From an uncultured Bacteroidia bacterium (GTDB taxonomy: Bacteria; Bacteroidota; Bacteroidia; Bacteroidales; UBA932): a stretch of DNA of 64,000 bases. A model generated the notes under the pieces. It was given only the letters and a program-made list of their open reading frames with translations. It searched no databases and was not told the DNA's origin. Below are positions 1 to 64,000 of the stretch, in pieces. Position 1 is the stretch's first letter; each line of letters opens with the position of its first letter. Position numbers and translations under genes: made by a program. The stretch is from the NCBI GenBank assembly GCA_902766255.1, contig CACXCS010000048.1:17129-81128 (forward strand), written 5' to 3'.

Positions 1-701
1 GTTTTTCCCACGGAGGGGCGGGCGGCAAGGATTATGAGGTCCGAGCGCTGCCAGCCGTTGGTGATGCGGTCTATGCTCACGAAGCCGGAAGGCACGCCGC
101 TCAGGCCGCTGGAGGTCTGCTGCTCCTGTATGTCACCCATGGCCTCGTTGATGATGCTGCCTATGTCCTGCACCTCCTTGCGCACATTGCTCTGGATGGC
201 GTCGTAGACTTTGGTCTGGGCCTTGTCAATGAGGTCGTCAACACCTACTGAATCGTCGTAGGCGTCACGGAGGATATCATAGGATGCAGAGATGAGGTCC
301 CTCTGAATCGTTTTCTGCTTGAGTATCTTGATGTAGAACTCAATATGCGCTGCCGCGCCCACTTTTTCGGACAGGCCGGCCAGCATGGCGGGGCCGCCCA
401 CGGTATCCAGCTCACCCTGCTCCTTGAGACGGTTGCTCACGGTGATGATGTCGACCGGGGTATGGTCGTTCATCAGGGCGGTCATGGCCCTGAATATCAT
501 CTGGTGCTTCTGGTCATAGAAGCAGCCGGGCGTGAGCTCCTCAAGGGCCTGGTCCACGCAGGACTGCTCCAGGAGCATGGCTCCCAGCACCGCTTCCTCG
601 ACGTCAAGAGCCTGAGGGGGCTTGTTGCCCATCTCAAGGCCTATGGCGTCCAGATTGGCGGGCTGCGCCTTCTTGCGGGATTTGGGTGCGGGATCCGGCA
701 T
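1..701 (-). CDS. dnaB: Replicative DNA helicase DnaB, N-terminal part (cut by window edge)
   Basis: Reading the minus strand from the ATG at 701 gives an open frame that runs off the window. It begins MPDPAPKSRKKAQPANLDA and has the DnaB N-terminal helical domain (PQALDVEEAVLGAML, then FYDQKHQMIFRAM and VDIITVSNRLKEQG). The linker and start of the RecA-like ATPase follow, with GVPSGFVSIDRITNGWQ and the Walker A ARPSVGK exactly at base 1. DnaB unwinds DNA at the replication fork as a hexamer. The start overlaps the stop of the upstream zinc-ribbon gene by one base (TAATG), so the two are probably translationally coupled. About 233 residues are visible of a normal ~500; the catalytic half is outside the window. 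The family assignment is secure. Confidence 0.93.
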   Translation of the reverse strand, partial: MPDPAPKSRKKAQPANLDAIGLEMGNKPPQALDVEEAVLGAMLLEQSCVDQALEELTPGCFYDQKHQMIFRAMTALMNDHTPVDIITVSNRLKEQGELDTVGGPAMLAGLSEKVGAAAHIEFYIKILKQKTIQRDLISASYDILRDAYDDSVGVDDLIDKAQTKVYDAIQSNVRKEVQDIGSIINEAMGDIQEQQTSSGLSGVPSGFVSIDRITNGWQRSDLIILAARPSVGK

Positions 702-1522
702 TATTCAGCAGTCTGGGGCGTTGCTACGATGATACGTCCGCAGTGCTCGCAGATGACGAGCTTCTTGCCGGAAGCGATTTCGATGAGGCGCTGTGGAGTG
801 ACTGTGTTGAAGCAGCCGCCGCAGGAATCCCCGTTGTACACGGTAACCACGGCAAGGTGGTTGTAGACGCTCTCGCGGATGCGGTTGTAAGCGCTGAGGG
901 TACGCTCGTCCAGCTTGGCGGCGAGCTCGTCGCGCTTTTTGACCAGCACCTTCTCTTCCTTGGCGGTTGACTCGACTATCTTTGCGAGCTCCTCGCGCTT
1001 GGCTTCGAGGTCGATGTTGAGCACATCCAGTTTGTCGCCGATGCGCTGGATAGCAGCCTTGTTGTCGGCGATGGCGTCGCGGGACTCACCTATCTTCTTT
1101 TCGTCGATCTTGCGAAGGATACCGAGGTTCTCGAGCTCCTTGTTGATGGAGTCGAACTCGCGGCTGTTGGAAATTTTCTCCAGCTGCTGGCGATATTTTT
1201 CCATCTCGGCGTCGAGACTTACGATGTCCTCGTTCATAACGACGATATTGTTGTTGTATTGGGCGATAACCTGCTCGAGCTCAGCTATTTTGCCGTTGCA
1301 TGACTCTACCTGGGCCTCGAGGCCGGCCACCTCGGAGGGCAGCTCGCCGCGGAGCTGAATGAGCTTCTCGATGGCGTTGTCGGCGTTCTGGAGGTCATAG
1401 AGCGTCTTGAGTTTCTCTTCGGTGTTGACTTCGGTATCTGCAAAATTTTTCTGCAGGGATACGAAGGTTTCGCGCTCATCGATGGGGGTTACGACTTTCT
1501 TGGTTTTCTTTGTTGTGGCCAT
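701..1522 (-). CDS. C4-type zinc ribbon coiled-coil protein
   Basis: 273 residues. The start is ATG at 1522 with a basic MATTKKTKKVV leader. Residues ~30-200 are a long Glu/Lys/Leu-rich coiled coil. The C-terminal ~50 residues form a zinc ribbon with two CxxC knuckles, CGGCF and CEHCGR. This is the architecture of the CT398-like/zf-RING_7 proteins found throughout Bacteroidota, whose exact function is not settled; a role in nucleic-acid or secretion-related processes has been suggested for relatives. The gene lies directly upstream of dnaB with a one-base overlap. A -7 box lies 23 bases before the ATG. The fold is clear, the function is not. Confidence 0.85.
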   Translation of the reverse strand: MATTKKTKKVVTPIDERETFVSLQKNFADTEVNTEEKLKTLYDLQNADNAIEKLIQLRGELPSEVAGLEAQVESCNGKIAELEQVIAQYNNNIVVMNEDIVSLDAEMEKYRQQLEKISNSREFDSINKELENLGILRKIDEKKIGESRDAIADNKAAIQRIGDKLDVLNIDLEAKREELAKIVESTAKEEKVLVKKRDELAAKLDERTLSAYNRIRESVYNHLAVVTVYNGDSCGGCFNTVTPQRLIEIASGKKLVICEHCGRIIVATPQTAE

Positions 1523-1545
1523 ATTTATCTATTTATCAAGAATTA

Positions 1546-1553
1546 CAAAGATA
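1546..1553 (-). promoter_or_regulatory. -7 promoter element of the zinc-ribbon/dnaB unit
   Basis: The minus strand reads TATCTTTG, a perfect match to the Bacteroidota TAnnTTTG -7 consensus. It lies 23 bases before the ATG at 1522. No convincing -33 TTTG was found. Confidence 0.6.
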
Positions 1554-1565
1554 GGGATTTTTTTG

Positions 1566-1883
1566 TTATAACGAATTCTTTATCTCCACAAGTTGGGCCC
1601 TGATGGCTTTAAGCGAATCGAGAGCCTTGACCGACTTGCTTACCGACGCTTTGTTGGCGGCCAGGGTCTTGGCAGCGCCCTCCAGGGTAAGCCCTTTGTC
1701 CTTAACCAGGTAGTGGATCTGCTTCAGCATCTCGATGTCGGCTGCGGTGTACTGCCGGTTGCCCTTGGAACTGCGTGAAGGCTTGAGCAGGCCCGGGAAA
1801 TTGTTGGTCCAGAAGCGTACGAGCGATACCGACTCCCCTATTGCAGAAGCCGCCTCGCTGATTGAATAAAATAGCTTTTCCAT
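1566..1883 (-). CDS. MerR-family helix-turn-helix protein
   Basis: 105 residues. The N-terminal half is a MerR-type winged helix: YSISEAASAIGESVSLVRFW, then SRSSKGNRQYTAADIEMLKQI and a second helical wing with KDKGLTLEGAAKTL. The short C-terminal tail after residue 80 has no recognisable effector domain, so this is a small MerR-like regulator of the type often found in Bacteroidota beside M23 peptidases. It probably binds DNA as a dimer; its target is unknown. It follows the M23 gene by four bases and is the last gene of that operon. Confidence 0.85.
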   Translation of the reverse strand: MEKLFYSISEAASAIGESVSLVRFWTNNFPGLLKPSRSSKGNRQYTAADIEMLKQIHYLVKDKGLTLEGAAKTLAANKASVSKSVKALDSLKAIRAQLVEIKNSL

Positions 1884-1887
1884 ATTG

Positions 1888-2799
1888 TTAATCCATTGAT
1901 TGCTGAGTGTAACGGGCCATGTAGACCATGTTGGAATACTCCTCGGGGGTTACCGAAGCGAAGATATAGTTGAGAGGGTCCAGCAGGGTGCTGTCGCGCC
2001 AGACCTCGTAGTGCAGGTGCGGGGCATAGGCGTTGCCCGACATTCCGGCATGGCCTATCACACGGCCGCGACGCACGCTCTGGCCCTGCGAAACATTGAT
2101 CTCGTACAGGTGGGAATAATGCGTTCTGTATCCACCTTTATGCTTGATGGTCACCGTGTTACCCTCGCCTTTCAGGGAATGGTTGACGGCCGAAACCACT
2201 CCGTCGGCGGGAGCCTTTACGGGAGTGTCCTGAGCCACAATGAAATCCACTCCATTGTGCTGGGCCGTAGTAGTGTAGAAGGGATTTATCTTCGTGCCTG
2301 TGCCGGCGCCCGTCTGCGTATAGCTGATATGGTCCAGAGGCAGGTCCATGGGAGGCATCACAAGGCTTTCGTCCTTGATAGTCGCGACGATCTTGCGGAA
2401 AAGGCTGTCAACCGCAGCGGCGTCGGCCACCAGCCTGTCTGCCTTGGCGGCAGTGTAGAACACCAGCTTGGAATCGGGTATGGAGTCGCTGCCGAAAAAG
2501 ATGCCAAGAGTGGACATGGGATCGTCCTGTGGGGGCTCGGAGTGGAAGATATCCTTGTAGATAATGTCGTCCTTTTTGGAAAGCAGGCCCAGGTCGCTGT
2601 CGATCTTGTCGATTTTGGGCGGAAGCGAAGGATAGAGCGAGGCATAGAGCTCATTTTCTTCCTGGAGCTGCTTTTCCTCGTCGGTACTGTACACCAGGGC
2701 CACTATGGCATAGCCCACAATGGTCAGCGACAGCACCGTAAGTACAAACTTCAGCGCCAGCCACAGGTAATAGCTTATGTAGTGCCTATTTACGCCCAT
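1888..2799 (-). CDS. Membrane-anchored M23 (LytM) family peptidase
   Basis: 303 residues starting at ATG 2799. There is one N-terminal membrane segment (about residues 12-35) and then a periplasmic helical region. An M23 domain spans about residues 165-285. The LytM zinc motifs are intact: HNGVDF (HxxxD) and HLHYEVW (HxH). M23 enzymes cut peptide cross-links in peptidoglycan. The start overlaps the end of the neighbouring M23 gene by 14 bases, so the pair is co-transcribed and probably acts together in envelope growth or division. Whether it cleaves itself or only activates amidases cannot be told, but the zinc ligands argue for an active enzyme. Confidence 0.92.
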   Translation of the reverse strand: MGVNRHYISYYLWLALKFVLTVLSLTIVGYAIVALVYSTDEEKQLQEENELYASLYPSLPPKIDKIDSDLGLLSKKDDIIYKDIFHSEPPQDDPMSTLGIFFGSDSIPDSKLVFYTAAKADRLVADAAAVDSLFRKIVATIKDESLVMPPMDLPLDHISYTQTGAGTGTKINPFYTTTAQHNGVDFIVAQDTPVKAPADGVVSAVNHSLKGEGNTVTIKHKGGYRTHYSHLYEINVSQGQSVRRGRVIGHAGMSGNAYAPHLHYEVWRDSTLLDPLNYIFASVTPEEYSNMVYMARYTQQSMD

Positions 2800-3775
2800 T
2801 TGTTCCTTGTTTTTTCTGCCTTTCGCCCAATGTGACAGTGGTGGGACGCGTGCCCTCCTTTTCCATTTTGCGCTTGACTATCATGGCTTTGTACTCATCA
2901 ACCGGCATGGACATGTCCATGAACGACATGGGATTGAGATAGTCGCCGCGGTAAATTACTTCGTAATGCAGATGCGGGCCGGTGGCCTTGCCGGACTTGC
3001 CGACTTCGCCGATTTTGTCTCCCCTGCGCAACTGCTGGCCCACACCCACGTCCACCGTGTTCAGGTGGGCGTAGCGGGTCTGGTAGCCGAATCCGTGGTT
3101 CACCACCACCTCGTTGCCGTAGCCGTCGTACTTGAAGTCCACTTTCTCAACCACTCCGTCACCTGTAGCATAAACCGGATTGCCGGTTTTGGTGGCAAAG
3201 TCCTGCCCGTTATGACGGGCGAGCCCGCCGTACACAGGGTCCACCCTCGTCCCGAAGGGACTGGACAGATTGTAGGTACCTTTCTTGGGGAGTATTGGGG
3301 GAACTGCAGGAATGCACGAGACCATCGAACCGGCCTCGCGGGCCACGAGGGCCACCTCGCCAAGCGCGGTCATCTGGCGGTCAATCCTGCTCTGCACTGC
3401 ATCCAGACGCCGGTCGAGCGCCTGCATTGCCGTAGCGGAGCTGTCGGTGGAAGTAGTGTCTACGATGGTGTCCAGGGCGAATATAGAGCGGTACACCTCG
3501 TTGTTCCGGGTCTCGATGGCGGCAAGGTTCTGCTCGTACACATCCAGCTTGTGGCGCATGACGCCCATCTTGGCCTGCCAGGCATCGTTGCTGCGCTTGA
3601 GAATGGCGGTCTTGGGAAGGTCGTTCCCCCACTTTACAAACCACAGCCAGCAGAACGCCGCAACCACCGCAACGGCGGAAACGGTGAGCGCTACGAAGTG
3701 AAGGACTGCCTTCCAACCGGTCAGCTGTCGCTCCTCGTAATTAAGTGTCCGGGGATTGTAAACAATCAGGCGCAT
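2786..3775 (-). CDS. Membrane-anchored M23 (LytM) family peptidase
   Basis: 329 residues from ATG 3775 (MRLIVYNPRTL). A TTG nine bases further upstream is in frame but lies inside the -7 promoter box, so the ATG is preferred. One membrane segment lies at about residues 27-50, followed by a coiled region and an M23 domain near residues 180-290. The zinc-binding signatures HNGQDF and GPHLHYEV are present, so it is predicted to be a catalytically competent peptidoglycan endopeptidase facing the periplasm. It is a paralogue of the downstream M23 gene and overlaps it by 14 bases. The pair followed by a MerR-like gene is a recurrent Bacteroidota arrangement. Confidence 0.93.
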   Translation of the reverse strand: MRLIVYNPRTLNYEERQLTGWKAVLHFVALTVSAVAVVAAFCWLWFVKWGNDLPKTAILKRSNDAWQAKMGVMRHKLDVYEQNLAAIETRNNEVYRSIFALDTIVDTTSTDSSATAMQALDRRLDAVQSRIDRQMTALGEVALVAREAGSMVSCIPAVPPILPKKGTYNLSSPFGTRVDPVYGGLARHNGQDFATKTGNPVYATGDGVVEKVDFKYDGYGNEVVVNHGFGYQTRYAHLNTVDVGVGQQLRRGDKIGEVGKSGKATGPHLHYEVIYRGDYLNPMSFMDMSMPVDEYKAMIVKRKMEKEGTRPTTVTLGERQKKQGTNGRK

Positions 3776-3781
3776 TGGGCG

Positions 3782-3789
3782 CAAAGGTA
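3782..3789 (-). promoter_or_regulatory. -7 promoter element of the M23 operon
   Basis: The minus strand reads TACCTTTG (TAnnTTTG) and only six bases (CGCCCA) separate it from the ATG at 3775. The transcript would therefore start at or next to the start codon. Confidence 0.65.
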
Positions 3790-3804
3790 CTAATTATTTG
3801 CCAA

Positions 3805-5176
3805 TTAGGCAACTTCACCTAAAGTCCATTTGCGCATCCATCTGTTGCTCCGGACGTATATCAGGAACAGCAGACCGCGCACGCTGAGTTCGATGGCCAT
3901 GGCGATCCAATATCCCACCAGCCCCATGCGCGGAGTGAGAATAAGGGCCAAAACAATGCGTACCAACCAGATAGATCCGAAGTTCATAGCCGTAGGCACG
4001 AGCGTTTCGCCGGCGCCGGCACACACACCGAACCCTACTATCGAGGCTGCATACAGGCATTCGGCAAAAGCCTCGATCCTGAGCACCTTCGCGCCCAGTG
4101 CCACAACCTCGGGGTCGTTGCTCATGATGCCCATCATCTGCGGAGCAAAGGCATACATAGCCACTGCCAGCAGCGACATCATGGCCATCGCCATGCCTAT
4201 TGTGGCCCAGCCGAAGCGGCGGGCAAGGTCGTTGCGGCGGGCGCCCAGGCTCTGGCCCACCAGGGTTGTTGCCGATTCCTCAAGGCCGTAGCCAGGCATG
4301 TAGCAGAAACTCTCGGCGGTAATGGCGAAAGCATTGGCAGCGATGCTCACAGGACCCAGAGGAGCCACGATCAAAGTGCTCATGACATGAGCGCCGCGCA
4401 TGACTACATTCTGCAGCCAGAGCGGGCCGGTAACACCCAAAGCAGTACGAATTGTACTATGCTGAGGGATAAAAGAGCCCCTCTCCCATACAATCCTGAG
4501 TTCCTCGGAACGGGTACAGACATACCAGAGGCCTGCCGCGGTAGCCAGGAGTTCCGACACGCCTGTCCCAAGGGCAGCGCCCGCAACTCCCATATCCAGG
4601 ACATATATGAATATGTAGTTGAACACTACGTCGAGGGCGCACATGGCCACATATATAATGCTGGGCACCTTCATATTGCCGCTTGACTGCAGCATCGAGG
4701 CGGCGGCATAGCCGACCATTCCTATAGGCAGGAAGGCAGAGTAAATGCTGAAATATGCAGATGCATCGGCATGAATCTGCTCAGCTCCACCAAGCCATGC
4801 GGGTAGCGGGCGTGCAATTCCAAGGGCCACAAGCCCCAGTACCATACTGAAAGCCAGTACGCTGAAGAGCCCCTGCCGCAGCACCTGCCTGGCCTTTACA
4901 AAGTCCCTGGCTCCGCAGGCATGGGCTACCTGCACCGAGAATCCGGTGATTACGGCCATGGCAAAACCCCCGACAATCCAGGTTGTTGTGGACACCAGGC
5001 CCACCGAGGCCGCCTGATTGGACCCGAGGCGCCCCACCATGGCCGAGTCGATGTATTGCATCAGCACCGACGACAGCTGCGCCAGGATGGCCGGCACCGA
5101 CAACAACAGCGTCAGCTGCAGCTGGTCGCCGCCGGTAAGGGGCTCTCCGCCCCGGAGTTTTGCCAGGAGTTCGTCT

Positions 5177-5187
<11 letters not shown>
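3805..5187 (-). CDS. MATE-family multidrug/cation efflux transporter
   Basis: About 460 residues from ATG 5187 (MKSKDELLAKLRGGEPL). A GTG at 5232 is in frame but would extend far into the upstream gene. The protein is hydrophobic with about 12 membrane segments and shows MATE features: an early VPAILAQLSSVLMQYIDSAMVGRLG segment (given here only as a landmark at residues ~30-55) and repeated Gly/Ala-rich helices in two six-helix halves. MATE proteins export drugs or metabolites in exchange for Na+ or H+. The start overlaps the end of the LptG-Fmt gene by 11 bases, so it is the last gene of the alaS-lptG/fmt-MATE unit. The substrate cannot be predicted. Confidence 0.92.
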
Positions 5188-7591
<2,404 letters not shown>

Positions 7592-7594
7592 ATT

Positions 7595-10231
7595 CTAACG
7601 CGTGGCTGCTTCTACAAGGGCGTCGAGGGCGTCCACAAGGCCTGCAATATCCTTGCCGCCTGCAGTTGCCAGGCCGGGCTGGCCGCCTCCGCCGCCCTGA
7701 ATGAGCTTGGCGGCGGCGCCGATATCCTTTCCGGCGTGGCGGCCTGCGGCCACCAGGTCGGATGAATACATCAGCAGCAGCTGGGGCTTGCCACCGGCTT
7801 CGTAGGCAGCGGCAAGAGCCGTATTCTTAAGCTCCTTCTGGAGAGCGAGAGCGGCATTGCGCATCATGGCGGGATCGAACTCCAGGCACACTGTAGGATT
7901 GGCCACGATAAGGTTTATTCCATTGACGGTCTGTGCCTTTTCGGAAAGCCTGCGGGCCAGGTCGGCAGCCTTTGCCTTGGCGAATTCCTCCGCCTGCTTC
8001 TTGAAGGAGGCGTTGTCCTCTATCATCTTCTGGATGGCTCCGGTAAGGTCGGGCACATTGTTGAAGAATGAACGGGCGGTCTTGAGGAGATTCTGCATAG
8101 TGCTGACCATTTCCTCGGCCTGCTCTCCGGTGACAGCCTCGATACGGCGTATTCCGGCGGCAATGGCGGATTCGGATACGATCTTGAACAGGCCGATATT
8201 GCCGGTGGCCGAGGTATGGCATCCGCCGCAAAGCTCGGTGCTGGGGCCGAAGGTGACCACGCGGACGCGGTCGCCGTACTTCTCGCCGAAGAGGGCCATG
8301 GCGCCGAGGCTGCGCGCCTCATCCATTGTGGCGTCGCGTTTTTCGATCAAAGGGAAATTGCTGCGTATCAGCTCGTTAACCCTCTTCTCGACTGCCATGA
8401 TCTGCTCGTCGGAGAGCTTCTCGAAGTGGGAAAAGTCAAAGCGGAATCCCTTATCGGATACGAAGGAACCCTTCTGCTCCACATGATTGCCAAGTATTTC
8501 GCGCAGAGCCCTGTGCATGAGGTGGGTGCAGCTGTGGTTATTGGCGATGCGCTGCCTGCGGGCAGCGTCGACGCTCAGAGTGAAGTCACCCCCGGGGTTC
8601 TGCGGAAGGCGCTCGGCAATGTGTATGGTGAGTTCATTCTCTTTTATAGTATTGAGAATCTTGATGGTTTCGCCATCCTCGGAGGTAATGGTGCCTGTGT
8701 CGCCTATCTCACCGCCCATCTCGCCGTAGAAAGGAGTACGCTCGAAGACCAGCTGGAGCATCTCCTTGTTCTTCTGGACCACGGTTCGCTGCTTCAGAAG
8801 GCGAGCGCCCGAGGTTTCAGTAGAGTCGTAGCCAGTGAATTCAACATCTTCGCCCTCATGGTATACCGTCCAGTCACCGAAGGAGTTGGCGGTGGCGTTG
8901 CGGGCACGGTCTTTCTGCTGCTGGAGCTCTTTGCCGAAGCCTTCCAGGTCAACTTTGTAACCTTTCTCGGCGGCAATGAGCTCGGTGAGGTCTATGGGGA
9001 ATCCGTAGGTGTCGTACAGGCGGAAAGCGTCCGAGCCGGGGATGAGTTTGGTGTCTTTGCTGGCCTCCATGCAATCGTCCAGAAGCTTGATTCCGCGGTC
9101 CAGGGTGCGCAGGAAGGCCATTTCCTCCTCGCGGATAACGGATTCGATGAGCTTCTGCTGGGCGGGGAGCTCGGGATAAGCATCACCCATATCGTCCACC
9201 AGCTGCTGAACGAGCTGGCAGAGGAAAGGCTCGGAGAGGCCCAGGAAGGTATAGCCGTAGCGTACAGCACGGCGCAGGATCCTGCGGATTACGTAGCCTG
9301 CCTTTACGTTACTGGGGAGCTGGCCGTCGGCAATCGAAAAACTAATGGCGCGGATATGGTCGGCTATGACACGCATTGCGACGTCGGTCTGCTGGCTTTC
9401 GCCGTAGCGGTGGCCGCTCAATGCACCTATCTTCGACAGCATTCCCGTAAACACGTCGGAGTCGTAGTTGCTGTTCTTGCCCTGGAGCACTGCGCAAAGG
9501 CGCTCGAAGCCCATACCGGTGTCGATATTCTTGGCGGGAAGGGGCTCAAGATGGCCGTCGGCGAAGCGCTGGAACTGCATGAACACAAGGTTCCAGATTT
9601 CTATGACATGAGGGTCAGACTTGTTCACCAGCTCGCGTCCGGGGATGCCGCTAGCAGCCTTTTCCTCGGCGCTGCGTATGTCGATGTGCACCTCTGAGCA
9701 AGGGCCGCAAGGGCCGGTATCGCCCATCTCCCAGAAGTTGTCGTGCTTGTTGCCAAGCAGGATATGGTCCTCAGGCAAGTGCTTGAGCCAAGCCTCTTTA
9801 GCCTCCTGATCCATAGTGGTACCATCCTCGGCGGCGCCTTCGAATACAGTGGCGTAGAGTATGTTCTTGTCTATCTTGTAGACCTCGGTCAGGAGTTCCC
9901 ACGCCCAGTCTATGGCCTCTTTCTTGAAGTAGTCTCCGAAGCTCCAGTTGCCGAGCATCTCGAACATGGTGTGGTGATAGGTGTCATGGCCGACCTCCTC
10001 AAGGTCGTTGTGCTTGCCGCTCACGCGAAGGCACTTCTGTGTATCCACCGCACGGTTGAATGCGGTGCTCTTGTTGCCCAGGAAGATATCCTTGAACTGG
10101 TTCATCCCGGCATTGGTAAACATAAGGGTGGGGTCGTTCTTGACCACCATGGGTGCAGAGGGCACTACCGTGTGTCCTTTGGAGGCAAAGAAGTCCAGAA
10201 ACTTCTGCCTTATTTCTTTCGATGTCAACAT
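7595..10231 (-). CDS. alaS: Alanyl-tRNA synthetase
   Basis: 878 residues from ATG 10231 ([20 protein letters not shown]). The upstream in-frame TTG lies in the promoter box and is rejected. Class II catalytic core: [15 protein letters not shown] and the [13 protein letters not shown] motif 3 region. The editing domain has the zinc/hydrolase signatures [10 protein letters not shown] and [12 protein letters not shown]. The C-terminal domain ends with a Gly-rich GGGGGQPG stretch. The enzyme charges tRNA-Ala and hydrolyses mischarged Ser/Gly-tRNA-Ala. It has normal length with all key motifs. It heads a unit with the LptG-Fmt fusion and the MATE exporter, so two translation functions (charging and formylation) are co-transcribed. 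Confidence 0.97.
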
Positions 10232-10237
10232 AGCCTG

Positions 10238-10245
10238 CAAAGATA
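10238..10245 (-). promoter_or_regulatory. -7 promoter element of alaS
   Basis: The minus strand reads TATCTTTG, followed by six bases (CAGGCT) and the ATG at 10231. It is a perfect TAnnTTTG with almost no room for a 5' leader. Confidence 0.65.
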
Positions 10246-10248
10246 CTA

Positions 10249-11121
10249 CTATTTTTTCAAAACGCGGACATCCTGCTGCAGCTGGACCTTCAAGGCCTCC
10301 AGCGATGCGAACTTGCGTTCCTCGCGGATACGCTCCTGGAAATCGATGCTTATGTCCAGGCCGTAGATCATTTCGTCGAAGTCGAGGATGTGGGTTTCGA
10401 TGGTGAGGGTGTCGCGGTTGCTGACCGTGGGCCTGGTGCCTATGTTGGTCATGCCGGAAAACTCTTTTCCAAGAACATGCACGCGGGTGCTGTAAACCCC
10501 GGGTTTGGGAATGAGCATCAGCGGCTCGTAAAGTTTCATATTGGCGGTGGGAAAACCTATGGTCCTGCCAAGGCGGTTGCCGCTGACCACCACACCCTCA
10601 AGCCTGTAAGGACGGCCAAGCAGTTTGTCGGCAAGGGCAGTATCACCCTCGGAAAGGGCGGCCCTGATACGGCTGGAGCTGACCGGAGTGCCTCCGTAAA
10701 GGACCGGAGGCGTTATAACGGCTCCGAGGCCCATGCTGCGCGCCTGGGCAGCAATAGCGTCAGGGCCGGCCTGCTCGCGGCCGAAGCGGGTGTCGTAGCC
10801 CAATACAAGCGCAGAGCATTGATAATCACGGCAAAGCATCTGAAGATACTCCCGGCAGTCCATGGCCGCGAACTCACGAGTAAAGCGCAGCGACAAAACT
10901 TCGTCCACTCCCAGCGAGCGCAGCATATCCAAACGCCCGTCCCGTGAAGACAGGTAGCGCAGAGAGTCCGCGCCGCTCTGCAGCACAGCCCTGGGATGAG
11001 GCCAGAAGCTCACAATAACGCTCTGCTCCCCTCTGGCACGGGCCTCGGAGAGCAGATTGTCTATCACAAGACGGTGCCCGGTGTGGACACCGTCAAAAAA
11101 GCCGGTCGCTATTACAGCCAT
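10249..11121 (-). CDS. ribF: Bifunctional riboflavin kinase / FAD synthetase
   Basis: 290 residues. The N-terminal FMN adenylyltransferase domain has [14 protein letters not shown] (nucleotidyltransferase HxGH-type motif), LGYDTRFGR and [11 protein letters not shown]. The C-terminal riboflavin kinase domain starts around residue 165, with [11 protein letters not shown] and [11 protein letters not shown]. It converts riboflavin to FMN and then FAD. Both domains are complete. The ATG overlaps the end of glgP by ten bases, placing ribF as the last gene of the glycogen operon, an unusual partner with no obvious metabolic link. Confidence 0.96.
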
Positions 11122-13676
11122 TTAACAAGAGGGAAATCCTGGCGGTGCGGAAGGGCCGGGTTGTTGGCATACATACGGATGCCAACCTGGTACATACCGG
11201 TACGGTCAGGCTCCACGGTAACGGCGTAACGGGCTATGCCGTCGTGGTATTCAACCATCTTGTACTGAATGATTTCCTGAATGTGAAGGGCGCCCTTTGC
11301 GTCGGAGGTTGCAAGGAGCATCTCCACTCCGATATCGGAGGGTTTCAGGCGGCCGAGATCCAGTTCAACCTCGCCGTTGATGGGGTCATGCTTGGACACC
11401 ACGTACGATGCATCGGGCTGCTGGCAGGATACCACGCGGATATTGTTCCACTCGGAAAGCACCTTTTGCTTCCATGCTGCAATATAACGGGCAACTGCAT
11501 TGCCGTTCTCCGTGAGCTTCCCGTAACGGGCGGCCTGCGGATAATAGTACTGGTTGCAGTAGTCGGTAAGCATGCGGTTGGTGGTGAAGTTGCTGGCCAC
11601 CCTGGCTATGGTGTTCTTGATGTATCCTACCCACTCCTTCGAGAGGCGGGTGCGATCGTTGAAATTATAGTAAGCCGGGGCGATCTCGTTTTCAATGGTA
11701 GCATAGATGGTGGCGGCATCGAGCTCGTTCTGATAATGCTGGTCGTCGTAGGTGCGCTCCTGAGGCAGGGCCCAGCCGGCATCCTCCTGATAGCCCTCAA
11801 CCCACCATCCGTCGAGCACCGAGAAGTGCATGACGCCGTTCATGGCGGCCTTTTCGCCGGAGGTACCGGAGGCTTCGAGGGGACGGGTAGGGTTGTTGAG
11901 CCACACGTCTACGCCCTGCACAAGGCGCTTTGCCAGACGGATATCGTATCCGGGCACGAAAATAATCTTGCCCAGGAAGCGGTCCTGCTTGGAGATGTCG
12001 ATGATCTGCTTTATGAGGTCCTGGCCGGCGCTGTCGGCGGGATGAGCCTTGCCGGCGAACACGAACTGCACGGGACGCTCGGGATTGTTGACTATGGCAT
12101 CGAGCCTGTCCAGGTCGCTGAACAGAAGGGTGGCACGCTTGTAGGTGGCAAAACGGCGGGCAAAGCCGATTGTGAGCACGTCGGGACGGAAGGTCTCGCT
12201 GATCTTGACTATCTGAGTGGGCGTATAATGGCTGCACAAAGTAGGGTCGGAGATGCGCTCAGTTACGGTTTTAACCAGCTCGGCCTTAAGGAGTTTACGG
12301 ACCTGCCAAATCTCGTCGTCGGGCACTTTGTAGATGCGGTCGAAGCAGTTCTTGTCGTAGTGACCGGTACGGAACTCGGGGCCGAACACTTTGTAATGCA
12401 CCGCCTTCCAGTCCCTTGCCGCCCATGTGGCATAGTGCACTCCGTTGGTGACGTAGCTGATATGCAGCTCCTCGGGGAGATAGCCCTTGTACATATCTTT
12501 GAATATGTCCTGGCTTACCTTGCCGTGAAGCATGGACACGCCGTTGACATTCTGGCTCAGGTTGGCTGCAAGGACGCTCATGCTGAACTTCTCTTCGGGA
12601 TTCTCGGGGTGTATCTTTCCGAGCGAAAGCATTGTGTCCCAAGATATTCCAAATCGTCCGGGGTAATGTCCAAGGTACCTGGACAGGAGATCCTCGGTAA
12701 AGGAATCATGTCCGGCGGGCACAGGAGTGTGGGTGGTGAAGAGGCCGCTCGCGCGGATAAGCTCCAGGGACTCGTTGAAATCGAGGTGGTGGTCCTGCAT
12801 GTATTCGCGCAGACGCTCAAGGCCGGCAAATGCGGCGTGGCCCTCGTTCAAATGATATATAGTCGGATTAAGCCCAAGCTCACGCAGGGCCCTTACGCCG
12901 CCGATACCGAGCAGGATTTCCTGCTTGAGGCGGTTCTCCCAGTCTCCTCCGTAGAGCTGATGTGTAACCTGGCGGTCTTCGGGGGCATTGGCCTCGAAGT
13001 CGGTATCCAGCAGGTACAGGTCGGTGCGACCGACGGCTACCTTCCAGATACGGGCGGTCATATCACGGCCGGGCATGGCCATTCTGACGGTACGCCAGTT
13101 GCCGTTGTCATCAAGCACCGGCTCTGCGGGAATCTTTAGGAAGTCCTGGGCATTGTATTCGGCCACCTGGTTGCCCTGAGGGGTAATGCGCTGGGTAAAA
13201 TAGCCGTAACGGTACAGAAGCCCTACGGCCACCATGTTGACATTCATGTCGGACGACTCCTTAAGGTAGTCGCCGGCAAGTATGCCCAGGCCTCCGGAGT
13301 AAATCTTGAGCGAGGTCTCAAGACCGTATTCCATACAGAAATATGCTATGGAAGGGTCTTTGCGCTTGCTCTTCATGGCCATATAACGGTTGAAATCGTC
13401 CATTACCGCACCAAGGCGGGACAGGAACGATACATCCTTGGCCAACTCGTTATACCTTTTGAGGCTCACATTATCCAGTATGGCCATAGGATTGTGGCCG
13501 GAAGTGTGCCAAATATCTGCATCGATGGAACGGAACAGGAGTTTGGCATCCTCGTTCCAACACCACCAGAGGTTTTTACAAAGGGTCTCAAGCCCTGTTA
13601 ATTCTTCCGGCAAGTGGCGGGTCACCATCACGGATTTCCACGCCGGATCTCCTACATCAAATCTGTTATTCTGCAT
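11112..13676 (-). CDS. glgP: Alpha-glucan (glycogen) phosphorylase, GT35
   Basis: 854 residues. The short N-terminal form resembles the Thermotoga-type alpha-glucan phosphorylases (LPEELTGLETLCKNLWWCWN). The substrate region has YHLNEGHAAFAGLERL and FTTHTPVPAGHDSF; the pyridoxal-phosphate site EASGTSGEKAAMNG and DGWWVEGY lie near residue 620-650. It releases glucose-1-phosphate from alpha-1,4-glucan ends. It overlaps the GH57 gene by 11 bases and ribF by ten. Together with the debranching enzyme it forms the degradative arm of the operon. Confidence 0.96.
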   Translation of the reverse strand: MQNNRFDVGDPAWKSVMVTRHLPEELTGLETLCKNLWWCWNEDAKLLFRSIDADIWHTSGHNPMAILDNVSLKRYNELAKDVSFLSRLGAVMDDFNRYMAMKSKRKDPSIAYFCMEYGLETSLKIYSGGLGILAGDYLKESSDMNVNMVAVGLLYRYGYFTQRITPQGNQVAEYNAQDFLKIPAEPVLDDNGNWRTVRMAMPGRDMTARIWKVAVGRTDLYLLDTDFEANAPEDRQVTHQLYGGDWENRLKQEILLGIGGVRALRELGLNPTIYHLNEGHAAFAGLERLREYMQDHHLDFNESLELIRASGLFTTHTPVPAGHDSFTEDLLSRYLGHYPGRFGISWDTMLSLGKIHPENPEEKFSMSVLAANLSQNVNGVSMLHGKVSQDIFKDMYKGYLPEELHISYVTNGVHYATWAARDWKAVHYKVFGPEFRTGHYDKNCFDRIYKVPDDEIWQVRKLLKAELVKTVTERISDPTLCSHYTPTQIVKISETFRPDVLTIGFARRFATYKRATLLFSDLDRLDAIVNNPERPVQFVFAGKAHPADSAGQDLIKQIIDISKQDRFLGKIIFVPGYDIRLAKRLVQGVDVWLNNPTRPLEASGTSGEKAAMNGVMHFSVLDGWWVEGYQEDAGWALPQERTYDDQHYQNELDAATIYATIENEIAPAYYNFNDRTRLSKEWVGYIKNTIARVASNFTTNRMLTDYCNQYYYPQAARYGKLTENGNAVARYIAAWKQKVLSEWNNIRVVSCQQPDASYVVSKHDPINGEVELDLGRLKPSDIGVEMLLATSDAKGALHIQEIIQYKMVEYHDGIARYAVTVEPDRTGMYQVGIRMYANNPALPHRQDFPLVKWL

Positions 13677-14847
13677 TTTTTACTCTGATAATGAAATCGC
13701 TGAGGACGTTCATGTAGTTGATGAACGCCTCGTAAGGGGTGGCGTAGGGGCTGAAGCGCTTGTGGACCTCGCCGTCGGAGAAAAACTTGGTGCACATGTA
13801 GTACAGATGGTCGCTCTCCTGGAGATGGCCGAAGTCGGCCCAGAGCTCGGGATCGCCTATGAGGGCGAGCTTTTCGGTGAGGCGGTACAGCTTGTTGTAT
13901 GCCTCCTGCTGGAGCTCATTGCCGAGCCATGCGCTCAGGTCCCTTTCTTCGTCGGCCCATGAAATAGGATCGGGCACGCTCAGGGACGCTACGGGTTTAA
14001 TATTCTTTGTGGCCTGCGAAGGGGTTACGAAGTCGAAGCCTGCTGCAAGCGCCTGCGCGGGCAGTGCGCCCATAAAATCAAAGATGCCGCTCTCGGCCTT
14101 CTGGTGCTCGCCAAAGGTTTCGTAATCCATGAAGAGGTTGACGATGTCGCCCTCTGCCTCCTGCAGCCAGCCGACGAACTTCTCGGCGGTGAGGGGCCAC
14201 TCGTTCCAGCCCTTGTCCGAGAAGCGGAAGGCAAGGTCGTCGCTGAGGCCGTAGTTGCGGAGAAGCAGCTTGAGCTTCGGCTGCGACTCTGCGGTGTATA
14301 CGAAATCGGGGCTCTGCCAGCCCATTATGTGACGTGCACCCTCGGTGAGCATGGTTTTGAAGCCAAGGTCGTACACCTGGCGGGCTATGTCGTCGGAATA
14401 GATGAGCTCGGTATTGCGGAAGGCTGTGGGAGTGACTCCAAGGGTGTCCTGGATGTGCTTCTTGTGCTTCTCTACCTGATGCAGGAACTCCGACGGCGAA
14501 GCCAGGGAGGCAAGCGAGTGGTAGTAGGTTTCGCACAGGAATTCCACGCTGCCGGTAGCAGCCAGCTTGCGGAAACTCTCCAGCACCTCGGGAGCGTAGC
14601 GGTCAAACTGCTCAAGCGCCGAACCAGAGATTGAAAAAGCCAGTTTAAACTTGCCTTTGCTGGCTTTAATGGCCTGCAGAAGGAGCTCGTTCATAGGGAG
14701 ATAACACTTCTGGGCCACTCTTTTTAGGATGGTGCGGTTGGCAAAGTCGTCGTAGTAGTGTGAGTCCTTGCCTATATCGAAGAAACGATACTGACGGAGC
14801 CTGGTGGGCTGATGGACCTGGAAGTACAGGCAGATTGACTTTTTCAT
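13666..14847 (-). CDS. GH57 family alpha-amylase/glucanotransferase-like enzyme
   Basis: 393 residues from ATG 14847 (MKKSICLYFQVHQPTRLR). The ATGA overlap with the upstream synthase supports this start over the one 48 bases earlier. GH57 signature regions are visible: FQVHQP at the N-terminus, FRNTELIYSD carrying the likely nucleophile Glu, and FMDYETFGEHQ carrying the likely acid Asp. GH57 enzymes hydrolyse or transfer alpha-1,4-glucan segments. The conserved association with a GT4 synthase and an archaeal-type debranching enzyme in Bacteroidota suggests a role in intracellular glycogen processing. It has no signal peptide, consistent with a cytoplasmic site. Confidence 0.9.
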   Translation of the reverse strand: MKKSICLYFQVHQPTRLRQYRFFDIGKDSHYYDDFANRTILKRVAQKCYLPMNELLLQAIKASKGKFKLAFSISGSALEQFDRYAPEVLESFRKLAATGSVEFLCETYYHSLASLASPSEFLHQVEKHKKHIQDTLGVTPTAFRNTELIYSDDIARQVYDLGFKTMLTEGARHIMGWQSPDFVYTAESQPKLKLLLRNYGLSDDLAFRFSDKGWNEWPLTAEKFVGWLQEAEGDIVNLFMDYETFGEHQKAESGIFDFMGALPAQALAAGFDFVTPSQATKNIKPVASLSVPDPISWADEERDLSAWLGNELQQEAYNKLYRLTEKLALIGDPELWADFGHLQESDHLYYMCTKFFSDGEVHKRFSPYATPYEAFINYMNVLSDFIIRVKNAE

Positions 14848-16130
14848 AACAGTGATTCGTATACTTTTTTCAATTTGGCGGTTGCGCCGTTCCACTTTAA
14901 TTCATTGACCTCGTCGAAGCCCTGCTTGGACGCAAATTCTGCAAGGGCGGGATAACTAACGAGGGCGTAAATGTCGTCGGCCAGGGCGTCCACATCCCAG
15001 AAGTCCACCTTGAGGGCGTACTTGAGGACCTCGGCTGCGCCTGACTGATGAGAGATAATGGAAGGAACCCCCGTGCGCATGGCCTCAAGGGGAGAAATAC
15101 CGAAAGGCTCGGACACGGACGGCATGATGTACACATCAGAAAGGGCGAACATCTTCTGGACGTCAACTCCACGGAGGAAGCCCGTAAAGTGGAAGCGGTC
15201 GGCGATTCCGAGCCTTGCCACCTGCTTGATGGCACGGTTCATCATATCGCCGCTGCCGGCCATCACGAAACGTACTCCCTTTGTGCGCTTGAGCACCTTG
15301 GCGGCAGCGTCGATGAAGTACTCGGGTCCCTTCTGGAAGGTGATACGGCCAAGGAAGGTCACCACTTTGTCTTTGATGCCGCGTTCGACCTCGATGTTCT
15401 CGCGGCCGCTGAAATCCACGGCGTTATGTACTGTGACTACCTTGGCGGGGTCGATGCCGTACTTGTTGATGACTATGCCGCGGGTGAGGTCGCTTACGGT
15501 GACCACGCGGTCGGCGGCCATCATGCCCCTCTTTTCGATATCCAGCACGCGGCTGTCCATGTGCTTTTCGTCGCCGCGGTCATAGGACGTGGCGTGAACA
15601 TGCACGACCAGCGGTTTGCCGGTAAGTTCCTTGGCTGCTATGCCGGCCAGATATGTGAGCCAGTCGTGGGCATGGATGACATCGAATTCATCTTTGTGCT
15701 GCATGGCGATTGTACCGCCTACCTGAGCGTAGCGGGACACCTCCTCCATGAGGTCGGCGCCGTACTTGCCCGAGAACTTGAACTTCTGGCCGAAGCCCAC
15801 GGTGGTCTGCGTCCGGCCCTCGGCCTTCATCTTCTCGATGGCGGCGAAATACTCGTCAGGGTCAACGTAGGGCACTATGTTGGAGTCCACGTAGAAGAAT
15901 TTCACCTTGTTGATGAACTCTTCAACTGTACTGCTGACGTTCTGGACCGCTACGTCGCTGGCGTTAAGTATGGTGGTGGCGCTCTGGTCCTCGTCACCGG
16001 AGGCGTTGGGCATTACGAAGAGGGTCTTGACTCCATTGTGGGCCAGGCCCTTGACTATGCCCTCGCAGGCAGTACCCAGACCGCCTGCAATGTGGGGAGG
16101 AAACTCCCATCCGAACATCAAAACTGTCAT
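14844..16130 (-). CDS. GT4-type glycosyltransferase, probable glycogen synthase
   Basis: 428 residues. The N-terminal MTVLMFGWEFPPHIAGGLG is the typical Gly-rich loop of glycogen/starch synthases. HAHDWLTYLAG and a C-terminal GT4 nucleotide-sugar site with SEPFGISPLEAMRTG (E-x7-E pattern) follow. It should transfer glucose from a nucleotide sugar to glycogen ends. Sequence layout is of the GT4/Pyrococcus-like class rather than classical GlgA, and no glgC is nearby, so the donor (UDP- or ADP-glucose) is uncertain. It lies two bases downstream of the debranching gene and overlaps the GH57 start by four bases. Confidence 0.88.
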   Translation of the reverse strand: MTVLMFGWEFPPHIAGGLGTACEGIVKGLAHNGVKTLFVMPNASGDEDQSATTILNASDVAVQNVSSTVEEFINKVKFFYVDSNIVPYVDPDEYFAAIEKMKAEGRTQTTVGFGQKFKFSGKYGADLMEEVSRYAQVGGTIAMQHKDEFDVIHAHDWLTYLAGIAAKELTGKPLVVHVHATSYDRGDEKHMDSRVLDIEKRGMMAADRVVTVSDLTRGIVINKYGIDPAKVVTVHNAVDFSGRENIEVERGIKDKVVTFLGRITFQKGPEYFIDAAAKVLKRTKGVRFVMAGSGDMMNRAIKQVARLGIADRFHFTGFLRGVDVQKMFALSDVYIMPSVSEPFGISPLEAMRTGVPSIISHQSGAAEVLKYALKVDFWDVDALADDIYALVSYPALAEFASKQGFDEVNELKWNGATAKLKKVYESLL

Positions 16131-16132
16131 TG

Positions 16133-18070
16133 CTATGCCTCCTTGTTATTTTCGATCATATCGCTGACTGCAAGCAAGGCCGCCGTGCTGAGCGCGGACG
16201 AGATGACGCCGTGGGGCTCATGGGGCGGATCGCCGTCGTAGAGCTCCGAGAAGGCGCCTACGCCGTGCTTGCTGAGGTCGGCCCAGAAGCCCTCGATGAG
16301 CCATTCGGCACGCTTGAGGAACGAGGGGCCTTTGACCTTGAAACTCATTTCTATATAAGGTTCCAGAAGGAACGGACGGGTGCATCCCTGATGATAGGCA
16401 AGGTCCCTTTCGATCTGGGAGCCCTCGTAGACACCTTTGTACTTGGGGTCGCGGGGGGACAGGGTGCGGATGCCGCGGGACGTAACGAGTTCGTTGTCGA
16501 TAATCCTGAGCACCTCGGGGAACATTTCCTCGTCCAGCGGGGAGTACTTCACCCAGATGGCGTAAAGCTGGTTGGGACGGGTATCCATGTTGCGGCCGGA
16601 GGCGTCGACATAGTCGGCAAGGCGGCCCGAAGCAGGGTCGATGAAGACGTCTTTGAAACTGGCGCGTACCATCTCGCACACGGGAGCCCAGCGGCTGTTG
16701 AAAGCGCTGTTCTTCAGGCCGTAACGGGACTCCATATCCAGTGCGAAGCATATGGCGTTGTACCAGAAGGCGTTGGTTTCGATCTGGTAGCCGGCCCTTT
16801 CGGTAAGGGCCCTGCCGCCCACATAGGCGTTCATCCAGCTCAGGGCTACGCCGTCGACCTGGGCCCACAACAGGCCGTTGGGATGCATGGCCACCTCTTT
16901 GCGGCGCCCGGGAAGGTAGCTGTCGAGTATCATCTTTATGGTGGCGCCGTATTTCTTCCATACCTTGGAAGGATCTGCACCCCAGTCAATGTATTGCTGG
17001 AGCGTAACTGCCATGTACAGAGGCGATTCCACCTGGGTTGTGCGCACCGTCAGGCGCTCCTGCTCGGCGGCGATGAGGTTGTCCAGTATCTCCTCGAACA
17101 GTGCGGGGTTGGAAAGGCCGTGCAGCGTGAGGCCGGGAAGGGCGATCAGCGTTTCCCTAAGAAGGCCGGTCTTCAGCCAGCTGAGGCCGGCGTTGATCAT
17201 GGCCACTCCGTTGTGACGGGTTATGAGCCAGTCGGCGCAGCAGCGCAGCTGGTCCCTGTAACCGGTAACCTCGGGGAGCTTGGACTGATAGGAATTGAAC
17301 TGGCGCTTGATCTGGGTGGGGTTTATTTCCACAGTGGCAGCCGACAACACAACCGATCCTCCCTGCGAGAGCTTCATGCTGAAGACACCGGGAGTGAAAA
17401 GGTCCTCGGTGCAGTCGAAGCCTCGGCGGTACTCGTCGGAATAGGTGATGCGGTTGTTCCAGCAGGGAAGATATTTCCACTCGGCCTTGGAGTCGCTCAA
17501 CTGAAGATTAAGATCGGGGAAATTGGGATACATCCTGAACGAAACTCCGCCGGGAACCTCCTGATAGGAGGTATTGGCCTGGTCGTTCTGCGATGTCAGG
17601 GCGTGGGCGCTGCGGAAAGCCAGGAAAGGCTTGACAAGCAGCGTCACGGGTGCGGGCGACTCGAGCAGCTCGTATTTGACCAGCACCTGGTCTTTGTCGG
17701 GGGCGAGGATGAGACTCTTGCGGAAGAGTACCTCACCCACCTTGCAGGTGATGGAGGGCATGGGGTCCTCGGCGAAGTCCACCACGTACTTGTGTCCGCG
17801 GGGCTCGTAAATGTCGCCGTAGCAATGGATTCCGAGATTGAATCGCTTGCCTCTCACGATGATGCTTTCGTCCAGGGCGGACAAGAGCACGTAGTGGTCG
17901 CCGCCGAAGCGGTCGAGGGTGACGGCAAGCAGGCCGTGGTAACGGCGGGTGTTGCAGCCCACGATGGACGTGTTGCTGTACGCCCCCGTCTTGTTGGCGC
18001 AGATAATCTCGCGCTTGAGGGAATAGGCCAGGTTGACCAGCTCGTTTTTGTTAAACTTCAAGAATGCCAT
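16133..18070 (-). CDS. Glycogen debranching enzyme (amylo-alpha-1,6-glucosidase family)
   Basis: 645 residues from ATG 18070 (MAFLKFNKNELVNLAYSLKRE). The in-frame TTG at 18079 is rejected because it would overlap the end of glgB and the ATG fits the family. The N-terminal beta domain has NTRRYHGLLAV and DRFGGDHYVLLSALDE. The C-terminal (alpha/alpha)6 barrel has NAGLSWLKTGLLRET, DGVALSWMNAYVGGR and YHQGCTRPFLLEP. The enzyme removes alpha-1,6 branch stubs so that the phosphorylase can continue. It is cytoplasmic and sits between glgB and the synthase in a contiguous operon with one- to two-base gaps. Confidence 0.92.
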   Translation of the reverse strand: MAFLKFNKNELVNLAYSLKREIICANKTGAYSNTSIVGCNTRRYHGLLAVTLDRFGGDHYVLLSALDESIIVRGKRFNLGIHCYGDIYEPRGHKYVVDFAEDPMPSITCKVGEVLFRKSLILAPDKDQVLVKYELLESPAPVTLLVKPFLAFRSAHALTSQNDQANTSYQEVPGGVSFRMYPNFPDLNLQLSDSKAEWKYLPCWNNRITYSDEYRRGFDCTEDLFTPGVFSMKLSQGGSVVLSAATVEINPTQIKRQFNSYQSKLPEVTGYRDQLRCCADWLITRHNGVAMINAGLSWLKTGLLRETLIALPGLTLHGLSNPALFEEILDNLIAAEQERLTVRTTQVESPLYMAVTLQQYIDWGADPSKVWKKYGATIKMILDSYLPGRRKEVAMHPNGLLWAQVDGVALSWMNAYVGGRALTERAGYQIETNAFWYNAICFALDMESRYGLKNSAFNSRWAPVCEMVRASFKDVFIDPASGRLADYVDASGRNMDTRPNQLYAIWVKYSPLDEEMFPEVLRIIDNELVTSRGIRTLSPRDPKYKGVYEGSQIERDLAYHQGCTRPFLLEPYIEMSFKVKGPSFLKRAEWLIEGFWADLSKHGVGAFSELYDGDPPHEPHGVISSALSTAALLAVSDMIENNKEA

Positions 18071-18071
18071 A

Positions 18072-20066
18072 TTAAACAATCTTTTTCAATACTATGGCGC
18101 ACCTGCTGGGCAGGTACAGATAAAGCGTGTGGTCGTAGGACTGATTGCCGTTGGGCGAGCGTTCCGGCACAGAAATGTGGGTCTCAGCTTGCTCCAGGCG
18201 GCCGAATCCCCCGAAACGGGGCTCGTCCGAATCGAACACTTTGGCGAATTTGCCCGCCGGAGCAGAGAATCCATAATCCTGGAAAGAGCCCTGCGGGTTG
18301 AAATTCAGCGCAAAGATACAGTTTTCCCTACTGAAAATCAAGATTTTCTTTTCTTCGTCGGCAACCAGCAGCTCGGGAGCGCCCCGCAGCACTTTCTGCT
18401 TCTTTAAGAACTGCACCATGCAGGCGTCGAATTCCTCAAGACCGTGGAAACGAAGAGAGGGGTCGTCGGCTATGGACCAGAGGCGCCGCGCGTGCTTGTA
18501 CGACCAGCCGTTGCCCTCGCGCGGAAAGTCTATCCACTCGGGGTGACCGAACTCGTTGCCCATGAAGTCGAGGTATCCTCCGCCGCATGTTGCCGCGGTC
18601 ACGAGGCGAATAAGTTTGTGAAGCGCAACTCCCCTGTCCACTATGGGATTGGGCTGGTCCTTGCGCATGCTGAAGTACATTTCCTTGTCAATGAGCCGGA
18701 AGATTATGGTTTTGTCGCCCACGAGCGCCTGGTCGTGGCACTCGGCGTAGCTGATGGTGCTTTCATCGGCGCGTTTGTTGGTAAGCTCCCACCATATTCC
18801 GCCCATGCTCCACTGTTCGTCGGAGAGCTCCTTTATCCACTTTATCCAATGGTCGGCTATGCCCATGGCCATGCGGAAGTCGAAACCCACTCCGCCGGCG
18901 GCGAACGGAGCGGCGAGACCTGCCATTCCAGACACGTCCTCGGCTATCGTAAGTGCCTTTGGATTAAGCTCATGAATGAGCAGGTTGGCAAGGCCGAGGT
19001 AGCTGACGGCGTTCTCGTCCACCCCCTCGTTGAAATACAGGGCATAATCGCCGAAATCGGCGCCCAGGCCGTGATTCCAGTACAGCATGCTGGTGACTCC
19101 GTCAAAGCGGAAACCGTCCAGGTGGTACTCCTGCATCCAGTACTTGCAGTTGGACAGCAGGAAATACTTCACCTCATCTTTCCCGTAATCGAAGCAGCGT
19201 GTGCCCCAGGCAGGGTGGTGGCCCGCCGGGCCCTTGTAAAAGTAGAGCGATTCGTCGCCGTCCAGGCGGCCAAGGCCTTCGGCCTCGTTGCCCACAGCGT
19301 GCGAGTGGACAATATCCATGATAACGGCAATGCCGGCGACGTGCGCTTCATCTACCAGGCGCTTGAACTCCTCGGGCGTGCCGAAGCGGGAGCTCAGGGC
19401 GAAGAAGCTCGACACCTGATAACCGAATGATCCGTAATAGGGATGCTCCTGCAGGGCCATTATCTGCAGAACGTCATACCCCAGGCGCTTGACGCGGGGC
19501 AGCACGTCGCGGCGGAAGTCCTCGAAACTCGCCACCCCTTCCTTCTCTCCGCTCATGCCTATGTGGCATTCGTAGATGAATGGATGGGGGCGCTTGCCGG
19601 GGGCGCGGTGCTTCCATTCATAGGGCTGGGGATCCCACACCTGGGCGCTGAACACCTTGGTGTCGGGGTCCTGGACAACGCGGGTGGCGTAGGCAGGGAT
19701 GCGCTCACCGCCGCCGCCGGGCCACTCTACCCAAAGTTTGTAAAGTGCTCCGTGTGAAAGGAACATCTCCGGCAGGCGAAGTTCCCAATTGCCTGAGCCA
19801 ACGGGACTTAACGCGTAATCGGGAGTGCGCTTCCAGTTGTTGAAATCCCCTATCAGATAGATACGGCTGGCATTAGGGGCCCACTCGCGGATGACCCATC
19901 CCCGGGCATCTTTGTGGAGGCCGTAATAAAGATGATTGTTGGCAGCGTCGGACAAAGGCTTGTCGCCGGCGAGCTTGCGCTTGTCGGCCAGAATACGTGC
20001 ATGGCGGGCCTCGATTGCAGCTTTGTACGGCTCAAGCCAGGGGTCGGTTTGATAGATCTTTTTCAT
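18072..20066 (-). CDS. glgB: 1,4-alpha-glucan branching enzyme, GH13
   Basis: 664 residues. The N-terminal CBM48-like domain has GWVIREWAPNASRIYLIGDFN. The catalytic GH13 barrel has DIVHSHAVGN, DGFRFDGVTSMLYWNHG (nucleophile Asp), LTIAEDVSGM (acid/base Glu) and YAECHDQALVGDKT (transition-state His-Asp). It introduces alpha-1,6 branches in glycogen. The eukaryote-like short N-terminus is common in Bacteroidota. The ATG overlaps the xseB stop (ATGA), so glycogen genes are coupled to the exonuclease VII genes. Confidence 0.95.
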   Translation of the reverse strand: MKKIYQTDPWLEPYKAAIEARHARILADKRKLAGDKPLSDAANNHLYYGLHKDARGWVIREWAPNASRIYLIGDFNNWKRTPDYALSPVGSGNWELRLPEMFLSHGALYKLWVEWPGGGGERIPAYATRVVQDPDTKVFSAQVWDPQPYEWKHRAPGKRPHPFIYECHIGMSGEKEGVASFEDFRRDVLPRVKRLGYDVLQIMALQEHPYYGSFGYQVSSFFALSSRFGTPEEFKRLVDEAHVAGIAVIMDIVHSHAVGNEAEGLGRLDGDESLYFYKGPAGHHPAWGTRCFDYGKDEVKYFLLSNCKYWMQEYHLDGFRFDGVTSMLYWNHGLGADFGDYALYFNEGVDENAVSYLGLANLLIHELNPKALTIAEDVSGMAGLAAPFAAGGVGFDFRMAMGIADHWIKWIKELSDEQWSMGGIWWELTNKRADESTISYAECHDQALVGDKTIIFRLIDKEMYFSMRKDQPNPIVDRGVALHKLIRLVTAATCGGGYLDFMGNEFGHPEWIDFPREGNGWSYKHARRLWSIADDPSLRFHGLEEFDACMVQFLKKQKVLRGAPELLVADEEKKILIFSRENCIFALNFNPQGSFQDYGFSAPAGKFAKVFDSDEPRFGGFGRLEQAETHISVPERSPNGNQSYDHTLYLYLPSRCAIVLKKIV

Positions 20067-20245
20067 TGTCCCATCTGTTCTACTTTACTGCGTGCCGAGC
20101 GAAGATATTCGCGGCACTGCTTGATAAGCTCCTCGGAGCGGTTAATATAGGTGTCGATGTCGTTGAGTCCCGTCTGCGGATCCTCAACTTTGGCCGCAAT
20201 GGCCTCGAGCTCGGCCAGGGCAGCATTATAGTCAAATTTTTCCAT
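20063..20245 (-). CDS. xseB: Exodeoxyribonuclease VII small subunit
   Basis: 60 residues, the normal size for XseB: FDYNAALAELEAIAAKVEDP, then the conserved ELIKQCREYLRSARSKVE helix. Several small subunits wrap the large subunit to form the exonuclease that degrades single-stranded DNA. It overlaps xseA by 14 bases and glgB by four. Confidence 0.93.
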   Translation of the reverse strand: MEKFDYNAALAELEAIAAKVEDPQTGLNDIDTYINRSEELIKQCREYLRSARSKVEQMGQ

Positions 20246-21419
20246 TTACTGTGCAGTTTAACGTGCCGTCGGGGAAATGAATGTCGAGAGTGCTGCCGGG
20301 GGCTATGCCCGCAGCGCTTTTGACGAGCCTGCCGGAGGCGGAAGACACCAGGGTGTAGCCCCGCTCCAGCAATTTGCGCGGGTTTGCGGCAGTTATGCGG
20401 GCCTCCAGCGACGACAGGATACGCTCCGAGGCTCCGATGCCTGCAGACAACGCCAGGGCAGTACGGCGCAGAGCCCTGTCAAGGGCGGATTCGGCGGCGG
20501 ATATCTTTGCGGCCAGGCCCATCCGGAGCCTGCGCCCCAGGTCTTCGATGCGCTGGTCCTCGGAGGCTACGGCATCTATGAACATGTCGGCCAGGGCGGT
20601 GGGGGTTTTGACCGAGCCGCAGGCCACCATGTCGGCAACATGGGTATCGCGGTCGTGACCTATGGCGGTGAATACCGGGAAGTTGCAGCTGGCTATGGCG
20701 GCGCAGAGGCCGTAGTCATCGAAGCAGGCAAGGTCAAGGCTGGAGCCGCCGCCGCGAAGGATAAGCACGGCGTCGAAGTCACGGCCGTCTTCAGTTCCTG
20801 ATGCAATACTGGAAAGCGCTGAGGTTATCGAGACGGGGGCGGACTCTCCCTGCATGGTGGCAGGGAAAAGCCGGACGTCAAACTTGAAGCCCCACTCGTT
20901 TTGCTGCAGGTGGCGGGTGAAATCCCCATAGCCGGCGGCATCGGGGGCGGATATGACCGCAAGGAAATACGGAACCGGTGGCAGGGCAAACTCTTTTTGA
21001 AGGTCCATAAGACCCTCTTTCTCAAGCCTTTCGATAGTCTTGCGGCGCTGCAGCTCGGCCTCGCCGAGAGTGTGCTCCACGTCTATGTCTTCGATTACGA
21101 GAGAAGCCCCGTAAAGCTCGCTGTAGTTTATGCGTCCCTCAAAAATAACGGAGATCCCGGGAGCAAGGGGCGAGCCTGTTGCGGAAGCAAATTTACCAAG
21201 GAGCACAGCGGCCTGCGGGCGCCAGATGATGGCGCGCAGCTTGGCCACGGGAGCGGAGCCCTCGCTCTGGCAGAGCTCGAGGTAACAGTGGCCGTTGGTG
21301 CGCTGCTGCAGCGATGCAATCTCAGCCTTGACGCGCACACTTCCGGGGGCGGCCTCCTCAACTCCCTCCCTAATTATCTGCTGGAGTTCCAGCAGTTCAA
21401 GGTAATCCTTTACCCACAT
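20232..21419 (-). CDS. xseA: Exodeoxyribonuclease VII large subunit
   Basis: 395 residues from ATG 21419 (MWVKDYLELLELQQII); further upstream codons would pass through the promoter box. The N-terminal OB-fold (VRVKAEIASLQQ, NGHCYLEL) is followed by the catalytic domain with ILRGGGSSLDLACFDD and FTAIGHDRDTHVADMVA, then a C-terminal coiled coil. It heads the long minus-strand operon xseA-xseB-glgB-debranching-GT4-GH57-glgP-ribF. A divergent promoter region separates it from engB. Confidence 0.95.
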   Translation of the reverse strand: MWVKDYLELLELQQIIREGVEEAAPGSVRVKAEIASLQQRTNGHCYLELCQSEGSAPVAKLRAIIWRPQAAVLLGKFASATGSPLAPGISVIFEGRINYSELYGASLVIEDIDVEHTLGEAELQRRKTIERLEKEGLMDLQKEFALPPVPYFLAVISAPDAAGYGDFTRHLQQNEWGFKFDVRLFPATMQGESAPVSITSALSSIASGTEDGRDFDAVLILRGGGSSLDLACFDDYGLCAAIASCNFPVFTAIGHDRDTHVADMVACGSVKTPTALADMFIDAVASEDQRIEDLGRRLRMGLAAKISAAESALDRALRRTALALSAGIGASERILSSLEARITAANPRKLLERGYTLVSSASGRLVKSAAGIAPGSTLDIHFPDGTLNCTVNGKI

Positions 21420-21424
21420 ATTTA

Positions 21425-21432
21425 CAAAGATA
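21425..21432 (-). promoter_or_regulatory. -7 promoter element of the xseA-glycogen operon
   Basis: The minus strand reads TATCTTTG, five bases before the ATG at 21419. It would drive the eight-gene operon and give a leaderless or nearly leaderless message. Confidence 0.65.
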
Positions 21433-21473
21433 GCATTTTTTTGAAAAGCATTTCGGTTCAAAGAAAATTTAAC

Positions 21474-21481
21474 TATCTTTG
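21474..21481 (+). promoter_or_regulatory. -7 promoter element of engB
   Basis: TATCTTTG on the plus strand, 18 bases before the ATG at 21500, facing away from the xseA promoter 42 bases to the left. Confidence 0.6.
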
Positions 21482-21499
21482 TACTTAATTACACGGGTC

Positions 21500-22096
21500 A
21501 TGAAAATCTCCGAGGCCATATTCGCAGGAAGCAGCACAAGGGTTACCGCCAAGCCTAAGAGAAAACTGCCCGAATTCGCCTTCATAGGCCGCTCCAACGT
21601 GGGCAAGTCCTCCCTTATCAACATGCTCACAGGCAACCGCAAGCTTGCCCAGACTTCCGCCACCCCGGGCAAAACCAAGGTAGTCAATCACTTCCTCATC
21701 AACGACCGATGGTACCTGGTGGACCTTCCCGGCTACGGCTACGCCAAACTCCCCGACAAAATGCGCCGCTCCCTGCAAGACACAATCAGGGATTATATCC
21801 ACAATTCAGAGGAGATGCAGCTGCTTTTCGTGCTGGTAGATTCCCGGCACGATATCGGCGCCATCGACCTGGATTTCCTTGCCGAATTAGGGGAGAACGG
21901 CATCCCCTGCGCCATCATTTTTACCAAAACCGACAAACTCGGCCCCGTCGCCCTTCAAACCCAGATCGACAGGGACAAAGCCCTGCTTTCCCAAACATGG
22001 GAGGAACTTCCGCCCATGTTCGCATGCAGCTCGGCCAGGGGCACCGGACGCGAACAGATACTGGATTACATCGATTCAATACTTAAGAACTTATGA
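21500..22096 (+). CDS. engB: Ribosome biogenesis GTPase YihA/YsxC (EngB)
   Basis: 198 residues from ATG 21500 (MKISEAIFAGSSTR). TRAFAC-class GTPase: G1 GRSNVGKSSL, G2/G3 region with LVDLPGYGYAKL (DxPG), G4 FTKTDKL and G5 CSSARGTG. It assists late large-subunit assembly. The gene ends in an ATGA overlap with prs. Confidence 0.95.
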   Translation: MKISEAIFAGSSTRVTAKPKRKLPEFAFIGRSNVGKSSLINMLTGNRKLAQTSATPGKTKVVNHFLINDRWYLVDLPGYGYAKLPDKMRRSLQDTIRDYIHNSEEMQLLFVLVDSRHDIGAIDLDFLAELGENGIPCAIIFTKTDKLGPVALQTQIDRDKALLSQTWEELPPMFACSSARGTGREQILDYIDSILKNL

Positions 22097-23079
22097 TTCA
22101 CACTCATCGCATGGAACTTTTCGCCTGCAGGGCTTCCCGGGATTTCGCCTGCAAGGTGATAGAGCATCTGAACGAGATCCGCAGACCCGAAGAACCCCTG
22201 TCCCGCCTGGGCGATCTTCAGGTTACCCCTTTCAGCGATGGAGAATTCCAGCCCTGCTTTACACAGAGCGTCCGAGGAGCCACCGTGTTCATCCTCCAGT
22301 CCACCTTCCCTCCGGCAGACAACCTCATGGAGCTGCTGCTCACCGTTGACGCAGCAAAAAGAGCATCGGCCGACAAGGTGATTGCCGTGATCCCCTACTT
22401 CGGCTGGGCCCGTCAGGACCGCAAAGACAAGCCGCGCGTGGCAATCGGCGCCAAGCTCGCCGCCAATCTGCTTACGGCCGCAGGCGTCGACCGCATCATG
22501 ACCTGCGACCTGCACGCCGACCAGATCCAGGGTTTCTTCGACATCCCCGTAGACCATATATACGCCAGCAAGGTATTCATTCCTTGCATCAAGTCGCTTG
22601 GGCTGAGCAATCTGGCAATAGCCGCTCCCGACATGGGTGGCGCCAAGAGGGCCAATTCCTATGCCAAGTCCCTTGCAGGCGACGGACAGGACTGCGGAGT
22701 CATCATCTGCCACAAAACCCGCGAAAGAGCCAATGTAGTAGCGGAAATCAAGGCCATCGGCGACGTCGAGGGCAAGAACATAATTATAGTCGATGATATG
22801 ATCGACACCGCCGGCACCCTGTGCAAGGCAGCCGACGTGCTCAAGGAGAAGGGAGCCACCAGCGTACGCTGCTGCGCCACCCACGGAATCCTTTCAGGCA
22901 ACGCCCTGGAGCGCCTGCACGCTTCCGCCCTGGAGGAAGTGTACATCACAGATACAATCCCCCATCCCGAACTAGAAGGGGATCACAAGATTCGCGTGGT
23001 GTCCATGGCTTCCGTGTTCGCGAGCATCATCGACAAGGTATACAATTACGAGCCCATCAGCCCCGGGTTCGTGTATTAG
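22093..23079 (+). CDS. prs: Ribose-phosphate pyrophosphokinase
   Basis: 328 residues if started at the ATG overlapping the engB stop; the ATG six codons later (22111) would fit the family's length as well. Motifs: PYFGWARQDRKDKPR (ATP loop), DLHADQIQGFFD (flexible/metal-binding), and the PRPP loop IIIVDDMIDTAGTL. It makes PRPP from ribose-5-phosphate and ATP for nucleotide, His and Trp synthesis. All catalytic motifs are intact. Confidence 0.95.
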   Translation: MIHTHRMELFACRASRDFACKVIEHLNEIRRPEEPLSRLGDLQVTPFSDGEFQPCFTQSVRGATVFILQSTFPPADNLMELLLTVDAAKRASADKVIAVIPYFGWARQDRKDKPRVAIGAKLAANLLTAAGVDRIMTCDLHADQIQGFFDIPVDHIYASKVFIPCIKSLGLSNLAIAAPDMGGAKRANSYAKSLAGDGQDCGVIICHKTRERANVVAEIKAIGDVEGKNIIIVDDMIDTAGTLCKAADVLKEKGATSVRCCATHGILSGNALERLHASALEEVYITDTIPHPELEGDHKIRVVSMASVFASIIDKVYNYEPISPGFVY

Positions 23080-23082
23080 AAT

Positions 23083-23337
23083 ATGGGGCCTACCATCATA
23101 GCTGCGGCAGTCATCCTGGGACTGGGAGTCCTTGGAATGTGCTTCAACATCCTCTTCCGCAAGAAGGACTTTCCGCAGTTCGATGTGGGCTCGAACGAAG
23201 AAATGCGCAAGCGCGGCATCCGCTGTTTCAAGGACGTGGATGCCGACTTGCACGGAAAAATCTGCACGGGGGAATTCTCCGATGCATGCAAAGAATGCAA
23301 ACTTTATGAGTCTGGTAGCGATCGTAGGACGTCCTAA
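23083..23337 (+). CDS. Small single-span membrane protein of unknown function
   Basis: 84 residues starting three bases after prs. Residues ~3-24 form one membrane helix ([21 protein letters not shown]). The cytoplasmic tail has a conserved-looking motif ([17 protein letters not shown]) and four cysteines, including a closing CKEC pair that could bind metal. The end overlaps the start of der by 32 bases in another frame. Similar short membrane proteins occur beside core genes in Bacteroidales, but no function is known. The frame, start spacing and membrane segment support a real gene. Confidence 0.65.
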
Positions 23338-24613
23338 CGTAGGCAAGTCCACCCTTTTCAACCGCCTGGTAGGTGCCAGGCAGGCAATTGTAGATGACAC
23401 CGCCGGCGTAACCCGCGACCGGCATTACGGCCGTTGCGAGTGGTGCGGACGCGAGTTTTCGGTGGTCGACACTGGAGGCTACACCAGCAACTCGGACGAT
23501 GTTTTCGAAACCGCAATCCGCTCGCAGGTTCAGATAGCCATAGATGAGGCCGACCTGGTGCTCTTCATGGTCGAGGCGGCCACCGGCATCACCGACTACG
23601 ACGCCGAAATCGCCGATGTCCTCCGCCGCACACGCAAGCCCGTGGTGCTGTGCGTCAACAAAGTGGACACAGGCGAAAAAATGTACGACGTCTACCAGTT
23701 CTACGCCATGGGCCTGGGCGAGGTTTATTCCATTTCGGCCGCCAACGGTTCCGGCACCGGCGACCTGCTGGACGCAATAGTGGCTGCCCTCCCCGAGGAG
23801 ACCGTCCAGGCAGACCCGTACGAGGGGCTTCCCCGCCTCACCATAGTAGGCAAGCCAAACGTGGGTAAATCTTCGCTTACCAACGCCCTGCTGGGTGTGG
23901 AACGGAACATTGTGACCCCTGTGGCCGGCACCACCCGCGACAGCATCGAGGCCCACTACAACAAGTTCGGGCATGAGTTCATGCTGGTTGATACGGCGGG
24001 CATAAGGCGCAAGGCCAAAGTCAATGAAGACCTTGAGTTCTACTCTGTTATGCGTTCGATACGTGCTATCGAGCACTCCGATGTGTGCATCATGATGATA
24101 GACGCCACTTCCGGCATGGAGGCGCAGGACATGAACATCTTCTCGCTCATCCAGCGCAACCGCAAGGGCTGCGTACTGGTGGTTAACAAATGGGATCTGT
24201 TCATCAAGGACTCCAATACAATGAAAGAGTATACCCAGGCTCTTCGAAGCAGGATTGCCCCGTTCGACGACGTACCCATCATATTCACTTCCGTGGTCAA
24301 CATGCAGCGCATCCAGGATGTGCTCAACGCCGCCGCCGAGGTGTACGCCAACTACTCCCGCAAAATCCCCACCGCCCGCCTCAACGAGGCAATGCTGCCC
24401 CTGATCGAGGAGACTCCTCCTCCCGCATGGAAGGGCAAATATGTGAAGATCAAGTACGTAACCCAGCTGCCCACCAAGTTCCCGGCATTCGCTTTCTTCT
24501 GCAATCTGCCACAATATATTAAAGAGCCGTACAAGCGTTTCCTCGAGAACAAACTCCGCGAGAACTTCCCTCTCCACGGCTGTCCGGTGCAGATTTACTG
24601 CCGTCAGAAGTAG
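23306..24613 (+). CDS. der: Ribosome-associated double GTPase Der (EngA)
   Basis: 435 residues from ATG 23306 ([16 protein letters not shown]); the longer open frame upstream is out of register with family starts. Two tandem G domains: first P-loop GRPNVGKST with DTGGYTSNS, second GKPNVGKSS with [10 protein letters not shown] and NKWDLF. A C-terminal KH-like domain ends near [17 protein letters not shown]. It is essential for 50S maturation and cytoplasmic. Confidence 0.96.
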
Positions 24614-24616
24614 TTT

Positions 24617-25477
24617 ATGAAACACTCTATGGCTCTGGTGCTGTCGGGGTTGCTGGGCTCGATCGTGACTGCTGCTGCGGGACGGACCTATCCCGTGGGG
24701 GATGCCGGCTACATCAACGGGCCCCACGGAAGGCTGTCGGCAGTGCTCCAACTCCCAAAAGGGTTTGACCCGGCCAAGGACAAGTGCACGCTGGTAATTC
24801 TCATGCACGGGGTGATGTCGCACAAAAACATCGTCCCTATGCCCAGGATCGCAAGAAAGATGGTCAAGGCAGGTTATGCCGTGCTGCGCTTTGATTTCAA
24901 TGCCCAGGGCAAAAGCGACGGTGACCTGATGAAATGCACCGTTCCCTCTGAAATCGACGACGCCCGCTCCGTCTACGACTACGCCCGTACGCTTCCCTTT
25001 GTGGACAAGATAGTGCTTGCAGGGCACTCGCAGGGCGGCGCCGTGGCCGGAATGCTGGCCGGGCGCCTTGCCGCCGAGGGGCGCGCACCCGACGCATTGG
25101 TACTGCTGGCTCCCGGTGGTGCCATAAAAGACTTCGCCCTGCAGGGCAGTTTCCTGGGCGTGCACTGCGACCCGGTCGATCCCCCCGAGTCGGTGAGAGT
25201 ATACTGGTACAAGTTCAGCCGCGAGTATATCCTTACAGCCCAGACACTTCCTATATACGAAGAGTCTGCCCTGTACTCCGGACCCGTTTGCATCATTCAT
25301 GGTACCACCGACAGAATCATTCCTTTGGAGTACAGCGCCAAATACCGCGAAATCTACCCCGGCTGCGAGTATGTAGAGATTCCTGGCGAGCGTCACCTCC
25401 TCACCAATCACCCCTCAAAAGTCGGCTCGGCCATAATCGCCTTTCTCGACCGGCTTTTCTCACATCCCGTATCATAA
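24617..25477 (+). CDS. Secreted alpha/beta hydrolase, cinnamoyl-esterase-like
   Basis: 286 residues with an N-terminal signal peptide (to about residue 22). Alpha/beta fold: oxyanion region ILMHGVMSHKN, AVLRFDFNAQGKSDG, nucleophile elbow AGHSQGG, acid Asp in GTTDRIIP and His in GERHLL. The pattern resembles feruloyl/cinnamoyl esterases of gut bacteria such as the Est1E type, which release hydroxycinnamates from plant cell wall. The substrate is an inference. It starts three bases after der. Confidence 0.8.
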   Translation: MKHSMALVLSGLLGSIVTAAAGRTYPVGDAGYINGPHGRLSAVLQLPKGFDPAKDKCTLVILMHGVMSHKNIVPMPRIARKMVKAGYAVLRFDFNAQGKSDGDLMKCTVPSEIDDARSVYDYARTLPFVDKIVLAGHSQGGAVAGMLAGRLAAEGRAPDALVLLAPGGAIKDFALQGSFLGVHCDPVDPPESVRVYWYKFSREYILTAQTLPIYEESALYSGPVCIIHGTTDRIIPLEYSAKYREIYPGCEYVEIPGERHLLTNHPSKVGSAIIAFLDRLFSHPVS

Positions 25478-25597
25478 GCTTGCGCTTTCAGTGCAATGTC
25501 ATTGCGCGGCTTCATAGCCTATCCGGCCATCAACCAAAGACCGCAAGTGTACCGCCGAGCGCTAATCGCTTCACTATCAACACATTGCCCTCTCCTT

Positions 25598-25618
25598 CTG
25601 TGGGAATTATTCCCACAG
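25598..25618. repeat. 21-bp palindrome, left of the RAYT gene
   Basis: Perfect 9-bp arms CTGTGGGAA and TTCCCACAG around a 3-base loop (TTA). The same arms recur at 26730-26750 on the other side of the transposase gene. Within 25478-25676 (no gene) there is also a smaller inverted repeat GCAATG-T-CATTGC at 25493-25505. Confidence 0.8.
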
Positions 25619-25676
25619 GTGTTGTCGCGTTAGTTTTGATTATCAAGGTGTTAGGATCAGCAGAGAACTAGGTAGA

Positions 25677-26606
25677 CTAGGATTTTTCCAGTCTCATATG
25701 CAAATATTTGGCAATCTGTTCGGCGGTGGCGGAAGACCTTCCCTGCAGATAGTAGAATAATTCTATTTTTTCTGCTGCCGAAAGACTCACGACAGAATGG
25801 ATATCCTTATACTTTCCGCTCTGCAAGACAAGTGATGTCAGTGTTGGGTACACATCGTCTCGTTTTCCGACAAAAACCTCATTTAAGTCGTATTCCTCAC
25901 CTGTTGTAGAATGAATTGCGGTAATCATTTTTTCATAACTGCCCCAAAAACGTATAGCTGTCTGGTAATCAATGACATTGTAGACGCTTATAATGTAATC
26001 AACTAACTGTTCCTTTTCTGTCTTGCTGAGTTTCTTGAAAAGTGTCTGCAAAAGGGGATTTGTCAAATACTCGGAGTTTTTACGCTTTTTATCTACAACC
26101 TTCATTGCCCAAAGTAAATATTTTGATGCAGAGTGCTTTGATATTTTCTTAGAGAAAGGATGATTGCTATTGTAATAGGCAAGAAAATTCCAGCGGTATT
26201 CTTCGGCATATTTGACGATGCTGCGTTCAACCGGGTTGTTGGCCAGGTAGATAATGTTCGACCGGGCTTTTTTGTCACTATACTTTGGGACACTTCCAAA
26301 AGGCTTTCTGAACAGGGATCCTTTGCGCTTTAAAGTTTTATTATGTTCTTTTGCGAAGACGGATGTAATGTTTTGAGAGCAGCGGTACAACTCTTTTCTA
26401 GAATCAGCCGACATGGATTTGTGGATATGGTCATACATCAATGTGAGTCCCACGACCGTGACCTTGTAGCGTGGAGTAATGGTGCAAAAGATGGTGAAAT
26501 AGACAAGGAAATCGCTGATTGTATAAAAGATAAGCTTTCCTTCAATAGTGTTTTGATAGCAGTGGTTAAGGATACCACTATAGCATTTTCGGTTATGACG
26601 TCCCAT
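25677..26606 (-). CDS. REP-associated tyrosine transposase (RAYT), Y1/HUH family
   Basis: 309 residues. An HUH motif is visible as LMYDHIHKSM (H60, H62). The IIYLANNPVER block matches the YIHxNPV signature of TnpA_REP-like proteins and carries the candidate catalytic Tyr at 120. The C-terminal ~100 residues (GRSSATAEQIAKYLHM) resemble a helix-turn-helix tail. Base composition is clearly AT-richer than all neighbours, pointing to horizontal acquisition. It is bracketed by two near-identical palindromes, the kind of single-strand hairpins that RAYTs cut. No IS200/605-type partner gene is present, so this looks like a domesticated or single-copy RAYT locus rather than a classical insertion sequence. 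Confidence 0.8.
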   Translation of the reverse strand: MGRHNRKCYSGILNHCYQNTIEGKLIFYTISDFLVYFTIFCTITPRYKVTVVGLTLMYDHIHKSMSADSRKELYRCSQNITSVFAKEHNKTLKRKGSLFRKPFGSVPKYSDKKARSNIIYLANNPVERSIVKYAEEYRWNFLAYYNSNHPFSKKISKHSASKYLLWAMKVVDKKRKNSEYLTNPLLQTLFKKLSKTEKEQLVDYIISVYNVIDYQTAIRFWGSYEKMITAIHSTTGEEYDLNEVFVGKRDDVYPTLTSLVLQSGKYKDIHSVVSLSAAEKIELFYYLQGRSSATAEQIAKYLHMRLEKS

Positions 26607-26729
26607 AGTAATCGTTTAAGTGATACAAATATGGGAATAATTTGAGCAGAATGCAAATTGCCCACAGATCAGAAGAACTTGCGTTCGCAGCAGTCAAGTG
26701 ACTGATTTCCAGCGGCAAACGTGCTGTAT

Positions 26730-26750
26730 CTGTGGGAATATTTCCCACAG
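26730..26750. repeat. 21-bp palindrome, right of the RAYT gene
   Basis: Arms CTGTGGGAA and TTCCCACAG, identical to those at 25598-25618, with loop TAT in place of TTA. It lies 123 bases upstream of the RAYT start. Confidence 0.8.
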
Positions 26751-26777
26751 ATGAGACAGCTAAGGTGCTGATTATGA

Positions 26778-26821
26778 GGGGGATGGTTGCTGGCGTCCAG
26801 CAGCTTAAAAGCGTTCGATTT
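26778..26821. repeat. Direct repeat, copy 1 of 2 (44 bp)
   Basis: Matches 26881-26924 at 42 of 44 positions, offset by 103 bases. It contains a truncated copy of the 3' end of the DUF4783 gene, including its last codons and stop. Confidence 0.85.
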
Positions 26822-26845
26822 GGAGCGGAAGCGACACGGGGATGT

Positions 26846-26876
26846 CTGAGGGAATCGCCCCTCAGTCCCCTAGGGG
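26846..26876. repeat. Two adjacent palindromes between the direct repeats
   Basis: CTGAGGG (26846-26852) pairs with CCCTCAG (26859-26865). Directly after it lies the perfect palindrome CCCCTAGGGG (26867-26876). Its layout is similar to the RAYT-flanking hairpins but with different arms. Confidence 0.65.
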
Positions 26877-26880
26877 CGCA

Positions 26881-26924
26881 GGGGGATGGTTGCTGGAATC
26901 CAGCAGCTTAAAAGCGTTCGATTT
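26881..26924. repeat. Direct repeat, copy 2 of 2 (44 bp)
   Basis: Partner of 26778-26821. This copy overlaps the genuine 3' end of the DUF4783 gene and contains a small palindrome TGCTGGA-A-TCCAGCA at 26891-26905. Confidence 0.85.
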
Positions 26925-26936
26925 TAAGCTGCTGGA
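26899..26936. repeat. Perfect 15-bp stem hairpin over the DUF4783 stop codon
   Basis: TCCAGCAGCTTAAAA (26899-26913) is the exact reverse complement of 26922-26936, with an 8-base loop. It contains the stop codon (26908-26910) and the last codons. It could act as a transcript 3' end structure; no T-run follows on the minus strand. Confidence 0.75.
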
Positions 26937-27351
26937 TGCGGTAGCGCTTGCCTTTGCAGCTCAGGAAGATAGTGACGTTGAAAGTTTCTCCGCCGGCTTT
27001 GAGTATGCCCAGGGCATATTTCATGTTGGCGCGGCCGGCGGTGTGGTTGATGTCGAAGCTGCGGGGGGTATAATTATCAAAGAAAGACTTGACTATCTGT
27101 TTGGCCTGGGCGCGGCTGGCGGCGCTTTCACGAGCCAGGACCGCTATCTCGAGATTGTCGGCGAACCAGGCCGAAAGTGCCTCGGCATTGCCTGCAGCGA
27201 TGTATTTGCTGATGGGAATGAACACATCGTCGCCTCCTTCGGGCACGGTAATGGTGGCCGGTTTAGAGACCGGCTGGAGAAAAAAACTCTGGGCCAAGGC
27301 GGCGGGCCCGGCCAGCAACAGAACCAATAATGCAATTGGAATGCGTTTCAT
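26908..27351 (-). CDS. Secreted DUF4783 (SnoaL-like) protein
   Basis: 147 residues from ATG 27351 (MKRIPIALLVLLLAG). A signal peptide is cut near ALAQ. The mature part is a small alpha+beta protein (VFIPISKYIAAGNAEALSAWF, FFDNYTPRSFDINH, KGKRYRIQQLKIERF) matching the NTF2/SnoaL-like DUF4783 proteins of Bacteroidota. Function is unknown. It is divergent from rlmH across 52 bases. Its last codons lie within a perfect hairpin and are partially duplicated downstream. Confidence 0.8.
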   Translation of the reverse strand: MKRIPIALLVLLLAGPAALAQSFFLQPVSKPATITVPEGGDDVFIPISKYIAAGNAEALSAWFADNLEIAVLARESAASRAQAKQIVKSFFDNYTPRSFDINHTAGRANMKYALGILKAGGETFNVTIFLSCKGKRYRIQQLKIERF

Positions 27352-27389
27352 ACCGATACTTTTTCTTTGCAAATATTAAGCCAGTTTGC

Positions 27390-27397
27390 TATTTTTG
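27390..27397 (+). promoter_or_regulatory. -7 promoter element of rlmH
   Basis: TATTTTTG, six bases before the ATG at 27404. Confidence 0.62.
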
Positions 27398-27403
27398 CAT
27401 CCG

Positions 27404-27874
27404 ATGCACATTACTCTGCTTACCATGGGCAAGACCGACATCCGCTGGGTGGCCGAGGGCCTGGAGATGTACTCCTCCAGGCTGGTTCACTATGTGCCTT
27501 TTTCGGTAAAAGAACTCCCGGAACTCAAGGGAGCCGGCTCCCTGAGCCATGAGCAGATCAAGGCAAAAGAGGGCGAGGCACTGCTCAAGGCACTCAAACC
27601 CGCCGACACCGTTGTACTGCTTGACGAAAGAGGCGAGCAGTTCAGTTCGCTGGAGTTTGCCGCCCGCGTCGGCAAGTACCTGCAAGCCGGCCGCGACCTT
27701 GTTTTCATTGTCGGCGGAGCCTACGGATTCAGCCCTGCAGTCTACTCCAGGGCCGATTCGAGCGTATCGCTATCACGCATGACCTGCTCCCACCAACTTG
27801 TGAGAACGGTTTTTGCAGAGCAACTGTACCGTGCCTTCACCATATTGCGAGGAGAGCCGTACCATAATGAATAG
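27404..27874 (+). CDS. rlmH: 23S rRNA (pseudouridine1915-N3)-methyltransferase
   Basis: 156 residues from ATG 27404 (MHITLLTMGKTD). SPOUT-class methyltransferase with the SAM-binding knot: VFIVGGAYGFSPAVY and the C-terminal SLSRMTCSHQLVR to RGEPYHNE, the family's near-invariant ending. It methylates pseudouridine 1915 in helix 69 of 23S rRNA. The last eight bases overlap the start of the sensor kinase gene. Confidence 0.95.
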   Translation: MHITLLTMGKTDIRWVAEGLEMYSSRLVHYVPFSVKELPELKGAGSLSHEQIKAKEGEALLKALKPADTVVLLDERGEQFSSLEFAARVGKYLQAGRDLVFIVGGAYGFSPAVYSRADSSVSLSRMTCSHQLVRTVFAEQLYRAFTILRGEPYHNE

Positions 27875-30800
27875 AAAGTGGACCATAAGGGATTATATCG
27901 CCCCGGTGCTGGCTCTTATCAGCATCGTCCTGCTCATATTCGCCGTTGCGTCCCCACGCACGGTGGGTGATACCGACTCTGCCGCACGCAAAGTACAGAA
28001 GCGACTGGAATGGCGCATGTCGAGGCTCGACTACTATGTAGCCCACCCGCAGCAGAAGCTTCCATCCGATATGGTGGTGTATACCTATGCCGCCGATACC
28101 CTGCAGTCGTGGCGTGGAAGTTTCCCCGTGTTCAACGACGACATAAGCTCCAGGGTGATGCTCCAGCGAATCACCAACCCACGCATCAACCTGCGCTCGC
28201 CCCTGAGCTACGCCACCGAGGAGCCCGTATTCATGAACATCGGGCCCAAGTGGTATATAGTCAAAGCACAGGAAACGGACAGCCGGCGCATTATTTCAGG
28301 CCTTGAAATCAGCAACAGCCAGGACGAGAGTTCCTACCGGGGCGTCAATCCCCGCCTGCATCTCCGCAGCCGCTTCTCTGTAAGGCCGCTTACATTCAGC
28401 GGTGGCAGTCCGGTCATGCTGGATGGCAATCCGGTATTCAAGATTCTTTACGACTCCCTGAGCGGAGTGGTTATGGCCAATGATACGCTCCTGTGGCTTT
28501 CGCTCGTTTTCATTCTTTCAGCATCGGTGGCCTTTGTGTTCAGAAGGCGGGAACTCAATCGAGCGTTGATATCCGTGGCTGTTATAATCGCCTCCCTTGC
28601 AGCTATGTACATCTGGGGACGCAGCGTACAGTCGGAGATCCTCATTTTTTCCCCGATGGTGTATGCAGGCGGACAATTCCTGTTCTCGCTTGGAGCCGTG
28701 CTGCTGCTCAACCTGGGCCTTCTGTTGTGCGTACTGGTGCTGTATCTTGCCCGAAGAAGCCTCTGGATCAAGGTTCGCAGGCCTGTGTTGAAAGGTCTGA
28801 TGTCGGCAGCGGCCATACTCGCCGTAGTCCTTATTATCGTATATGCCCACCTGAGCCTCGGAAACATCGTTGCCAACTCGGGCATCACGCTGGAATTATA
28901 TAAACTGGCAAGCCTCTCGTGGTACACGCTGCTGGTGTATCTGTCTTTCCTTGGCTTGTTCTGCACAGTTCCCATGCTGCTGCAAATGCTCCAGCCTATA
29001 ATCCTGGACCTGAGCGGAAAGCACATCGATTTCTTCTCCCGCCCCATGCTGCTGACGTTTTCTATAATCACCGGCATATATATGGTGGTAACCATGGCTC
29101 TGCTGGGATTCGAGAAAGAAGAGGACCGCATAGAAGTGTGGGCCGGAAAGCTCTCGGTCGACCGGGACGTGACCCTTGAGCTGCAGCTCCGCAAGGTCGA
29201 ACGTGCCATAGCCGAGGACATGGTTATAGGGACTCTCGCTTCGCTGGACGGCAGCGAGGTAGCCATACGCAACAGGATAATAGACAATTACCTTTCGACC
29301 GAAGCCCTGGACTATTCCGTGAGCGTGCAGCTGGTTTCCCCCGACAGCGCCTCCCCGCAGTTCCAGGCCCTCCTCCAGCAGATGGCCCGCAACGGAACGC
29401 CCGTATCGGAAGGATCGTTCTTCGTAGGCACGCCAACCTCCGAGGGCCCCTCACGCTACGACGGAGTGTTCTCGTACTTCACTCCCGACGGACGCGTGGT
29501 GCACCTTCTGGTGGGCATAGAGCAAAAGGCTATGCCGTCGGGCAAGAGTTACTCGCGCCTGCTCGGTATGCTCTCGCCCGGACGGACCAGTCTCCCCGCA
29601 GCCTACTCCTACTCCCGCTACCAGGGCCGCGAGCTTCGTACCTTCAGGGGCGAGTATCCATACTCCACCCGCATGGATGACTGGATGTACACCGAGGTTT
29701 ACGTAACCCAGACCTGCCATTACAACCGCGACAATTACGCACACTTCGTCAACGTGATGTCCGACGACGAGGCGATGATTATTTCAAGGCGCCAGATAGG
29801 CGCTTTCAGCTACGTCATCGCCCTGGTAATCACCGCATTGATGATGTACCTCATGCTTTGCTGCCTGAAGCCGAAGAAGCAGAAAGCGGGTCAGGAGGAG
29901 CCGAGGTATTTCCGGTCCCGGATATCCTGGACGCTGATGGTGTCGCTCCTGCTTGCGCTGGTGGTAATGGCCAGCGTCAGCGTATTCTTCGTTTACCGCC
30001 GCAACGAGGCCAACCAGCAGGCCATCATGTCGGACCGTATCAACGCGATACAGCTTCTGGCGCAGAACGGACTGCGCGGCATGCGCAGCGAGGATGTACC
30101 GGGCTCCTCGGAATTTGCCTCCATGATCCAGTCTGTCAGCGACAACACCGGCTCCGACATCAGCGTTTACGGCACCGACGGCCATATCGTGATGAGCACG
30201 AATCCTGAGGCCCTGGAGAAGATGCTGCTCGGCTTCCGCATCGACCCGGAAGCCCTCTCAAAGATAAAGGTGCGCAACCTCAGGTACTGCATATCCAAAG
30301 AGACGGCCGGCAGACGCCACTACCACAACATGTACATGCCCCTGATGGGGACCGACGGTAGCCTGAAGGCGGTACTTTGCTCTCCTTATGTCGAGGAGAG
30401 CTACGACTTCGAGCGCGACGCGGTCATGCACATGATGACCATTCTTACGGTGTTCCTGCTGCTTTTCCTGCTGGCACGCTTTACCGAGTCGGCTGTGCTG
30501 GACAGGGTCTTCCGTCCACTGAGTCTGATGGGCTTGAGCATGCGGAGGGCCGGCCAGGGCCTGGAACACATCAAGTACTCGCGCGAAGACGAAATCTCCA
30601 CCCTGGTGGATGCATACAACCGAATGGTGGACGAGTTGTCCGAATACACCAGCCGTCTAGCCCAGGCCGAGCGCGACAAAGCATGGCATGGCATGGCCAG
30701 GCAAGTGGCCCATGAGATTAAGAATCCATTGACTCCCATGAAGTTACAGATCCAGAGACTAATACGCCTCAAGCAAAAAGGAGATCCTTCATGGCAGGAA

Positions 30801-31349
30801 AAATTCGACGATGTGTGCAAGGTGCTGCTGGACCATATCGACATTCTTACCGAAACTTCCAACGAGTTTTCCACCTTTGCAAAGCTCGACAGCGAAGAGC
30901 ACACCGAACTGAACCTGGACCTCATGCTCCAGGAAGAAATATCCATGTTCGACAACCGCGACGATGTGGAGTTCAGTTATTTCGGCCTGCACGACGCCAT
31001 GGTAAAGGGTCCCAAACCCCAGCTTACACGCGTATTCGTAAACCTGCTGGGCAATGCTGTACAGGCTGTGGAAGGACGCGGAGGCGCCAAAGTGAACGTA
31101 TCTCTGCGTAAATCCATGAAGGAAGGCTTCTACGACATTGTGGTTGAAGACAACGGGCCGGGAGTGTCAGATGACAATATTCCCAAGCTCTTCACCCCCA
31201 ACTTCACCACCAAGAGCGGTGGTTCCGGCCTGGGACTTGCCATATCGCGCAGCATACTCGACAGATGCGGCGCAACTATAAGCTACTCCCGTTCGTTCGC
31301 ACTCCAGGGAGCCTGCTTCACAATCCAGTATCCTGCGTCAGGAGCCTGA
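27867..31349 (+). CDS. NtrY-like membrane sensor histidine kinase
   Basis: 1160 residues from ATG 27867 (MNRKWTIRDYIAPV). TM1 is at ~10-29, followed by an extracytoplasmic region and several membrane helices between ~205 and ~420. A second large outer region follows (~425-645). Further helices lie at ~647-664 and ~688-708, then a PAS/dCache-like outer loop to ~850 and a last helix at ~854-872. A HAMP-like linker precedes HisKA, with the phosphoacceptor His949 in RQVAHEIKNPL. The HATPase domain has the N box FVNLLGNAVQA, G1 EDNGPGVSDD and G2 GGSGLGLAIS. It should sense an envelope signal and phosphorylate a response regulator, very probably the convergent sigma-54-type regulator ending 11 bases away. 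The multi-span double sensor is large for the family. Confidence 0.9.
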   Translation: MNRKWTIRDYIAPVLALISIVLLIFAVASPRTVGDTDSAARKVQKRLEWRMSRLDYYVAHPQQKLPSDMVVYTYAADTLQSWRGSFPVFNDDISSRVMLQRITNPRINLRSPLSYATEEPVFMNIGPKWYIVKAQETDSRRIISGLEISNSQDESSYRGVNPRLHLRSRFSVRPLTFSGGSPVMLDGNPVFKILYDSLSGVVMANDTLLWLSLVFILSASVAFVFRRRELNRALISVAVIIASLAAMYIWGRSVQSEILIFSPMVYAGGQFLFSLGAVLLLNLGLLLCVLVLYLARRSLWIKVRRPVLKGLMSAAAILAVVLIIVYAHLSLGNIVANSGITLELYKLASLSWYTLLVYLSFLGLFCTVPMLLQMLQPIILDLSGKHIDFFSRPMLLTFSIITGIYMVVTMALLGFEKEEDRIEVWAGKLSVDRDVTLELQLRKVERAIAEDMVIGTLASLDGSEVAIRNRIIDNYLSTEALDYSVSVQLVSPDSASPQFQALLQQMARNGTPVSEGSFFVGTPTSEGPSRYDGVFSYFTPDGRVVHLLVGIEQKAMPSGKSYSRLLGMLSPGRTSLPAAYSYSRYQGRELRTFRGEYPYSTRMDDWMYTEVYVTQTCHYNRDNYAHFVNVMSDDEAMIISRRQIGAFSYVIALVITALMMYLMLCCLKPKKQKAGQEEPRYFRSRISWTLMVSLLLALVVMASVSVFFVYRRNEANQQAIMSDRINAIQLLAQNGLRGMRSEDVPGSSEFASMIQSVSDNTGSDISVYGTDGHIVMSTNPEALEKMLLGFRIDPEALSKIKVRNLRYCISKETAGRRHYHNMYMPLMGTDGSLKAVLCSPYVEESYDFERDAVMHMMTILTVFLLLFLLARFTESAVLDRVFRPLSLMGLSMRRAGQGLEHIKYSREDEISTLVDAYNRMVDELSEYTSRLAQAERDKAWHGMARQVAHEIKNPLTPMKLQIQRLIRLKQKGDPSWQEKFDDVCKVLLDHIDILTETSNEFSTFAKLDSEEHTELNLDLMLQEEISMFDNRDDVEFSYFGLHDAMVKGPKPQLTRVFVNLLGNAVQAVEGRGGAKVNVSLRKSMKEGFYDIVVEDNGPGVSDDNIPKLFTPNFTTKSGGSGLGLAISRSILDRCGATISYSRSFALQGACFTIQYPASGA

Positions 31350-31359
31350 GCAAGGACCG

Positions 31360-32511
31360 CTAAAGCACGTAGTCGCGTACGTTGGCGGCAGAAATCTCGG
31401 AATCGCCAAGAATCAGAAGGCGCTCCACCACGTTGCGGAGCTCCCTTATGTTGCCCTTCCAGCTGCGCTCCTGCAGCATTTTGACGGCCTGGGAACTGAA
31501 GGTCTTGCGTGGCATGGCCGTTTCAGTGCAGATGCGGTCGACGAAATAGTCCACCAGCAGGGGTATGTCCTCCTTGCGCTCGTCAAGGCCGGGAACGCGG
31601 ATGACAATGACGCTCAGACGGTGATAAAGGTCCTCGCGGAAAGCGCCTTTTTCGATTTCGGCACGCAGGTCTTTGTTGGTGGCGGCTATGACACGCACGT
31701 CAACTTTTATATCGGTATCGCTGCCCACTCTTGACAGTTTGTTCTCCTGCAGCACGCGGAGCACCTTGGCCTGGGCGGCAAGTGACATGTCGCCGATTTC
31801 GTCCAGGAAGAGTGTGCCGCCGTCGGCTTGCTCGAATTTGCCCTTGTGCTGGCGGATGGCGGAAGTGAAGGATCCCTTTTCGTGGCCGAAGAGCTCACTT
31901 TCAATAAGTTCCGAAGGAATGGCCGCGCAGTTCACCTCGATATATGGCTGTGCGGCGCGGTCGCTCAGGGCGTGAAGACTACGGGCCACCAGTTCCTTGC
32001 CGGAGCCGTTGCCGCCGGTAATCAGCACCCTGGCGGGCGTTGGTGCCACCTTCTCTATCATTTCTCGAACGCGGCAGATGGCCTCAGACTCACCTACCAT
32101 GCGCTCGCCTCCGTAGACTTTCTTTTTGAGATTCTTGTTCTGGCTGACCAGCTTGGTTTTGTCGGTGGCGTTCTTGATGGTGATGAGAATGCGGTTGAGG
32201 TCAAGGGGCTTCTGGATAAAGTCGAAAGCGCCCTTTTTGATGCACTCAACTGCAGTGTCGATGTCTCCGTGGCCGGAGATCATGACGACGGCGCTCTCGG
32301 AGCCTTCGTCCATGAGCTTTTCAAGCACCTCCACGCCATCCATGCCGGGCATCTTGATGTCGCAGAAAATCAGGTCGTAATGAGTCTTTGAGGCCATCGA
32401 AAGGCCCTCGGCGCCGTTCTCGGCGGTTTCTACGACGTAACCTTCATCGGAGAGGATTTCCCTGAGGGAATTGCGTATCGAACGCTCGTCGTCAATAATC
32501 AGAATCTTCAT
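31360..32511 (-). CDS. NtrC-type response regulator without DNA-binding domain
   Basis: 383 residues. The receiver domain has DD at 7-8 and the phosphoacceptor Asp51 ([11 protein letters not shown]). The AAA+ sigma-54 activator domain has Walker A GGNGSGKE, the sigma-54 contact loop as GSFTSA instead of GAFTGA, Walker [12 protein letters not shown] and the arginine-finger region [11 protein letters not shown]. The sequence stops at [10 protein letters not shown] just after the AAA+ lid, so the usual C-terminal Fis-type helix-turn-helix is missing. It would have to act on RNA polymerase-sigma-54 without specific DNA contact or through a partner. Convergent pairing with the NtrY-like kinase supports a two-component system. 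Confidence 0.9.
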
Positions 32512-32535
32512 ACGGCAAATATCGTTATTTTTTTC

Positions 32536-32543
32536 TACATTTG
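32536..32543 (+). promoter_or_regulatory. -7 promoter element of cmk
   Basis: TACATTTG, seven bases before the ATG at 32551, within the 39-base divergent gap to the response regulator. Confidence 0.6.
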
Positions 32544-32550
32544 TGCTGCC

Positions 32551-33234
32551 ATGAAGATTCCCGATATCATTATTGCCATAGACGGCTACTCTTCCACGGG
32601 CAAGAGTTCGCTGGCCAAAAAGATCGCCCGCAAATTCGATTTCCTTTACCTCGATTCAGGCGCACTGTACCGCGGTGTTACCCTGTTCGCCCAGGAGGAA
32701 GGCCTCATCAGCCGCCTCAACACCGTCAACCCCGCTCTCAAGGAGGCTCTGGGCGGCCTGGAGCTGCACTTCGGCGCCGAGGGCAAGCTTTACATGGGGC
32801 CCCGCTGCATCGAGCAGCAGATCCGCTCGCTGGAGGTAAGCGGCCAGGTCAGTCCCATAGCCGCCGTACCCTACGTGCGCGAGTGGGTGGACGAGATGCT
32901 TCACGCTTTCGGGCGCGCAGGACGCATAGTCATGGACGGCCGCGACATAGGCACAGCCGTGTTCCCGGAGGCCCAGCTTAAGATTTTCATGACTGCCAGC
33001 GAGCAGGTGCGGGCCCAGCGCCGCTATGACGAGATGGTCGCAAAAGGCGAAACTCCCCTCCTGGAGGAGGTCGTCAAGAACCTCCGCGAGCGCGACTACA
33101 TCGACTCCCACCGCGAAACGGCCCCCCTTCGCCGCGCCGAGGACGCCTTCGAGCTGGACAACTCCGACATGACCTTCGAGGAGGAACTTGCATGGGTGCA
33201 GGGCCTCATCCAGGGCAAGTTCGGCATCTTATGA
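32551..33234 (+). CDS. cmk: Cytidylate kinase
   Basis: 227 residues. The P-loop [15 protein letters not shown] is followed by [10 protein letters not shown], the CMP-binding region and [15 protein letters not shown]. It phosphorylates CMP/dCMP. The stop overlaps the ispH start (ATGA). Confidence 0.95.
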
Positions 33235-34097
33235 TAAAAGTCGGCATCGACCCCCATTCCGGTTTCTGCGGAGGAGTCATCCGAGCCATCACCACCGCCG
33301 AGGACTTCCTCGACCGTGACGCCGGATGTCTGTATTCCCTTGGAGCTATTGTCCACAATGAGGCTGAACTCAAACGCCTTGAAGCCCGCGGACTCGGCAG
33401 AGTAGGGCTGGATACCCTGGAAGGCCTACACGAAGGCGACACGGTGCTCATACGCGCCCACGGCGAGCCCCCCTCCACTTACGAATGCCTGAAAAAACTC
33501 GGTCTCCACACCATCGATTGCACCTGCCCCGTGGTCCTGCGGCTGCAGGCCAGGGTCGAAGAGGCCTCCAAGCACGCACAGGTCCTCATATTCGGCAAGC
33601 GCGGTCACCCGGAAGTGCTTGGCCTGGTGGGACGTACAGGATGCAAGGCCCTGGTGGTCGAGAATGCCGAAGGCCTGCAGCGTCTTATAGAATGCGGACT
33701 GCTGGATTCTGAGTGCCCTGTTGAACTTTTCTCCCAAACTACCATGAGCCCCGAGGCTTACGGGGAAATCATCGATCGGCTGAGTACCTTTGCAGGAGAC
33801 AGGCTCACCGTACACGACAGCATCTGTGCCCAGGTAGCCTCACGGCACCGCGAGCTAAGGGACTTCGCCTCAAGGCATGACGTGCTTGTATTCGTGGCCG
33901 GCAAGGACAGCTCCAACGGCAAGGTTCTGTACGAGTGGTGCCGCAGCGTAAATCCACGCACGCACTTTATAACCAGCCCCTCGGAACTCAGGCCGGAATG
34001 GTTTGACGGCGCAGCCTCTGCAGGAGTATGCGGAGCTACCTCAACCCCAAAATGGCTCCTTGAGCAAGTAGCCTCAAAAATAGAATATTTGCAATAG
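33231..34097 (+). CDS. ispH: 4-hydroxy-3-methylbut-2-enyl diphosphate reductase
   Basis: 288 residues from ATG 33231 ([16 protein letters not shown]). The three Fe-S ligand cysteines are recognisable in GFCGGV, IDCTCPVV and SAGVCGATSTP. RAHGEPPSTYE and the C-terminal STPKWLLEQV match the family. It catalyses the last step of the MEP isoprenoid pathway, making IPP and DMAPP. It has the normal length of the short bacterial form. Confidence 0.95.
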   Translation: MIKVGIDPHSGFCGGVIRAITTAEDFLDRDAGCLYSLGAIVHNEAELKRLEARGLGRVGLDTLEGLHEGDTVLIRAHGEPPSTYECLKKLGLHTIDCTCPVVLRLQARVEEASKHAQVLIFGKRGHPEVLGLVGRTGCKALVVENAEGLQRLIECGLLDSECPVELFSQTTMSPEAYGEIIDRLSTFAGDRLTVHDSICAQVASRHRELRDFASRHDVLVFVAGKDSSNGKVLYEWCRSVNPRTHFITSPSELRPEWFDGAASAGVCGATSTPKWLLEQVASKIEYLQ

Positions 34098-34152
34098 TTC
34101 AAGCGATTTGTTATATTCGCAAGATTGTTCGATAAACTTAATTAGTAATAAT

Positions 34153-34716
34153 ATGGCAACAACAGCAGATTTTAAAAACGGTCTTTACCTGAAATTCAAC
34201 GACAAGCCTTGTATGATTGTTTGGTTCCAGCACGTCAAGCCCGGCAAGGGTCCCGCTTTCGTCAAAACCAAACTCCGCAACCTCGAGAACGGCCGCATCC
34301 TGGAGAACACCTTCACCGCGGGCGCAAAAATCGAAACCATCGAGGTCGAGCGTCGTCCCTACCAGTTCCTCTACGCCGAGGAAGACGGCTTCAACTTCAT
34401 GCACGAAGAAACCTACGAACAGATTCTCCTTCCCAAGGACGTAGTCGAGAACGCCGACCTCATGAAAGAAGGCCAGCACGTTGAAATGATGTTTGTGGTG
34501 GGCGAAGAGAAATGCCTCACCTGCGAGCTCCCCACCTACGTAACCCTGGAGGTTACCTACAGCGAGCCCGCCGTCAAAGGCAACACCGCATCGTCATCCG
34601 CCCTCAAGGAGGTCACCCTCGAAACCGGAGCCAAGATCATGGTTCCCCTGTTCATCGAAACCGGCGAAAAGATCACTGTCAACACCACCGACCGTTCCTA
34701 CGGCCAGAGAGTATAA
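34153..34716 (+). CDS. efp: Translation elongation factor P
   Basis: 187 residues from ATG 34153 (MATTADFKNGLYLKF). The loop KPGKGPAF carries the lysine that is post-translationally modified in many species. The three OB-like domains are complete, ending with ETGEKITVNTTDRSYGQRV. It relieves ribosome stalling at polyproline stretches. Confidence 0.96.
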   Translation: MATTADFKNGLYLKFNDKPCMIVWFQHVKPGKGPAFVKTKLRNLENGRILENTFTAGAKIETIEVERRPYQFLYAEEDGFNFMHEETYEQILLPKDVVENADLMKEGQHVEMMFVVGEEKCLTCELPTYVTLEVTYSEPAVKGNTASSSALKEVTLETGAKIMVPLFIETGEKITVNTTDRSYGQRV

Positions 34717-34722
34717 TTTATT

Positions 34723-36084
34723 ATGCGTAAAGTATTTATAGCCGCGGCGCTGATGCTTGTCAGCATCGCCGCATTTTCGCAGGCCAAGCTCTCCGACAAA
34801 GAGCTCTACAACGTCATCTGGGCAATGGGCCAGATGTATCCCGAGGGATTCACCCTTGACATCAACACACTTAAACAGCCCACCGAGGGCATCATGGTCT
34901 CGTACGCCGCCACCCAGAACAGCTTCGACAAGAAAAGCATAGCTGCCGTAGTCAAGCATGCACGTGCCCATAACGGCCTGGTGGGCGGATGGTATAACCC
35001 CGAGAACGGCAAGTACTACTTCGACTCCACCCGCTGCTTCCCTGAGGACAGCCTGGCCGCAGCAGTTGCCTTCGCCCGCGAAAACGGCCAGCACACCGTG
35101 TACGATGTGGCCAAGGGTATAAATATCAAGAGCAACTACGAGCAGAGGGACTGCCGCATCATCTTCGACTGCGACATGGGTTCCTCCACCGACGACCTCT
35201 TCGCCCTGATGCTCCTGTACCGTTACATGGATATGAAGCGCTGCAATTTGCTGGGTGTGATAGTTGACCGCATGGGTGCCGCCAACGCCGACGCCGTGGA
35301 CATCATGAACAACTTCTACGGCTATCCCGACATCCCCGTCGGTCTTGAAAGGGCCGGCATCAAGGATCCCATGGTGTTCATCCCCTATCACAACGTGGCA
35401 TACGCCCGCACCGAGGACTCCGACCCCATGTTCCGCCAGAGCTACAAGAGCAAGGATGAGTATCCCGAGGGCTACAAACTTTACCGCAAGCTCCTCAGCG
35501 AGCAGCCCGACCACAGCGTGACTATAGCCTCCGTCGGTTTCGTAACTTCCCTGTCGCGGCTGCTGCAGTCCGGACCTGACGAGTATTCATCCCTCTCCGG
35601 CGTGGAACTGGTCCGCAACAAAGTCAACGCGATATACACAATGGGCGGCGTATTCGGCAAGGCTGTCGAACCCGACTACAACTTCACACAGGCCATCGAT
35701 TTCTCGCTCAAGTTCTTCGAACTCTGGCCCAAGGAAATCGACATTATCTTCTCCCCCGGCGAGGTCGGCGACCCTTTGGATTACAAGCCCGACCTGGTAA
35801 TATCCGACATGAACTGGACCGACATCCACCCTATCAAGTGGGTTTACCAGAACGTCCAGTGCGATACCGGCCAGAAGATGTGGGATCCGCTCGCCGTCAT
35901 CAATGCCGTCGAGGGTGACGACCTTTACACCCTGTCCGAGCGCGGCTGGGTAGAACTCACCCCCAAGGGCGAAACCCTGTTCACCCCCGACCCCAAAGGC
36001 AACGCACGCTACCAGTTCCCCGGCGACCAGGAATGGTGCGATACCATACTCAAGTATTTGAGGCTGATGGCAATCCAGCATTAG
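34723..36084 (+). CDS. Secreted nucleoside hydrolase-like protein with extra N-terminal domain
   Basis: 453 residues with signal peptide (cut after about AFSQA). Residues ~145-450 resemble inosine-uridine nucleoside hydrolases: metal-binding FDCDMGSSTDD (DxD...DD), IASVGFVTSLSRLL, IYTMGGVFG and MWDPLAVINAV. Residues ~25-140 form a distinct domain with GGWYNPENGKYYFDSTRCF and FARENGQHTVYDVAKG. A periplasmic or surface role in cleaving nucleosides from the diet is plausible but the metal motif is slightly altered, so the exact substrate may differ. It starts six bases after efp and leads a run of three secreted proteins. Confidence 0.75.
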   Translation: MRKVFIAAALMLVSIAAFSQAKLSDKELYNVIWAMGQMYPEGFTLDINTLKQPTEGIMVSYAATQNSFDKKSIAAVVKHARAHNGLVGGWYNPENGKYYFDSTRCFPEDSLAAAVAFARENGQHTVYDVAKGINIKSNYEQRDCRIIFDCDMGSSTDDLFALMLLYRYMDMKRCNLLGVIVDRMGAANADAVDIMNNFYGYPDIPVGLERAGIKDPMVFIPYHNVAYARTEDSDPMFRQSYKSKDEYPEGYKLYRKLLSEQPDHSVTIASVGFVTSLSRLLQSGPDEYSSLSGVELVRNKVNAIYTMGGVFGKAVEPDYNFTQAIDFSLKFFELWPKEIDIIFSPGEVGDPLDYKPDLVISDMNWTDIHPIKWVYQNVQCDTGQKMWDPLAVINAVEGDDLYTLSERGWVELTPKGETLFTPDPKGNARYQFPGDQEWCDTILKYLRLMAIQH

Positions 36085-36085
36085 T

Positions 36086-36997
36086 ATGAAAAGACTTTCA
36101 GCAGTAGCCGCCGCACTCTTGGTGTCGACAGCAGTTTTCGCCCAGAACCAGGGCTTCGTTTCAGTCCCTCTGTCTACCGACAGTTTCGAAAACAGGCACA
36201 TCGCCCGCTTCGAAAAGGCCAATTACCAGGGTATGGACTGCTACAAGAAATATATAGTCAGTCTCCAGCACACAGGTATAGCCACGGTTTGGAAATACGA
36301 CGGCAAGGACGGACTCACAAAGGAGGGCAGTTTCAAACTGGCCACCCACGACCCGGTCAACCACTCCAACGTATGCTCTTTCGGCGTGGAAAAGGCCAAC
36401 CGCAAGGACCCCATGCCAGTAATTTACGTGAGCCAGTGCCACAAGCAGCCTTACCAGGGCCGCAAGGACGTGCTGTTCGTAGAACGGATACTCCCTGGCC
36501 TGCAAGGTTCCGAGCTCGTACAGACCATTCATTTCGACGATGTTGACGGGCTGTTCGGTTACGCCCTGCAGTGGGTCGTGGATCGTCAGCACAAGTTCCT
36601 TTACGGCTTTGGCAACACCACCAAGGATAAAGATGTCGAGGGCAACCGCCACCGTGTCATCAAGTTCCGCCTGCCCAAACTTTCGGAGGGCGACGTGGTC
36701 TTTACCAACAAAGACATCATCGAGACTTATACCGTCGAGGACAATGGCCTTCAGTACGCTACCATCGGACAGGGCCTTTGTATATGGAGGAACAAGCTGA
36801 TGATGCCCACAGGCCTTGGCACTCCCGAGTATCCCAGCTATCTTTTCGTGTGGGATCTAAAGCACAAGCGCCCCCTAGAAGTGCTTGACATGAGCCGCGG
36901 CACGACAGGCGAACTGGAAGACCTTGCCCACTACAAGTTCAGGCGTTATCTGGTACAAGGTCAGGACGGACTCTTCGGAATGAAATACAAGAAATGA
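36086..36997 (+). CDS. Secreted protein of unknown function
   Basis: 303 residues with a clear signal peptide (to about VFAQ). No domain recognised. The mature part is rich in aromatic and Gly residues and has repeated strand-like segments such as FGYALQWVVDRQHKFLYGFGN and YLFVWDLKHKRPLEVLDMS, suggesting a beta-propeller-like fold. It starts one base after the nucleoside hydrolase and its stop overlaps the esterase start, so all three are likely co-transcribed. Confidence 0.6.
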   Translation: MKRLSAVAAALLVSTAVFAQNQGFVSVPLSTDSFENRHIARFEKANYQGMDCYKKYIVSLQHTGIATVWKYDGKDGLTKEGSFKLATHDPVNHSNVCSFGVEKANRKDPMPVIYVSQCHKQPYQGRKDVLFVERILPGLQGSELVQTIHFDDVDGLFGYALQWVVDRQHKFLYGFGNTTKDKDVEGNRHRVIKFRLPKLSEGDVVFTNKDIIETYTVEDNGLQYATIGQGLCIWRNKLMMPTGLGTPEYPSYLFVWDLKHKRPLEVLDMSRGTTGELEDLAHYKFRRYLVQGQDGLFGMKYKK

Positions 36998-37854
36998 AAA
37001 AGTTTGTTTATGCTTTACTCGTACTGCTGGCTTTGCCGGCAGTTCGTGTTAATGCGGGTAAGGTTGTCACCGACAGCCTCCGCAGCGCGGCTCTGGACGC
37101 ACAGGTCAAGTTCAACGTGTATCTGCCCGACGGATTCGACAAGACCGACCGCAAATACCCGGTAGTATACCTTCTGCATGGCCTGTACGGCACTTACGCC
37201 AACTGGGTCAACGACCTCAAGATGAAGGGTGTGGCAGACGAGCTCATAGCATCGGGCGAGGCCGTACCGATGGTTATCGTCATGCCAAATGCCGGTGACC
37301 CTGACGCACACCATGTCCAGAATGGCTACTTCAACATGCCCGGATGGAACTACGAGGATTTCTTCTTCAAGGAACTGGTTCCTGCGGTCGAAGCCAGGTA
37401 CCGATGCATGGCAGACAAGGGCCACCGCGCGGTAATGGGTCTTTCGATGGGCGGCGGCGGCAGTACAGTGTACGCCCAAAGGCACCCCGACTTGTTCTCG
37501 AGCTGCTATGCCATGAGCGCATGGCTGGACAACAAGACCAACAAGGTTGGGCGCGCCCATAAGAAGGGCGACAAACTCGATATCGTTTGCCAGTCGGTTA
37601 TCGACCACTCGGCGCTTGACTTCCTCGACAACGCCGACGAGGCCACCCTTGCCAAATTACGCACCGTAGCGTGGTTCATCGACTGCGGCGACGACGACTT
37701 CCTCCTCGAACTCAACGAGGACTTCCACCGCAAGATGCTCGCCCGCCGCATCAAATGCGAATTCCGCGTCCGCGACGGCGGTCACACGCAAGAATACTGG
37801 CACCAGGCACTGCGCATGGCGCTTCCGTTCGCATCCAGGAACTTCGAAAAATAA
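36994..37854 (+). CDS. Secreted esterase of the putative esterase (EstD/CE1-like) family
   Basis: 286 residues with signal peptide. Alpha/beta hydrolase: VVYLLHGLYGTYANW, nucleophile elbow GLSMGGGGST, acid Asp in FIDCGDDDF and His in GGHTQEYW near the C-terminus, the pattern of tributyrin-/S-formylglutathione-esterase-like proteins. It would deacylate sugars or small esters. It ends exactly one base before the convergent GH127 stop. Confidence 0.82.
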   Translation: MKKFVYALLVLLALPAVRVNAGKVVTDSLRSAALDAQVKFNVYLPDGFDKTDRKYPVVYLLHGLYGTYANWVNDLKMKGVADELIASGEAVPMVIVMPNAGDPDAHHVQNGYFNMPGWNYEDFFFKELVPAVEARYRCMADKGHRAVMGLSMGGGGSTVYAQRHPDLFSSCYAMSAWLDNKTNKVGRAHKKGDKLDIVCQSVIDHSALDFLDNADEATLAKLRTVAWFIDCGDDDFLLELNEDFHRKMLARRIKCEFRVRDGGHTQEYWHQALRMALPFASRNFEK

Positions 37855-39834
37855 CTATCTCCGGGTAGGGAATTCAGCGATACGCAGGGTGGTACAGCCG
37901 TAAGGGATCAGCTCGATCCAGGCCGTGCCACCTGTATCGTTTCCATCCTCCGTGAAATAGGCCACGGGGCCTGCCGAACCGTTGTACTCCTTCCAGTCCG
38001 GGAGCTCTACAGCTTTGGCTTTGAGGATGACAGGAGCTCCCGCGACGCTCCATGGCCAGGTGCCGTCATAAGGATGTACTTCAAGCACACTGAACTCACA
38101 GTCCGAAGCACGCAGGCCGTAATTCCACCTGGAGTCTGAGGTAACCTCGTAATAGTAAGGACCATACTGCTCCCTGTCGGCGCCATGGAATTCTTTCCTG
38201 GTCCATACTTCATTCATCTTGAGGGCATAAACCAGCGGCCCGCGCTCCACAACCGTAGAGCGGTCGTACCATTGGGATGTGGTAATATCCATGGGGAAGG
38301 ACAGCACGATGGTATCACCGTCCTTCCATTTCTCATTGATTTTCAATATGGTTCCACCTATGGCCTTTTCTGTTTTACCTTTGTATTCAGCAGCTGCTTC
38401 CCTGCACCAGGAGGGGATGCGGAATTCCAAAGGCAACTGAACCCTGGAGCACTTTTTGTCCAGCCTGACAGTTACCCTAACCGTTCCGTCAAATGGATAG
38501 AAAGTATCTTCCACCAGAGTCACCTTTTTGCCTCCGGCATCAGTAGTTACAGTACAAGGCGCATACAACATGGCGGCAAGGCCGCCGCCACGAGCGGCAT
38601 ACCAGAGGTTGCGGGTAAATTTGGGCCACCCTTGATGCATGTTGCAGGCACAGCAGGGATAGCCGTTCAGAAGGCCGAAAACATTGTCGGTCCCGTAGTG
38701 CTCGGTAACGAAGTTGCGGCGCTCGCGGGTGCAGGCTATCTGATTGACCTGCTGGAAGTATTGGTGGGTGAGATAATCATCGGACGCCTGTGTCGGCAGG
38801 GCATTGTAGGCCACGCGTTCAAGCCAGTCGGCCCATCTAATATCCCCGCTGATTTTGAGCATCTCTTCAAGGGAATACATCATCTCCACGGCAGTGCATA
38901 ATTCAGAGCCCCTGGAGGGATCGCCAAAGTGAAGCAGTTCGTCGCCGGCCCAAAGCCCCATGGGAAATCCTATGGTTGTGCGTATGGCTTCCATGGCTTT
39001 TAAAGGAGCCTGAAGATCCCTCTCGGAATGGGACTGCTGCCACCAGACCAACGGGGTTTTGAAGCCTTGGGCGAGATTGACGCAGTGAATGGAATTCTGA
39101 GTGCGGAAGACCTGCCCGTCCCAGAACATTGAGGTAAAGTCAACAGTTTGATTGTGAATAAGTTCAGCAAGGTCCAAAAGGTAGGAAGCGCCAGTTTGAT
39201 TGTACAGCCAGTAAATAACCTGCAGGTTGTCGGCAGCACGCCATTCGGCCCAGAATGTCCAGTGCCCAAGGGGCTTTTCTGGCAATGTCCTGAGTTGATA
39301 ACGGAAATACCCGTCCAAGACTTTCAACACCATGTCATCGGCAGTTGCTTCATAGTACTGCTGCAGGATTTTCAAGGCCACCATCTTGGGCCACCAGTCG
39401 TGGGACTTGCCCCTCTGCAGACCCTCCACATAGGGATGATCTGTGCCGTTGCCGAAGTATCCTTCAGTGGTTGCCGAAGAAATCATGGCCTCAACCCACC
39501 TGCACGCTTTTGCCTTAAGCTCCTCGTTATCAAGAAGATAAGCGAGCGGTAACAGGCCGTCAATCCAGTAGGGGCCGCGCTCCCATGTATCGCCGTTGCC
39601 GCCCAGCCAGGCATTGTTGTCACCTACCACCTCGGGATAGAGCTCATCCCACAGGCCTGTGGCTCCACCGGCCTGGCGCTGCAGCTGGTCCTTAAGCCAG
39701 CCAGTGGCTTTGACCGCACCCAGGGGCAAGGCTGCATAGTCGCCTCCGCACAGGGGTTCACGGTTGAACACCTGGCCCCTTGCAGGTGTAATTAACAGCA
39801 GCATAAGCGCTGCAGCAAGAACTCTATTTTTCAT
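37855..39834 (-). CDS. Secreted GH127-like glycosidase (DUF1680 family)
   Basis: 659 residues from ATG 39834 (MKNRVLAAALMLLLIT, signal peptide). The catalytic (alpha/alpha)6 region carries the Zn/Cys site of beta-L-arabinofuranosidases: SELCTAVEMM (Glu and Cys ligands) and YPCCACNMHQGWPKF (paired Cys, one the nucleophile). Family members remove beta-L-arabinofuranose, with related families acting on other rare sugars. It overlaps the upstream mutarotase-like gene by 11 bases. The pair is divergent from the sugar permease operon and shares its control region. Confidence 0.85.
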   Translation of the reverse strand: MKNRVLAAALMLLLITPARGQVFNREPLCGGDYAALPLGAVKATGWLKDQLQRQAGGATGLWDELYPEVVGDNNAWLGGNGDTWERGPYWIDGLLPLAYLLDNEELKAKACRWVEAMISSATTEGYFGNGTDHPYVEGLQRGKSHDWWPKMVALKILQQYYEATADDMVLKVLDGYFRYQLRTLPEKPLGHWTFWAEWRAADNLQVIYWLYNQTGASYLLDLAELIHNQTVDFTSMFWDGQVFRTQNSIHCVNLAQGFKTPLVWWQQSHSERDLQAPLKAMEAIRTTIGFPMGLWAGDELLHFGDPSRGSELCTAVEMMYSLEEMLKISGDIRWADWLERVAYNALPTQASDDYLTHQYFQQVNQIACTRERRNFVTEHYGTDNVFGLLNGYPCCACNMHQGWPKFTRNLWYAARGGGLAAMLYAPCTVTTDAGGKKVTLVEDTFYPFDGTVRVTVRLDKKCSRVQLPLEFRIPSWCREAAAEYKGKTEKAIGGTILKINEKWKDGDTIVLSFPMDITTSQWYDRSTVVERGPLVYALKMNEVWTRKEFHGADREQYGPYYYEVTSDSRWNYGLRASDCEFSVLEVHPYDGTWPWSVAGAPVILKAKAVELPDWKEYNGSAGPVAYFTEDGNDTGGTAWIELIPYGCTTLRIAEFPTRR

Positions 39835-40675
39835 ATATTCTGTAGGTGATTGTCCAGCAACAGCCTGGATAAAAAGCATTGTAAGGCTCGGGGCAGGCTA
39901 CCCGGTGATTGGCCCAGAAGACCGTATGCAAAACGGGCACATCACCTTTGATTTCAACGCCCAAAGATCCCTCGCTCAGCGAGATGCAGTACGGCATTCC
40001 TTCCTCCCCCTTGCGGTGAATATCGCCCATATACACCGACTCTCCCTCACCCAGTATACGGCTGAAACGTATGCCTGAAGGCGTCAAAGCCACACTGTCG
40101 TACTCCTGCCGCCAGTGCCCGTCTGGCTCGAAAGGAAAGTCCACACGGCGTGACGGACCTGTCTCCATCCGCCCGAATGTCCAGAAATTATGATTGTACA
40201 CCAGGCCGGAAAGAGCTGAGCCTGCAGAATCAAAAGAGTGCCGTATCTGAAAGCAGTCAGGGCCGCACAGGACTATTTCTTTGCAGTACAAATAATTGTT
40301 TTCCAGCCGGTGCACGAACACGACAGTTTCCGGAGATGCCTCCACCTCCCAGTGGCCCGGATCTACCAGCTCATAAAGGCGGAAGCGGTCGTAGGGCTCA
40401 GAATCCGGACGCCTCAGTAGCCCCACACCTATCTTAATAAAAGCATCACCAGGAGACGCCTGCTCGAAACCGATGGGGCAAAACTCCTCGGCGGGACCGC
40501 ATACTGCGTCGTGTGCAAACGGGTCGTATCGGCTGAACCAACTGCCCGCCATCTGGATACCGTGCCAGCTAATGCCGCCGGCTATACCTGAGCGGTCAAA
40601 CCGGGTACCTCTATAATATCCATCTTGAGGCTCATGCAGAAGCAACTCAAGGGATTTATTTGCCAGCCTTATCAT
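39824..40675 (-). CDS. Aldose-1-epimerase/mutarotase-like protein
   Basis: 283 residues from ATG 40675 (MIRLANKSLELLLHEP); longer in-frame upstream codons cross the -7 box. GYYRGTRFDRSGIAGG and the beta-rich body with QIRHSFDSAGSALSGLVYNHNFW suggest the galactose-mutarotase superfamily fold. No signal peptide is visible in this form, so cytoplasmic. It could interconvert sugar anomers released by the locus. Assignment is by pattern only. Confidence 0.6.
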   Translation of the reverse strand: MIRLANKSLELLLHEPQDGYYRGTRFDRSGIAGGISWHGIQMAGSWFSRYDPFAHDAVCGPAEEFCPIGFEQASPGDAFIKIGVGLLRRPDSEPYDRFRLYELVDPGHWEVEASPETVVFVHRLENNYLYCKEIVLCGPDCFQIRHSFDSAGSALSGLVYNHNFWTFGRMETGPSRRVDFPFEPDGHWRQEYDSVALTPSGIRFSRILGEGESVYMGDIHRKGEEGMPYCISLSEGSLGVEIKGDVPVLHTVFWANHRVACPEPYNAFYPGCCWTITYRIYEK

Positions 40676-40683
40676 AACTAGTG

Positions 40684-40691
40684 CAAAAATA
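40684..40691 (-). promoter_or_regulatory. -7 promoter element of the mutarotase-GH127 unit
   Basis: The minus strand reads TATTTTTG, eight bases before the ATG at 40675. Confidence 0.6.
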
Positions 40692-40715
40692 CTAAACTTT
40701 TTCATTATTTTTTTA

Positions 40716-40723
40716 TAATTTTG
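40716..40723 (+). promoter_or_regulatory. -7 promoter element of the glycan-utilisation operon
   Basis: TAATTTTG (TAnnTTTG), 33 bases before the ATG of the permease gene. Its last two bases are the first two of the inverted-repeat operator, so a bound repressor would block it. Confidence 0.65.
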
Positions 40724-40741
40724 CACCACAGTGCACCACAG
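40722..40741. promoter_or_regulatory. Candidate GntR operator, site 1
   Basis: TGCAC-CACA-GTGCA inverted repeat followed by CCACAG, which also makes a tandem TGCACCACAG direct repeat. The same arrangement with changed arm bases (TGTAC...GTACA) occurs at 63503-63522. Position over the -7 box of the permease operon and upstream of the divergent promoter fits a repressor site. Confidence 0.65.
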
Positions 40742-40756
40742 ATTAAAATATCATCG

Positions 40757-41995
40757 ATGAAAGCGTCGTCCAAGTATTATAAATGGGAAGTCCTGGGCCT
40801 GCTCTGGGTAGCGTATCTGCTAAACCAGGGGGACCGCCAGGTCTTCAGCTCGGTGCTTCCCCTGATCCGCGACAGTCTTTCGCTCACAGACACGTCGGTC
40901 AGCCTTATCGCAGTGTTCTTCAATCTCTTCTATGCTCTGATGGTTCCTATTGGAGGATGGGTGGGAGACCGGTTCAGCCGCAAATGGGTTACCACTCTCA
41001 GCATACTGTTCTGGAGCATCGCCACGATGTTCACCGGCCTTGCCAACGGATTCTTGCTGCTGGTTCTTACCCGGTCGGTAGCTACCGGAGGCGGCGAGGC
41101 ATTCTTCGGGCCGGCAAATTACTCACTGCTTGGGCAGTATCATACCGGAACCAGGGCACGCGCCATGTCAATACACCAGACATCCTATTACGTCGGGGTA
41201 ATCCTTGCGGGATGGCTGGCGGGCTATATTGGAGATCACCTTGGGTGGCAGTACGCCTTTTACATCTTCGGCGGAGCCGGGGTCATCTGGGCATTGGTCA
41301 TGGCCGTGCGCCTGAAAGACCTCCCCAGACCCACAACGAGCGGCAGCGGTTCGGCAAAGGTGTCAATATGGGATGGATTTAAAACCGTGTTCACAACGCC
41401 TACGGCCCTCATGGTCACAATAGGCTTTTGCGGATTTATCTTCGTGATCACCGGATACATGACCTGGGTTCCCACTTTCCTTCAGGAGAATTTCGGGCAG
41501 ACAGGTGCACAGGCAGGCCTCCACTCCATGCTTTGGACCTATGCGGCCGCTTTTGCCGGGGTGCTTCTGGCCGGCGTACTTAGTGATAAATGGGCCGCCA
41601 GGAGTCCACGCCTCAGAATGGTAATACAGGGGGCCGGGCTCATACTCGGCGCTGCGTTCCTGCCTTTCATGGGCAGCGTCAGAAGCATTTGGGTCCTGTA
41701 TCTCTGCTTTGCAGGCTGGGGGTTCTTCAGGGCCTTCTTCGATGCCAATATATATGCCGCCCTTTATGATGTTACTCCCGAGCACTTGCATGCATCGTGC
41801 TCGAGCGCAATGATAATGACGGGCTTTGCCGTGGGAGCCACCGCCCCATACATTCTGGCAATAATCAAAGAAGCCACGGGCAGCCTCAACGCAACATTCC
41901 CTATCCTCGGTGCTATTTGGCTGATATGCGGCCTGGCGTGCTTATGGGTCAGCCATGCTCACTATAACAATGATTATTCAAAAATCTACAAATAA
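40757..41995 (+). CDS. MFS sugar permease
   Basis: 412 residues from ATG 40757 (MKASSKYYKWEVLGLLW). About 12 membrane helices with the MFS loop motif GDRFSRKWV after helix 2 and RSVATGGGEAFFGPANY in helix 4, a pattern of hexuronate/sugar-phosphate-type (ACS-like) symporters. It would bring the released monosaccharide or sugar acid into the cytoplasm for the isomerase encoded next. The stop TAA shares its last base with the next ATG. Confidence 0.88.
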   Translation: MKASSKYYKWEVLGLLWVAYLLNQGDRQVFSSVLPLIRDSLSLTDTSVSLIAVFFNLFYALMVPIGGWVGDRFSRKWVTTLSILFWSIATMFTGLANGFLLLVLTRSVATGGGEAFFGPANYSLLGQYHTGTRARAMSIHQTSYYVGVILAGWLAGYIGDHLGWQYAFYIFGGAGVIWALVMAVRLKDLPRPTTSGSGSAKVSIWDGFKTVFTTPTALMVTIGFCGFIFVITGYMTWVPTFLQENFGQTGAQAGLHSMLWTYAAAFAGVLLAGVLSDKWAARSPRLRMVIQGAGLILGAAFLPFMGSVRSIWVLYLCFAGWGFFRAFFDANIYAALYDVTPEHLHASCSSAMIMTGFAVGATAPYILAIIKEATGSLNATFPILGAIWLICGLACLWVSHAHYNNDYSKIYK

Positions 41996-43434
41996 TGGAA
42001 ACATCGAAAAAACAAAGAAAAGCCCGCGCCGGCCTTCTGCTTATTGCCTCGCCCCGTTTCAAGAATCTCAACGGGCCCAAGAGAGGCACTTACCATGAAC
42101 GCAAGCTCAAGGCCGTAGAAGAAATAAAGGAATCGCTTGATTTCCTGGATATTACAGACCCCGGAATTGTGTACGAAAGGGATGATGCCAAGCGCGCGAT
42201 GGATCTTTTCTATAACGCCAAGGTTGACTTCATCTATGCCGAATTCCTTTCCTGGAGCGAGGACTTTGCCTGGATACGTTTTCTGCGTGACTGCCCGGAT
42301 ATACCTATCATCTTTTGCAACGTAGCAAAGCCCAGAATGACCTTCGAGACCACTCTTGACGAGGACGATTTCGTGGATTACCTTTGCGCCGGCACACTTG
42401 TAGGCTCACTCGAGGCATCAGGAAGCATCAAACGAGTACCCCGTAAAGGCGTACGTACCGTTGCCGGAACGCGCAGCCAGATAACGGAAAAGGTGCGGGT
42501 ATTTGCCTGCGCAGCCCGTGCCCGCGCCATCCTTCGGGAATCCAATGTAGGACTCATGGCCAACATGAACGAGGCCATGTGGAGCACTTACATTGATAAT
42601 TACGATCTCTTCACCAAGATCGGCCCCGAAATCCACTATCTTCCTTACAGCGATTACGGAACCGAAATTGAGAATCTCAAACCCGAGGAGGTCAAGGCAT
42701 ACGCTGACGAACTTGCCGGCAGATACAGCATGACTGATGACGTTGAATATGACAAGTTCATAGGCTGCGTCAAAGCCACTCTTGCCATCCAGAAGATGGC
42801 TCAGAAGAACGATATCGACTGCTTTGTGTACAACGACATCGATCAGGCGACATTCCGTACAGCAGGTTGCCGTGCAGGCTTCTATCCGCAGTGGTTCAAC
42901 GAGAATGTGAGCGTACTCGTTCCCGAGGCCGACATAGGTGCAGGCCTTGCCACCTATGTACTCAAGCTCATGAGCGGCAGGAACGTAAACTTTATCGAGC
43001 CCTTCCATATCGAAGATGACTTCGGAACCTTTGCCGGAGGCCACGCAGGTCCAAACGACCACAACGATCCCGCCTGGCAGCAGAACGTAATAATCTCCCG
43101 CGATGTCCGCTTCGCCAAGACAAACTGGAAGTACGCGGGCGCACCGTTCGCATGGTACCGAATAAGCCCCGGAATGAAAACGGTGGCCGGCATCTACGAA
43201 GAAAATGGCCGTTACAAGCTGGTGACTTTCATGGCCGAAAGCCTGCCGGGCAAGCACATGCTCGCCACCTACAGCCATACAATCTTCAAACCGGTCGTAC
43301 CTGTAAAGGAGCTTTTCGAAAAGGTGCTGAACATTGGTACCACCCAGCACTTTGCCGTAGTCGACGGAGACTGGAGGCCACAACTGGAGGCATTTTCTGA
43401 AATAATGGGATTTGATTTTTTCGACATCAGATAA
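41995..43434 (+). CDS. L-fucose/L-arabinose isomerase family protein
   Basis: 479 residues, cytoplasmic. The N-terminal Rossmann-like domain (GLLLIASPRFKNLNGPKRG, AEFLSWSEDFAW) and the C-terminal block (VVDGDWRPQLEAFSEIMG) fit FucI/AraA-like enzymes. PEADIGAGLATYVLKLMSG is the conserved metal-site region. It would convert an aldose to a ketose. The exact sugar is not predictable; the divergence from FucI proper is considerable. Translationally coupled to the permease (TAATG). Confidence 0.75.
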   Translation: METSKKQRKARAGLLLIASPRFKNLNGPKRGTYHERKLKAVEEIKESLDFLDITDPGIVYERDDAKRAMDLFYNAKVDFIYAEFLSWSEDFAWIRFLRDCPDIPIIFCNVAKPRMTFETTLDEDDFVDYLCAGTLVGSLEASGSIKRVPRKGVRTVAGTRSQITEKVRVFACAARARAILRESNVGLMANMNEAMWSTYIDNYDLFTKIGPEIHYLPYSDYGTEIENLKPEEVKAYADELAGRYSMTDDVEYDKFIGCVKATLAIQKMAQKNDIDCFVYNDIDQATFRTAGCRAGFYPQWFNENVSVLVPEADIGAGLATYVLKLMSGRNVNFIEPFHIEDDFGTFAGGHAGPNDHNDPAWQQNVIISRDVRFAKTNWKYAGAPFAWYRISPGMKTVAGIYEENGRYKLVTFMAESLPGKHMLATYSHTIFKPVVPVKELFEKVLNIGTTQHFAVVDGDWRPQLEAFSEIMGFDFFDIR

Positions 43435-43440
43435 GAGAGT

Positions 43441-45312
43441 ATGAGTTTCATGTACAACCCCTTCCCCTATCACGACCCCAAACCCGTGAACAGGCCGGAA
43501 CTGTCAGATAAAACCGTAGGATCAATTGTGGCCGGGGGCACGCCAAATGTTGCCAAGAAGTTAGTGGGCTCCCTTGCCTCTGCCGCGGCAAAAGAGGGTG
43601 TCGTGGTAGCATTCGACGGGTACACGGCAACAAAATGGGACCTGCTCATGAGCCTGATGTCCCGCGAATGCGACTTGCTTGGGTTGGCATTCGAATCCAT
43701 CGACATCAATTCGGCGACACTGAAAAGCGAAGCGGAGATTGACTCCATTATCAACCCCATGCTCATCTGGGACACTCAGATAGATCCAACGCTGCTATAT
43801 GGCAAAGTGTACCACGGAGGATATGCCGGGTTGATCGACAGCAATAAGGCAGAAGCTTTTATAAATGAACTGCCATCACATAAAGCCCCCAAAAAGATCG
43901 TGGCGGTTTATGGATACGGCGCCCTGACCAGGGAATTCCGCAGGATGTACGATATCAAGTGCTGGTTCGACATCACCCCGATGAATGCCATGCTCCGTAT
44001 CCGCGCCGGAGAGTATGCCAACCTGGGCAAGAAGCACACAGGTATCATCAACCGCACCATACGCCGCTGTTACTACTGTGACTTCGAGAATGCTGTTCAA
44101 CTGCGCAAAGAACTCTTCGCATGCGGGGAACTCGACTGGTACTTTCTCGACAACGACAGGGCTAATCTGCAGATGATGCCTTTCAGCAGCTTCTCCGATA
44201 TTTGCGCACAGCTTGTCAAATATCCCTTCCGGGCCAAGCCCTGCTACCTCGAAGGCGTTTGGGGCGGAACATACATGAAGAGCCTGCGGCATCTGCCCGA
44301 GAAGATGCGCAATGCTGCCTGGGTATTCGATTTCATTCCCATGGAGGTCAGCGTTCTGGTGGAGGCTGGGTCTGAAAAACTGGACATCAACTATTGCTCC
44401 TTCGTGCATAAAGAGGGCGTGAACCTTATGGGGCAGAAATGCGTCGACAAGTACAAAGGGTACTTCCCCATTCGTTTCAACTGGGACGACAGCTACCATT
44501 CCACAGGCAACATGAGCATCCAGTGCCACTCCGGCGGAAAGTTCAACGTAGATAACTACAATGAGTTCGGCCGTCAGGACGAAAGTTACTACGTCGTCAT
44601 CACCGGGCATGAGGCGAAAACCTTCATCGGATTCCGCGACGACGCCGACATACCGGCGTTCTTCAGGGAAATCGAAGCTGCCGATACTGAGCATAAGCCA
44701 TGCGACTACATGAAATATGTAAGCTACGAAGAGTCAAAACCAGGCCTGCAGGTAATGCTTCCTGCCGGAACCATCCACTCCAGCGGCCGAAACCAGGTCA
44801 TCCTTGAAATAGGTTCGCTTACGATAGGTTCATACACCTATAAGATGTACGACTACTTGAGGCTTGACTTCGACGGCAAGCAGAGACCGATTCACACTCG
44901 TCTGGGCGAACTGAACGTAAACCAGAACCGCCGAGCCTCAGTCATACATGATCCCGGGAGCAAAGACTACATTGTCCAGCGGCCCCGCCTTGACTGCGAA
45001 GGCGATGGATGGAAGGAATTCATTCTTGGCGAGAATCCTCAGATGTACATATCCTTGAGGCGGCTGGAATTTGATAAGACCTGCGCACAAGACACCCGCG
45101 GAGAGAAGTTCCACGTCCTCACTCTGGTTGACGGCGAACACATACGCATAAGGAGCGTAGAAAACCCCGGCCGCTATTTCGACCTTGACTTTATGGAAAT
45201 AGCCTGCGTACCGGCATCTATGGGCAAATACGTGATCGAGAACTTGGGCAAGGAACCTATACGAGTACACAAAACCTGTCTGAGAGATGGATATGAAAAC
45301 GATCCTGCTTGA
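43441..45312 (+). CDS. Class I mannose-6-phosphate isomerase-like protein with kinase-like N-terminal domain
   Basis: 623 residues. Residues ~300-560 are cupin-like with the ManA metal ligands in place: IQCH (Gln and His), DESYYVV (Glu) and AGTIHSSG (His). The N-terminal ~300 residues resemble a P-loop kinase fold but lack a Walker A, with only VVVAFDGYTATKWDLL in that position. It probably isomerises a phosphorylated ketose/aldose produced by the neighbouring isomerase and ROK kinase. It starts six bases after the isomerase and overlaps the ROK gene by 26 bases. Confidence 0.7.
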   Translation: MSFMYNPFPYHDPKPVNRPELSDKTVGSIVAGGTPNVAKKLVGSLASAAAKEGVVVAFDGYTATKWDLLMSLMSRECDLLGLAFESIDINSATLKSEAEIDSIINPMLIWDTQIDPTLLYGKVYHGGYAGLIDSNKAEAFINELPSHKAPKKIVAVYGYGALTREFRRMYDIKCWFDITPMNAMLRIRAGEYANLGKKHTGIINRTIRRCYYCDFENAVQLRKELFACGELDWYFLDNDRANLQMMPFSSFSDICAQLVKYPFRAKPCYLEGVWGGTYMKSLRHLPEKMRNAAWVFDFIPMEVSVLVEAGSEKLDINYCSFVHKEGVNLMGQKCVDKYKGYFPIRFNWDDSYHSTGNMSIQCHSGGKFNVDNYNEFGRQDESYYVVITGHEAKTFIGFRDDADIPAFFREIEAADTEHKPCDYMKYVSYEESKPGLQVMLPAGTIHSSGRNQVILEIGSLTIGSYTYKMYDYLRLDFDGKQRPIHTRLGELNVNQNRRASVIHDPGSKDYIVQRPRLDCEGDGWKEFILGENPQMYISLRRLEFDKTCAQDTRGEKFHVLTLVDGEHIRIRSVENPGRYFDLDFMEIACVPASMGKYVIENLGKEPIRVHKTCLRDGYENDPA

Positions 45313-46099
45313 CGTAGGAGGCACTTTCATCAAAAGTGCCGGCGGGACCCAGATTCCCTCACGTTCGAACGGCAGCCGCGAGGAAATAGCGCATGCGCTG
45401 CAGAAGGCCATAGGGCCCGCCGACGGACTTGAAGGGATAGGGGTTTCTATCCCCGGTCCCTTCGACTACAATGAGGGCAGGTTCCTGATGAAACACAAGT
45501 TTGCCGCAGTTTACGGAGAGCGTTTCGAAGATTTATGCAATCTGGGGCAGAGCCGGAAAATCCAATTCAAATACTTACATGACGTAAACGCCCCGCTGCT
45601 AGGGGCGGTCAAGATGCTTGGGCTGCAGGACTGCAATGCAGCACTGATCACTATAGGTACCGGACTTGGCTTCAGCTATGCTGTCCGCGGGAGCGTGCAA
45701 GTCAGTTACAACGGTTCTCCCGCCTTCTCTTTATGGAACCGCCCATGCAAAGATGGTATACTTGAAGATGTGGTCTCGGCCCGCGGAATCTGTGCTGCAT
45801 ACGCCCGTTCCGGAGGCGATATCAGCCTGAGTGCCAAAGAGATATCCCAAAGGGCATACGCTGGAGAGCAATTGGCCCTGGAAGTGTATGGGACTATGGG
45901 GTCGTGCCTCGCACAAGTTCTCCAGGATCTTGCCCGCAAGCTGGAACTCGATGTTCTGCTGTTCGGCGGGCAGGTTTCCTCTTCACTGAGCCTTTTCGAA
46001 AAGCCCCTCCGTGATGTTCTCGGTCCAGTATGGATAGAGGCTGTTCCCCAGGGAGCCGTGTTCGAAGGTTTGTCAAGCTTGTTTACAAACAAATTATAA
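45287..46099 (+). CDS. ROK-family sugar kinase
   Basis: 270 residues; ATG 45287 or ATG 45293. ATP-binding DVGGTFIKSA, catalytic Asp in LHDVNAPLLGAVK and ITIGTGLGFSY are ROK features. The zinc motif CxCGxxGCxE is degenerate: only CKDGILEDVVSARG remains. It would phosphorylate the imported monosaccharide. A terminal palindrome TTGTTT-AC-AAACAA sits at 46079-46092 before susC. Confidence 0.78.
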   Translation: MDMKTILLDVGGTFIKSAGGTQIPSRSNGSREEIAHALQKAIGPADGLEGIGVSIPGPFDYNEGRFLMKHKFAAVYGERFEDLCNLGQSRKIQFKYLHDVNAPLLGAVKMLGLQDCNAALITIGTGLGFSYAVRGSVQVSYNGSPAFSLWNRPCKDGILEDVVSARGICAAYARSGGDISLSAKEISQRAYAGEQLALEVYGTMGSCLAQVLQDLARKLELDVLLFGGQVSSSLSLFEKPLRDVLGPVWIEAVPQGAVFEGLSSLFTNKL

Positions 46100-46110
46100 T
46101 TGATAATTAT
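46079..46110. promoter_or_regulatory. Two AT-rich inverted repeats at the SusC start
   Basis: TTGTTT-AC-AAACAA (46079-46092) and ATAATT-GAT-AATTAT (46096-46110); the second reaches into the ATG at 46109. They could influence susC translation or mark an internal promoter. No -7 box was recognised. Confidence 0.35.
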
Positions 46111-49100
46111 GACACTGATAAAGCGACTCAGCATTGCTGCAATCTTTGTTATGGCCGGCCTGGGACTGTCCGTTCCCTTGCTCTCCCAGACCAGGGAACT
46201 CAGCGGCGTTGTGCTGGACGAGACCGACCTTGGCGTTCCCGGGGCATACGTTCAGTTCAAAGGCGGGACAGGAGGTGCAATGACCGACCTGGACGGACGC
46301 TTCACCATCAAGGCCAAAAGCGGGGACGTACTGGTGGTCTCCTTCCTCGGCTACGCTGACGAGGAGGTCACGGTAGCCGACCAGAAGGAGCTCATTATCA
46401 AGCTTGTACCCCAAGCCAACGAGCTCGAGGGCGTTATCAAGGTTGCCTATGGCACCCAGAAGAAGGCTTCCGTCATAGGCTCCATCACCACCATTGACGC
46501 CGGCCAGCTGCAGGCTCCCATTGGCCAGCTTTCCACTGGCCTGGCAGGCAAACTCGCCGGCATCGTGGCTGTACAGCATACCGGTGAGCCAGGCTCCAGC
46601 GCCGAGTTCTGGATCCGTGGTGTCAACACCTTCGGAGCCAACGCCTACCCGCTCATCCTCGTGGACGGCGTAGAAAGGGCAATGGACCTTGTGGATGTCG
46701 AGGATATCGCCTCGTTCTCCATCCTTAAAGACGCCACCGCCACAGCGCTTTACGGTGTTCGCGGAGCCAACGGCATAGTGCTCATCACCACCAAGCGCGG
46801 CGCCGAATCTAAACCCAAGGTAAGCGCGAAGGTGGAAACCGGCATAACTTCTCCGACTCGCCTTCCACAGATGGCCACGGCCGAGCAGTTCATCGATTAC
46901 CTCAACACCATGCAGCCGGGCACAATCGACGAATATGCCAAAAGGATGTACCTCAGCGGTCAGAACCCCGACCTGTACCCCAACGTCAACTGGATCCACG
47001 AGATCTTCAAGGAGCAGGCAATGACCACCAAGGCCAATGTCAACGTTACCGGCGGCACCAAGAACGTACGTTACTATGCCGGTGGTTCCTACTACTTCGA
47101 AGATGGTATCTTCAATGTAGAAAGGAACGACCGCTATAACGCCCAGATGAACTTCAGCAAGTTCAACTTCCGCACCAACGTAGACATCAACATCACCCCG
47201 TCCACCACCCTCGGGATGGACATTTCCACCCAGTTCACAAAGAAGAACCGCCCGGGCAGCGACATCAGCGAGATATACGCCTACACGATGCAGATTACCC
47301 CTATCGGCTTCCCGAAGGTTTTCTCCAACGGCACCCTTTCCAATCCCGAGAACGGCTCCAACCCTTACAACCTCATCAACAACATGGGCTACGCCGTGGC
47401 GTCTTCGCAAAACGCCCAGACCACCGTGGCCCTCACACAGGACTTCTCCGAGATCCTGACCGAGGGGCTTACCGCAAAAGTACAGGTCTCCTGGGATGCC
47501 AGAAGCAACTCTTCTTATACAAACTCAATACGCCCCAGGGTGTACTTCCTCGCATGGGATAATGACATCAAGGACTACGTATACCAGCTTCAGGGCAGCA
47601 GCGGCACGGGATACATCAACAAGTCAGGCACATCCATAGACGGACAGACGGTTCTCAACGTAGAGGCATCCGCCAACTACGAGCGCACATTCGCAAGCAA
47701 GCACAGAGTGGGAGCCATGTTCCTTTGGTACCTGCGCGAGCGCACCTCCCTGAATCCTGAAAGTTACTGGACCACATTCCCTTACAAGAGCCTGGGAATC
47801 GCCGGCCGTACAACCTACAGCTACGCCGACCGCTATTTCGCCGAGTTCAACTTCGGTTACAACGGCAGCGAGAATTTCGCTCCCGGCCACCGCTTCGGCT
47901 TCTTTCCTTCCGGGGCCGTGGGCTGGATAATCTCCAACGAGAACTTCTGGGAGCCACTCAAAGATGCCGTCAGCCTGTTCAAGGTCAAGGCCTCCATAGG
48001 CAAGGTCGGTAACGACCAGATAGGCGGCGGCAGGCGCTTCGGCTACATCACCACCATGGATACGAGCGGAATCGGTGGCTTCAACTGGGGCCTTACCAAT
48101 CCGGTATACACCACCGGCGTTGCCACAGGCGATATAGGCAACCCCGGTATCGTGTGGGAGGAGGCTCTCAAACGGAACGTCGGTATCGAGCTCAACTTCT
48201 GGCGCGACCATCTCAAACTGCAGTTCGACTATTTCAATGACTACCGCAGCGGCATCTTCATCACCCGCGAGTCCATGCCGAGCGTAGTCGGTCTGCGCAA
48301 GACTCAATATATCAACATTGGCGAGATGCAGAACGCCGGTTTTGACGCATCTGCTCAGTTTGACTACCTTTTCAGCGGAGGGCTGTCGTTCTCTGCCCGA
48401 GGCAACTTCACTTTCAACCGCAACCGCCGCGTGTTCGACGACAAGCCCAGTCAGGTGTGGGCTTACCAGAACACGGCCCTCTTTGCCAACAACCAGCAAA
48501 GGGGACTCATAGCGGAAGGCCTGTTCAGCAGCCAGGAAGAAATTGATACCTGGCCCGTCCAGACCTTCGGCAGCGTGCAGCCCGGCGACATTAAGTACCG
48601 CGACATCAACGGCGACTGTCAGATAGACAGTTACGATGCTGTGGCTATTGGCTATACCACCGTTCCTGAAATCAACTACGGCTTCGGCATCTCCCTGGGA
48701 TGGAAGGGCTTCGACGCCAGCGTCTTTTTCAGCGGCGTAAGCCATGTGACCCGTTTCATAGGCGGATACAACCTTTACGGCGGCGCCGCCACCAATGTGC
48801 TCGTCCAGGGCCAGGTATTCGCCGACGTAATCGAAAAAAGCTGGTCGGTGACCCACGACCCGGGCGCCGAGTATCCCCGCTTCTCGGTGGAAACTCCCGC
48901 CAACAACCAGGTCCGTTCATCTTACTGGCAGAAGGACATGAGTTTCCTGCGTTTCAAGAACGCCGAGTTCGGTTACACCCTGCCCAAGAACCTCACAAAG
49001 AAGGCGGGCATATCCACGCTCCGCATCTACCTGCAGGGAGTCAATCTCCTGACTTTCTCAAAGTTCAAGCTATGGGACCCCGAGCTGGAATCTTCTTACG

Positions 49101-49156
49101 GCAATGTCTATCCACTTACCCGGAACATCAGCCTGGGCTTGAATCTTAACTTCTAA
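46109..49156 (+). CDS. SusC/RagA-type TonB-dependent outer-membrane transporter
   Basis: 1015 residues from ATG 46109 (MTLIKRLSIAAIFV); an upstream TTG is rejected. After the signal peptide comes the carboxypeptidase-D-like domain (SGVVLDETDLGVPGAYVQF), the plug with FWIRGVNTFGANAYPLILVDG and ILKDATATALYGVRGANG, then the 22-strand barrel ending LGLNLNF. It imports oligosaccharides across the outer membrane, with the SusD encoded next as lid. Confidence 0.95.
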   Translation: MTLIKRLSIAAIFVMAGLGLSVPLLSQTRELSGVVLDETDLGVPGAYVQFKGGTGGAMTDLDGRFTIKAKSGDVLVVSFLGYADEEVTVADQKELIIKLVPQANELEGVIKVAYGTQKKASVIGSITTIDAGQLQAPIGQLSTGLAGKLAGIVAVQHTGEPGSSAEFWIRGVNTFGANAYPLILVDGVERAMDLVDVEDIASFSILKDATATALYGVRGANGIVLITTKRGAESKPKVSAKVETGITSPTRLPQMATAEQFIDYLNTMQPGTIDEYAKRMYLSGQNPDLYPNVNWIHEIFKEQAMTTKANVNVTGGTKNVRYYAGGSYYFEDGIFNVERNDRYNAQMNFSKFNFRTNVDINITPSTTLGMDISTQFTKKNRPGSDISEIYAYTMQITPIGFPKVFSNGTLSNPENGSNPYNLINNMGYAVASSQNAQTTVALTQDFSEILTEGLTAKVQVSWDARSNSSYTNSIRPRVYFLAWDNDIKDYVYQLQGSSGTGYINKSGTSIDGQTVLNVEASANYERTFASKHRVGAMFLWYLRERTSLNPESYWTTFPYKSLGIAGRTTYSYADRYFAEFNFGYNGSENFAPGHRFGFFPSGAVGWIISNENFWEPLKDAVSLFKVKASIGKVGNDQIGGGRRFGYITTMDTSGIGGFNWGLTNPVYTTGVATGDIGNPGIVWEEALKRNVGIELNFWRDHLKLQFDYFNDYRSGIFITRESMPSVVGLRKTQYINIGEMQNAGFDASAQFDYLFSGGLSFSARGNFTFNRNRRVFDDKPSQVWAYQNTALFANNQQRGLIAEGLFSSQEEIDTWPVQTFGSVQPGDIKYRDINGDCQIDSYDAVAIGYTTVPEINYGFGISLGWKGFDASVFFSGVSHVTRFIGGYNLYGGAATNVLVQGQVFADVIEKSWSVTHDPGAEYPRFSVETPANNQVRSSYWQKDMSFLRFKNAEFGYTLPKNLTKKAGISTLRIYLQGVNLLTFSKFKLWDPELESSYGNVYPLTRNISLGLNLNF

Positions 49157-51196
49157 ATGAGTATGGCGATGAAAACAAACAAACTATACATATTTGTAGC
49201 GGCTGCTCTGGTGGCCTTGTCATCGGTATCCTGTGACTCGTTCTTCGATATCAACACGAAAGACCAGGCGACGCTTGCCGATATAATGAGCCGCTCGACC
49301 GCCGTACGCCAGTACCTTGCCCACCTCTACGCTTACGTTCCCGACGAGGAGAACCTCAGGGCCAATGAAGGCGGCACCAGTCTGCGCAGCGATGAAGCGC
49401 TCCACGCCAAAAGCCAGTGGGAAACAGCCTGGTACAAGATACGCCGCGGCGAGTACAGTTCCGCAAGCACCACAGATGTGGCCAGCGGAAACATCTGGGC
49501 CAAATACTACCAGGCCATCAACGAATGCACAACCTTCATCGACAACCTCTCTTACGACAAGGAGGATTCCGAAAAGCTGGTGGCTTGCATGGAGGGTGAA
49601 GCCAGGTTCCTCAGGGCATTCTATTACTTTTCCTTGTTCCGCCACTACGGTCCCGTATTCATCTGGCAGGACGCCGACGGCAAGGCGATAGCCTCCGACC
49701 AGAATATCAACTCCGAGGATATTGACCGCAATACCGTGGATGAAAACGTAGACTTCATGGTACGCGAACTCGATGCCGCGATAGCTTTGCTTCCGGACAA
49801 TATATCCGACGTCATTGCAGCATCCTCCAACATGGGACGCGTAACGAAAGGTGCGGCTATGGCCCTGAAAGCCAGATTATTACTCTATGCCGCATCACCT
49901 TTGTACAACGGACAGGCCGGCACAGGCATGTATTCGTCCCTGGTTAACAAGAAAGGCCAGAGGCTCTTCTCCGACTACGATGCCTCAAAGTGGGACAAAG
50001 CAGCGCTGGCCGCAAAGCAGTTGATCGATCTTGGCAACTATGAACTTACGCGCAAGGGCAATCCCGAAAGCTCGATCGACGACGCCGCTGCCTCCTACCA
50101 GAGCGTATGGTTCGAGAACTGGGGAACAAACAAAGAAATCATCTGGGGCTGGTGGTACCGCCAGTGGGCCGAGGATTATCTTGGTTCGATAGGCGGTGAA
50201 ATCGCCTTTGCCGCCCCTTCAGGAGGCCGTATCTGCAGGCGCGGATTCTCGCTTATAACCCCCTCACTCAAGCTCATCGATGCATATCCGATGGCCGAAA
50301 GCGGCCGATACCCGGTGGTCGGCTATCACGAAACCGCCGGCCTGCCAGACTATTCCCGTCCAATGGTGGACGACCTTTCGGGATACAAGGCAGAGGGCTG
50401 GACCACTGATTACCAACAAGTTGTGGATGTCGATCCAAGGTGGGCCAAACCGTTTACCGCGCACAACACCACGGTGGGACGTGACGCCCGGTATTACTCC
50501 AACTTTGTTCCCAACGGCTTCTGGTGGCCATGCGAGCGTCCAATGGACGGTCCAGCGCTTCACTTCACCTGCTACGACGCCGAAGAATGCACATCCCGCT
50601 ACTCTCCTACCGAAGGCTGCAATCGCGTAGGATATGTGTGGCGCCGCCTCTACAAGGCCGGCAATCAGCTCAAGGAGGACACTGACTACAGCAGCATACG
50701 GTACGTCTACCCCGCTTTCCGCCTTGCCGAGGTTTACCTGGGCTATGCGGAAGCCTGCAATGAGAAGCAGTCCCGCGAGGTGTCCGAAGCCATCACTTAC
50801 ATCGACAAGGTACGCGCACGTGCCGGACTCAAGGGCCTGCGCGAAGCATATCCCGAGATTGATTTCGAAGGAAACGGCGGCACAATCGGCGGAATCACCC
50901 GCACGGGTCAGGAATGGCTGCGCTGGATGATACGCCAGGAAAAGATGAGTGAATTCGCCTTTGAGGGCAGCCAGAGGCACTATGATGCCCTGCGTACAAT
51001 GATAGCAGAAAAAGAGTACAACGTTGAAAACTGGACCCTGCACGTCACGGCGGACAATTACCAGGACTCCTACAAGCGCGTCAGCGACGACTACATCGGA
51101 GGCCGCAGCGTTTTCCGCAGACGCGACTACCTATTTCCTTTCGGCTCAAAGCAGCTTTCCGAAATGACTAACTTGACACAAAATCCCGGCTGGTAG
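49157..51196 (+). CDS. SusD/RagB-type outer-membrane glycan-binding lipoprotein
   Basis: 679 residues; ATG 49157, 49163 or 49169 are possible starts. Lipobox LSSVSCDS. SusD features: TPR-like helices (VACMEGEARFLRAFYYFSLFRHYG), AMALKARLLLYAASPLYN and a RagB/SusD C-terminal region with AEVYLGYAEACNE and FEGSQRHYDALR. It captures glycan at the cell surface and closes on SusC. It starts directly after susC. Confidence 0.95.
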   Translation: MSMAMKTNKLYIFVAAALVALSSVSCDSFFDINTKDQATLADIMSRSTAVRQYLAHLYAYVPDEENLRANEGGTSLRSDEALHAKSQWETAWYKIRRGEYSSASTTDVASGNIWAKYYQAINECTTFIDNLSYDKEDSEKLVACMEGEARFLRAFYYFSLFRHYGPVFIWQDADGKAIASDQNINSEDIDRNTVDENVDFMVRELDAAIALLPDNISDVIAASSNMGRVTKGAAMALKARLLLYAASPLYNGQAGTGMYSSLVNKKGQRLFSDYDASKWDKAALAAKQLIDLGNYELTRKGNPESSIDDAAASYQSVWFENWGTNKEIIWGWWYRQWAEDYLGSIGGEIAFAAPSGGRICRRGFSLITPSLKLIDAYPMAESGRYPVVGYHETAGLPDYSRPMVDDLSGYKAEGWTTDYQQVVDVDPRWAKPFTAHNTTVGRDARYYSNFVPNGFWWPCERPMDGPALHFTCYDAEECTSRYSPTEGCNRVGYVWRRLYKAGNQLKEDTDYSSIRYVYPAFRLAEVYLGYAEACNEKQSREVSEAITYIDKVRARAGLKGLREAYPEIDFEGNGGTIGGITRTGQEWLRWMIRQEKMSEFAFEGSQRHYDALRTMIAEKEYNVENWTLHVTADNYQDSYKRVSDDYIGGRSVFRRRDYLFPFGSKQLSEMTNLTQNPGW

Positions 51197-51197
51197 T

Positions 51198-53204
51198 ATG
51201 AAAAAGATATTGTTCACTATATGTGCCCTGGCACTGATTGCCGGATGCATCCCCGACGACCGCGGCAATTTTATGGTCGATGACAGTTTCGGCATAACTG
51301 CCCAGGACGCCCTTGTACAGGCTTCCGCGCACGCCGGATCCTACACCATTGGTATCGCCAAGAACGGTATTGGGCAAACGGCGGCCAAAGCATCGGTCTC
51401 GATAGGTTCGGGCGAAGCCCTTGCTGCCCTTGACAAATACAACAGCGACAACGGCACCGACTACAAGCCCTTCCCTGCGTCCGCTTTCAAGCTCGACAAA
51501 AGCGAGCTGAGTTATGACAAGAAGGATGTGGTAAAGGATGTCACCCTCTCGTGGGATCCACTGCAACTGATTGATATACTTAACGATGGGAACAATTATG
51601 TACTCCCTGTCAGTGTTGCCTCCAGTGCCTCTTCCGTAAAGGTCAATGCCGACAAACAGGTGCTTTTCATCCAGTTCCTCCGTTCGACCGTAGGTATTTC
51701 ACAGAAGAATGTTGGCCGCGTTATCAACCGCAAACAGGTCGAACCCGATGCCGATGGCGTGATCCCCGAACTCAAGGAAACCGTCATCCTCGACCTCAAG
51801 ATGGACAACTTCATCAAGGGCATAGGCATGACCTTCCCCATCAAGATCGACAACAGCCTGATAGATGCTTACAACCAGAGTTCCGGAACGTCTTTCGTTG
51901 AAGCTCCCTCAGGACTTGTCAATATCCTCACCCCTGCAGTGACTATCCCCGAGTCGGGCGAATCGGCCAGCTTCAAGGTCGAGATCGACAAGTCTGTGCT
52001 GATGTCCGGCGGCAAACTGCAGCCTTTCCCCAACTACCTGATTCCCATTAACATAGACACTCAGGCCCTGTCATCCACCAAAAAGGGCGAGGCCTTCGAC
52101 CTGAAGGGTTTGTCATACGGGAACACAGTAACATACTTCTCCATTACCTACCTTGAATCAGGCTTGTCGGTCGTGCGTGAATGGGGACTTTATTCTACCG
52201 AATCTGCATCGTGGAGCGACTACATCGACGGCTTTACCGCCAACGCCGACAGGAATGTGGCCATGGACGACAATTACATCTTCATTGCCGAAACCAACAC
52301 ATCTAAGAACCTCTGGGCTATCAGCCGCAGCGATCCCCGCAATGTCAAGAAGCTCCCCGTGGGCACGGTTGCCGACAACGGCATATTCTACCTGTGCTGC
52401 CCGCGGATGATCAGGAACACCGACCCCGAGATCAACGGCGGCAAAGACGTGCTGGCAGTGTGCAACATGATCGAGGGCGACCCCAAGCTGTACATATACA
52501 ACAACGGCATCGACTCCGACCCTTCGCCGCTCAACATGACCACATGGGCGAGCAGGCGCCTGGGCGACACCTTCACGGTGTGGGGAACCCTGCAGGAGGG
52601 AGTCCTTTTCTTCAAGGACTTCAACTCGGCCCAGGGAACGGTAACCTTCTGGCTGAGGGGCAAAACCTCCGGCACCCTGTATCTGGTGGGACGTATCGTA
52701 GCGCCTCCTGTAACCGGCGCCGGTGCGTACTTCCCCTTCCCCGACAACATCAACAGCGGCGTCAGCACCGTGCGCGGTGGCGAAAAAGCATGGCTTACAA
52801 CTGCATCCAAGAACATCGCTACCCTTGAAGGTGCGGACAACAATCCCGCCTTGACCGAATTGAGCGGCTACTTCGCCGACTCTGCGTTCCGCTACTTCGA
52901 ACTGGGCAACAAACGCTACGTGGCCTACACACGGCAGGTTAACGCGTCGGACGGCCGCCTCTTCATAATTGAAGGCGGAAAGGACCAGACATGGAGCGAT
53001 ATCATTCAGGAGCGCAAAGTAGTTTATCAGGCCGCCACACAGAACGATTCGGAGCAGGAGAAGCTGAGCGAAGATCCGTCGCCCAAAGCATCCGGCAACA
53101 GCGGCATGGATCTTGACATTCGGCAGGTCGGTGACGACTTGTATCTGGTTGTGCTCAAACAGAACGTAGGCTTGTCACTGTTCAAACTGACATACATTTA
53201 CTAG
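51198..53204 (+). CDS. DUF1735 surface lipoprotein (SusE/F-position glycan-binding candidate)
   Basis: 668 residues with lipobox LIAGCIPD. Residues ~20-160 and ~165-300 look like two DUF1735 (BT_3987-type) beta-sandwich domains (AKASVSIGSGEALAALDKYN; FPIKIDNSLIDAYNQSSG). The C-terminal ~350 residues form a beta-propeller-like region with repeated NKRYVAYTRQV-type strands. Position after SusD suggests a surface glycan-binding protein; no catalytic residues are recognisable. Confidence 0.75.
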   Translation: MKKILFTICALALIAGCIPDDRGNFMVDDSFGITAQDALVQASAHAGSYTIGIAKNGIGQTAAKASVSIGSGEALAALDKYNSDNGTDYKPFPASAFKLDKSELSYDKKDVVKDVTLSWDPLQLIDILNDGNNYVLPVSVASSASSVKVNADKQVLFIQFLRSTVGISQKNVGRVINRKQVEPDADGVIPELKETVILDLKMDNFIKGIGMTFPIKIDNSLIDAYNQSSGTSFVEAPSGLVNILTPAVTIPESGESASFKVEIDKSVLMSGGKLQPFPNYLIPINIDTQALSSTKKGEAFDLKGLSYGNTVTYFSITYLESGLSVVREWGLYSTESASWSDYIDGFTANADRNVAMDDNYIFIAETNTSKNLWAISRSDPRNVKKLPVGTVADNGIFYLCCPRMIRNTDPEINGGKDVLAVCNMIEGDPKLYIYNNGIDSDPSPLNMTTWASRRLGDTFTVWGTLQEGVLFFKDFNSAQGTVTFWLRGKTSGTLYLVGRIVAPPVTGAGAYFPFPDNINSGVSTVRGGEKAWLTTASKNIATLEGADNNPALTELSGYFADSAFRYFELGNKRYVAYTRQVNASDGRLFIIEGGKDQTWSDIIQERKVVYQAATQNDSEQEKLSEDPSPKASGNSGMDLDIRQVGDDLYLVVLKQNVGLSLFKLTYIY

Positions 53205-53207
53205 AAA

Positions 53208-54749
53208 ATGCGCTTCCGCTGTTTCATAACGGCATTCCTTCTCCTCGCGCTGGCCTCATGCAAGCCAGGGGAGAAGGAAACTGTTTATGAACCGGCAGTA
53301 CGGCTGGAACTGCAGGATGTATCTGCACACACAGCCTCATTCGCGCTCAAAACTGTAGATGCTGCCAGCGTCAAGTACGGAGTCGGTACGTCCGAGGCAC
53401 CCGTGATGGACAAGGAGATCCAAACAGAAACCACCGGACCCTCCGACCTTACACTTTCCGTTGGAGAGCTTGCCTCCGACACGGTCTACCGCATTTGTTA
53501 TCAAGGTATCGGCCCCGGAGGGGAGACCGGGAGCATGCAGGTTCTGGAGTTCCGGACCACGATTGGATCATCGCAGCTATACTCCTGGGAGAAAAAGCGT
53601 ACCGGCGTTCTGTCTTTCGCCGATATATCGCTGATTACCCTTGGACAGCACAACATTAATCCTCCGCTCTGGACCAAGGAGCGGTTTGCCTCGCACGTGA
53701 GTTACACCGACATGGGCGGTACGCCCCACTGGCTGTTTGATGCCTTCCTGTGCATCGACGGGTTCGACGGCACCAGGGGCCTGAGCCTGAGCATCGCCAA
53801 TGGTAAGAAGTCGGCGGTCAAGGAATCCTGGGAGGATCTGCTCGAGGCCTGGCTTGGCGATGACGGGGCTCTGCGCAAGCTCGACGCAGCTATTTCCGAC
53901 GCCAGTGCAGCGCTCGGCACCCCTCCACGCCCGCGTTATGTGGTGATGAGCCTGCCCGACCCTATCATGTTCCAGTTCTTCAGCGACAAAAACTCTCCTA
54001 CCAACTACTGGGGCGAGCTTAACGGACGCCGGATGGACTTTTCCAAGATTGAGGATCAGCAGGCTGCGTACCGATGGTATGCAAACCGCTGCCGTGCAAG
54101 GTTCAACAGTCTGGGGTTCAGATATTTGGAACTTGCAGGCTTCTACATTCTGTCGGAAGAGCTGCCACTTGCGCCCGACTTCTACAAGCAGTGCGGGAAG
54201 TCCTTTGACAATGCCGACACATGGAACTGGCAATACAAGCGCTGGGAGCAGCTGATACCTTGGTTGGCGGACTTTTTACATTCGTGCAACGAAGGCCTGT
54301 GGTGGATACCATACCACCTCGCCCCCGGATACCGCGTTTGGGAAGAGCTCGGCTTTGATGCCGCTTTCATGCAACCCAATCACTACTGGGACAACGGCAG
54401 CACTCAGCACCCAATGAGCAAAACTGTAGATGCCATCAAACGCTACCGGCTGGGAATGGAACTGGAATTCGAATACTCATTGGTCGCTGACGTAATGAAA
54501 GACGGCCGTGCCGGGCCCGACGGCAGCGGCAATCCCACCTTCTACCTTACGGATGTCCCTATGCTGCGGGGCCGCCTGCGTGAATATTTTGCCGGCTATA
54601 AAGAGAGCGGCCTGTACGGGGTGATCCCCCTGGCCGTATATTCCGGCACCGACGCGATGCATCAGCTTGCAAGTTCAAAAGATATTGACGATATTGCAAT
54701 GTATCACGAGCTCTGCCGCTTCATAATCGATTCGCCCTTGAAGAAATGA
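53208..54749 (+). CDS. DUF4855 lipoprotein with N-terminal Ig/FN3-like domain
   Basis: 513 residues, lipobox ALASCKPG. Residues ~25-115 are an FN3-like domain (VYRICYQGIGPGGETG). The rest is DUF4855: HWLFDAFLCIDGFDG, VVMSLPDPIMFQFF, ELAGFYILSEEL, LWWIPYHLAPGY, FMQPNHYWDN and GMELEFEYS. The block of conserved acidic residues and WIPY/LAPGY suggests a TIM-barrel glycosidase, but no activity is established for the family. It is a paralogue of the next gene (roughly 45% identity by eye) and its stop overlaps that gene's start (ATGA). Confidence 0.75.
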   Translation: MRFRCFITAFLLLALASCKPGEKETVYEPAVRLELQDVSAHTASFALKTVDAASVKYGVGTSEAPVMDKEIQTETTGPSDLTLSVGELASDTVYRICYQGIGPGGETGSMQVLEFRTTIGSSQLYSWEKKRTGVLSFADISLITLGQHNINPPLWTKERFASHVSYTDMGGTPHWLFDAFLCIDGFDGTRGLSLSIANGKKSAVKESWEDLLEAWLGDDGALRKLDAAISDASAALGTPPRPRYVVMSLPDPIMFQFFSDKNSPTNYWGELNGRRMDFSKIEDQQAAYRWYANRCRARFNSLGFRYLELAGFYILSEELPLAPDFYKQCGKSFDNADTWNWQYKRWEQLIPWLADFLHSCNEGLWWIPYHLAPGYRVWEELGFDAAFMQPNHYWDNGSTQHPMSKTVDAIKRYRLGMELEFEYSLVADVMKDGRAGPDGSGNPTFYLTDVPMLRGRLREYFAGYKESGLYGVIPLAVYSGTDAMHQLASSKDIDDIAMYHELCRFIIDSPLKK

Positions 54750-55921
54750 AGTATAAGTTATTGTTCCTAACTATGTTGCTTACGGCATGTGCGTCCGCTC
54801 CGGGACCCACGCAAGTACCTGTACTGCGAGACCTCGACCTCGTGGGCTACTGGCACCGCGAACCTCGTGTCTGGGATGCAGAAAGATTTGCCCCTCATGT
54901 GAGTTGGAAAGCCCCGGACGGTAGCGAGCAGTGGCTCTTCGACGCCTTCCTCTTCCTCGAGGGCTACGACAATGTCCACGGCAAGACGCTCACGATTTCA
55001 CCCAGCGGCATCTCGGCTGGAAAAGCCGAATGGGAATATCAGCTCGACCTCTGGCTGGGTCCTCAAGGCAGCGTTGCCCAACTTGACAAAGCTTGTGCGG
55101 CTGCAGCGGAACGCATTGGAGAGCCCGGCAGCAAGCGCATGGTAGTCATAGGCATCCCCGACGCAATCATGTTCGAGGAATTCGGCAACAAGCAATCCTC
55201 AACAGTGTATTGGGGCGACGGGCTGGACTTCGCTCTTGTAGAGAACCGCATCAAGGCATACAAGTGGTACATCGACGAGGCCAGGAACCGCTTCAAGGCC
55301 TTGGGCTGCAAGTACTTGTCCTTGGCAGGTTTCTACATCACCTCAGAGGACATCCATCTCCCTTACGACGTAGATGTCAACAGCCGTTACAAAAACTGGG
55401 AAACCATCATTCCTGCTGTTGCATCGTATTGTCATGATAAGGCTCAGGGGCTCTACTGGATACCCTATAATCTGGCTCCAGGATACAAGTTCTGGAAGGA
55501 ACTCGGCTTCGACCAGGCGTGGATGCAGCCCAACTGGTACTGGAACCTCCATGACAATGACCGTCATCCTTTCAGCAACACTGTCAAGGCTATCCAGGAA
55601 GCGGACATGAGCGGCATGGAGCTGGAGTTAGAATACTCCTGCGTGGCTGCTGAAATGGAGGACGGCAAGATGGGGCCTGACAGCGCCGGAAAGATGATAT
55701 TCAGCGCCTCGGATGTCCCCGCCCTGCAAGACCGTCTGCGCCGTTACATGCAGGAATTCAAGGACGCCGGATTCTATGGCAGGCGCTCGATAGCCTTGTA
55801 CAGCGGCAGCAATGCCCTTACACAACTAGCCACCTCTCCCATTCAGGCGGACAGAGCCCTCTACGATGAACTATGTGAATTCATCATAGGCTCCCGCAGT
55901 ACGCAAATAACTGAACAGTAA
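54746..55921 (+). CDS. DUF4855 lipoprotein, tandem paralogue
   Basis: 391 residues, lipobox LLTACASA. It lacks the FN3-like domain of the preceding gene but shares the DUF4855 core: QWLFDAFLFLEGYDN, VVIGIPDAIMFEEF, LAGFYITSEDI, LYWIPYNLAPGY, WMQPNWYWN and GMELELEYS. Invariant acids between the two copies (Glu in the SE of the AGFYI block, GMELE) are candidate catalytic residues. Tandem duplication with domain loss suggests differentiated substrate specificity. Confidence 0.75.
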   Translation: MKYKLLFLTMLLTACASAPGPTQVPVLRDLDLVGYWHREPRVWDAERFAPHVSWKAPDGSEQWLFDAFLFLEGYDNVHGKTLTISPSGISAGKAEWEYQLDLWLGPQGSVAQLDKACAAAAERIGEPGSKRMVVIGIPDAIMFEEFGNKQSSTVYWGDGLDFALVENRIKAYKWYIDEARNRFKALGCKYLSLAGFYITSEDIHLPYDVDVNSRYKNWETIIPAVASYCHDKAQGLYWIPYNLAPGYKFWKELGFDQAWMQPNWYWNLHDNDRHPFSNTVKAIQEADMSGMELELEYSCVAAEMEDGKMGPDSAGKMIFSASDVPALQDRLRRYMQEFKDAGFYGRRSIALYSGSNALTQLATSPIQADRALYDELCEFIIGSRSTQITEQ

Positions 55922-55927
55922 TTACTT

Positions 55928-58096
55928 ATGCGAAAGCATCATATCAATGCCAGAATCTTCCGTCCGACGGCACTATTTGCCGTCCTGATCTTTATGATTG
56001 CTGCCTGCAAGAATGAAGACCAGCCGGAGAGTAACTGCGACCATCCCACTTCATGGGCGTGGGTTGCCGGAGATGGAGTTTGCGCCGCAGTTGACCAGCA
56101 TACCGGAGCTCTTGAGTTTCTCGGCCAGAGCCAGGATGGCTACAATTATGCCGGAGGGGGCGGACTGTGGCGCCTGTATTATAATACCCTGGAAAGAAAA
56201 GAGATAGAAATAACTCCTGACGAGGCAGTGCCTGCAGTGAGCATGGCCGGGGATACCCTGCAGATTGACTATAACTCCCTGGGCGGCAAAGCCTTCGCCA
56301 TGCAACTGAAAGTCTGGCCGGAAAACGGGCAGCTGAGGTTCGGCGCAAAGGTTACCAACAACGAGCCCCATACGATCATCCGCGAGCTCCAGTACCCGCT
56401 GATAAGCAACCTGCAATTGCCAGAGGGCCATAAACTGCTTACCACGCATACCGGCGGCCAGATATTCGACGACCCGCTGGAAACTATTGCCAACGTAAAC
56501 ACCAGAGCACTATACATGACGCCGGCCCAGAAGTTCCGGCAGTATGATCTGCAGTACCCTCGGAACGCCGCATCAAACTGCTTTGCATTCGTAGGAGAGC
56601 AAAATGGCCTGTACTTCGGCTCGCACGACACCAGCCTCCAGCAGACCTGGCATGGTTTGCGCGCTTATCCTGACAAAGGCACCATCGGGCATCAGACATC
56701 TGACTTCAAGCATCTGGAAGCAGGCTTTTACCGTTATCCCAACGCGATGTGCGGGGAAGTCTGGCACGACGATTCCTCGGTTATCGTTCCTTACGAAGGC
56801 GACTGGACCCAAACCTGCCGCATCTACCGCCGCTGGGCCGACACCTGGTGGGAGCACGCTCCCGTACCCAATTGGGTGCAGGACATGACCGGCTGGCAGC
56901 GTATCATCTTCAAGCACCAGTATGGCGAGTACCTTCGCCGCTACACCGACCTTCCGGGGCACATAGCCGAAGTAGGAGAATCGGTAGGATGCAACGCCGT
57001 ACTTGCCTTCGGCTGGTGGAAAGAAGGTATGGACAACGGCTATCCCAACTATACCGTCGACGACACCCAGGGCGGCGACGCCGCATGGAAGCAGGCCATA
57101 AAGGATTACCGTGCCCGGGGCGGCCGTCTGTTGCTGTACTACAACGGACGGCTCATAGATGTGGAGAGTGATTTCTACCTTTCGGGCCAGGGCGCCAAGG
57201 TATCCAACCACGACAACACGGGAAGGGAATTTACCGAGCACTACAAATTCACCGGCGAAGGTACTGCCCTTGGTTACTACGACTCCCGCACTTTCGTAAT
57301 CGCCGACATGTCAAAGCGCTCATGGCGTGACCAGCTGATAGCCTGGGCAGACAGGGCTATGGATTACGGTGCCGATGCAGTATTCTACGACCAGCTTGGA
57401 GTGGCCGAGGAGTTCCCTAACTGGGATCTTTCGGGCGAGTTCCCCGTGCAGGACATCTTTACCGGGCGTTACAAAGCCGAGGCACTGCAAGAAATCCGCG
57501 ATCATATCAAGGCAATTGATCCCGAGTTCGCACTCGGCACCGAATGGCTCTCAGACTGCACGAGCCGGTTCTGCGACTTTGTACATATCGTAGAATTCAC
57601 CGCCCTGCCCGAGAGTTTCCCGGAATGGTTCCGTTACACCTTCCCGGAGGTAGTATGGAGCGACCGGTGCGTAAGGGACGACAACGACGTCCCCCGCCGA
57701 GTCAACAACACACTGCTCAAGGGCCTGCGCAACGACATAGAAGTATTCCGTTGCCGTGGCCTTATTGACGAAACTCCTGTGTATCAGGAACATCTGGCCA
57801 AGGTCAACGCCATACGCCACCGTTTCCCCCAGCTTCTGCTGGAGGGCCGCTACACTGCATGCGACGGCTTCAGCTGCAGCAACAAGGCTATTACCGCCCG
57901 CAGCTACACCGCAGGCGACCAGCTGGCGGTAGTGGCAACCAATACCGGAGACAAACGCGCCCAGGGAAGCATCTCCGTTCCGGGCTATGTCTTAAAAGAG
58001 AACGCGACCATAGGCAACCCGTCGGTCAGCGGCAACAAGCTCTCTCTCGGAACCAACGATCTTGTAGTGTTAGTATTTGAAAAACAAGCCGAATGA
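55928..58096 (+). CDS. DUF6259 lipoprotein, predicted glycoside hydrolase
   Basis: 722 residues, lipobox MIAACKNE. An N-terminal beta-sandwich (~35-300) is followed by a TIM-barrel-like region with VLAFGWWKEGMDNGYPNY, AMDYGADAVFYDQLGVAEE and TEWLSDCTSRFCDFVH, then a C-terminal beta domain. The FYDQ and TEWLSD positions resemble nucleophile/acid pairs of clan-D type hydrolases; this is inference. DUF6259 proteins are recurrent in glycan loci but lack a defined activity. The stop overlaps the GH20 start. Confidence 0.7.
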   Translation: MRKHHINARIFRPTALFAVLIFMIAACKNEDQPESNCDHPTSWAWVAGDGVCAAVDQHTGALEFLGQSQDGYNYAGGGGLWRLYYNTLERKEIEITPDEAVPAVSMAGDTLQIDYNSLGGKAFAMQLKVWPENGQLRFGAKVTNNEPHTIIRELQYPLISNLQLPEGHKLLTTHTGGQIFDDPLETIANVNTRALYMTPAQKFRQYDLQYPRNAASNCFAFVGEQNGLYFGSHDTSLQQTWHGLRAYPDKGTIGHQTSDFKHLEAGFYRYPNAMCGEVWHDDSSVIVPYEGDWTQTCRIYRRWADTWWEHAPVPNWVQDMTGWQRIIFKHQYGEYLRRYTDLPGHIAEVGESVGCNAVLAFGWWKEGMDNGYPNYTVDDTQGGDAAWKQAIKDYRARGGRLLLYYNGRLIDVESDFYLSGQGAKVSNHDNTGREFTEHYKFTGEGTALGYYDSRTFVIADMSKRSWRDQLIAWADRAMDYGADAVFYDQLGVAEEFPNWDLSGEFPVQDIFTGRYKAEALQEIRDHIKAIDPEFALGTEWLSDCTSRFCDFVHIVEFTALPESFPEWFRYTFPEVVWSDRCVRDDNDVPRRVNNTLLKGLRNDIEVFRCRGLIDETPVYQEHLAKVNAIRHRFPQLLLEGRYTACDGFSCSNKAITARSYTAGDQLAVVATNTGDKRAQGSISVPGYVLKENATIGNPSVSGNKLSLGTNDLVVLVFEKQAE

Positions 58097-59598
58097 TTAC
58101 TGTTCTTCTATTCTGCCTGCTCCAGCTCATCCCTCTTCCGGTAGAGTTCACCCCGGAACAGGGTGTCTGTACGGCAGACAGGATTACCGTCAAGCAATGC
58201 GGACGCTCTTTCAAACGCGCTACGGCGGACTTGGAAGCTTTCCAGAAGCAGGAGGCATACAGGCTCACGATAAAGCCCGGGAGCATAGTAATCGAGGCGC
58301 TCTCCACCGAGGGCGAATTCCGGGCCCGCAAAAGCATAGAGCAGATGCGCCTGACATGCAGCGACCTTCCCTGCTGCACCATCACCGACTGGCCCAGATT
58401 CAGGCACAGGGGCCTCATGCTTGACGAGAGCCGAAGTTTCAAGGGCGTGGAGTTCATAAAGAAGCAGATCGATGCCATGGCTCTGCTGAAACTCAATGTA
58501 TTACATCTGCATCTTGATGACTCTGCAGGATGGCGCATACAGATTGACAGCTATCCCGACCTTACCGCCAAAACAGCATGGCGCATAGGCTGGGACTATT
58601 TTGCGTGGGAGAAGGGCGGATACAAGTTAGCGGCAGAAGGTGCGCCCGGAGCCAGCGGAGGTTTCTATTCCAAGGAAGATCTTAAAGAAATCGTTGCTTA
58701 TGCAGCACAGCGATTCATCACAGTCATCCCAGAAATAGAAATGCCCGGGCACAGCATGGAAGTTGGGTACGCCTATCCGGAGGTGCTGTGCACCACTCCT
58801 CAAGGCAGAGTGCGCAAAGGGGCATGGGATCTATGTCCCGGCTCCGAAGCCACTTTCAAGCTGCTTGAGAGCGTACTGAAAGAGGTCATGGACATCTTCC
58901 CCTCCCCGCTCATCCACATAGGCGGAGACGAGGCCACCATGAAAACATGGCACGACTGCCCTGCCTGCCGGGCCCGTATGGAGCAGGAAGGATACACCGA
59001 CGTAAGGCAGCTGCAGGGATACATGATACGCCGTATCGAAAAATTCGTACGCAGCCACGGCCGCCGCATCATAGGATGGGACGAGATTCTGGAAACGGGA
59101 GTGCCCAAGGACGCCGTCATCCAGAGCTGGCGTGGAGTTTCGGGAGGCATTAATGCATCAAAGGCAGGACACGAAGTGGTAATGTCTCCAAACACCCACT
59201 GTTATTACAATTACTATCAAGACCTTATACGCAAGGAGCCGGCAGCCTGCGGCGAGCTGGTATCGCTGCGGTTTACCTATGGTTACGAGCCGGTGGCCGC
59301 CGGCATGGACCCGGCCAGGGTCAGGGGTGTTCAGGCCAATCTGTGGTGCGAATATATCCCCACGCCCAAACATGCCGAATACATGCTGTACCCCAGGCTT
59401 TTTGCTCTTGCCGAGACTGCATGGAGTCCCGCAGAACGAAAGGAATACAAAGCATTCCGACGACGCGCCCTCAATCTGCTGGAGGCCTTCCGCAAAATTG
59501 GTTACAACACTTTCGACATGTCCACAGAGTCCGATCTGGCCCGTTCGGGCATGCAGCGCTTCCCTCCCGAGGGAGTGCCAATAATTGTGGATGATTGA
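58093..59598 (+). CDS. GH20 beta-N-acetylhexosaminidase
   Basis: 501 residues. An N-terminal GH20b domain (LIPLPVEFTPEQG) with a short hydrophobic lead that may be a signal peptide is followed by the barrel: GLMLDESRSF, LHLHLDDSAGWRIQ, EIEMPGHSMEV, and the catalytic pair in HIGGDEATMK (Asp279, Glu280). SWRGVSGGINASKAGHEVVMS and LWCEYIPT fit the +1 wall. It releases terminal beta-GlcNAc/GalNAc by substrate-assisted catalysis. It is the last enzyme before the regulator gene. Confidence 0.92.
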   Translation: MITVLLFCLLQLIPLPVEFTPEQGVCTADRITVKQCGRSFKRATADLEAFQKQEAYRLTIKPGSIVIEALSTEGEFRARKSIEQMRLTCSDLPCCTITDWPRFRHRGLMLDESRSFKGVEFIKKQIDAMALLKLNVLHLHLDDSAGWRIQIDSYPDLTAKTAWRIGWDYFAWEKGGYKLAAEGAPGASGGFYSKEDLKEIVAYAAQRFITVIPEIEMPGHSMEVGYAYPEVLCTTPQGRVRKGAWDLCPGSEATFKLLESVLKEVMDIFPSPLIHIGGDEATMKTWHDCPACRARMEQEGYTDVRQLQGYMIRRIEKFVRSHGRRIIGWDEILETGVPKDAVIQSWRGVSGGINASKAGHEVVMSPNTHCYYNYYQDLIRKEPAACGELVSLRFTYGYEPVAAGMDPARVRGVQANLWCEYIPTPKHAEYMLYPRLFALAETAWSPAERKEYKAFRRRALNLLEAFRKIGYNTFDMSTESDLARSGMQRFPPEGVPIIVDD

Positions 59599-59599
59599 T

Positions 59600-59607
59600 T
59601 ATATTTG
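59600..59607 (+). promoter_or_regulatory. -7 promoter element of the GntR gene
   Basis: TATATTTG, six bases before the ATG at 59614; lies at and just after the GH20 stop. Confidence 0.6.
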
Positions 59608-59613
59608 TACATT

Positions 59614-60639
59614 ATGAAGATTACCATTGACATTAACGGCAAAGAGCCTATTTATAAGCAGCTGGTAGCGCTGGTAGAGCGTGCATACCACGATGGTACA
59701 TTGTCTGCAGGAGAGTTGTTGCCTTCCATGAACGACCTTGCCGACTCGTCGGGTATTTCCCGCGAAACCGTAAAGAAGGCGTATAAGATTCTTACCGACA
59801 AGGGAATTATCCTGCCCAAACAAGGCAAAGGGTTCTACGTTGCCGACGTTAACGACGTATCCAAACCCAAGGTCCTCGTCATCTTCGATAAATTCTCGGT
59901 ATACAAGCAGATTCTGTTCAACTCTTTTGTGGGTCATCTTGGAGATAATGCCGAGATAACGATAGTCAATCACAACCAGAGCGTGGAACTGCTACAGTTC
60001 TATCTGGACAATTATCTTGACAACTTCGATTACTATGTAGTCACTCCGCATTTCCCTCTTGACTCATTTTCACAGGAGAAAGCCACAAAGCAGCTTGCCC
60101 GTATCCCGAACCGCAAACTAATCATGCTGGACCGCCTTCAACCTGATTTTGCGGGCAACTTCGGCGCCGTTTATCAGGATTTTGAAAACGACATCTACTC
60201 CGGGCTTTCGGAGGGGTGGACCAGCGGTAATATTCCTTCCCGGCTAAGGGTTATCACTTTACCTTCCTCTCTTTACGGCAAATGCATCCGCAAGGGCGTA
60301 GAAAAGTTTGCCACGGACAGAGGCATAGAGGCAGAATTCTTGACTGCTGCGCCGGAGTCGGTAAGCAAAGGTGATGTATTCCTCGTCCTGAATTCCCAAA
60401 TGGACGCTGGCCTGGTTGCATTGGCACAAAACATAGGTAAAGCCGGGCTGAAAATCGGGAGCGACGTTAAAATAATTTCCTACAATGAGTATGACATGAA
60501 CGAACTTGTCCTCGGTGGGCTCACTACGGTATCCACAGATTTCCGTCTTATGGGGGAACTTGCTGCTGATATGATACTTACACACAAACCGAGTAAGATT
60601 CACTGTCCATTCAGAATGATACGCCGAAATACATATTAG
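59614..60639 (+). CDS. GntR-family regulator with LacI-type sugar-binding domain
   Basis: 341 residues from ATG 59614 (MKITIDINGKEPIYKQL). The N-terminal winged helix-turn-helix of GntR type (GELLPSMNDLADSSGISRETVKKAY) is followed from ~75 by a periplasmic-binding-protein-like effector domain (PKVLVIFDKFSVYKQILFN, ISYNEYDMNELVLGGLTTVS). The architecture resembles the FucR-type regulators of Bacteroides fucose operons. It probably represses the glycan operon until its sugar binds. Candidate operators are at 40722-40741 and 63503-63522. Confidence 0.88.
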   Translation: MKITIDINGKEPIYKQLVALVERAYHDGTLSAGELLPSMNDLADSSGISRETVKKAYKILTDKGIILPKQGKGFYVADVNDVSKPKVLVIFDKFSVYKQILFNSFVGHLGDNAEITIVNHNQSVELLQFYLDNYLDNFDYYVVTPHFPLDSFSQEKATKQLARIPNRKLIMLDRLQPDFAGNFGAVYQDFENDIYSGLSEGWTSGNIPSRLRVITLPSSLYGKCIRKGVEKFATDRGIEAEFLTAAPESVSKGDVFLVLNSQMDAGLVALAQNIGKAGLKIGSDVKIISYNEYDMNELVLGGLTTVSTDFRLMGELAADMILTHKPSKIHCPFRMIRRNTY

Positions 60640-60640
60640 C

Positions 60641-60790
60641 ATGAACTGCCAGATGCATAATACAGATTCCACAACCATTAGATATGAGGCACCTGATTGT
60701 TGCTCTCGTCTGATTGAATCCACTACCGTTATCACTCAAAGCACTACAGGCGAGGCGTACGAAGATCCTGTTGAATATGATGGCTTTTAA
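60641..60790 (+). CDS. 49-residue microprotein with YEAP motif
   Basis: ATG one base after the GntR stop; 49 codons, ending TAA at 60788-60790, 14 bases before the next lipoprotein. Features: a basic-free N-terminus, RYEAPDCCSRLIEST and an acidic tail EDPVEYDGF. The Y[E/D]AP...R-I/L-I-E pattern recurs in the microprotein at 63553-63678. No signal peptide. Function unknown; its conserved position before a lipoprotein suggests a linked role. Confidence 0.6.
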   Translation: MNCQMHNTDSTTIRYEAPDCCSRLIESTTVITQSTTGEAYEDPVEYDGF

Positions 60791-60804
60791 ATGAGGGCAA
60801 TATT

Positions 60805-63219
60805 ATGAAACGTAATTGCTTATTATTGTTTGCTGCTGTTTTCTGCGGATGTGCTCCCCAAAGTCCCGATATCTTTGATGATCCGGCAGACCAACTTAAG
60901 TTGATGACTTTCACCGGCAGCCAGGAAGAGGCGTCCGGGGGGAGCAAGACGACCCTTGGCACTGACTTCACCATTCATTGGAGCACTTCCGACGCCATAA
61001 CGATCTTCTCCCAGACCGGCCTGGCAGGAGATACTTTCAGTGTCTCTTCTACCGAAAACGACGGGACCGTAGCCACTTTCACCGGCCTTACCCACGAAAG
61101 TTCCAACGGCTATTACTACGCTTTGTATCCCTCGTCCGGCTCGGCCCGTCTGGTATCGACTTCAGGTACCGTCCTCGCCAGCCTGCCGTCATCTCAAACC
61201 GGTGTACAGGACAGTTTTGATCCTTCGGCCGCTCTTTCAATCGCCCGTGTCGATACCGAGACGCCCGATGCAAACAACATCCTGCATTTCAAGAACGCCG
61301 GGGCATTGCTGTCATTCCTTGTGCCGGGCAACTATGTGACTCGAGTAAAGATTGAAAGCCGTGACGGGTCGGTCGCCATGACGGGGCCCGCCAACATCAA
61401 TTACAACAACGGCAAGCCGACGGTATCCCCAACTTCAGCATCCAAGAACTACGTGGAAGTGACTACGGGGGCCAACAACATCGGCAAACGCTTCTACGCC
61501 GTTGTGTATCCGGGCAATTACTCCCAGGGATTCATCCTCACGTTCTACGCCGACCAGCAGTACAACCGGTATTATTCCACCAAAGCCCTTGATTTAAAGC
61601 GGAATGCCATTATTCGCCTTGTTGAGAAAAACTGGGCCGTGTCCGATGACAGACCCGGCAATGAGAAGGGTACTGAACTAATTGCACCCTCAATATCCAC
61701 CGGCGGCCAGACTTCTCCGACTTCAGCCTCCATCACGTTTTCATGTGGCTCCGGCAAACGCGACACTTACAAGTTTTACCTCCGCGACGCATCATCGATG
61801 GGCACGGGTACACAAGTTGGCTCGCTGAACACCGGTTCAGGGCAGTATGGATCCTATTCTTACAGCTTTACAGGCCTTACCACAGGAAAAACCTACGATT
61901 TTGGCGTCAGCGCCGCCTGTACCGGAGAGTCAGGCTTCGGTGACTCTCCTATCACCTGGCTCGAAGATATGACAATAAACGCTTCGGTAAGCAGCATGAG
62001 CGTGACAGTCGAAAGTACGGCCGCCAATTACTACAACTTTGTTGTAAATTACAAGATAAGCGGACTTTCGTCAACAGGCGCCGAGCACGGCCTGGTCTTC
62101 AGTTACAGCAACCCCTCTCCTACCTGTGGCGCCGTGGGCGCCGAAGGCAAGCTTCCAGGTCCGGTGATCAGTTCCACCGGTACGGTCAGCATCTCCCAAT
62201 GTATTCCCAATGCATGCCTTCGCGATGGCGATGCATGCTATGTTAGGGCATATTGCTATGACAGCGGCTCCGGCAACTACGTTTACAGTCCCGTCCAGAC
62301 TCTTGCACTGGGCAGTCAGCCGGACGGCTTTTCTATCAGCAAAACCTCAATGCAGGCTCCTGCAAGCGGCATTTCTCTATACAGTTTCAAGGCGGGAGGC
62401 TCTTATAACGGGTACGCTGCAGAGGCTGTCTGTTCGTCTTCTTCCTCCATTCGCCTGGGGGTGAACAACGCCAAGATGGGAACCACGAGCGCCATCTCCA
62501 TGTCCTCGCAGCTTTCGTCCAGCGGCGCACTCGTTCTGATTAACGGACAGATATTCGGAACACAGGGGAACATAGGTCTGGCCTACACCGGCGGTGCCCT
62601 GCGCTACAACAACTCTTCCGACGACGGTATTTCGGCCTGCCGGGGGTACAGCAACACATATACTACCACATGGCAGCCCATTACGCGTGCCATCCTGGGA
62701 GTTGATGCTTCCGGCACACCCGGAGCTTACTGGTGCTCGCTGATAAGCGGTACGCCTTATTTCTTTGATCGTCCAATTCCTGCTGGAACCGCTGTATATC
62801 CGCAAGTTACCTCCTCGTCCGGCCCGGGCCCGGCAAGGTCGTGGGCGCCCTCCGAGGCTCTTTCTACCGGCCCTATGCTGCTCTACGGCGGCAAAGTATG
62901 CGTAAGCGAAGACAAGATCTCAACGGGCGTTTACTATACCAACTATGAGCTCTGGGAGACTACGGCGGGAAACATCTACGGCTCTTCGCGTCCAAGGACT
63001 GCTATAGGATACAACTCCTCTACAGGAAAAATGTATATGGTTGTGGTAACATCGAATATCACCCTTACCGGAATGGCCAGGGTGATGAAGGGGATTGGCT
63101 GCGACTACGCCATGAACCTCGACGGCGGCGGCTCCACACAGATGCAAGTCAAAGGTCTGGGCGAATTGACATCCAACAACCGCTCGGTCAAATCCACCAT
63201 TGGATTCTTTACCCGCTAG
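60805..63219 (+). CDS. Fimbrillin-like lipoprotein with C-terminal phosphodiester glycosidase (NAGPA) domain
   Basis: 804 residues, lipobox VFCGCAPQ. Residues ~30-280 resemble a fimbrillin/Mfa-like domain (KTTLGTDFTIHWSTSDAITIF, GNYVTRVKIESRDGS). FN3-like repeats follow (~295-520). From ~520 to the end is a NAGPA-type phosphodiester glycosidase: SISKTSMQAP, LVLINGQIFG, PRTAIGYNSSTGKMYMVVV and the signature YAMNLDGGGSTQM. Family members cleave GlcNAc-1-phosphate diesters. The fusion to an adhesin-like N-terminus points to a cell-surface enzyme. It is followed by the terminator at 63257. Confidence 0.8.
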   Translation: MKRNCLLLFAAVFCGCAPQSPDIFDDPADQLKLMTFTGSQEEASGGSKTTLGTDFTIHWSTSDAITIFSQTGLAGDTFSVSSTENDGTVATFTGLTHESSNGYYYALYPSSGSARLVSTSGTVLASLPSSQTGVQDSFDPSAALSIARVDTETPDANNILHFKNAGALLSFLVPGNYVTRVKIESRDGSVAMTGPANINYNNGKPTVSPTSASKNYVEVTTGANNIGKRFYAVVYPGNYSQGFILTFYADQQYNRYYSTKALDLKRNAIIRLVEKNWAVSDDRPGNEKGTELIAPSISTGGQTSPTSASITFSCGSGKRDTYKFYLRDASSMGTGTQVGSLNTGSGQYGSYSYSFTGLTTGKTYDFGVSAACTGESGFGDSPITWLEDMTINASVSSMSVTVESTAANYYNFVVNYKISGLSSTGAEHGLVFSYSNPSPTCGAVGAEGKLPGPVISSTGTVSISQCIPNACLRDGDACYVRAYCYDSGSGNYVYSPVQTLALGSQPDGFSISKTSMQAPASGISLYSFKAGGSYNGYAAEAVCSSSSSIRLGVNNAKMGTTSAISMSSQLSSSGALVLINGQIFGTQGNIGLAYTGGALRYNNSSDDGISACRGYSNTYTTTWQPITRAILGVDASGTPGAYWCSLISGTPYFFDRPIPAGTAVYPQVTSSSGPGPARSWAPSEALSTGPMLLYGGKVCVSEDKISTGVYYTNYELWETTAGNIYGSSRPRTAIGYNSSTGKMYMVVVTSNITLTGMARVMKGIGCDYAMNLDGGGSTQMQVKGLGELTSNNRSVKSTIGFFTR

Positions 63220-63256
63220 CATTCAGGAAGCAGGCCTGTAAACCAGGCAAATACCT

Positions 63257-63304
63257 GATCAAGGCAGCCTTTCGTATACACGTAAAGGCTGCCTTGATCT
63301 TTTT
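63257..63304 (+). terminator. Rho-independent terminator
   Basis: A perfect 16-bp stem (63257-63272 with 63284-63299) around an 11-base loop, followed by a T-run (63300-63304). It lies 37 bases after the NAGPA lipoprotein and ends the glycan locus. Confidence 0.9.
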
Positions 63305-63488
63305 GTCCATTACCACCTCAGAAAAAATGGTGCTTAAGGATGCGTGACGATCATTTTCGAAAAAAGTATTTGGCATAGACATCACGTTTTAACGTCACTT
63401 TTCATAAAAACACACAACATTCAGGCTGCAAAAATCTTCTTCGATGATATTTTAAGCCCCTCAATTTGGTAATCTACAATATTATATG
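63305..63488. other. AT-rich intergenic stretch
   Basis: No gene or RNA recognised. It has a small inverted repeat ACGTT-TT-AACGT near 63388 and otherwise serves as the upstream region of the promoter at 63489. Confidence 0.5.
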
Positions 63489-63496
63489 TACCTTTG
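63489..63496 (+). promoter_or_regulatory. -7 promoter element of the microprotein-fimbrillin unit
   Basis: TACCTTTG, 56 bases before the ATG at 63553, and directly upstream of the second operator-like repeat. Confidence 0.55.
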
Positions 63497-63502
63497 CATA
63501 TC

Positions 63503-63522
63503 TGTACCACAGTACACCACAG
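63503..63522. promoter_or_regulatory. Candidate GntR operator, site 2
   Basis: TGTAC-CACA-GTACA followed by CCACAG. Relative to site 1, the C at arm position 3 becomes T and the paired G becomes A, keeping the inverted repeat. It lies about at the transcription start of the last unit. Confidence 0.6.
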
Positions 63523-63552
63523 TTAAAGTAGAATAACTTAATACTTTATAAT

Positions 63553-63678
63553 ATGGTAAAAACAGTTTATGATGCACCCCGCACCCGCATTATCGAGGTG
63601 AGGACTTATGGCTTCCTGCAAGGAAGTGCCGAAACAATGAATACCGTGACCGGTTCATGGGATGAAGACGATGATTAA
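63553..63678 (+). CDS. 41-residue microprotein with YDAP motif
   Basis: 41 codons from ATG 63553 (MVKTVYDAPRTRIIEVRTYG) to TAA at 63676-63678, 13 bases before the next lipoprotein. The YDAP-R-IIE pattern and acidic end (WDEDDD) match the microprotein at 60641. No signal peptide. Confidence 0.6.
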   Translation: MVKTVYDAPRTRIIEVRTYGFLQGSAETMNTVTGSWDEDDD

Positions 63679-63691
63679 AAGAGAGACGATT

Positions 63692-64000
63692 ATGAAAAAG
63701 TTATTATTTGTCGTAGCTGCCGCTACACTTTTCTTCTCTTGCCAGAAAGAGATATTTAATGATAATCCTGCCTCTCAGCGCTTTACTTTCAAAGCCTCCA
63801 TCGAGGCCTTGATTTCTCCAACCAAAGCCGACATGAATGCCAGCAACCAGCTGGTGTGGGCCGAAGGCGACCAGATAGGTGTTTATGTAAACGATGAGGG
63901 TTGGACAGACAAGAACCAGCCTTTCACTCTTGTGGGCACAGGCGGTTCTACAACGGGTGACTTTGAATGGGCTAACTCCGGGACTTTCAGTGACAAGGCC
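63692..64000 (+). CDS. Fimbrillin-like lipoprotein, N-terminal part (cut by window edge)
   Basis: 103 residues visible from ATG 63692. Signal peptide with lipobox LFFSCQKE. The following sequence (PTKADMNASNQLVWAEGDQIGVYVND, then FTLVGTGGSTTGDFEW) matches fimbrillin/Mfa-like proteins, as in the N-terminus of the NAGPA lipoprotein. It continues beyond the window. Confidence 0.8.
   Translation, partial: MKKLLFVVAAATLFFSCQKEIFNDNPASQRFTFKASIEALISPTKADMNASNQLVWAEGDQIGVYVNDEGWTDKNQPFTLVGTGGSTTGDFEWANSGTFSDKA

Follow-up and report, generated by a model that had tools for sequence, protein, structure and literature searches.

A conserved Sus-type locus of gut Bacteroidales with DUF4855 and DUF6259 proteins: a possible system for phosphodiester-bearing glycans

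Introduction

Which glycan would be taken up by a polysaccharide-utilisation locus (PUL) that carries three lipoprotein-type proteins to which no activity has been assigned, and which sugar would the cell finally obtain from it? The question is raised by positions 40757-60639 of a stretch of 64,000 nucleotides (hereafter the window) from an uncultured Bacteroidia bacterium, which an earlier note, made from the letters alone, described as a glycan locus acting on a substrate with N-acetylhexosamine and a rare aldose, such as arabinofuranose or fucose. Literature searches found no functional studies of DUF4855 or DUF6259, the families of these three proteins, nothing relevant on phosphodiester glycosidases or NAGPA (for the latter judged by title, among the records listed) in polysaccharide utilization, and nothing on DUF4434. 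We know of no earlier PUL type dedicated to phosphodiester-linked polysaccharides, and phosphodiester glycans are, to our knowledge, a nutrient class not usually linked to PULs.

Extent and conservation of the locus

Positions 40757-60639 are a real PUL of the Sus type, predicted to serve for a glycan. Over 40721/40757-60639 the open reading frames are long and co-directional on the + strand, and they encode an MFS transporter, an isomerase, a ManA-like protein, a ROK kinase, SusC, SusD, a DUF1735 protein, two DUF4855 proteins, a DUF6259 protein, a GH20 enzyme and a GntR regulator (Table 1). The SusC and SusD homologues adjoin (46100-51196), and the carbohydrate-active enzymes GH20 and GH127 and a GntR/LacI-type regulator are linked to them in a conserved manner. 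The families proposed in the earlier note (SusC/SusD, DUF1735, DUF4855 twice, DUF6259, GH20, ROK) are all found by Pfam or NCBIfam, its isomerase and ManA-like protein are borne out by profiles, and the three lipoprotein-type proteins of unassigned activity are indeed there; the GH127 gene, which it had placed within 40757-60639, exists, but at 37855-39879, outside that interval. The true extent of the PUL is in fact larger, with GH127 and P0016 upstream and a NAGPA-domain protein downstream, after which the contig ends within an open reading frame whose place in relatives is held by a protein with a partial match to the DUF1735 protein. The earlier note names neither the MFS gene, the regulator, P0016 nor the NAGPA protein, and it does not touch on the predicted operator, the fusions, the phosphodiester theme or this full extent.

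Table 1. Features of the locus, in positions of the window
Feature	Position	Strand	Evidence
GH127 (beta-L-arabinofuranosidase family)	37855..39879	-	PF07944 + PF20736 above cut-off; PDB 5mqo/4qjy matches
P0016, conserved protein between GH127 and MFS	39824..40729	-	cluster conservation
Predicted promoter/operator, TAnnTTTG + ACCACA direct repeat	40716..40740	+	motif conservation
MFS transporter	40757..41995	+	PF07690 (MFS_1) 177 bits; present in 66/80 loci
Predicted AraA-superfamily aldose isomerase (ISOM)	41995..43434	+	hhalign to AraA
ManA-like protein	43441..45312	+	PDB 1qwr (type I phosphomannose isomerase) E 5.8e-16
ROK sugar kinase	45287..46099	+	PF00480 46 bits
SusC TonB-dependent transporter	46100..49156	+	TIGR04056 (NCBIfam OMP_RagA_SusC) 945 bits; SusC-type plug + barrel in Pfam
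SusD protein	49157..51196	+	PF07980 (SusD_RagB), PF14322
DUF1735 (BT_3987-like_N) lipoprotein	51198..53204	+	PF08522 84 bits; lipobox IAGC
DUF4855a lipoprotein	53208..54749	+	PF16147 196 bits; lipobox LASC; invariant acids
DUF4855b lipoprotein	54746..55921	+	PF16147 196 bits; lipobox LTAC
DUF6259 lipoprotein, clan GH-D-like	55928..58096	+	PF19773 72 bits; lipobox IAAC
GH20 beta-N-acetylhexosaminidase	58093..59598	+	PF00728 355 bits; GGDE at 277
GntR DNA-binding + LacI-type sugar-binding regulator	59605..60639	+	PF00392, PF13377 (Peripla_BP_3)
Phosphodiester glycosidase (NAGPA) domain protein	60805..63219	+	PF09992 71 bits vs cut-off 25; DGGGST at 773
Second, weaker predicted operator copy, 2 substitutions	63497..63521	+	follows TAccTTTG box
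Lipoprotein-like ORF start, cut by contig end	63662..64000	+	partial DUF1735-protein match at this place in relatives

The gene set is not a product of chance, because the group is conserved, in places rearranged, across relatives. Of 162 relatives, 80 loci from gut Bacteroidales were kept (46 of them from records that name a ruminant host), and across these the isomerase homologues are 73-87% identical; the gene counts come from a tblastn-based table that misses some genes, for example the isomerase of L103. DUF4855 clusters numbered 52, further partial matches inside the listed clusters being left out of this figure, and in 16 of the 40 regions fetched the order SusC-SusD-DUF1735-DUF4855-DUF6259 is maintained, while L107 has all the genes except GH127 and P0016 in a different arrangement. 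The SusC/SusD pair, the DUF1735 lipoprotein, the exported hydrolases and the linked regulator are those of Sus-type PULs of Bacteroidota; what departs from the usual form are the DUF4855/DUF6259 enzymes, the NAGPA/EEP fusions of the relatives and the module of isomerase, phosphomannose isomerase (PMI) and ROK kinase.

Surface proteins and exported enzymes

Capture of the glycan at the surface would fall to SusC/SusD and the DUF1735 protein, the latter a probable surface glycan-binding lipoprotein; SusD has a Cys past the signal stretch, yet does not match the simple lipobox pattern. The exported cutting enzymes would be the two DUF4855 proteins, DUF6259, GH20, the NAGPA-domain phosphodiester glycosidase and, probably, GH127.

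In the AlphaFold2 model of DUF4855b (pLDDT 85.5) strands and helices alternate as in a (beta/alpha)8 barrel, and D29, E201, E292 and E294 (DUF4855b numbering) are present in 20 of 20 DUF4855 sequences, both window proteins included, with the glutamates placed after strand 4 (E201) and in strand 7 (E292/E294). Because of this predicted barrel and of the invariant glutamates at strands 4 and 7, DUF4855 is probably a glycoside hydrolase. Its PDB matches are TIM barrels, weak and mixed (TM on query 0.30-0.46), and it lacks the Asn-Glu motif that we take to be typical of clan GH-A.

DUF6259 resembles clan GH-D in a low-confidence model (pLDDT 60), in which the invariant D488, a candidate for one of the clan's two catalytic aspartates, adjoins a strand, and could be an alpha-acting exo-enzyme of GH36/GH27-like type. 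Its best Foldseek matches are GH36, GH129, GH101 and GH27-type enzymes (E down to 2e-15, TM on query <0.5), alpha-galactosidases and alpha-N-acetylgalactosaminidases among them, from which it differs in having its own Pfam family and in an identity of 8-14% among the matches listed.

In GH127, E-L-C at 326 and CCAC at 409 align, in their E-x-C and CC, with 5mqo, and presumably form the Glu/Cys zinc site with the catalytic Cys; a homologue lies inside the fetched flanks of 31 of the 80 related loci. The neighboring P0016 has no Pfam, NCBIfam or PDB-profile match, its single-linkage cluster covers 45 of the 80 loci (a few members with odd starts), and a homologue adjoins GH127 or ROK in many among the 26 loci listed. 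To the eye only, P0016 is mutarotase-like.

A possible phosphodiester theme

The protein that follows the regulator, as its close homologues do in several relatives, shares PF09992 and DGGGST with NAGPA (GlcNAc-1-phosphodiester alpha-N-acetylglucosaminidase) and differs from it in a long N-terminal part, the domain occupying residues 678-802 of 804; it is probably a lipoprotein, with a Cys near the signal stretch outside the simple lipobox pattern. In relatives, such domains are joined to the enzymes themselves. In 10 of the 16 syntenic relatives a single open frame runs through DUF4855b and DUF6259, and once through NAGPA as well (among the other six, L195 and L200 are possibly truncated where the contig stops); DUF4855 is fused to NAGPA in L091; in L085 and L099 the C-terminus of DUF6259 is phosphoesterase-like (EEP), with 30-31% identity to an Exo_endo_phos protein; and GH89-EEP is found in 4 of 6 extended relatives, by positions, with Pfam on one. 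NAGPA lies within 12 kb of 24 of the 52 DUF4855 clusters, where about 3% would be expected for uniform placement, an expectation that does not allow for a PUL background; the remaining 28 have none within that distance, some of them interrupted by the end of a contig. EEP genes are common: each of 20 genomes has 3 to 22 of them.

That glycosidase-type enzymes are joined time and again to NAGPA or phosphoesterase domains suggests a phosphodiester-bearing N-acetylhexosamine glycan as the substrate. Both families include proteins of other or unknown function, so the phosphodiester reading draws on family names and linkage. The N-acetylhexosamine component itself, already proposed in the earlier note, is backed by GH20, by NAGPA and by GH89 in some relatives.

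Proposed sugar import and cytoplasmic module

One freed neutral aldose would be imported by the MFS porter, whose frame is open from 40721 with an ATG, at 40757, downstream of the operator. The isomerase would then convert the aldose to a ketose, the ROK kinase would add a phosphate, and the ManA-like protein would interconvert the product.

The isomerase has no Pfam or NCBIfam match, the AraA and SftI models included; direct blastp gave no AraA match, and a first PDB profile search reached E 0.04 at best. Compared by hhalign with L-arabinose isomerase AraA, it aligns over its full length (E 8.2e-8, 421 columns), with E311, E335, H350 and H452 identical in four columns that we take to be the AraA metal ligands, and by this collinear homology and these ligands it is a predicted member of the AraA superfamily. 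That comparison excludes two wrong-frame ORFs (L139, L140) and a fragment (L006); comparisons that included the one or the other gave E 0.0014 in one case and, in another, 0.017 for the isomerase alone and 2.6e-8 with distant homologues. Two distant homologues match both the AraA and the sulfoquinovose isomerase (SftI) models of NCBIfam below cut-off, while the partner genes of the window isomerase differ from those of either. FucI was rejected (hhalign E 0.06, probability 0.9%; Fucose_iso_N1 absent from the organism's own genome). A rare aldose is plausible, most likely of L-arabino/D-galacto configuration, which is favored over the L-fucose once suggested because the isomerase aligns with AraA and not with FucI, and because GH127 keeps its E-x-C/CC residues.

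The ManA-like protein alone has no Pfam or NCBIfam match; in the region aligned to 1qwr, Q361, H363, E381 and H446 are invariant in 6 sequences, and this Q-H-E-H set is presumably the cupin metal site of type I phosphomannose isomerases. Its N-terminal region (41-196) is weakly like a kinase-type P-loop protein, 1rz3 ("hypothetical protein RBSTP0775", E 0.006), which we take to be uridine-kinase-like. It is not an ordinary ManA, the long form being distinct from the short ManA-type proteins: some match to it occurs in 368 of 393 genomes from the order, and among the matches listed most are of the short type, covering about 257-490 at 25-30% identity. Searches of PDB sequences by phmmer with P0001, P0006 and P0007 singly gave nothing useful. 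The combination of isomerase, ROK and ManA-like protein differs from the canonical arabinose pathway, and an AraA-type isomerase with ROK and PMI is the canonical pathway of no sugar that we can name.

Proposed function and alternative explanations

We read the locus, tentatively and with slightly less than even confidence, as a PUL for phosphoglycan, which would capture and cleave a phosphodiester N-acetylhexosamine glycan, feed a dedicated aldose pathway and be governed by its own repressor. The target would most likely be an N-acetylhexosamine glycan containing sugar-1-phosphate diester linkages (a microbial phosphoglycan or a teichoic-acid-like polymer) or, alternatively, a host-type N-acetylhexosamine glycan bearing sugar-1-phosphate diester groups.

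A somewhat improbable alternative is that the substrate is a host glycan, such as a mucin or salivary O-glycan, from which GH89, DUF6259, GH20 and DUF4855 would strip alpha-GlcNAc, alpha-Gal/GalNAc and beta-HexNAc caps, the NAGPA and phosphoesterase domains not being glycan-cleaving. It is consistent with the GH89 found near DUF4855 in some relatives, with the alpha-GalNAc enzymes among the best fold matches of DUF6259, and with Bacteroides thetaiotaomicron BT0438-BT0454, described as holding GH89 (BT0438), SusC/D, DUF4855 (BT0442, near the GH89 gene), an MFS sugar porter and family-10-like proteins (PMC10434189). By that description SusC/D, DUF4855 and the MFS porter are common to both loci, whereas the passage on it names no isomerase, ManA-like protein, ROK, DUF6259, GntR or GH127 (PMC10434189). 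However, the repeated NAGPA and EEP fusions, the AraA-type isomerase and GH127 would be left unaccounted for, and no fucosidase, sialidase or sulfatase family was found among the 20 window proteins scanned with Pfam. Quite unlikely, in our estimate, is a plant glycan decorated with Araf/Arap (for example, extensin-type material or arabinogalactan side chains), from which GH127 and DUF6259 would free L-arabinose for the AraA-like isomerase, with GH20 and NAGPA as peripheral members. The intact GH127 residues, the superfamily of the isomerase and the beta-arabinopyranosidase 5xfm among the DUF6259 matches point in this direction, as does a genome, 81% complete, in which no AraA_N match was found, though ribulokinase and AraD are present. 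These two, however, lie on contigs other than that of the module, which brings ROK and ManA-like genes of its own; AraA could sit in the missing part of the genome, canonical AraA being present in 6 of the 21 genomes searched; and GH20, GH89, NAGPA and EEP would remain unexplained.

Very unlikely, finally, is a rumen-bacterial exopolysaccharide with an unusual hexose, for example altrose, for which isomerase, ROK and ManA-like protein would be the dedicated pathway. From what is known of the families, ROK and PMI fit a 6-phosphohexose route, and the share of ruminant records among the related loci agrees with such a source. L-altrose is reported from the exopolysaccharide of rumen Butyrivibrio (PMC4392319), but a direct link between the locus and altrose is absent.

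Beyond the phosphoglycan reading lies a wider and unlikely proposal, namely, that DUF4855 represents a new family of glycoside hydrolases which, in many cases fused to DUF6259 and sometimes to NAGPA, would form a surface machine acting on glycans with sugar-1-phosphodiesters (teichoic-acid-like polymers or phosphoglycans of rumen microbes) and feed a rare-sugar pathway of isomerase, ROK and PMI. The phosphoglycan reading itself, if right, would give (i) a first function class for DUF4855 and DUF6259; (ii) a testable PUL for phosphodiester glycans; (iii) and a so far unrecognised module for sugar catabolism in Bacteroidales of the gut, many of them ruminant-derived.

Predicted operator and regulator

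The phosphoglycan reading also includes a control step, in which the sugar or its phosphate would cause the GntR/LacI-type repressor to dissociate from the ACCACA repeats that overlie the promoter; we infer this pairing of regulator and predicted operator from sequence. Of 72 related loci, 48 have the motif, with up to 3 substitutions, at most 1.7 kb upstream of the isomerase, and 24 lack it; elsewhere it had 13 matches in 2.85 million strand-bases, and a stricter form had 0 in shuffles. The predicted operator could be used for finding the whole regulon of the module. For the window alone, 12 of 100 shuffles gave at least 2 operator-like sites (up to 3 mismatches), so two sites there are not beyond chance. 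Two of the 6 extended relatives, L218 and L222, have a motif similar to the second, weaker copy ahead of their corresponding lipoprotein, and a homologue of the GntR regulator stands beside the same operator in the distant relative L049.

Extent and conservation of the locus

The genes named in the earlier note for a Sus-type polysaccharide-utilisation locus (PUL) were borne out as open reading frames (ORFs) by ORF and domain searches of the window, and both gene content and linkage show that the PUL is real and conserved in relatives. Overlap or abutment is common between the genes of the main run, whose regulator combines GntR with a LacI-type sugar-binding domain. Two further genes had been missed, P0016 and that of a protein with a phosphodiester-glycosidase domain (NAGPA), and the enzymes fit together better than the first reading could show. 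The window ends where the contig ends, and the PUL is therefore truncated; searches of the window revealed neither a tRNA nor an Rfam family at gathering score.

Features of the locus and of the surrounding window
Feature	Position	Strand	Remark
LptF/LptG permease domain with Formyl_trans_N and _C	5177-7591	-	one ORF of 804 aa, through fusion or a lost stop
GH127	37855-39879	opposite to main gene run	
P0016	39824-40729	-	between GH127 and MFS gene; conserved, no family match found
Predicted operator	40716		
Main gene run	40757-60639	+	MFS, isomerase, ManA-like, ROK, SusC, SusD, DUF1735, two DUF4855, DUF6259, GH20, GntR
Isomerase	41995-43434		AraA superfamily
ManA-like	43441-45312		
Short ORF	near 60643		seems, by eye, to lie before NAGPA gene; similar to that at 63553
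NAGPA-domain protein	60805-63219		domain search
Predicted operator, weaker	63497		ahead of last, cut ORF
Short ORF	63553-63679		about 41 codons, just before last lipoprotein-like ORF, 3' of weaker operator

A scan with the isomerase over named bacterial genomes gave 162 relatives, and in the record titles of the best 80 of these a ruminant host is named in 46, a horse in one and no host in 33. By tblastn over these 80 loci, with flanks of up to 10 kb that cut off distant genes and make every count a lower bound, the isomerase was found in at least 79, the ManA-like protein in 76, MFS in 66, ROK in 64, SusC in 48, SusD in 40, DUF1735 in 36, GH127 in 31, GntR in 21, NAGPA in 14, DUF4855a and DUF6259 in 13 each, GH20 in 4 and DUF4855b in 1. 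One locus (L107) has GH20, GntR, DUF6259, two DUF4855 genes, NAGPA and the genes for transport and catabolism, all arranged differently, with neither GH127 nor P0016 in the tblastn table of its fetched region. A distant member of the same family (G207) retains the isomerase (58%), the ManA-like protein (48%), ROK, MFS and GntR, together with a SusC/D pair (25-30%) and DUF6259 (25%), and has a calcineurin-like phosphoesterase in addition.

DUF4855 occurs in 37 of 398 genomes of the taxonomic family (8/99 in a smaller draw), and in a class-wide sample of 198 genomes in the present one only. Regions were fetched for 40 of the 52 DUF4855 clusters, and 16 of these 40 regions keep the order SusC-SusD-DUF1735-DUF4855-DUF6259, with ROK in 12 of these syntenic relatives, GntR in 13 and NAGPA in 12; the remaining 24 regions are other PULs or are cut, and include GH89 in four and GH20 in four. 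In a same-genus genome, a second DUF4855 gene (L052:11100-12334) appears as two separate ORFs near a PUL with GH89, NAGPA and GH20.

The catabolic module

In the initial PDB profile search, L-arabinose isomerase reached an E-value of only 0.04, and direct blastp between the isomerase and AraA gave no match; hhalign aligned the two at full length (E 8.2e-8, and 1.4e-14 once two distant homologues were added), and gave no alignment with FucI. E311, E335, H350 and H452 are the same residues in AraA sequences, and the two distant homologues match the models of AraA and of the sulfoquinovose isomerase SftI, both below the cut-off. In the ManA-like protein, an N-terminal region weakly like 1rz3 precedes a preserved Q-H-E-H site, as in type I phosphomannose isomerases. 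Neither AraA_N nor Fucose_iso_N1 has a match in the genome itself (81% complete), where AraD and ribulokinase sit on other contigs, and contig C23 (L047:1-1813) carries a second, contig-cut ManA-like copy (90% identical over 303-623) followed by ROK (51%).

Among the relatives, L071, L082 and L086 show an alternative partner set: after the isomerase come a 679-aa protein that matches no Pfam family and a GH39-like one. A sugar porter, an AGE-type epimerase and DUF4434 repeatedly adjoin the module in mixed combinations (L068, L076, L094, L118, L218, L219, L223); the B. thetaiotaomicron locus BT0446-BT0454 likewise has a sugar porter and family-10-like proteins (PMC10434189).

Surface enzymes and the probable substrate

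The DUF4855b model (pLDDT 85.5) is a barrel of alternating strands and helices. In an alignment of 20 DUF4855 sequences, both window proteins included, D29, E201, E292 and E294 are the only acids shared by every sequence, among columns with a single gap or none; in the model, E201 follows strand 4 (191-198) and E292/E294 lie inside strand 7 (290-294). The acid/base and nucleophile of clan GH-A are placed in this way, although DUF4855 lacks the Asn that precedes the acid/base there, and the PDB structures that it matches, all weakly, are of several kinds (GH53, sugar epimerases, tryptophan synthase, GH18, GH20, GH84). DUF4855 is classed here as a probable glycoside hydrolase outside any known family. 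For DUF6259, whose model is of low confidence (pLDDT 60), the top Foldseek matches are a galactosaminidase and GH36 alpha-galactosidases, followed by GH129-, GH101- and GH27-type enzymes and others including GH97 and GH13; our best guess is an alpha-acting, clan GH-D-like enzyme. GH20 retains GGDE, NAGPA DGGGST and GH127 its E-x-C/CC residues. L-arabino and D-galacto sugars are favoured by clan GH-D exo-enzymes, GH127 and AraA alike, and their agreement here is suggestive only.

DUF4855b and DUF6259, separate genes in the window (same frame, 6 bases between, DUF6259 with its own lipobox), share a single stop-free frame in 10 of the 16 syntenic relatives, nine of these frames being of 1056-1147 aa and the tenth, in L198, running on into a NAGPA domain (1362 aa); among the other six, L195 and L200 may be contig-cut. 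A fused DUF4855-NAGPA protein occurs in L091, and in L085 and L099 DUF6259 is joined to a C-terminus that shares 30-31% identity with an Exo_endo_phos (EEP) protein. Four of the six relatives viewed past the NAGPA position have, 3' of it, a GH89 alpha-N-acetylglucosaminidase with an EEP-matching C-terminus, a call resting on positions for the four and a Pfam run on one. Of the 52 DUF4855 clusters, which come from 37 genomes, 24 have a NAGPA gene no more than 12 kb away and 28 have none, about 3% being expected under uniform placement of 112 NAGPA genes, a control that leaves PUL clustering outside.

The substrate class is most likely an N-acetylhexosamine glycan with phosphodiester links. The main rival is that the substrate is a host glycan. 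Among the open-access papers searched, DUF4855 turned up in a single one, where the protein BT0442 is listed near the GH89 gene BT0438 (PMC10434189), and none mentioned DUF6259, PF16147 or PF19773. BT_0439 is described as implicated in host glycan degradation (PMC5238430).

A shared predicted operator

TAnnTTTG, which we take to be the Bacteroidota -7 box, followed by an ACCACA direct repeat, stands upstream of the MFS-isomerase operon in 48 of the 72 loci with enough upstream sequence. Elsewhere in 2.85 million strand-bases the motif has 13 matches, of which several likewise precede related genes, and a stricter form was absent from mononucleotide shuffles (five of each of 80 loci). Two such sites in the window alone are within chance (12 of 100 shuffles). 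The GntR protein, we infer, binds this operator, which in G207 lies between SusC and GntR, and in two of the six extended relatives (L218, L222) the motif stands ahead of the corresponding lipoprotein.
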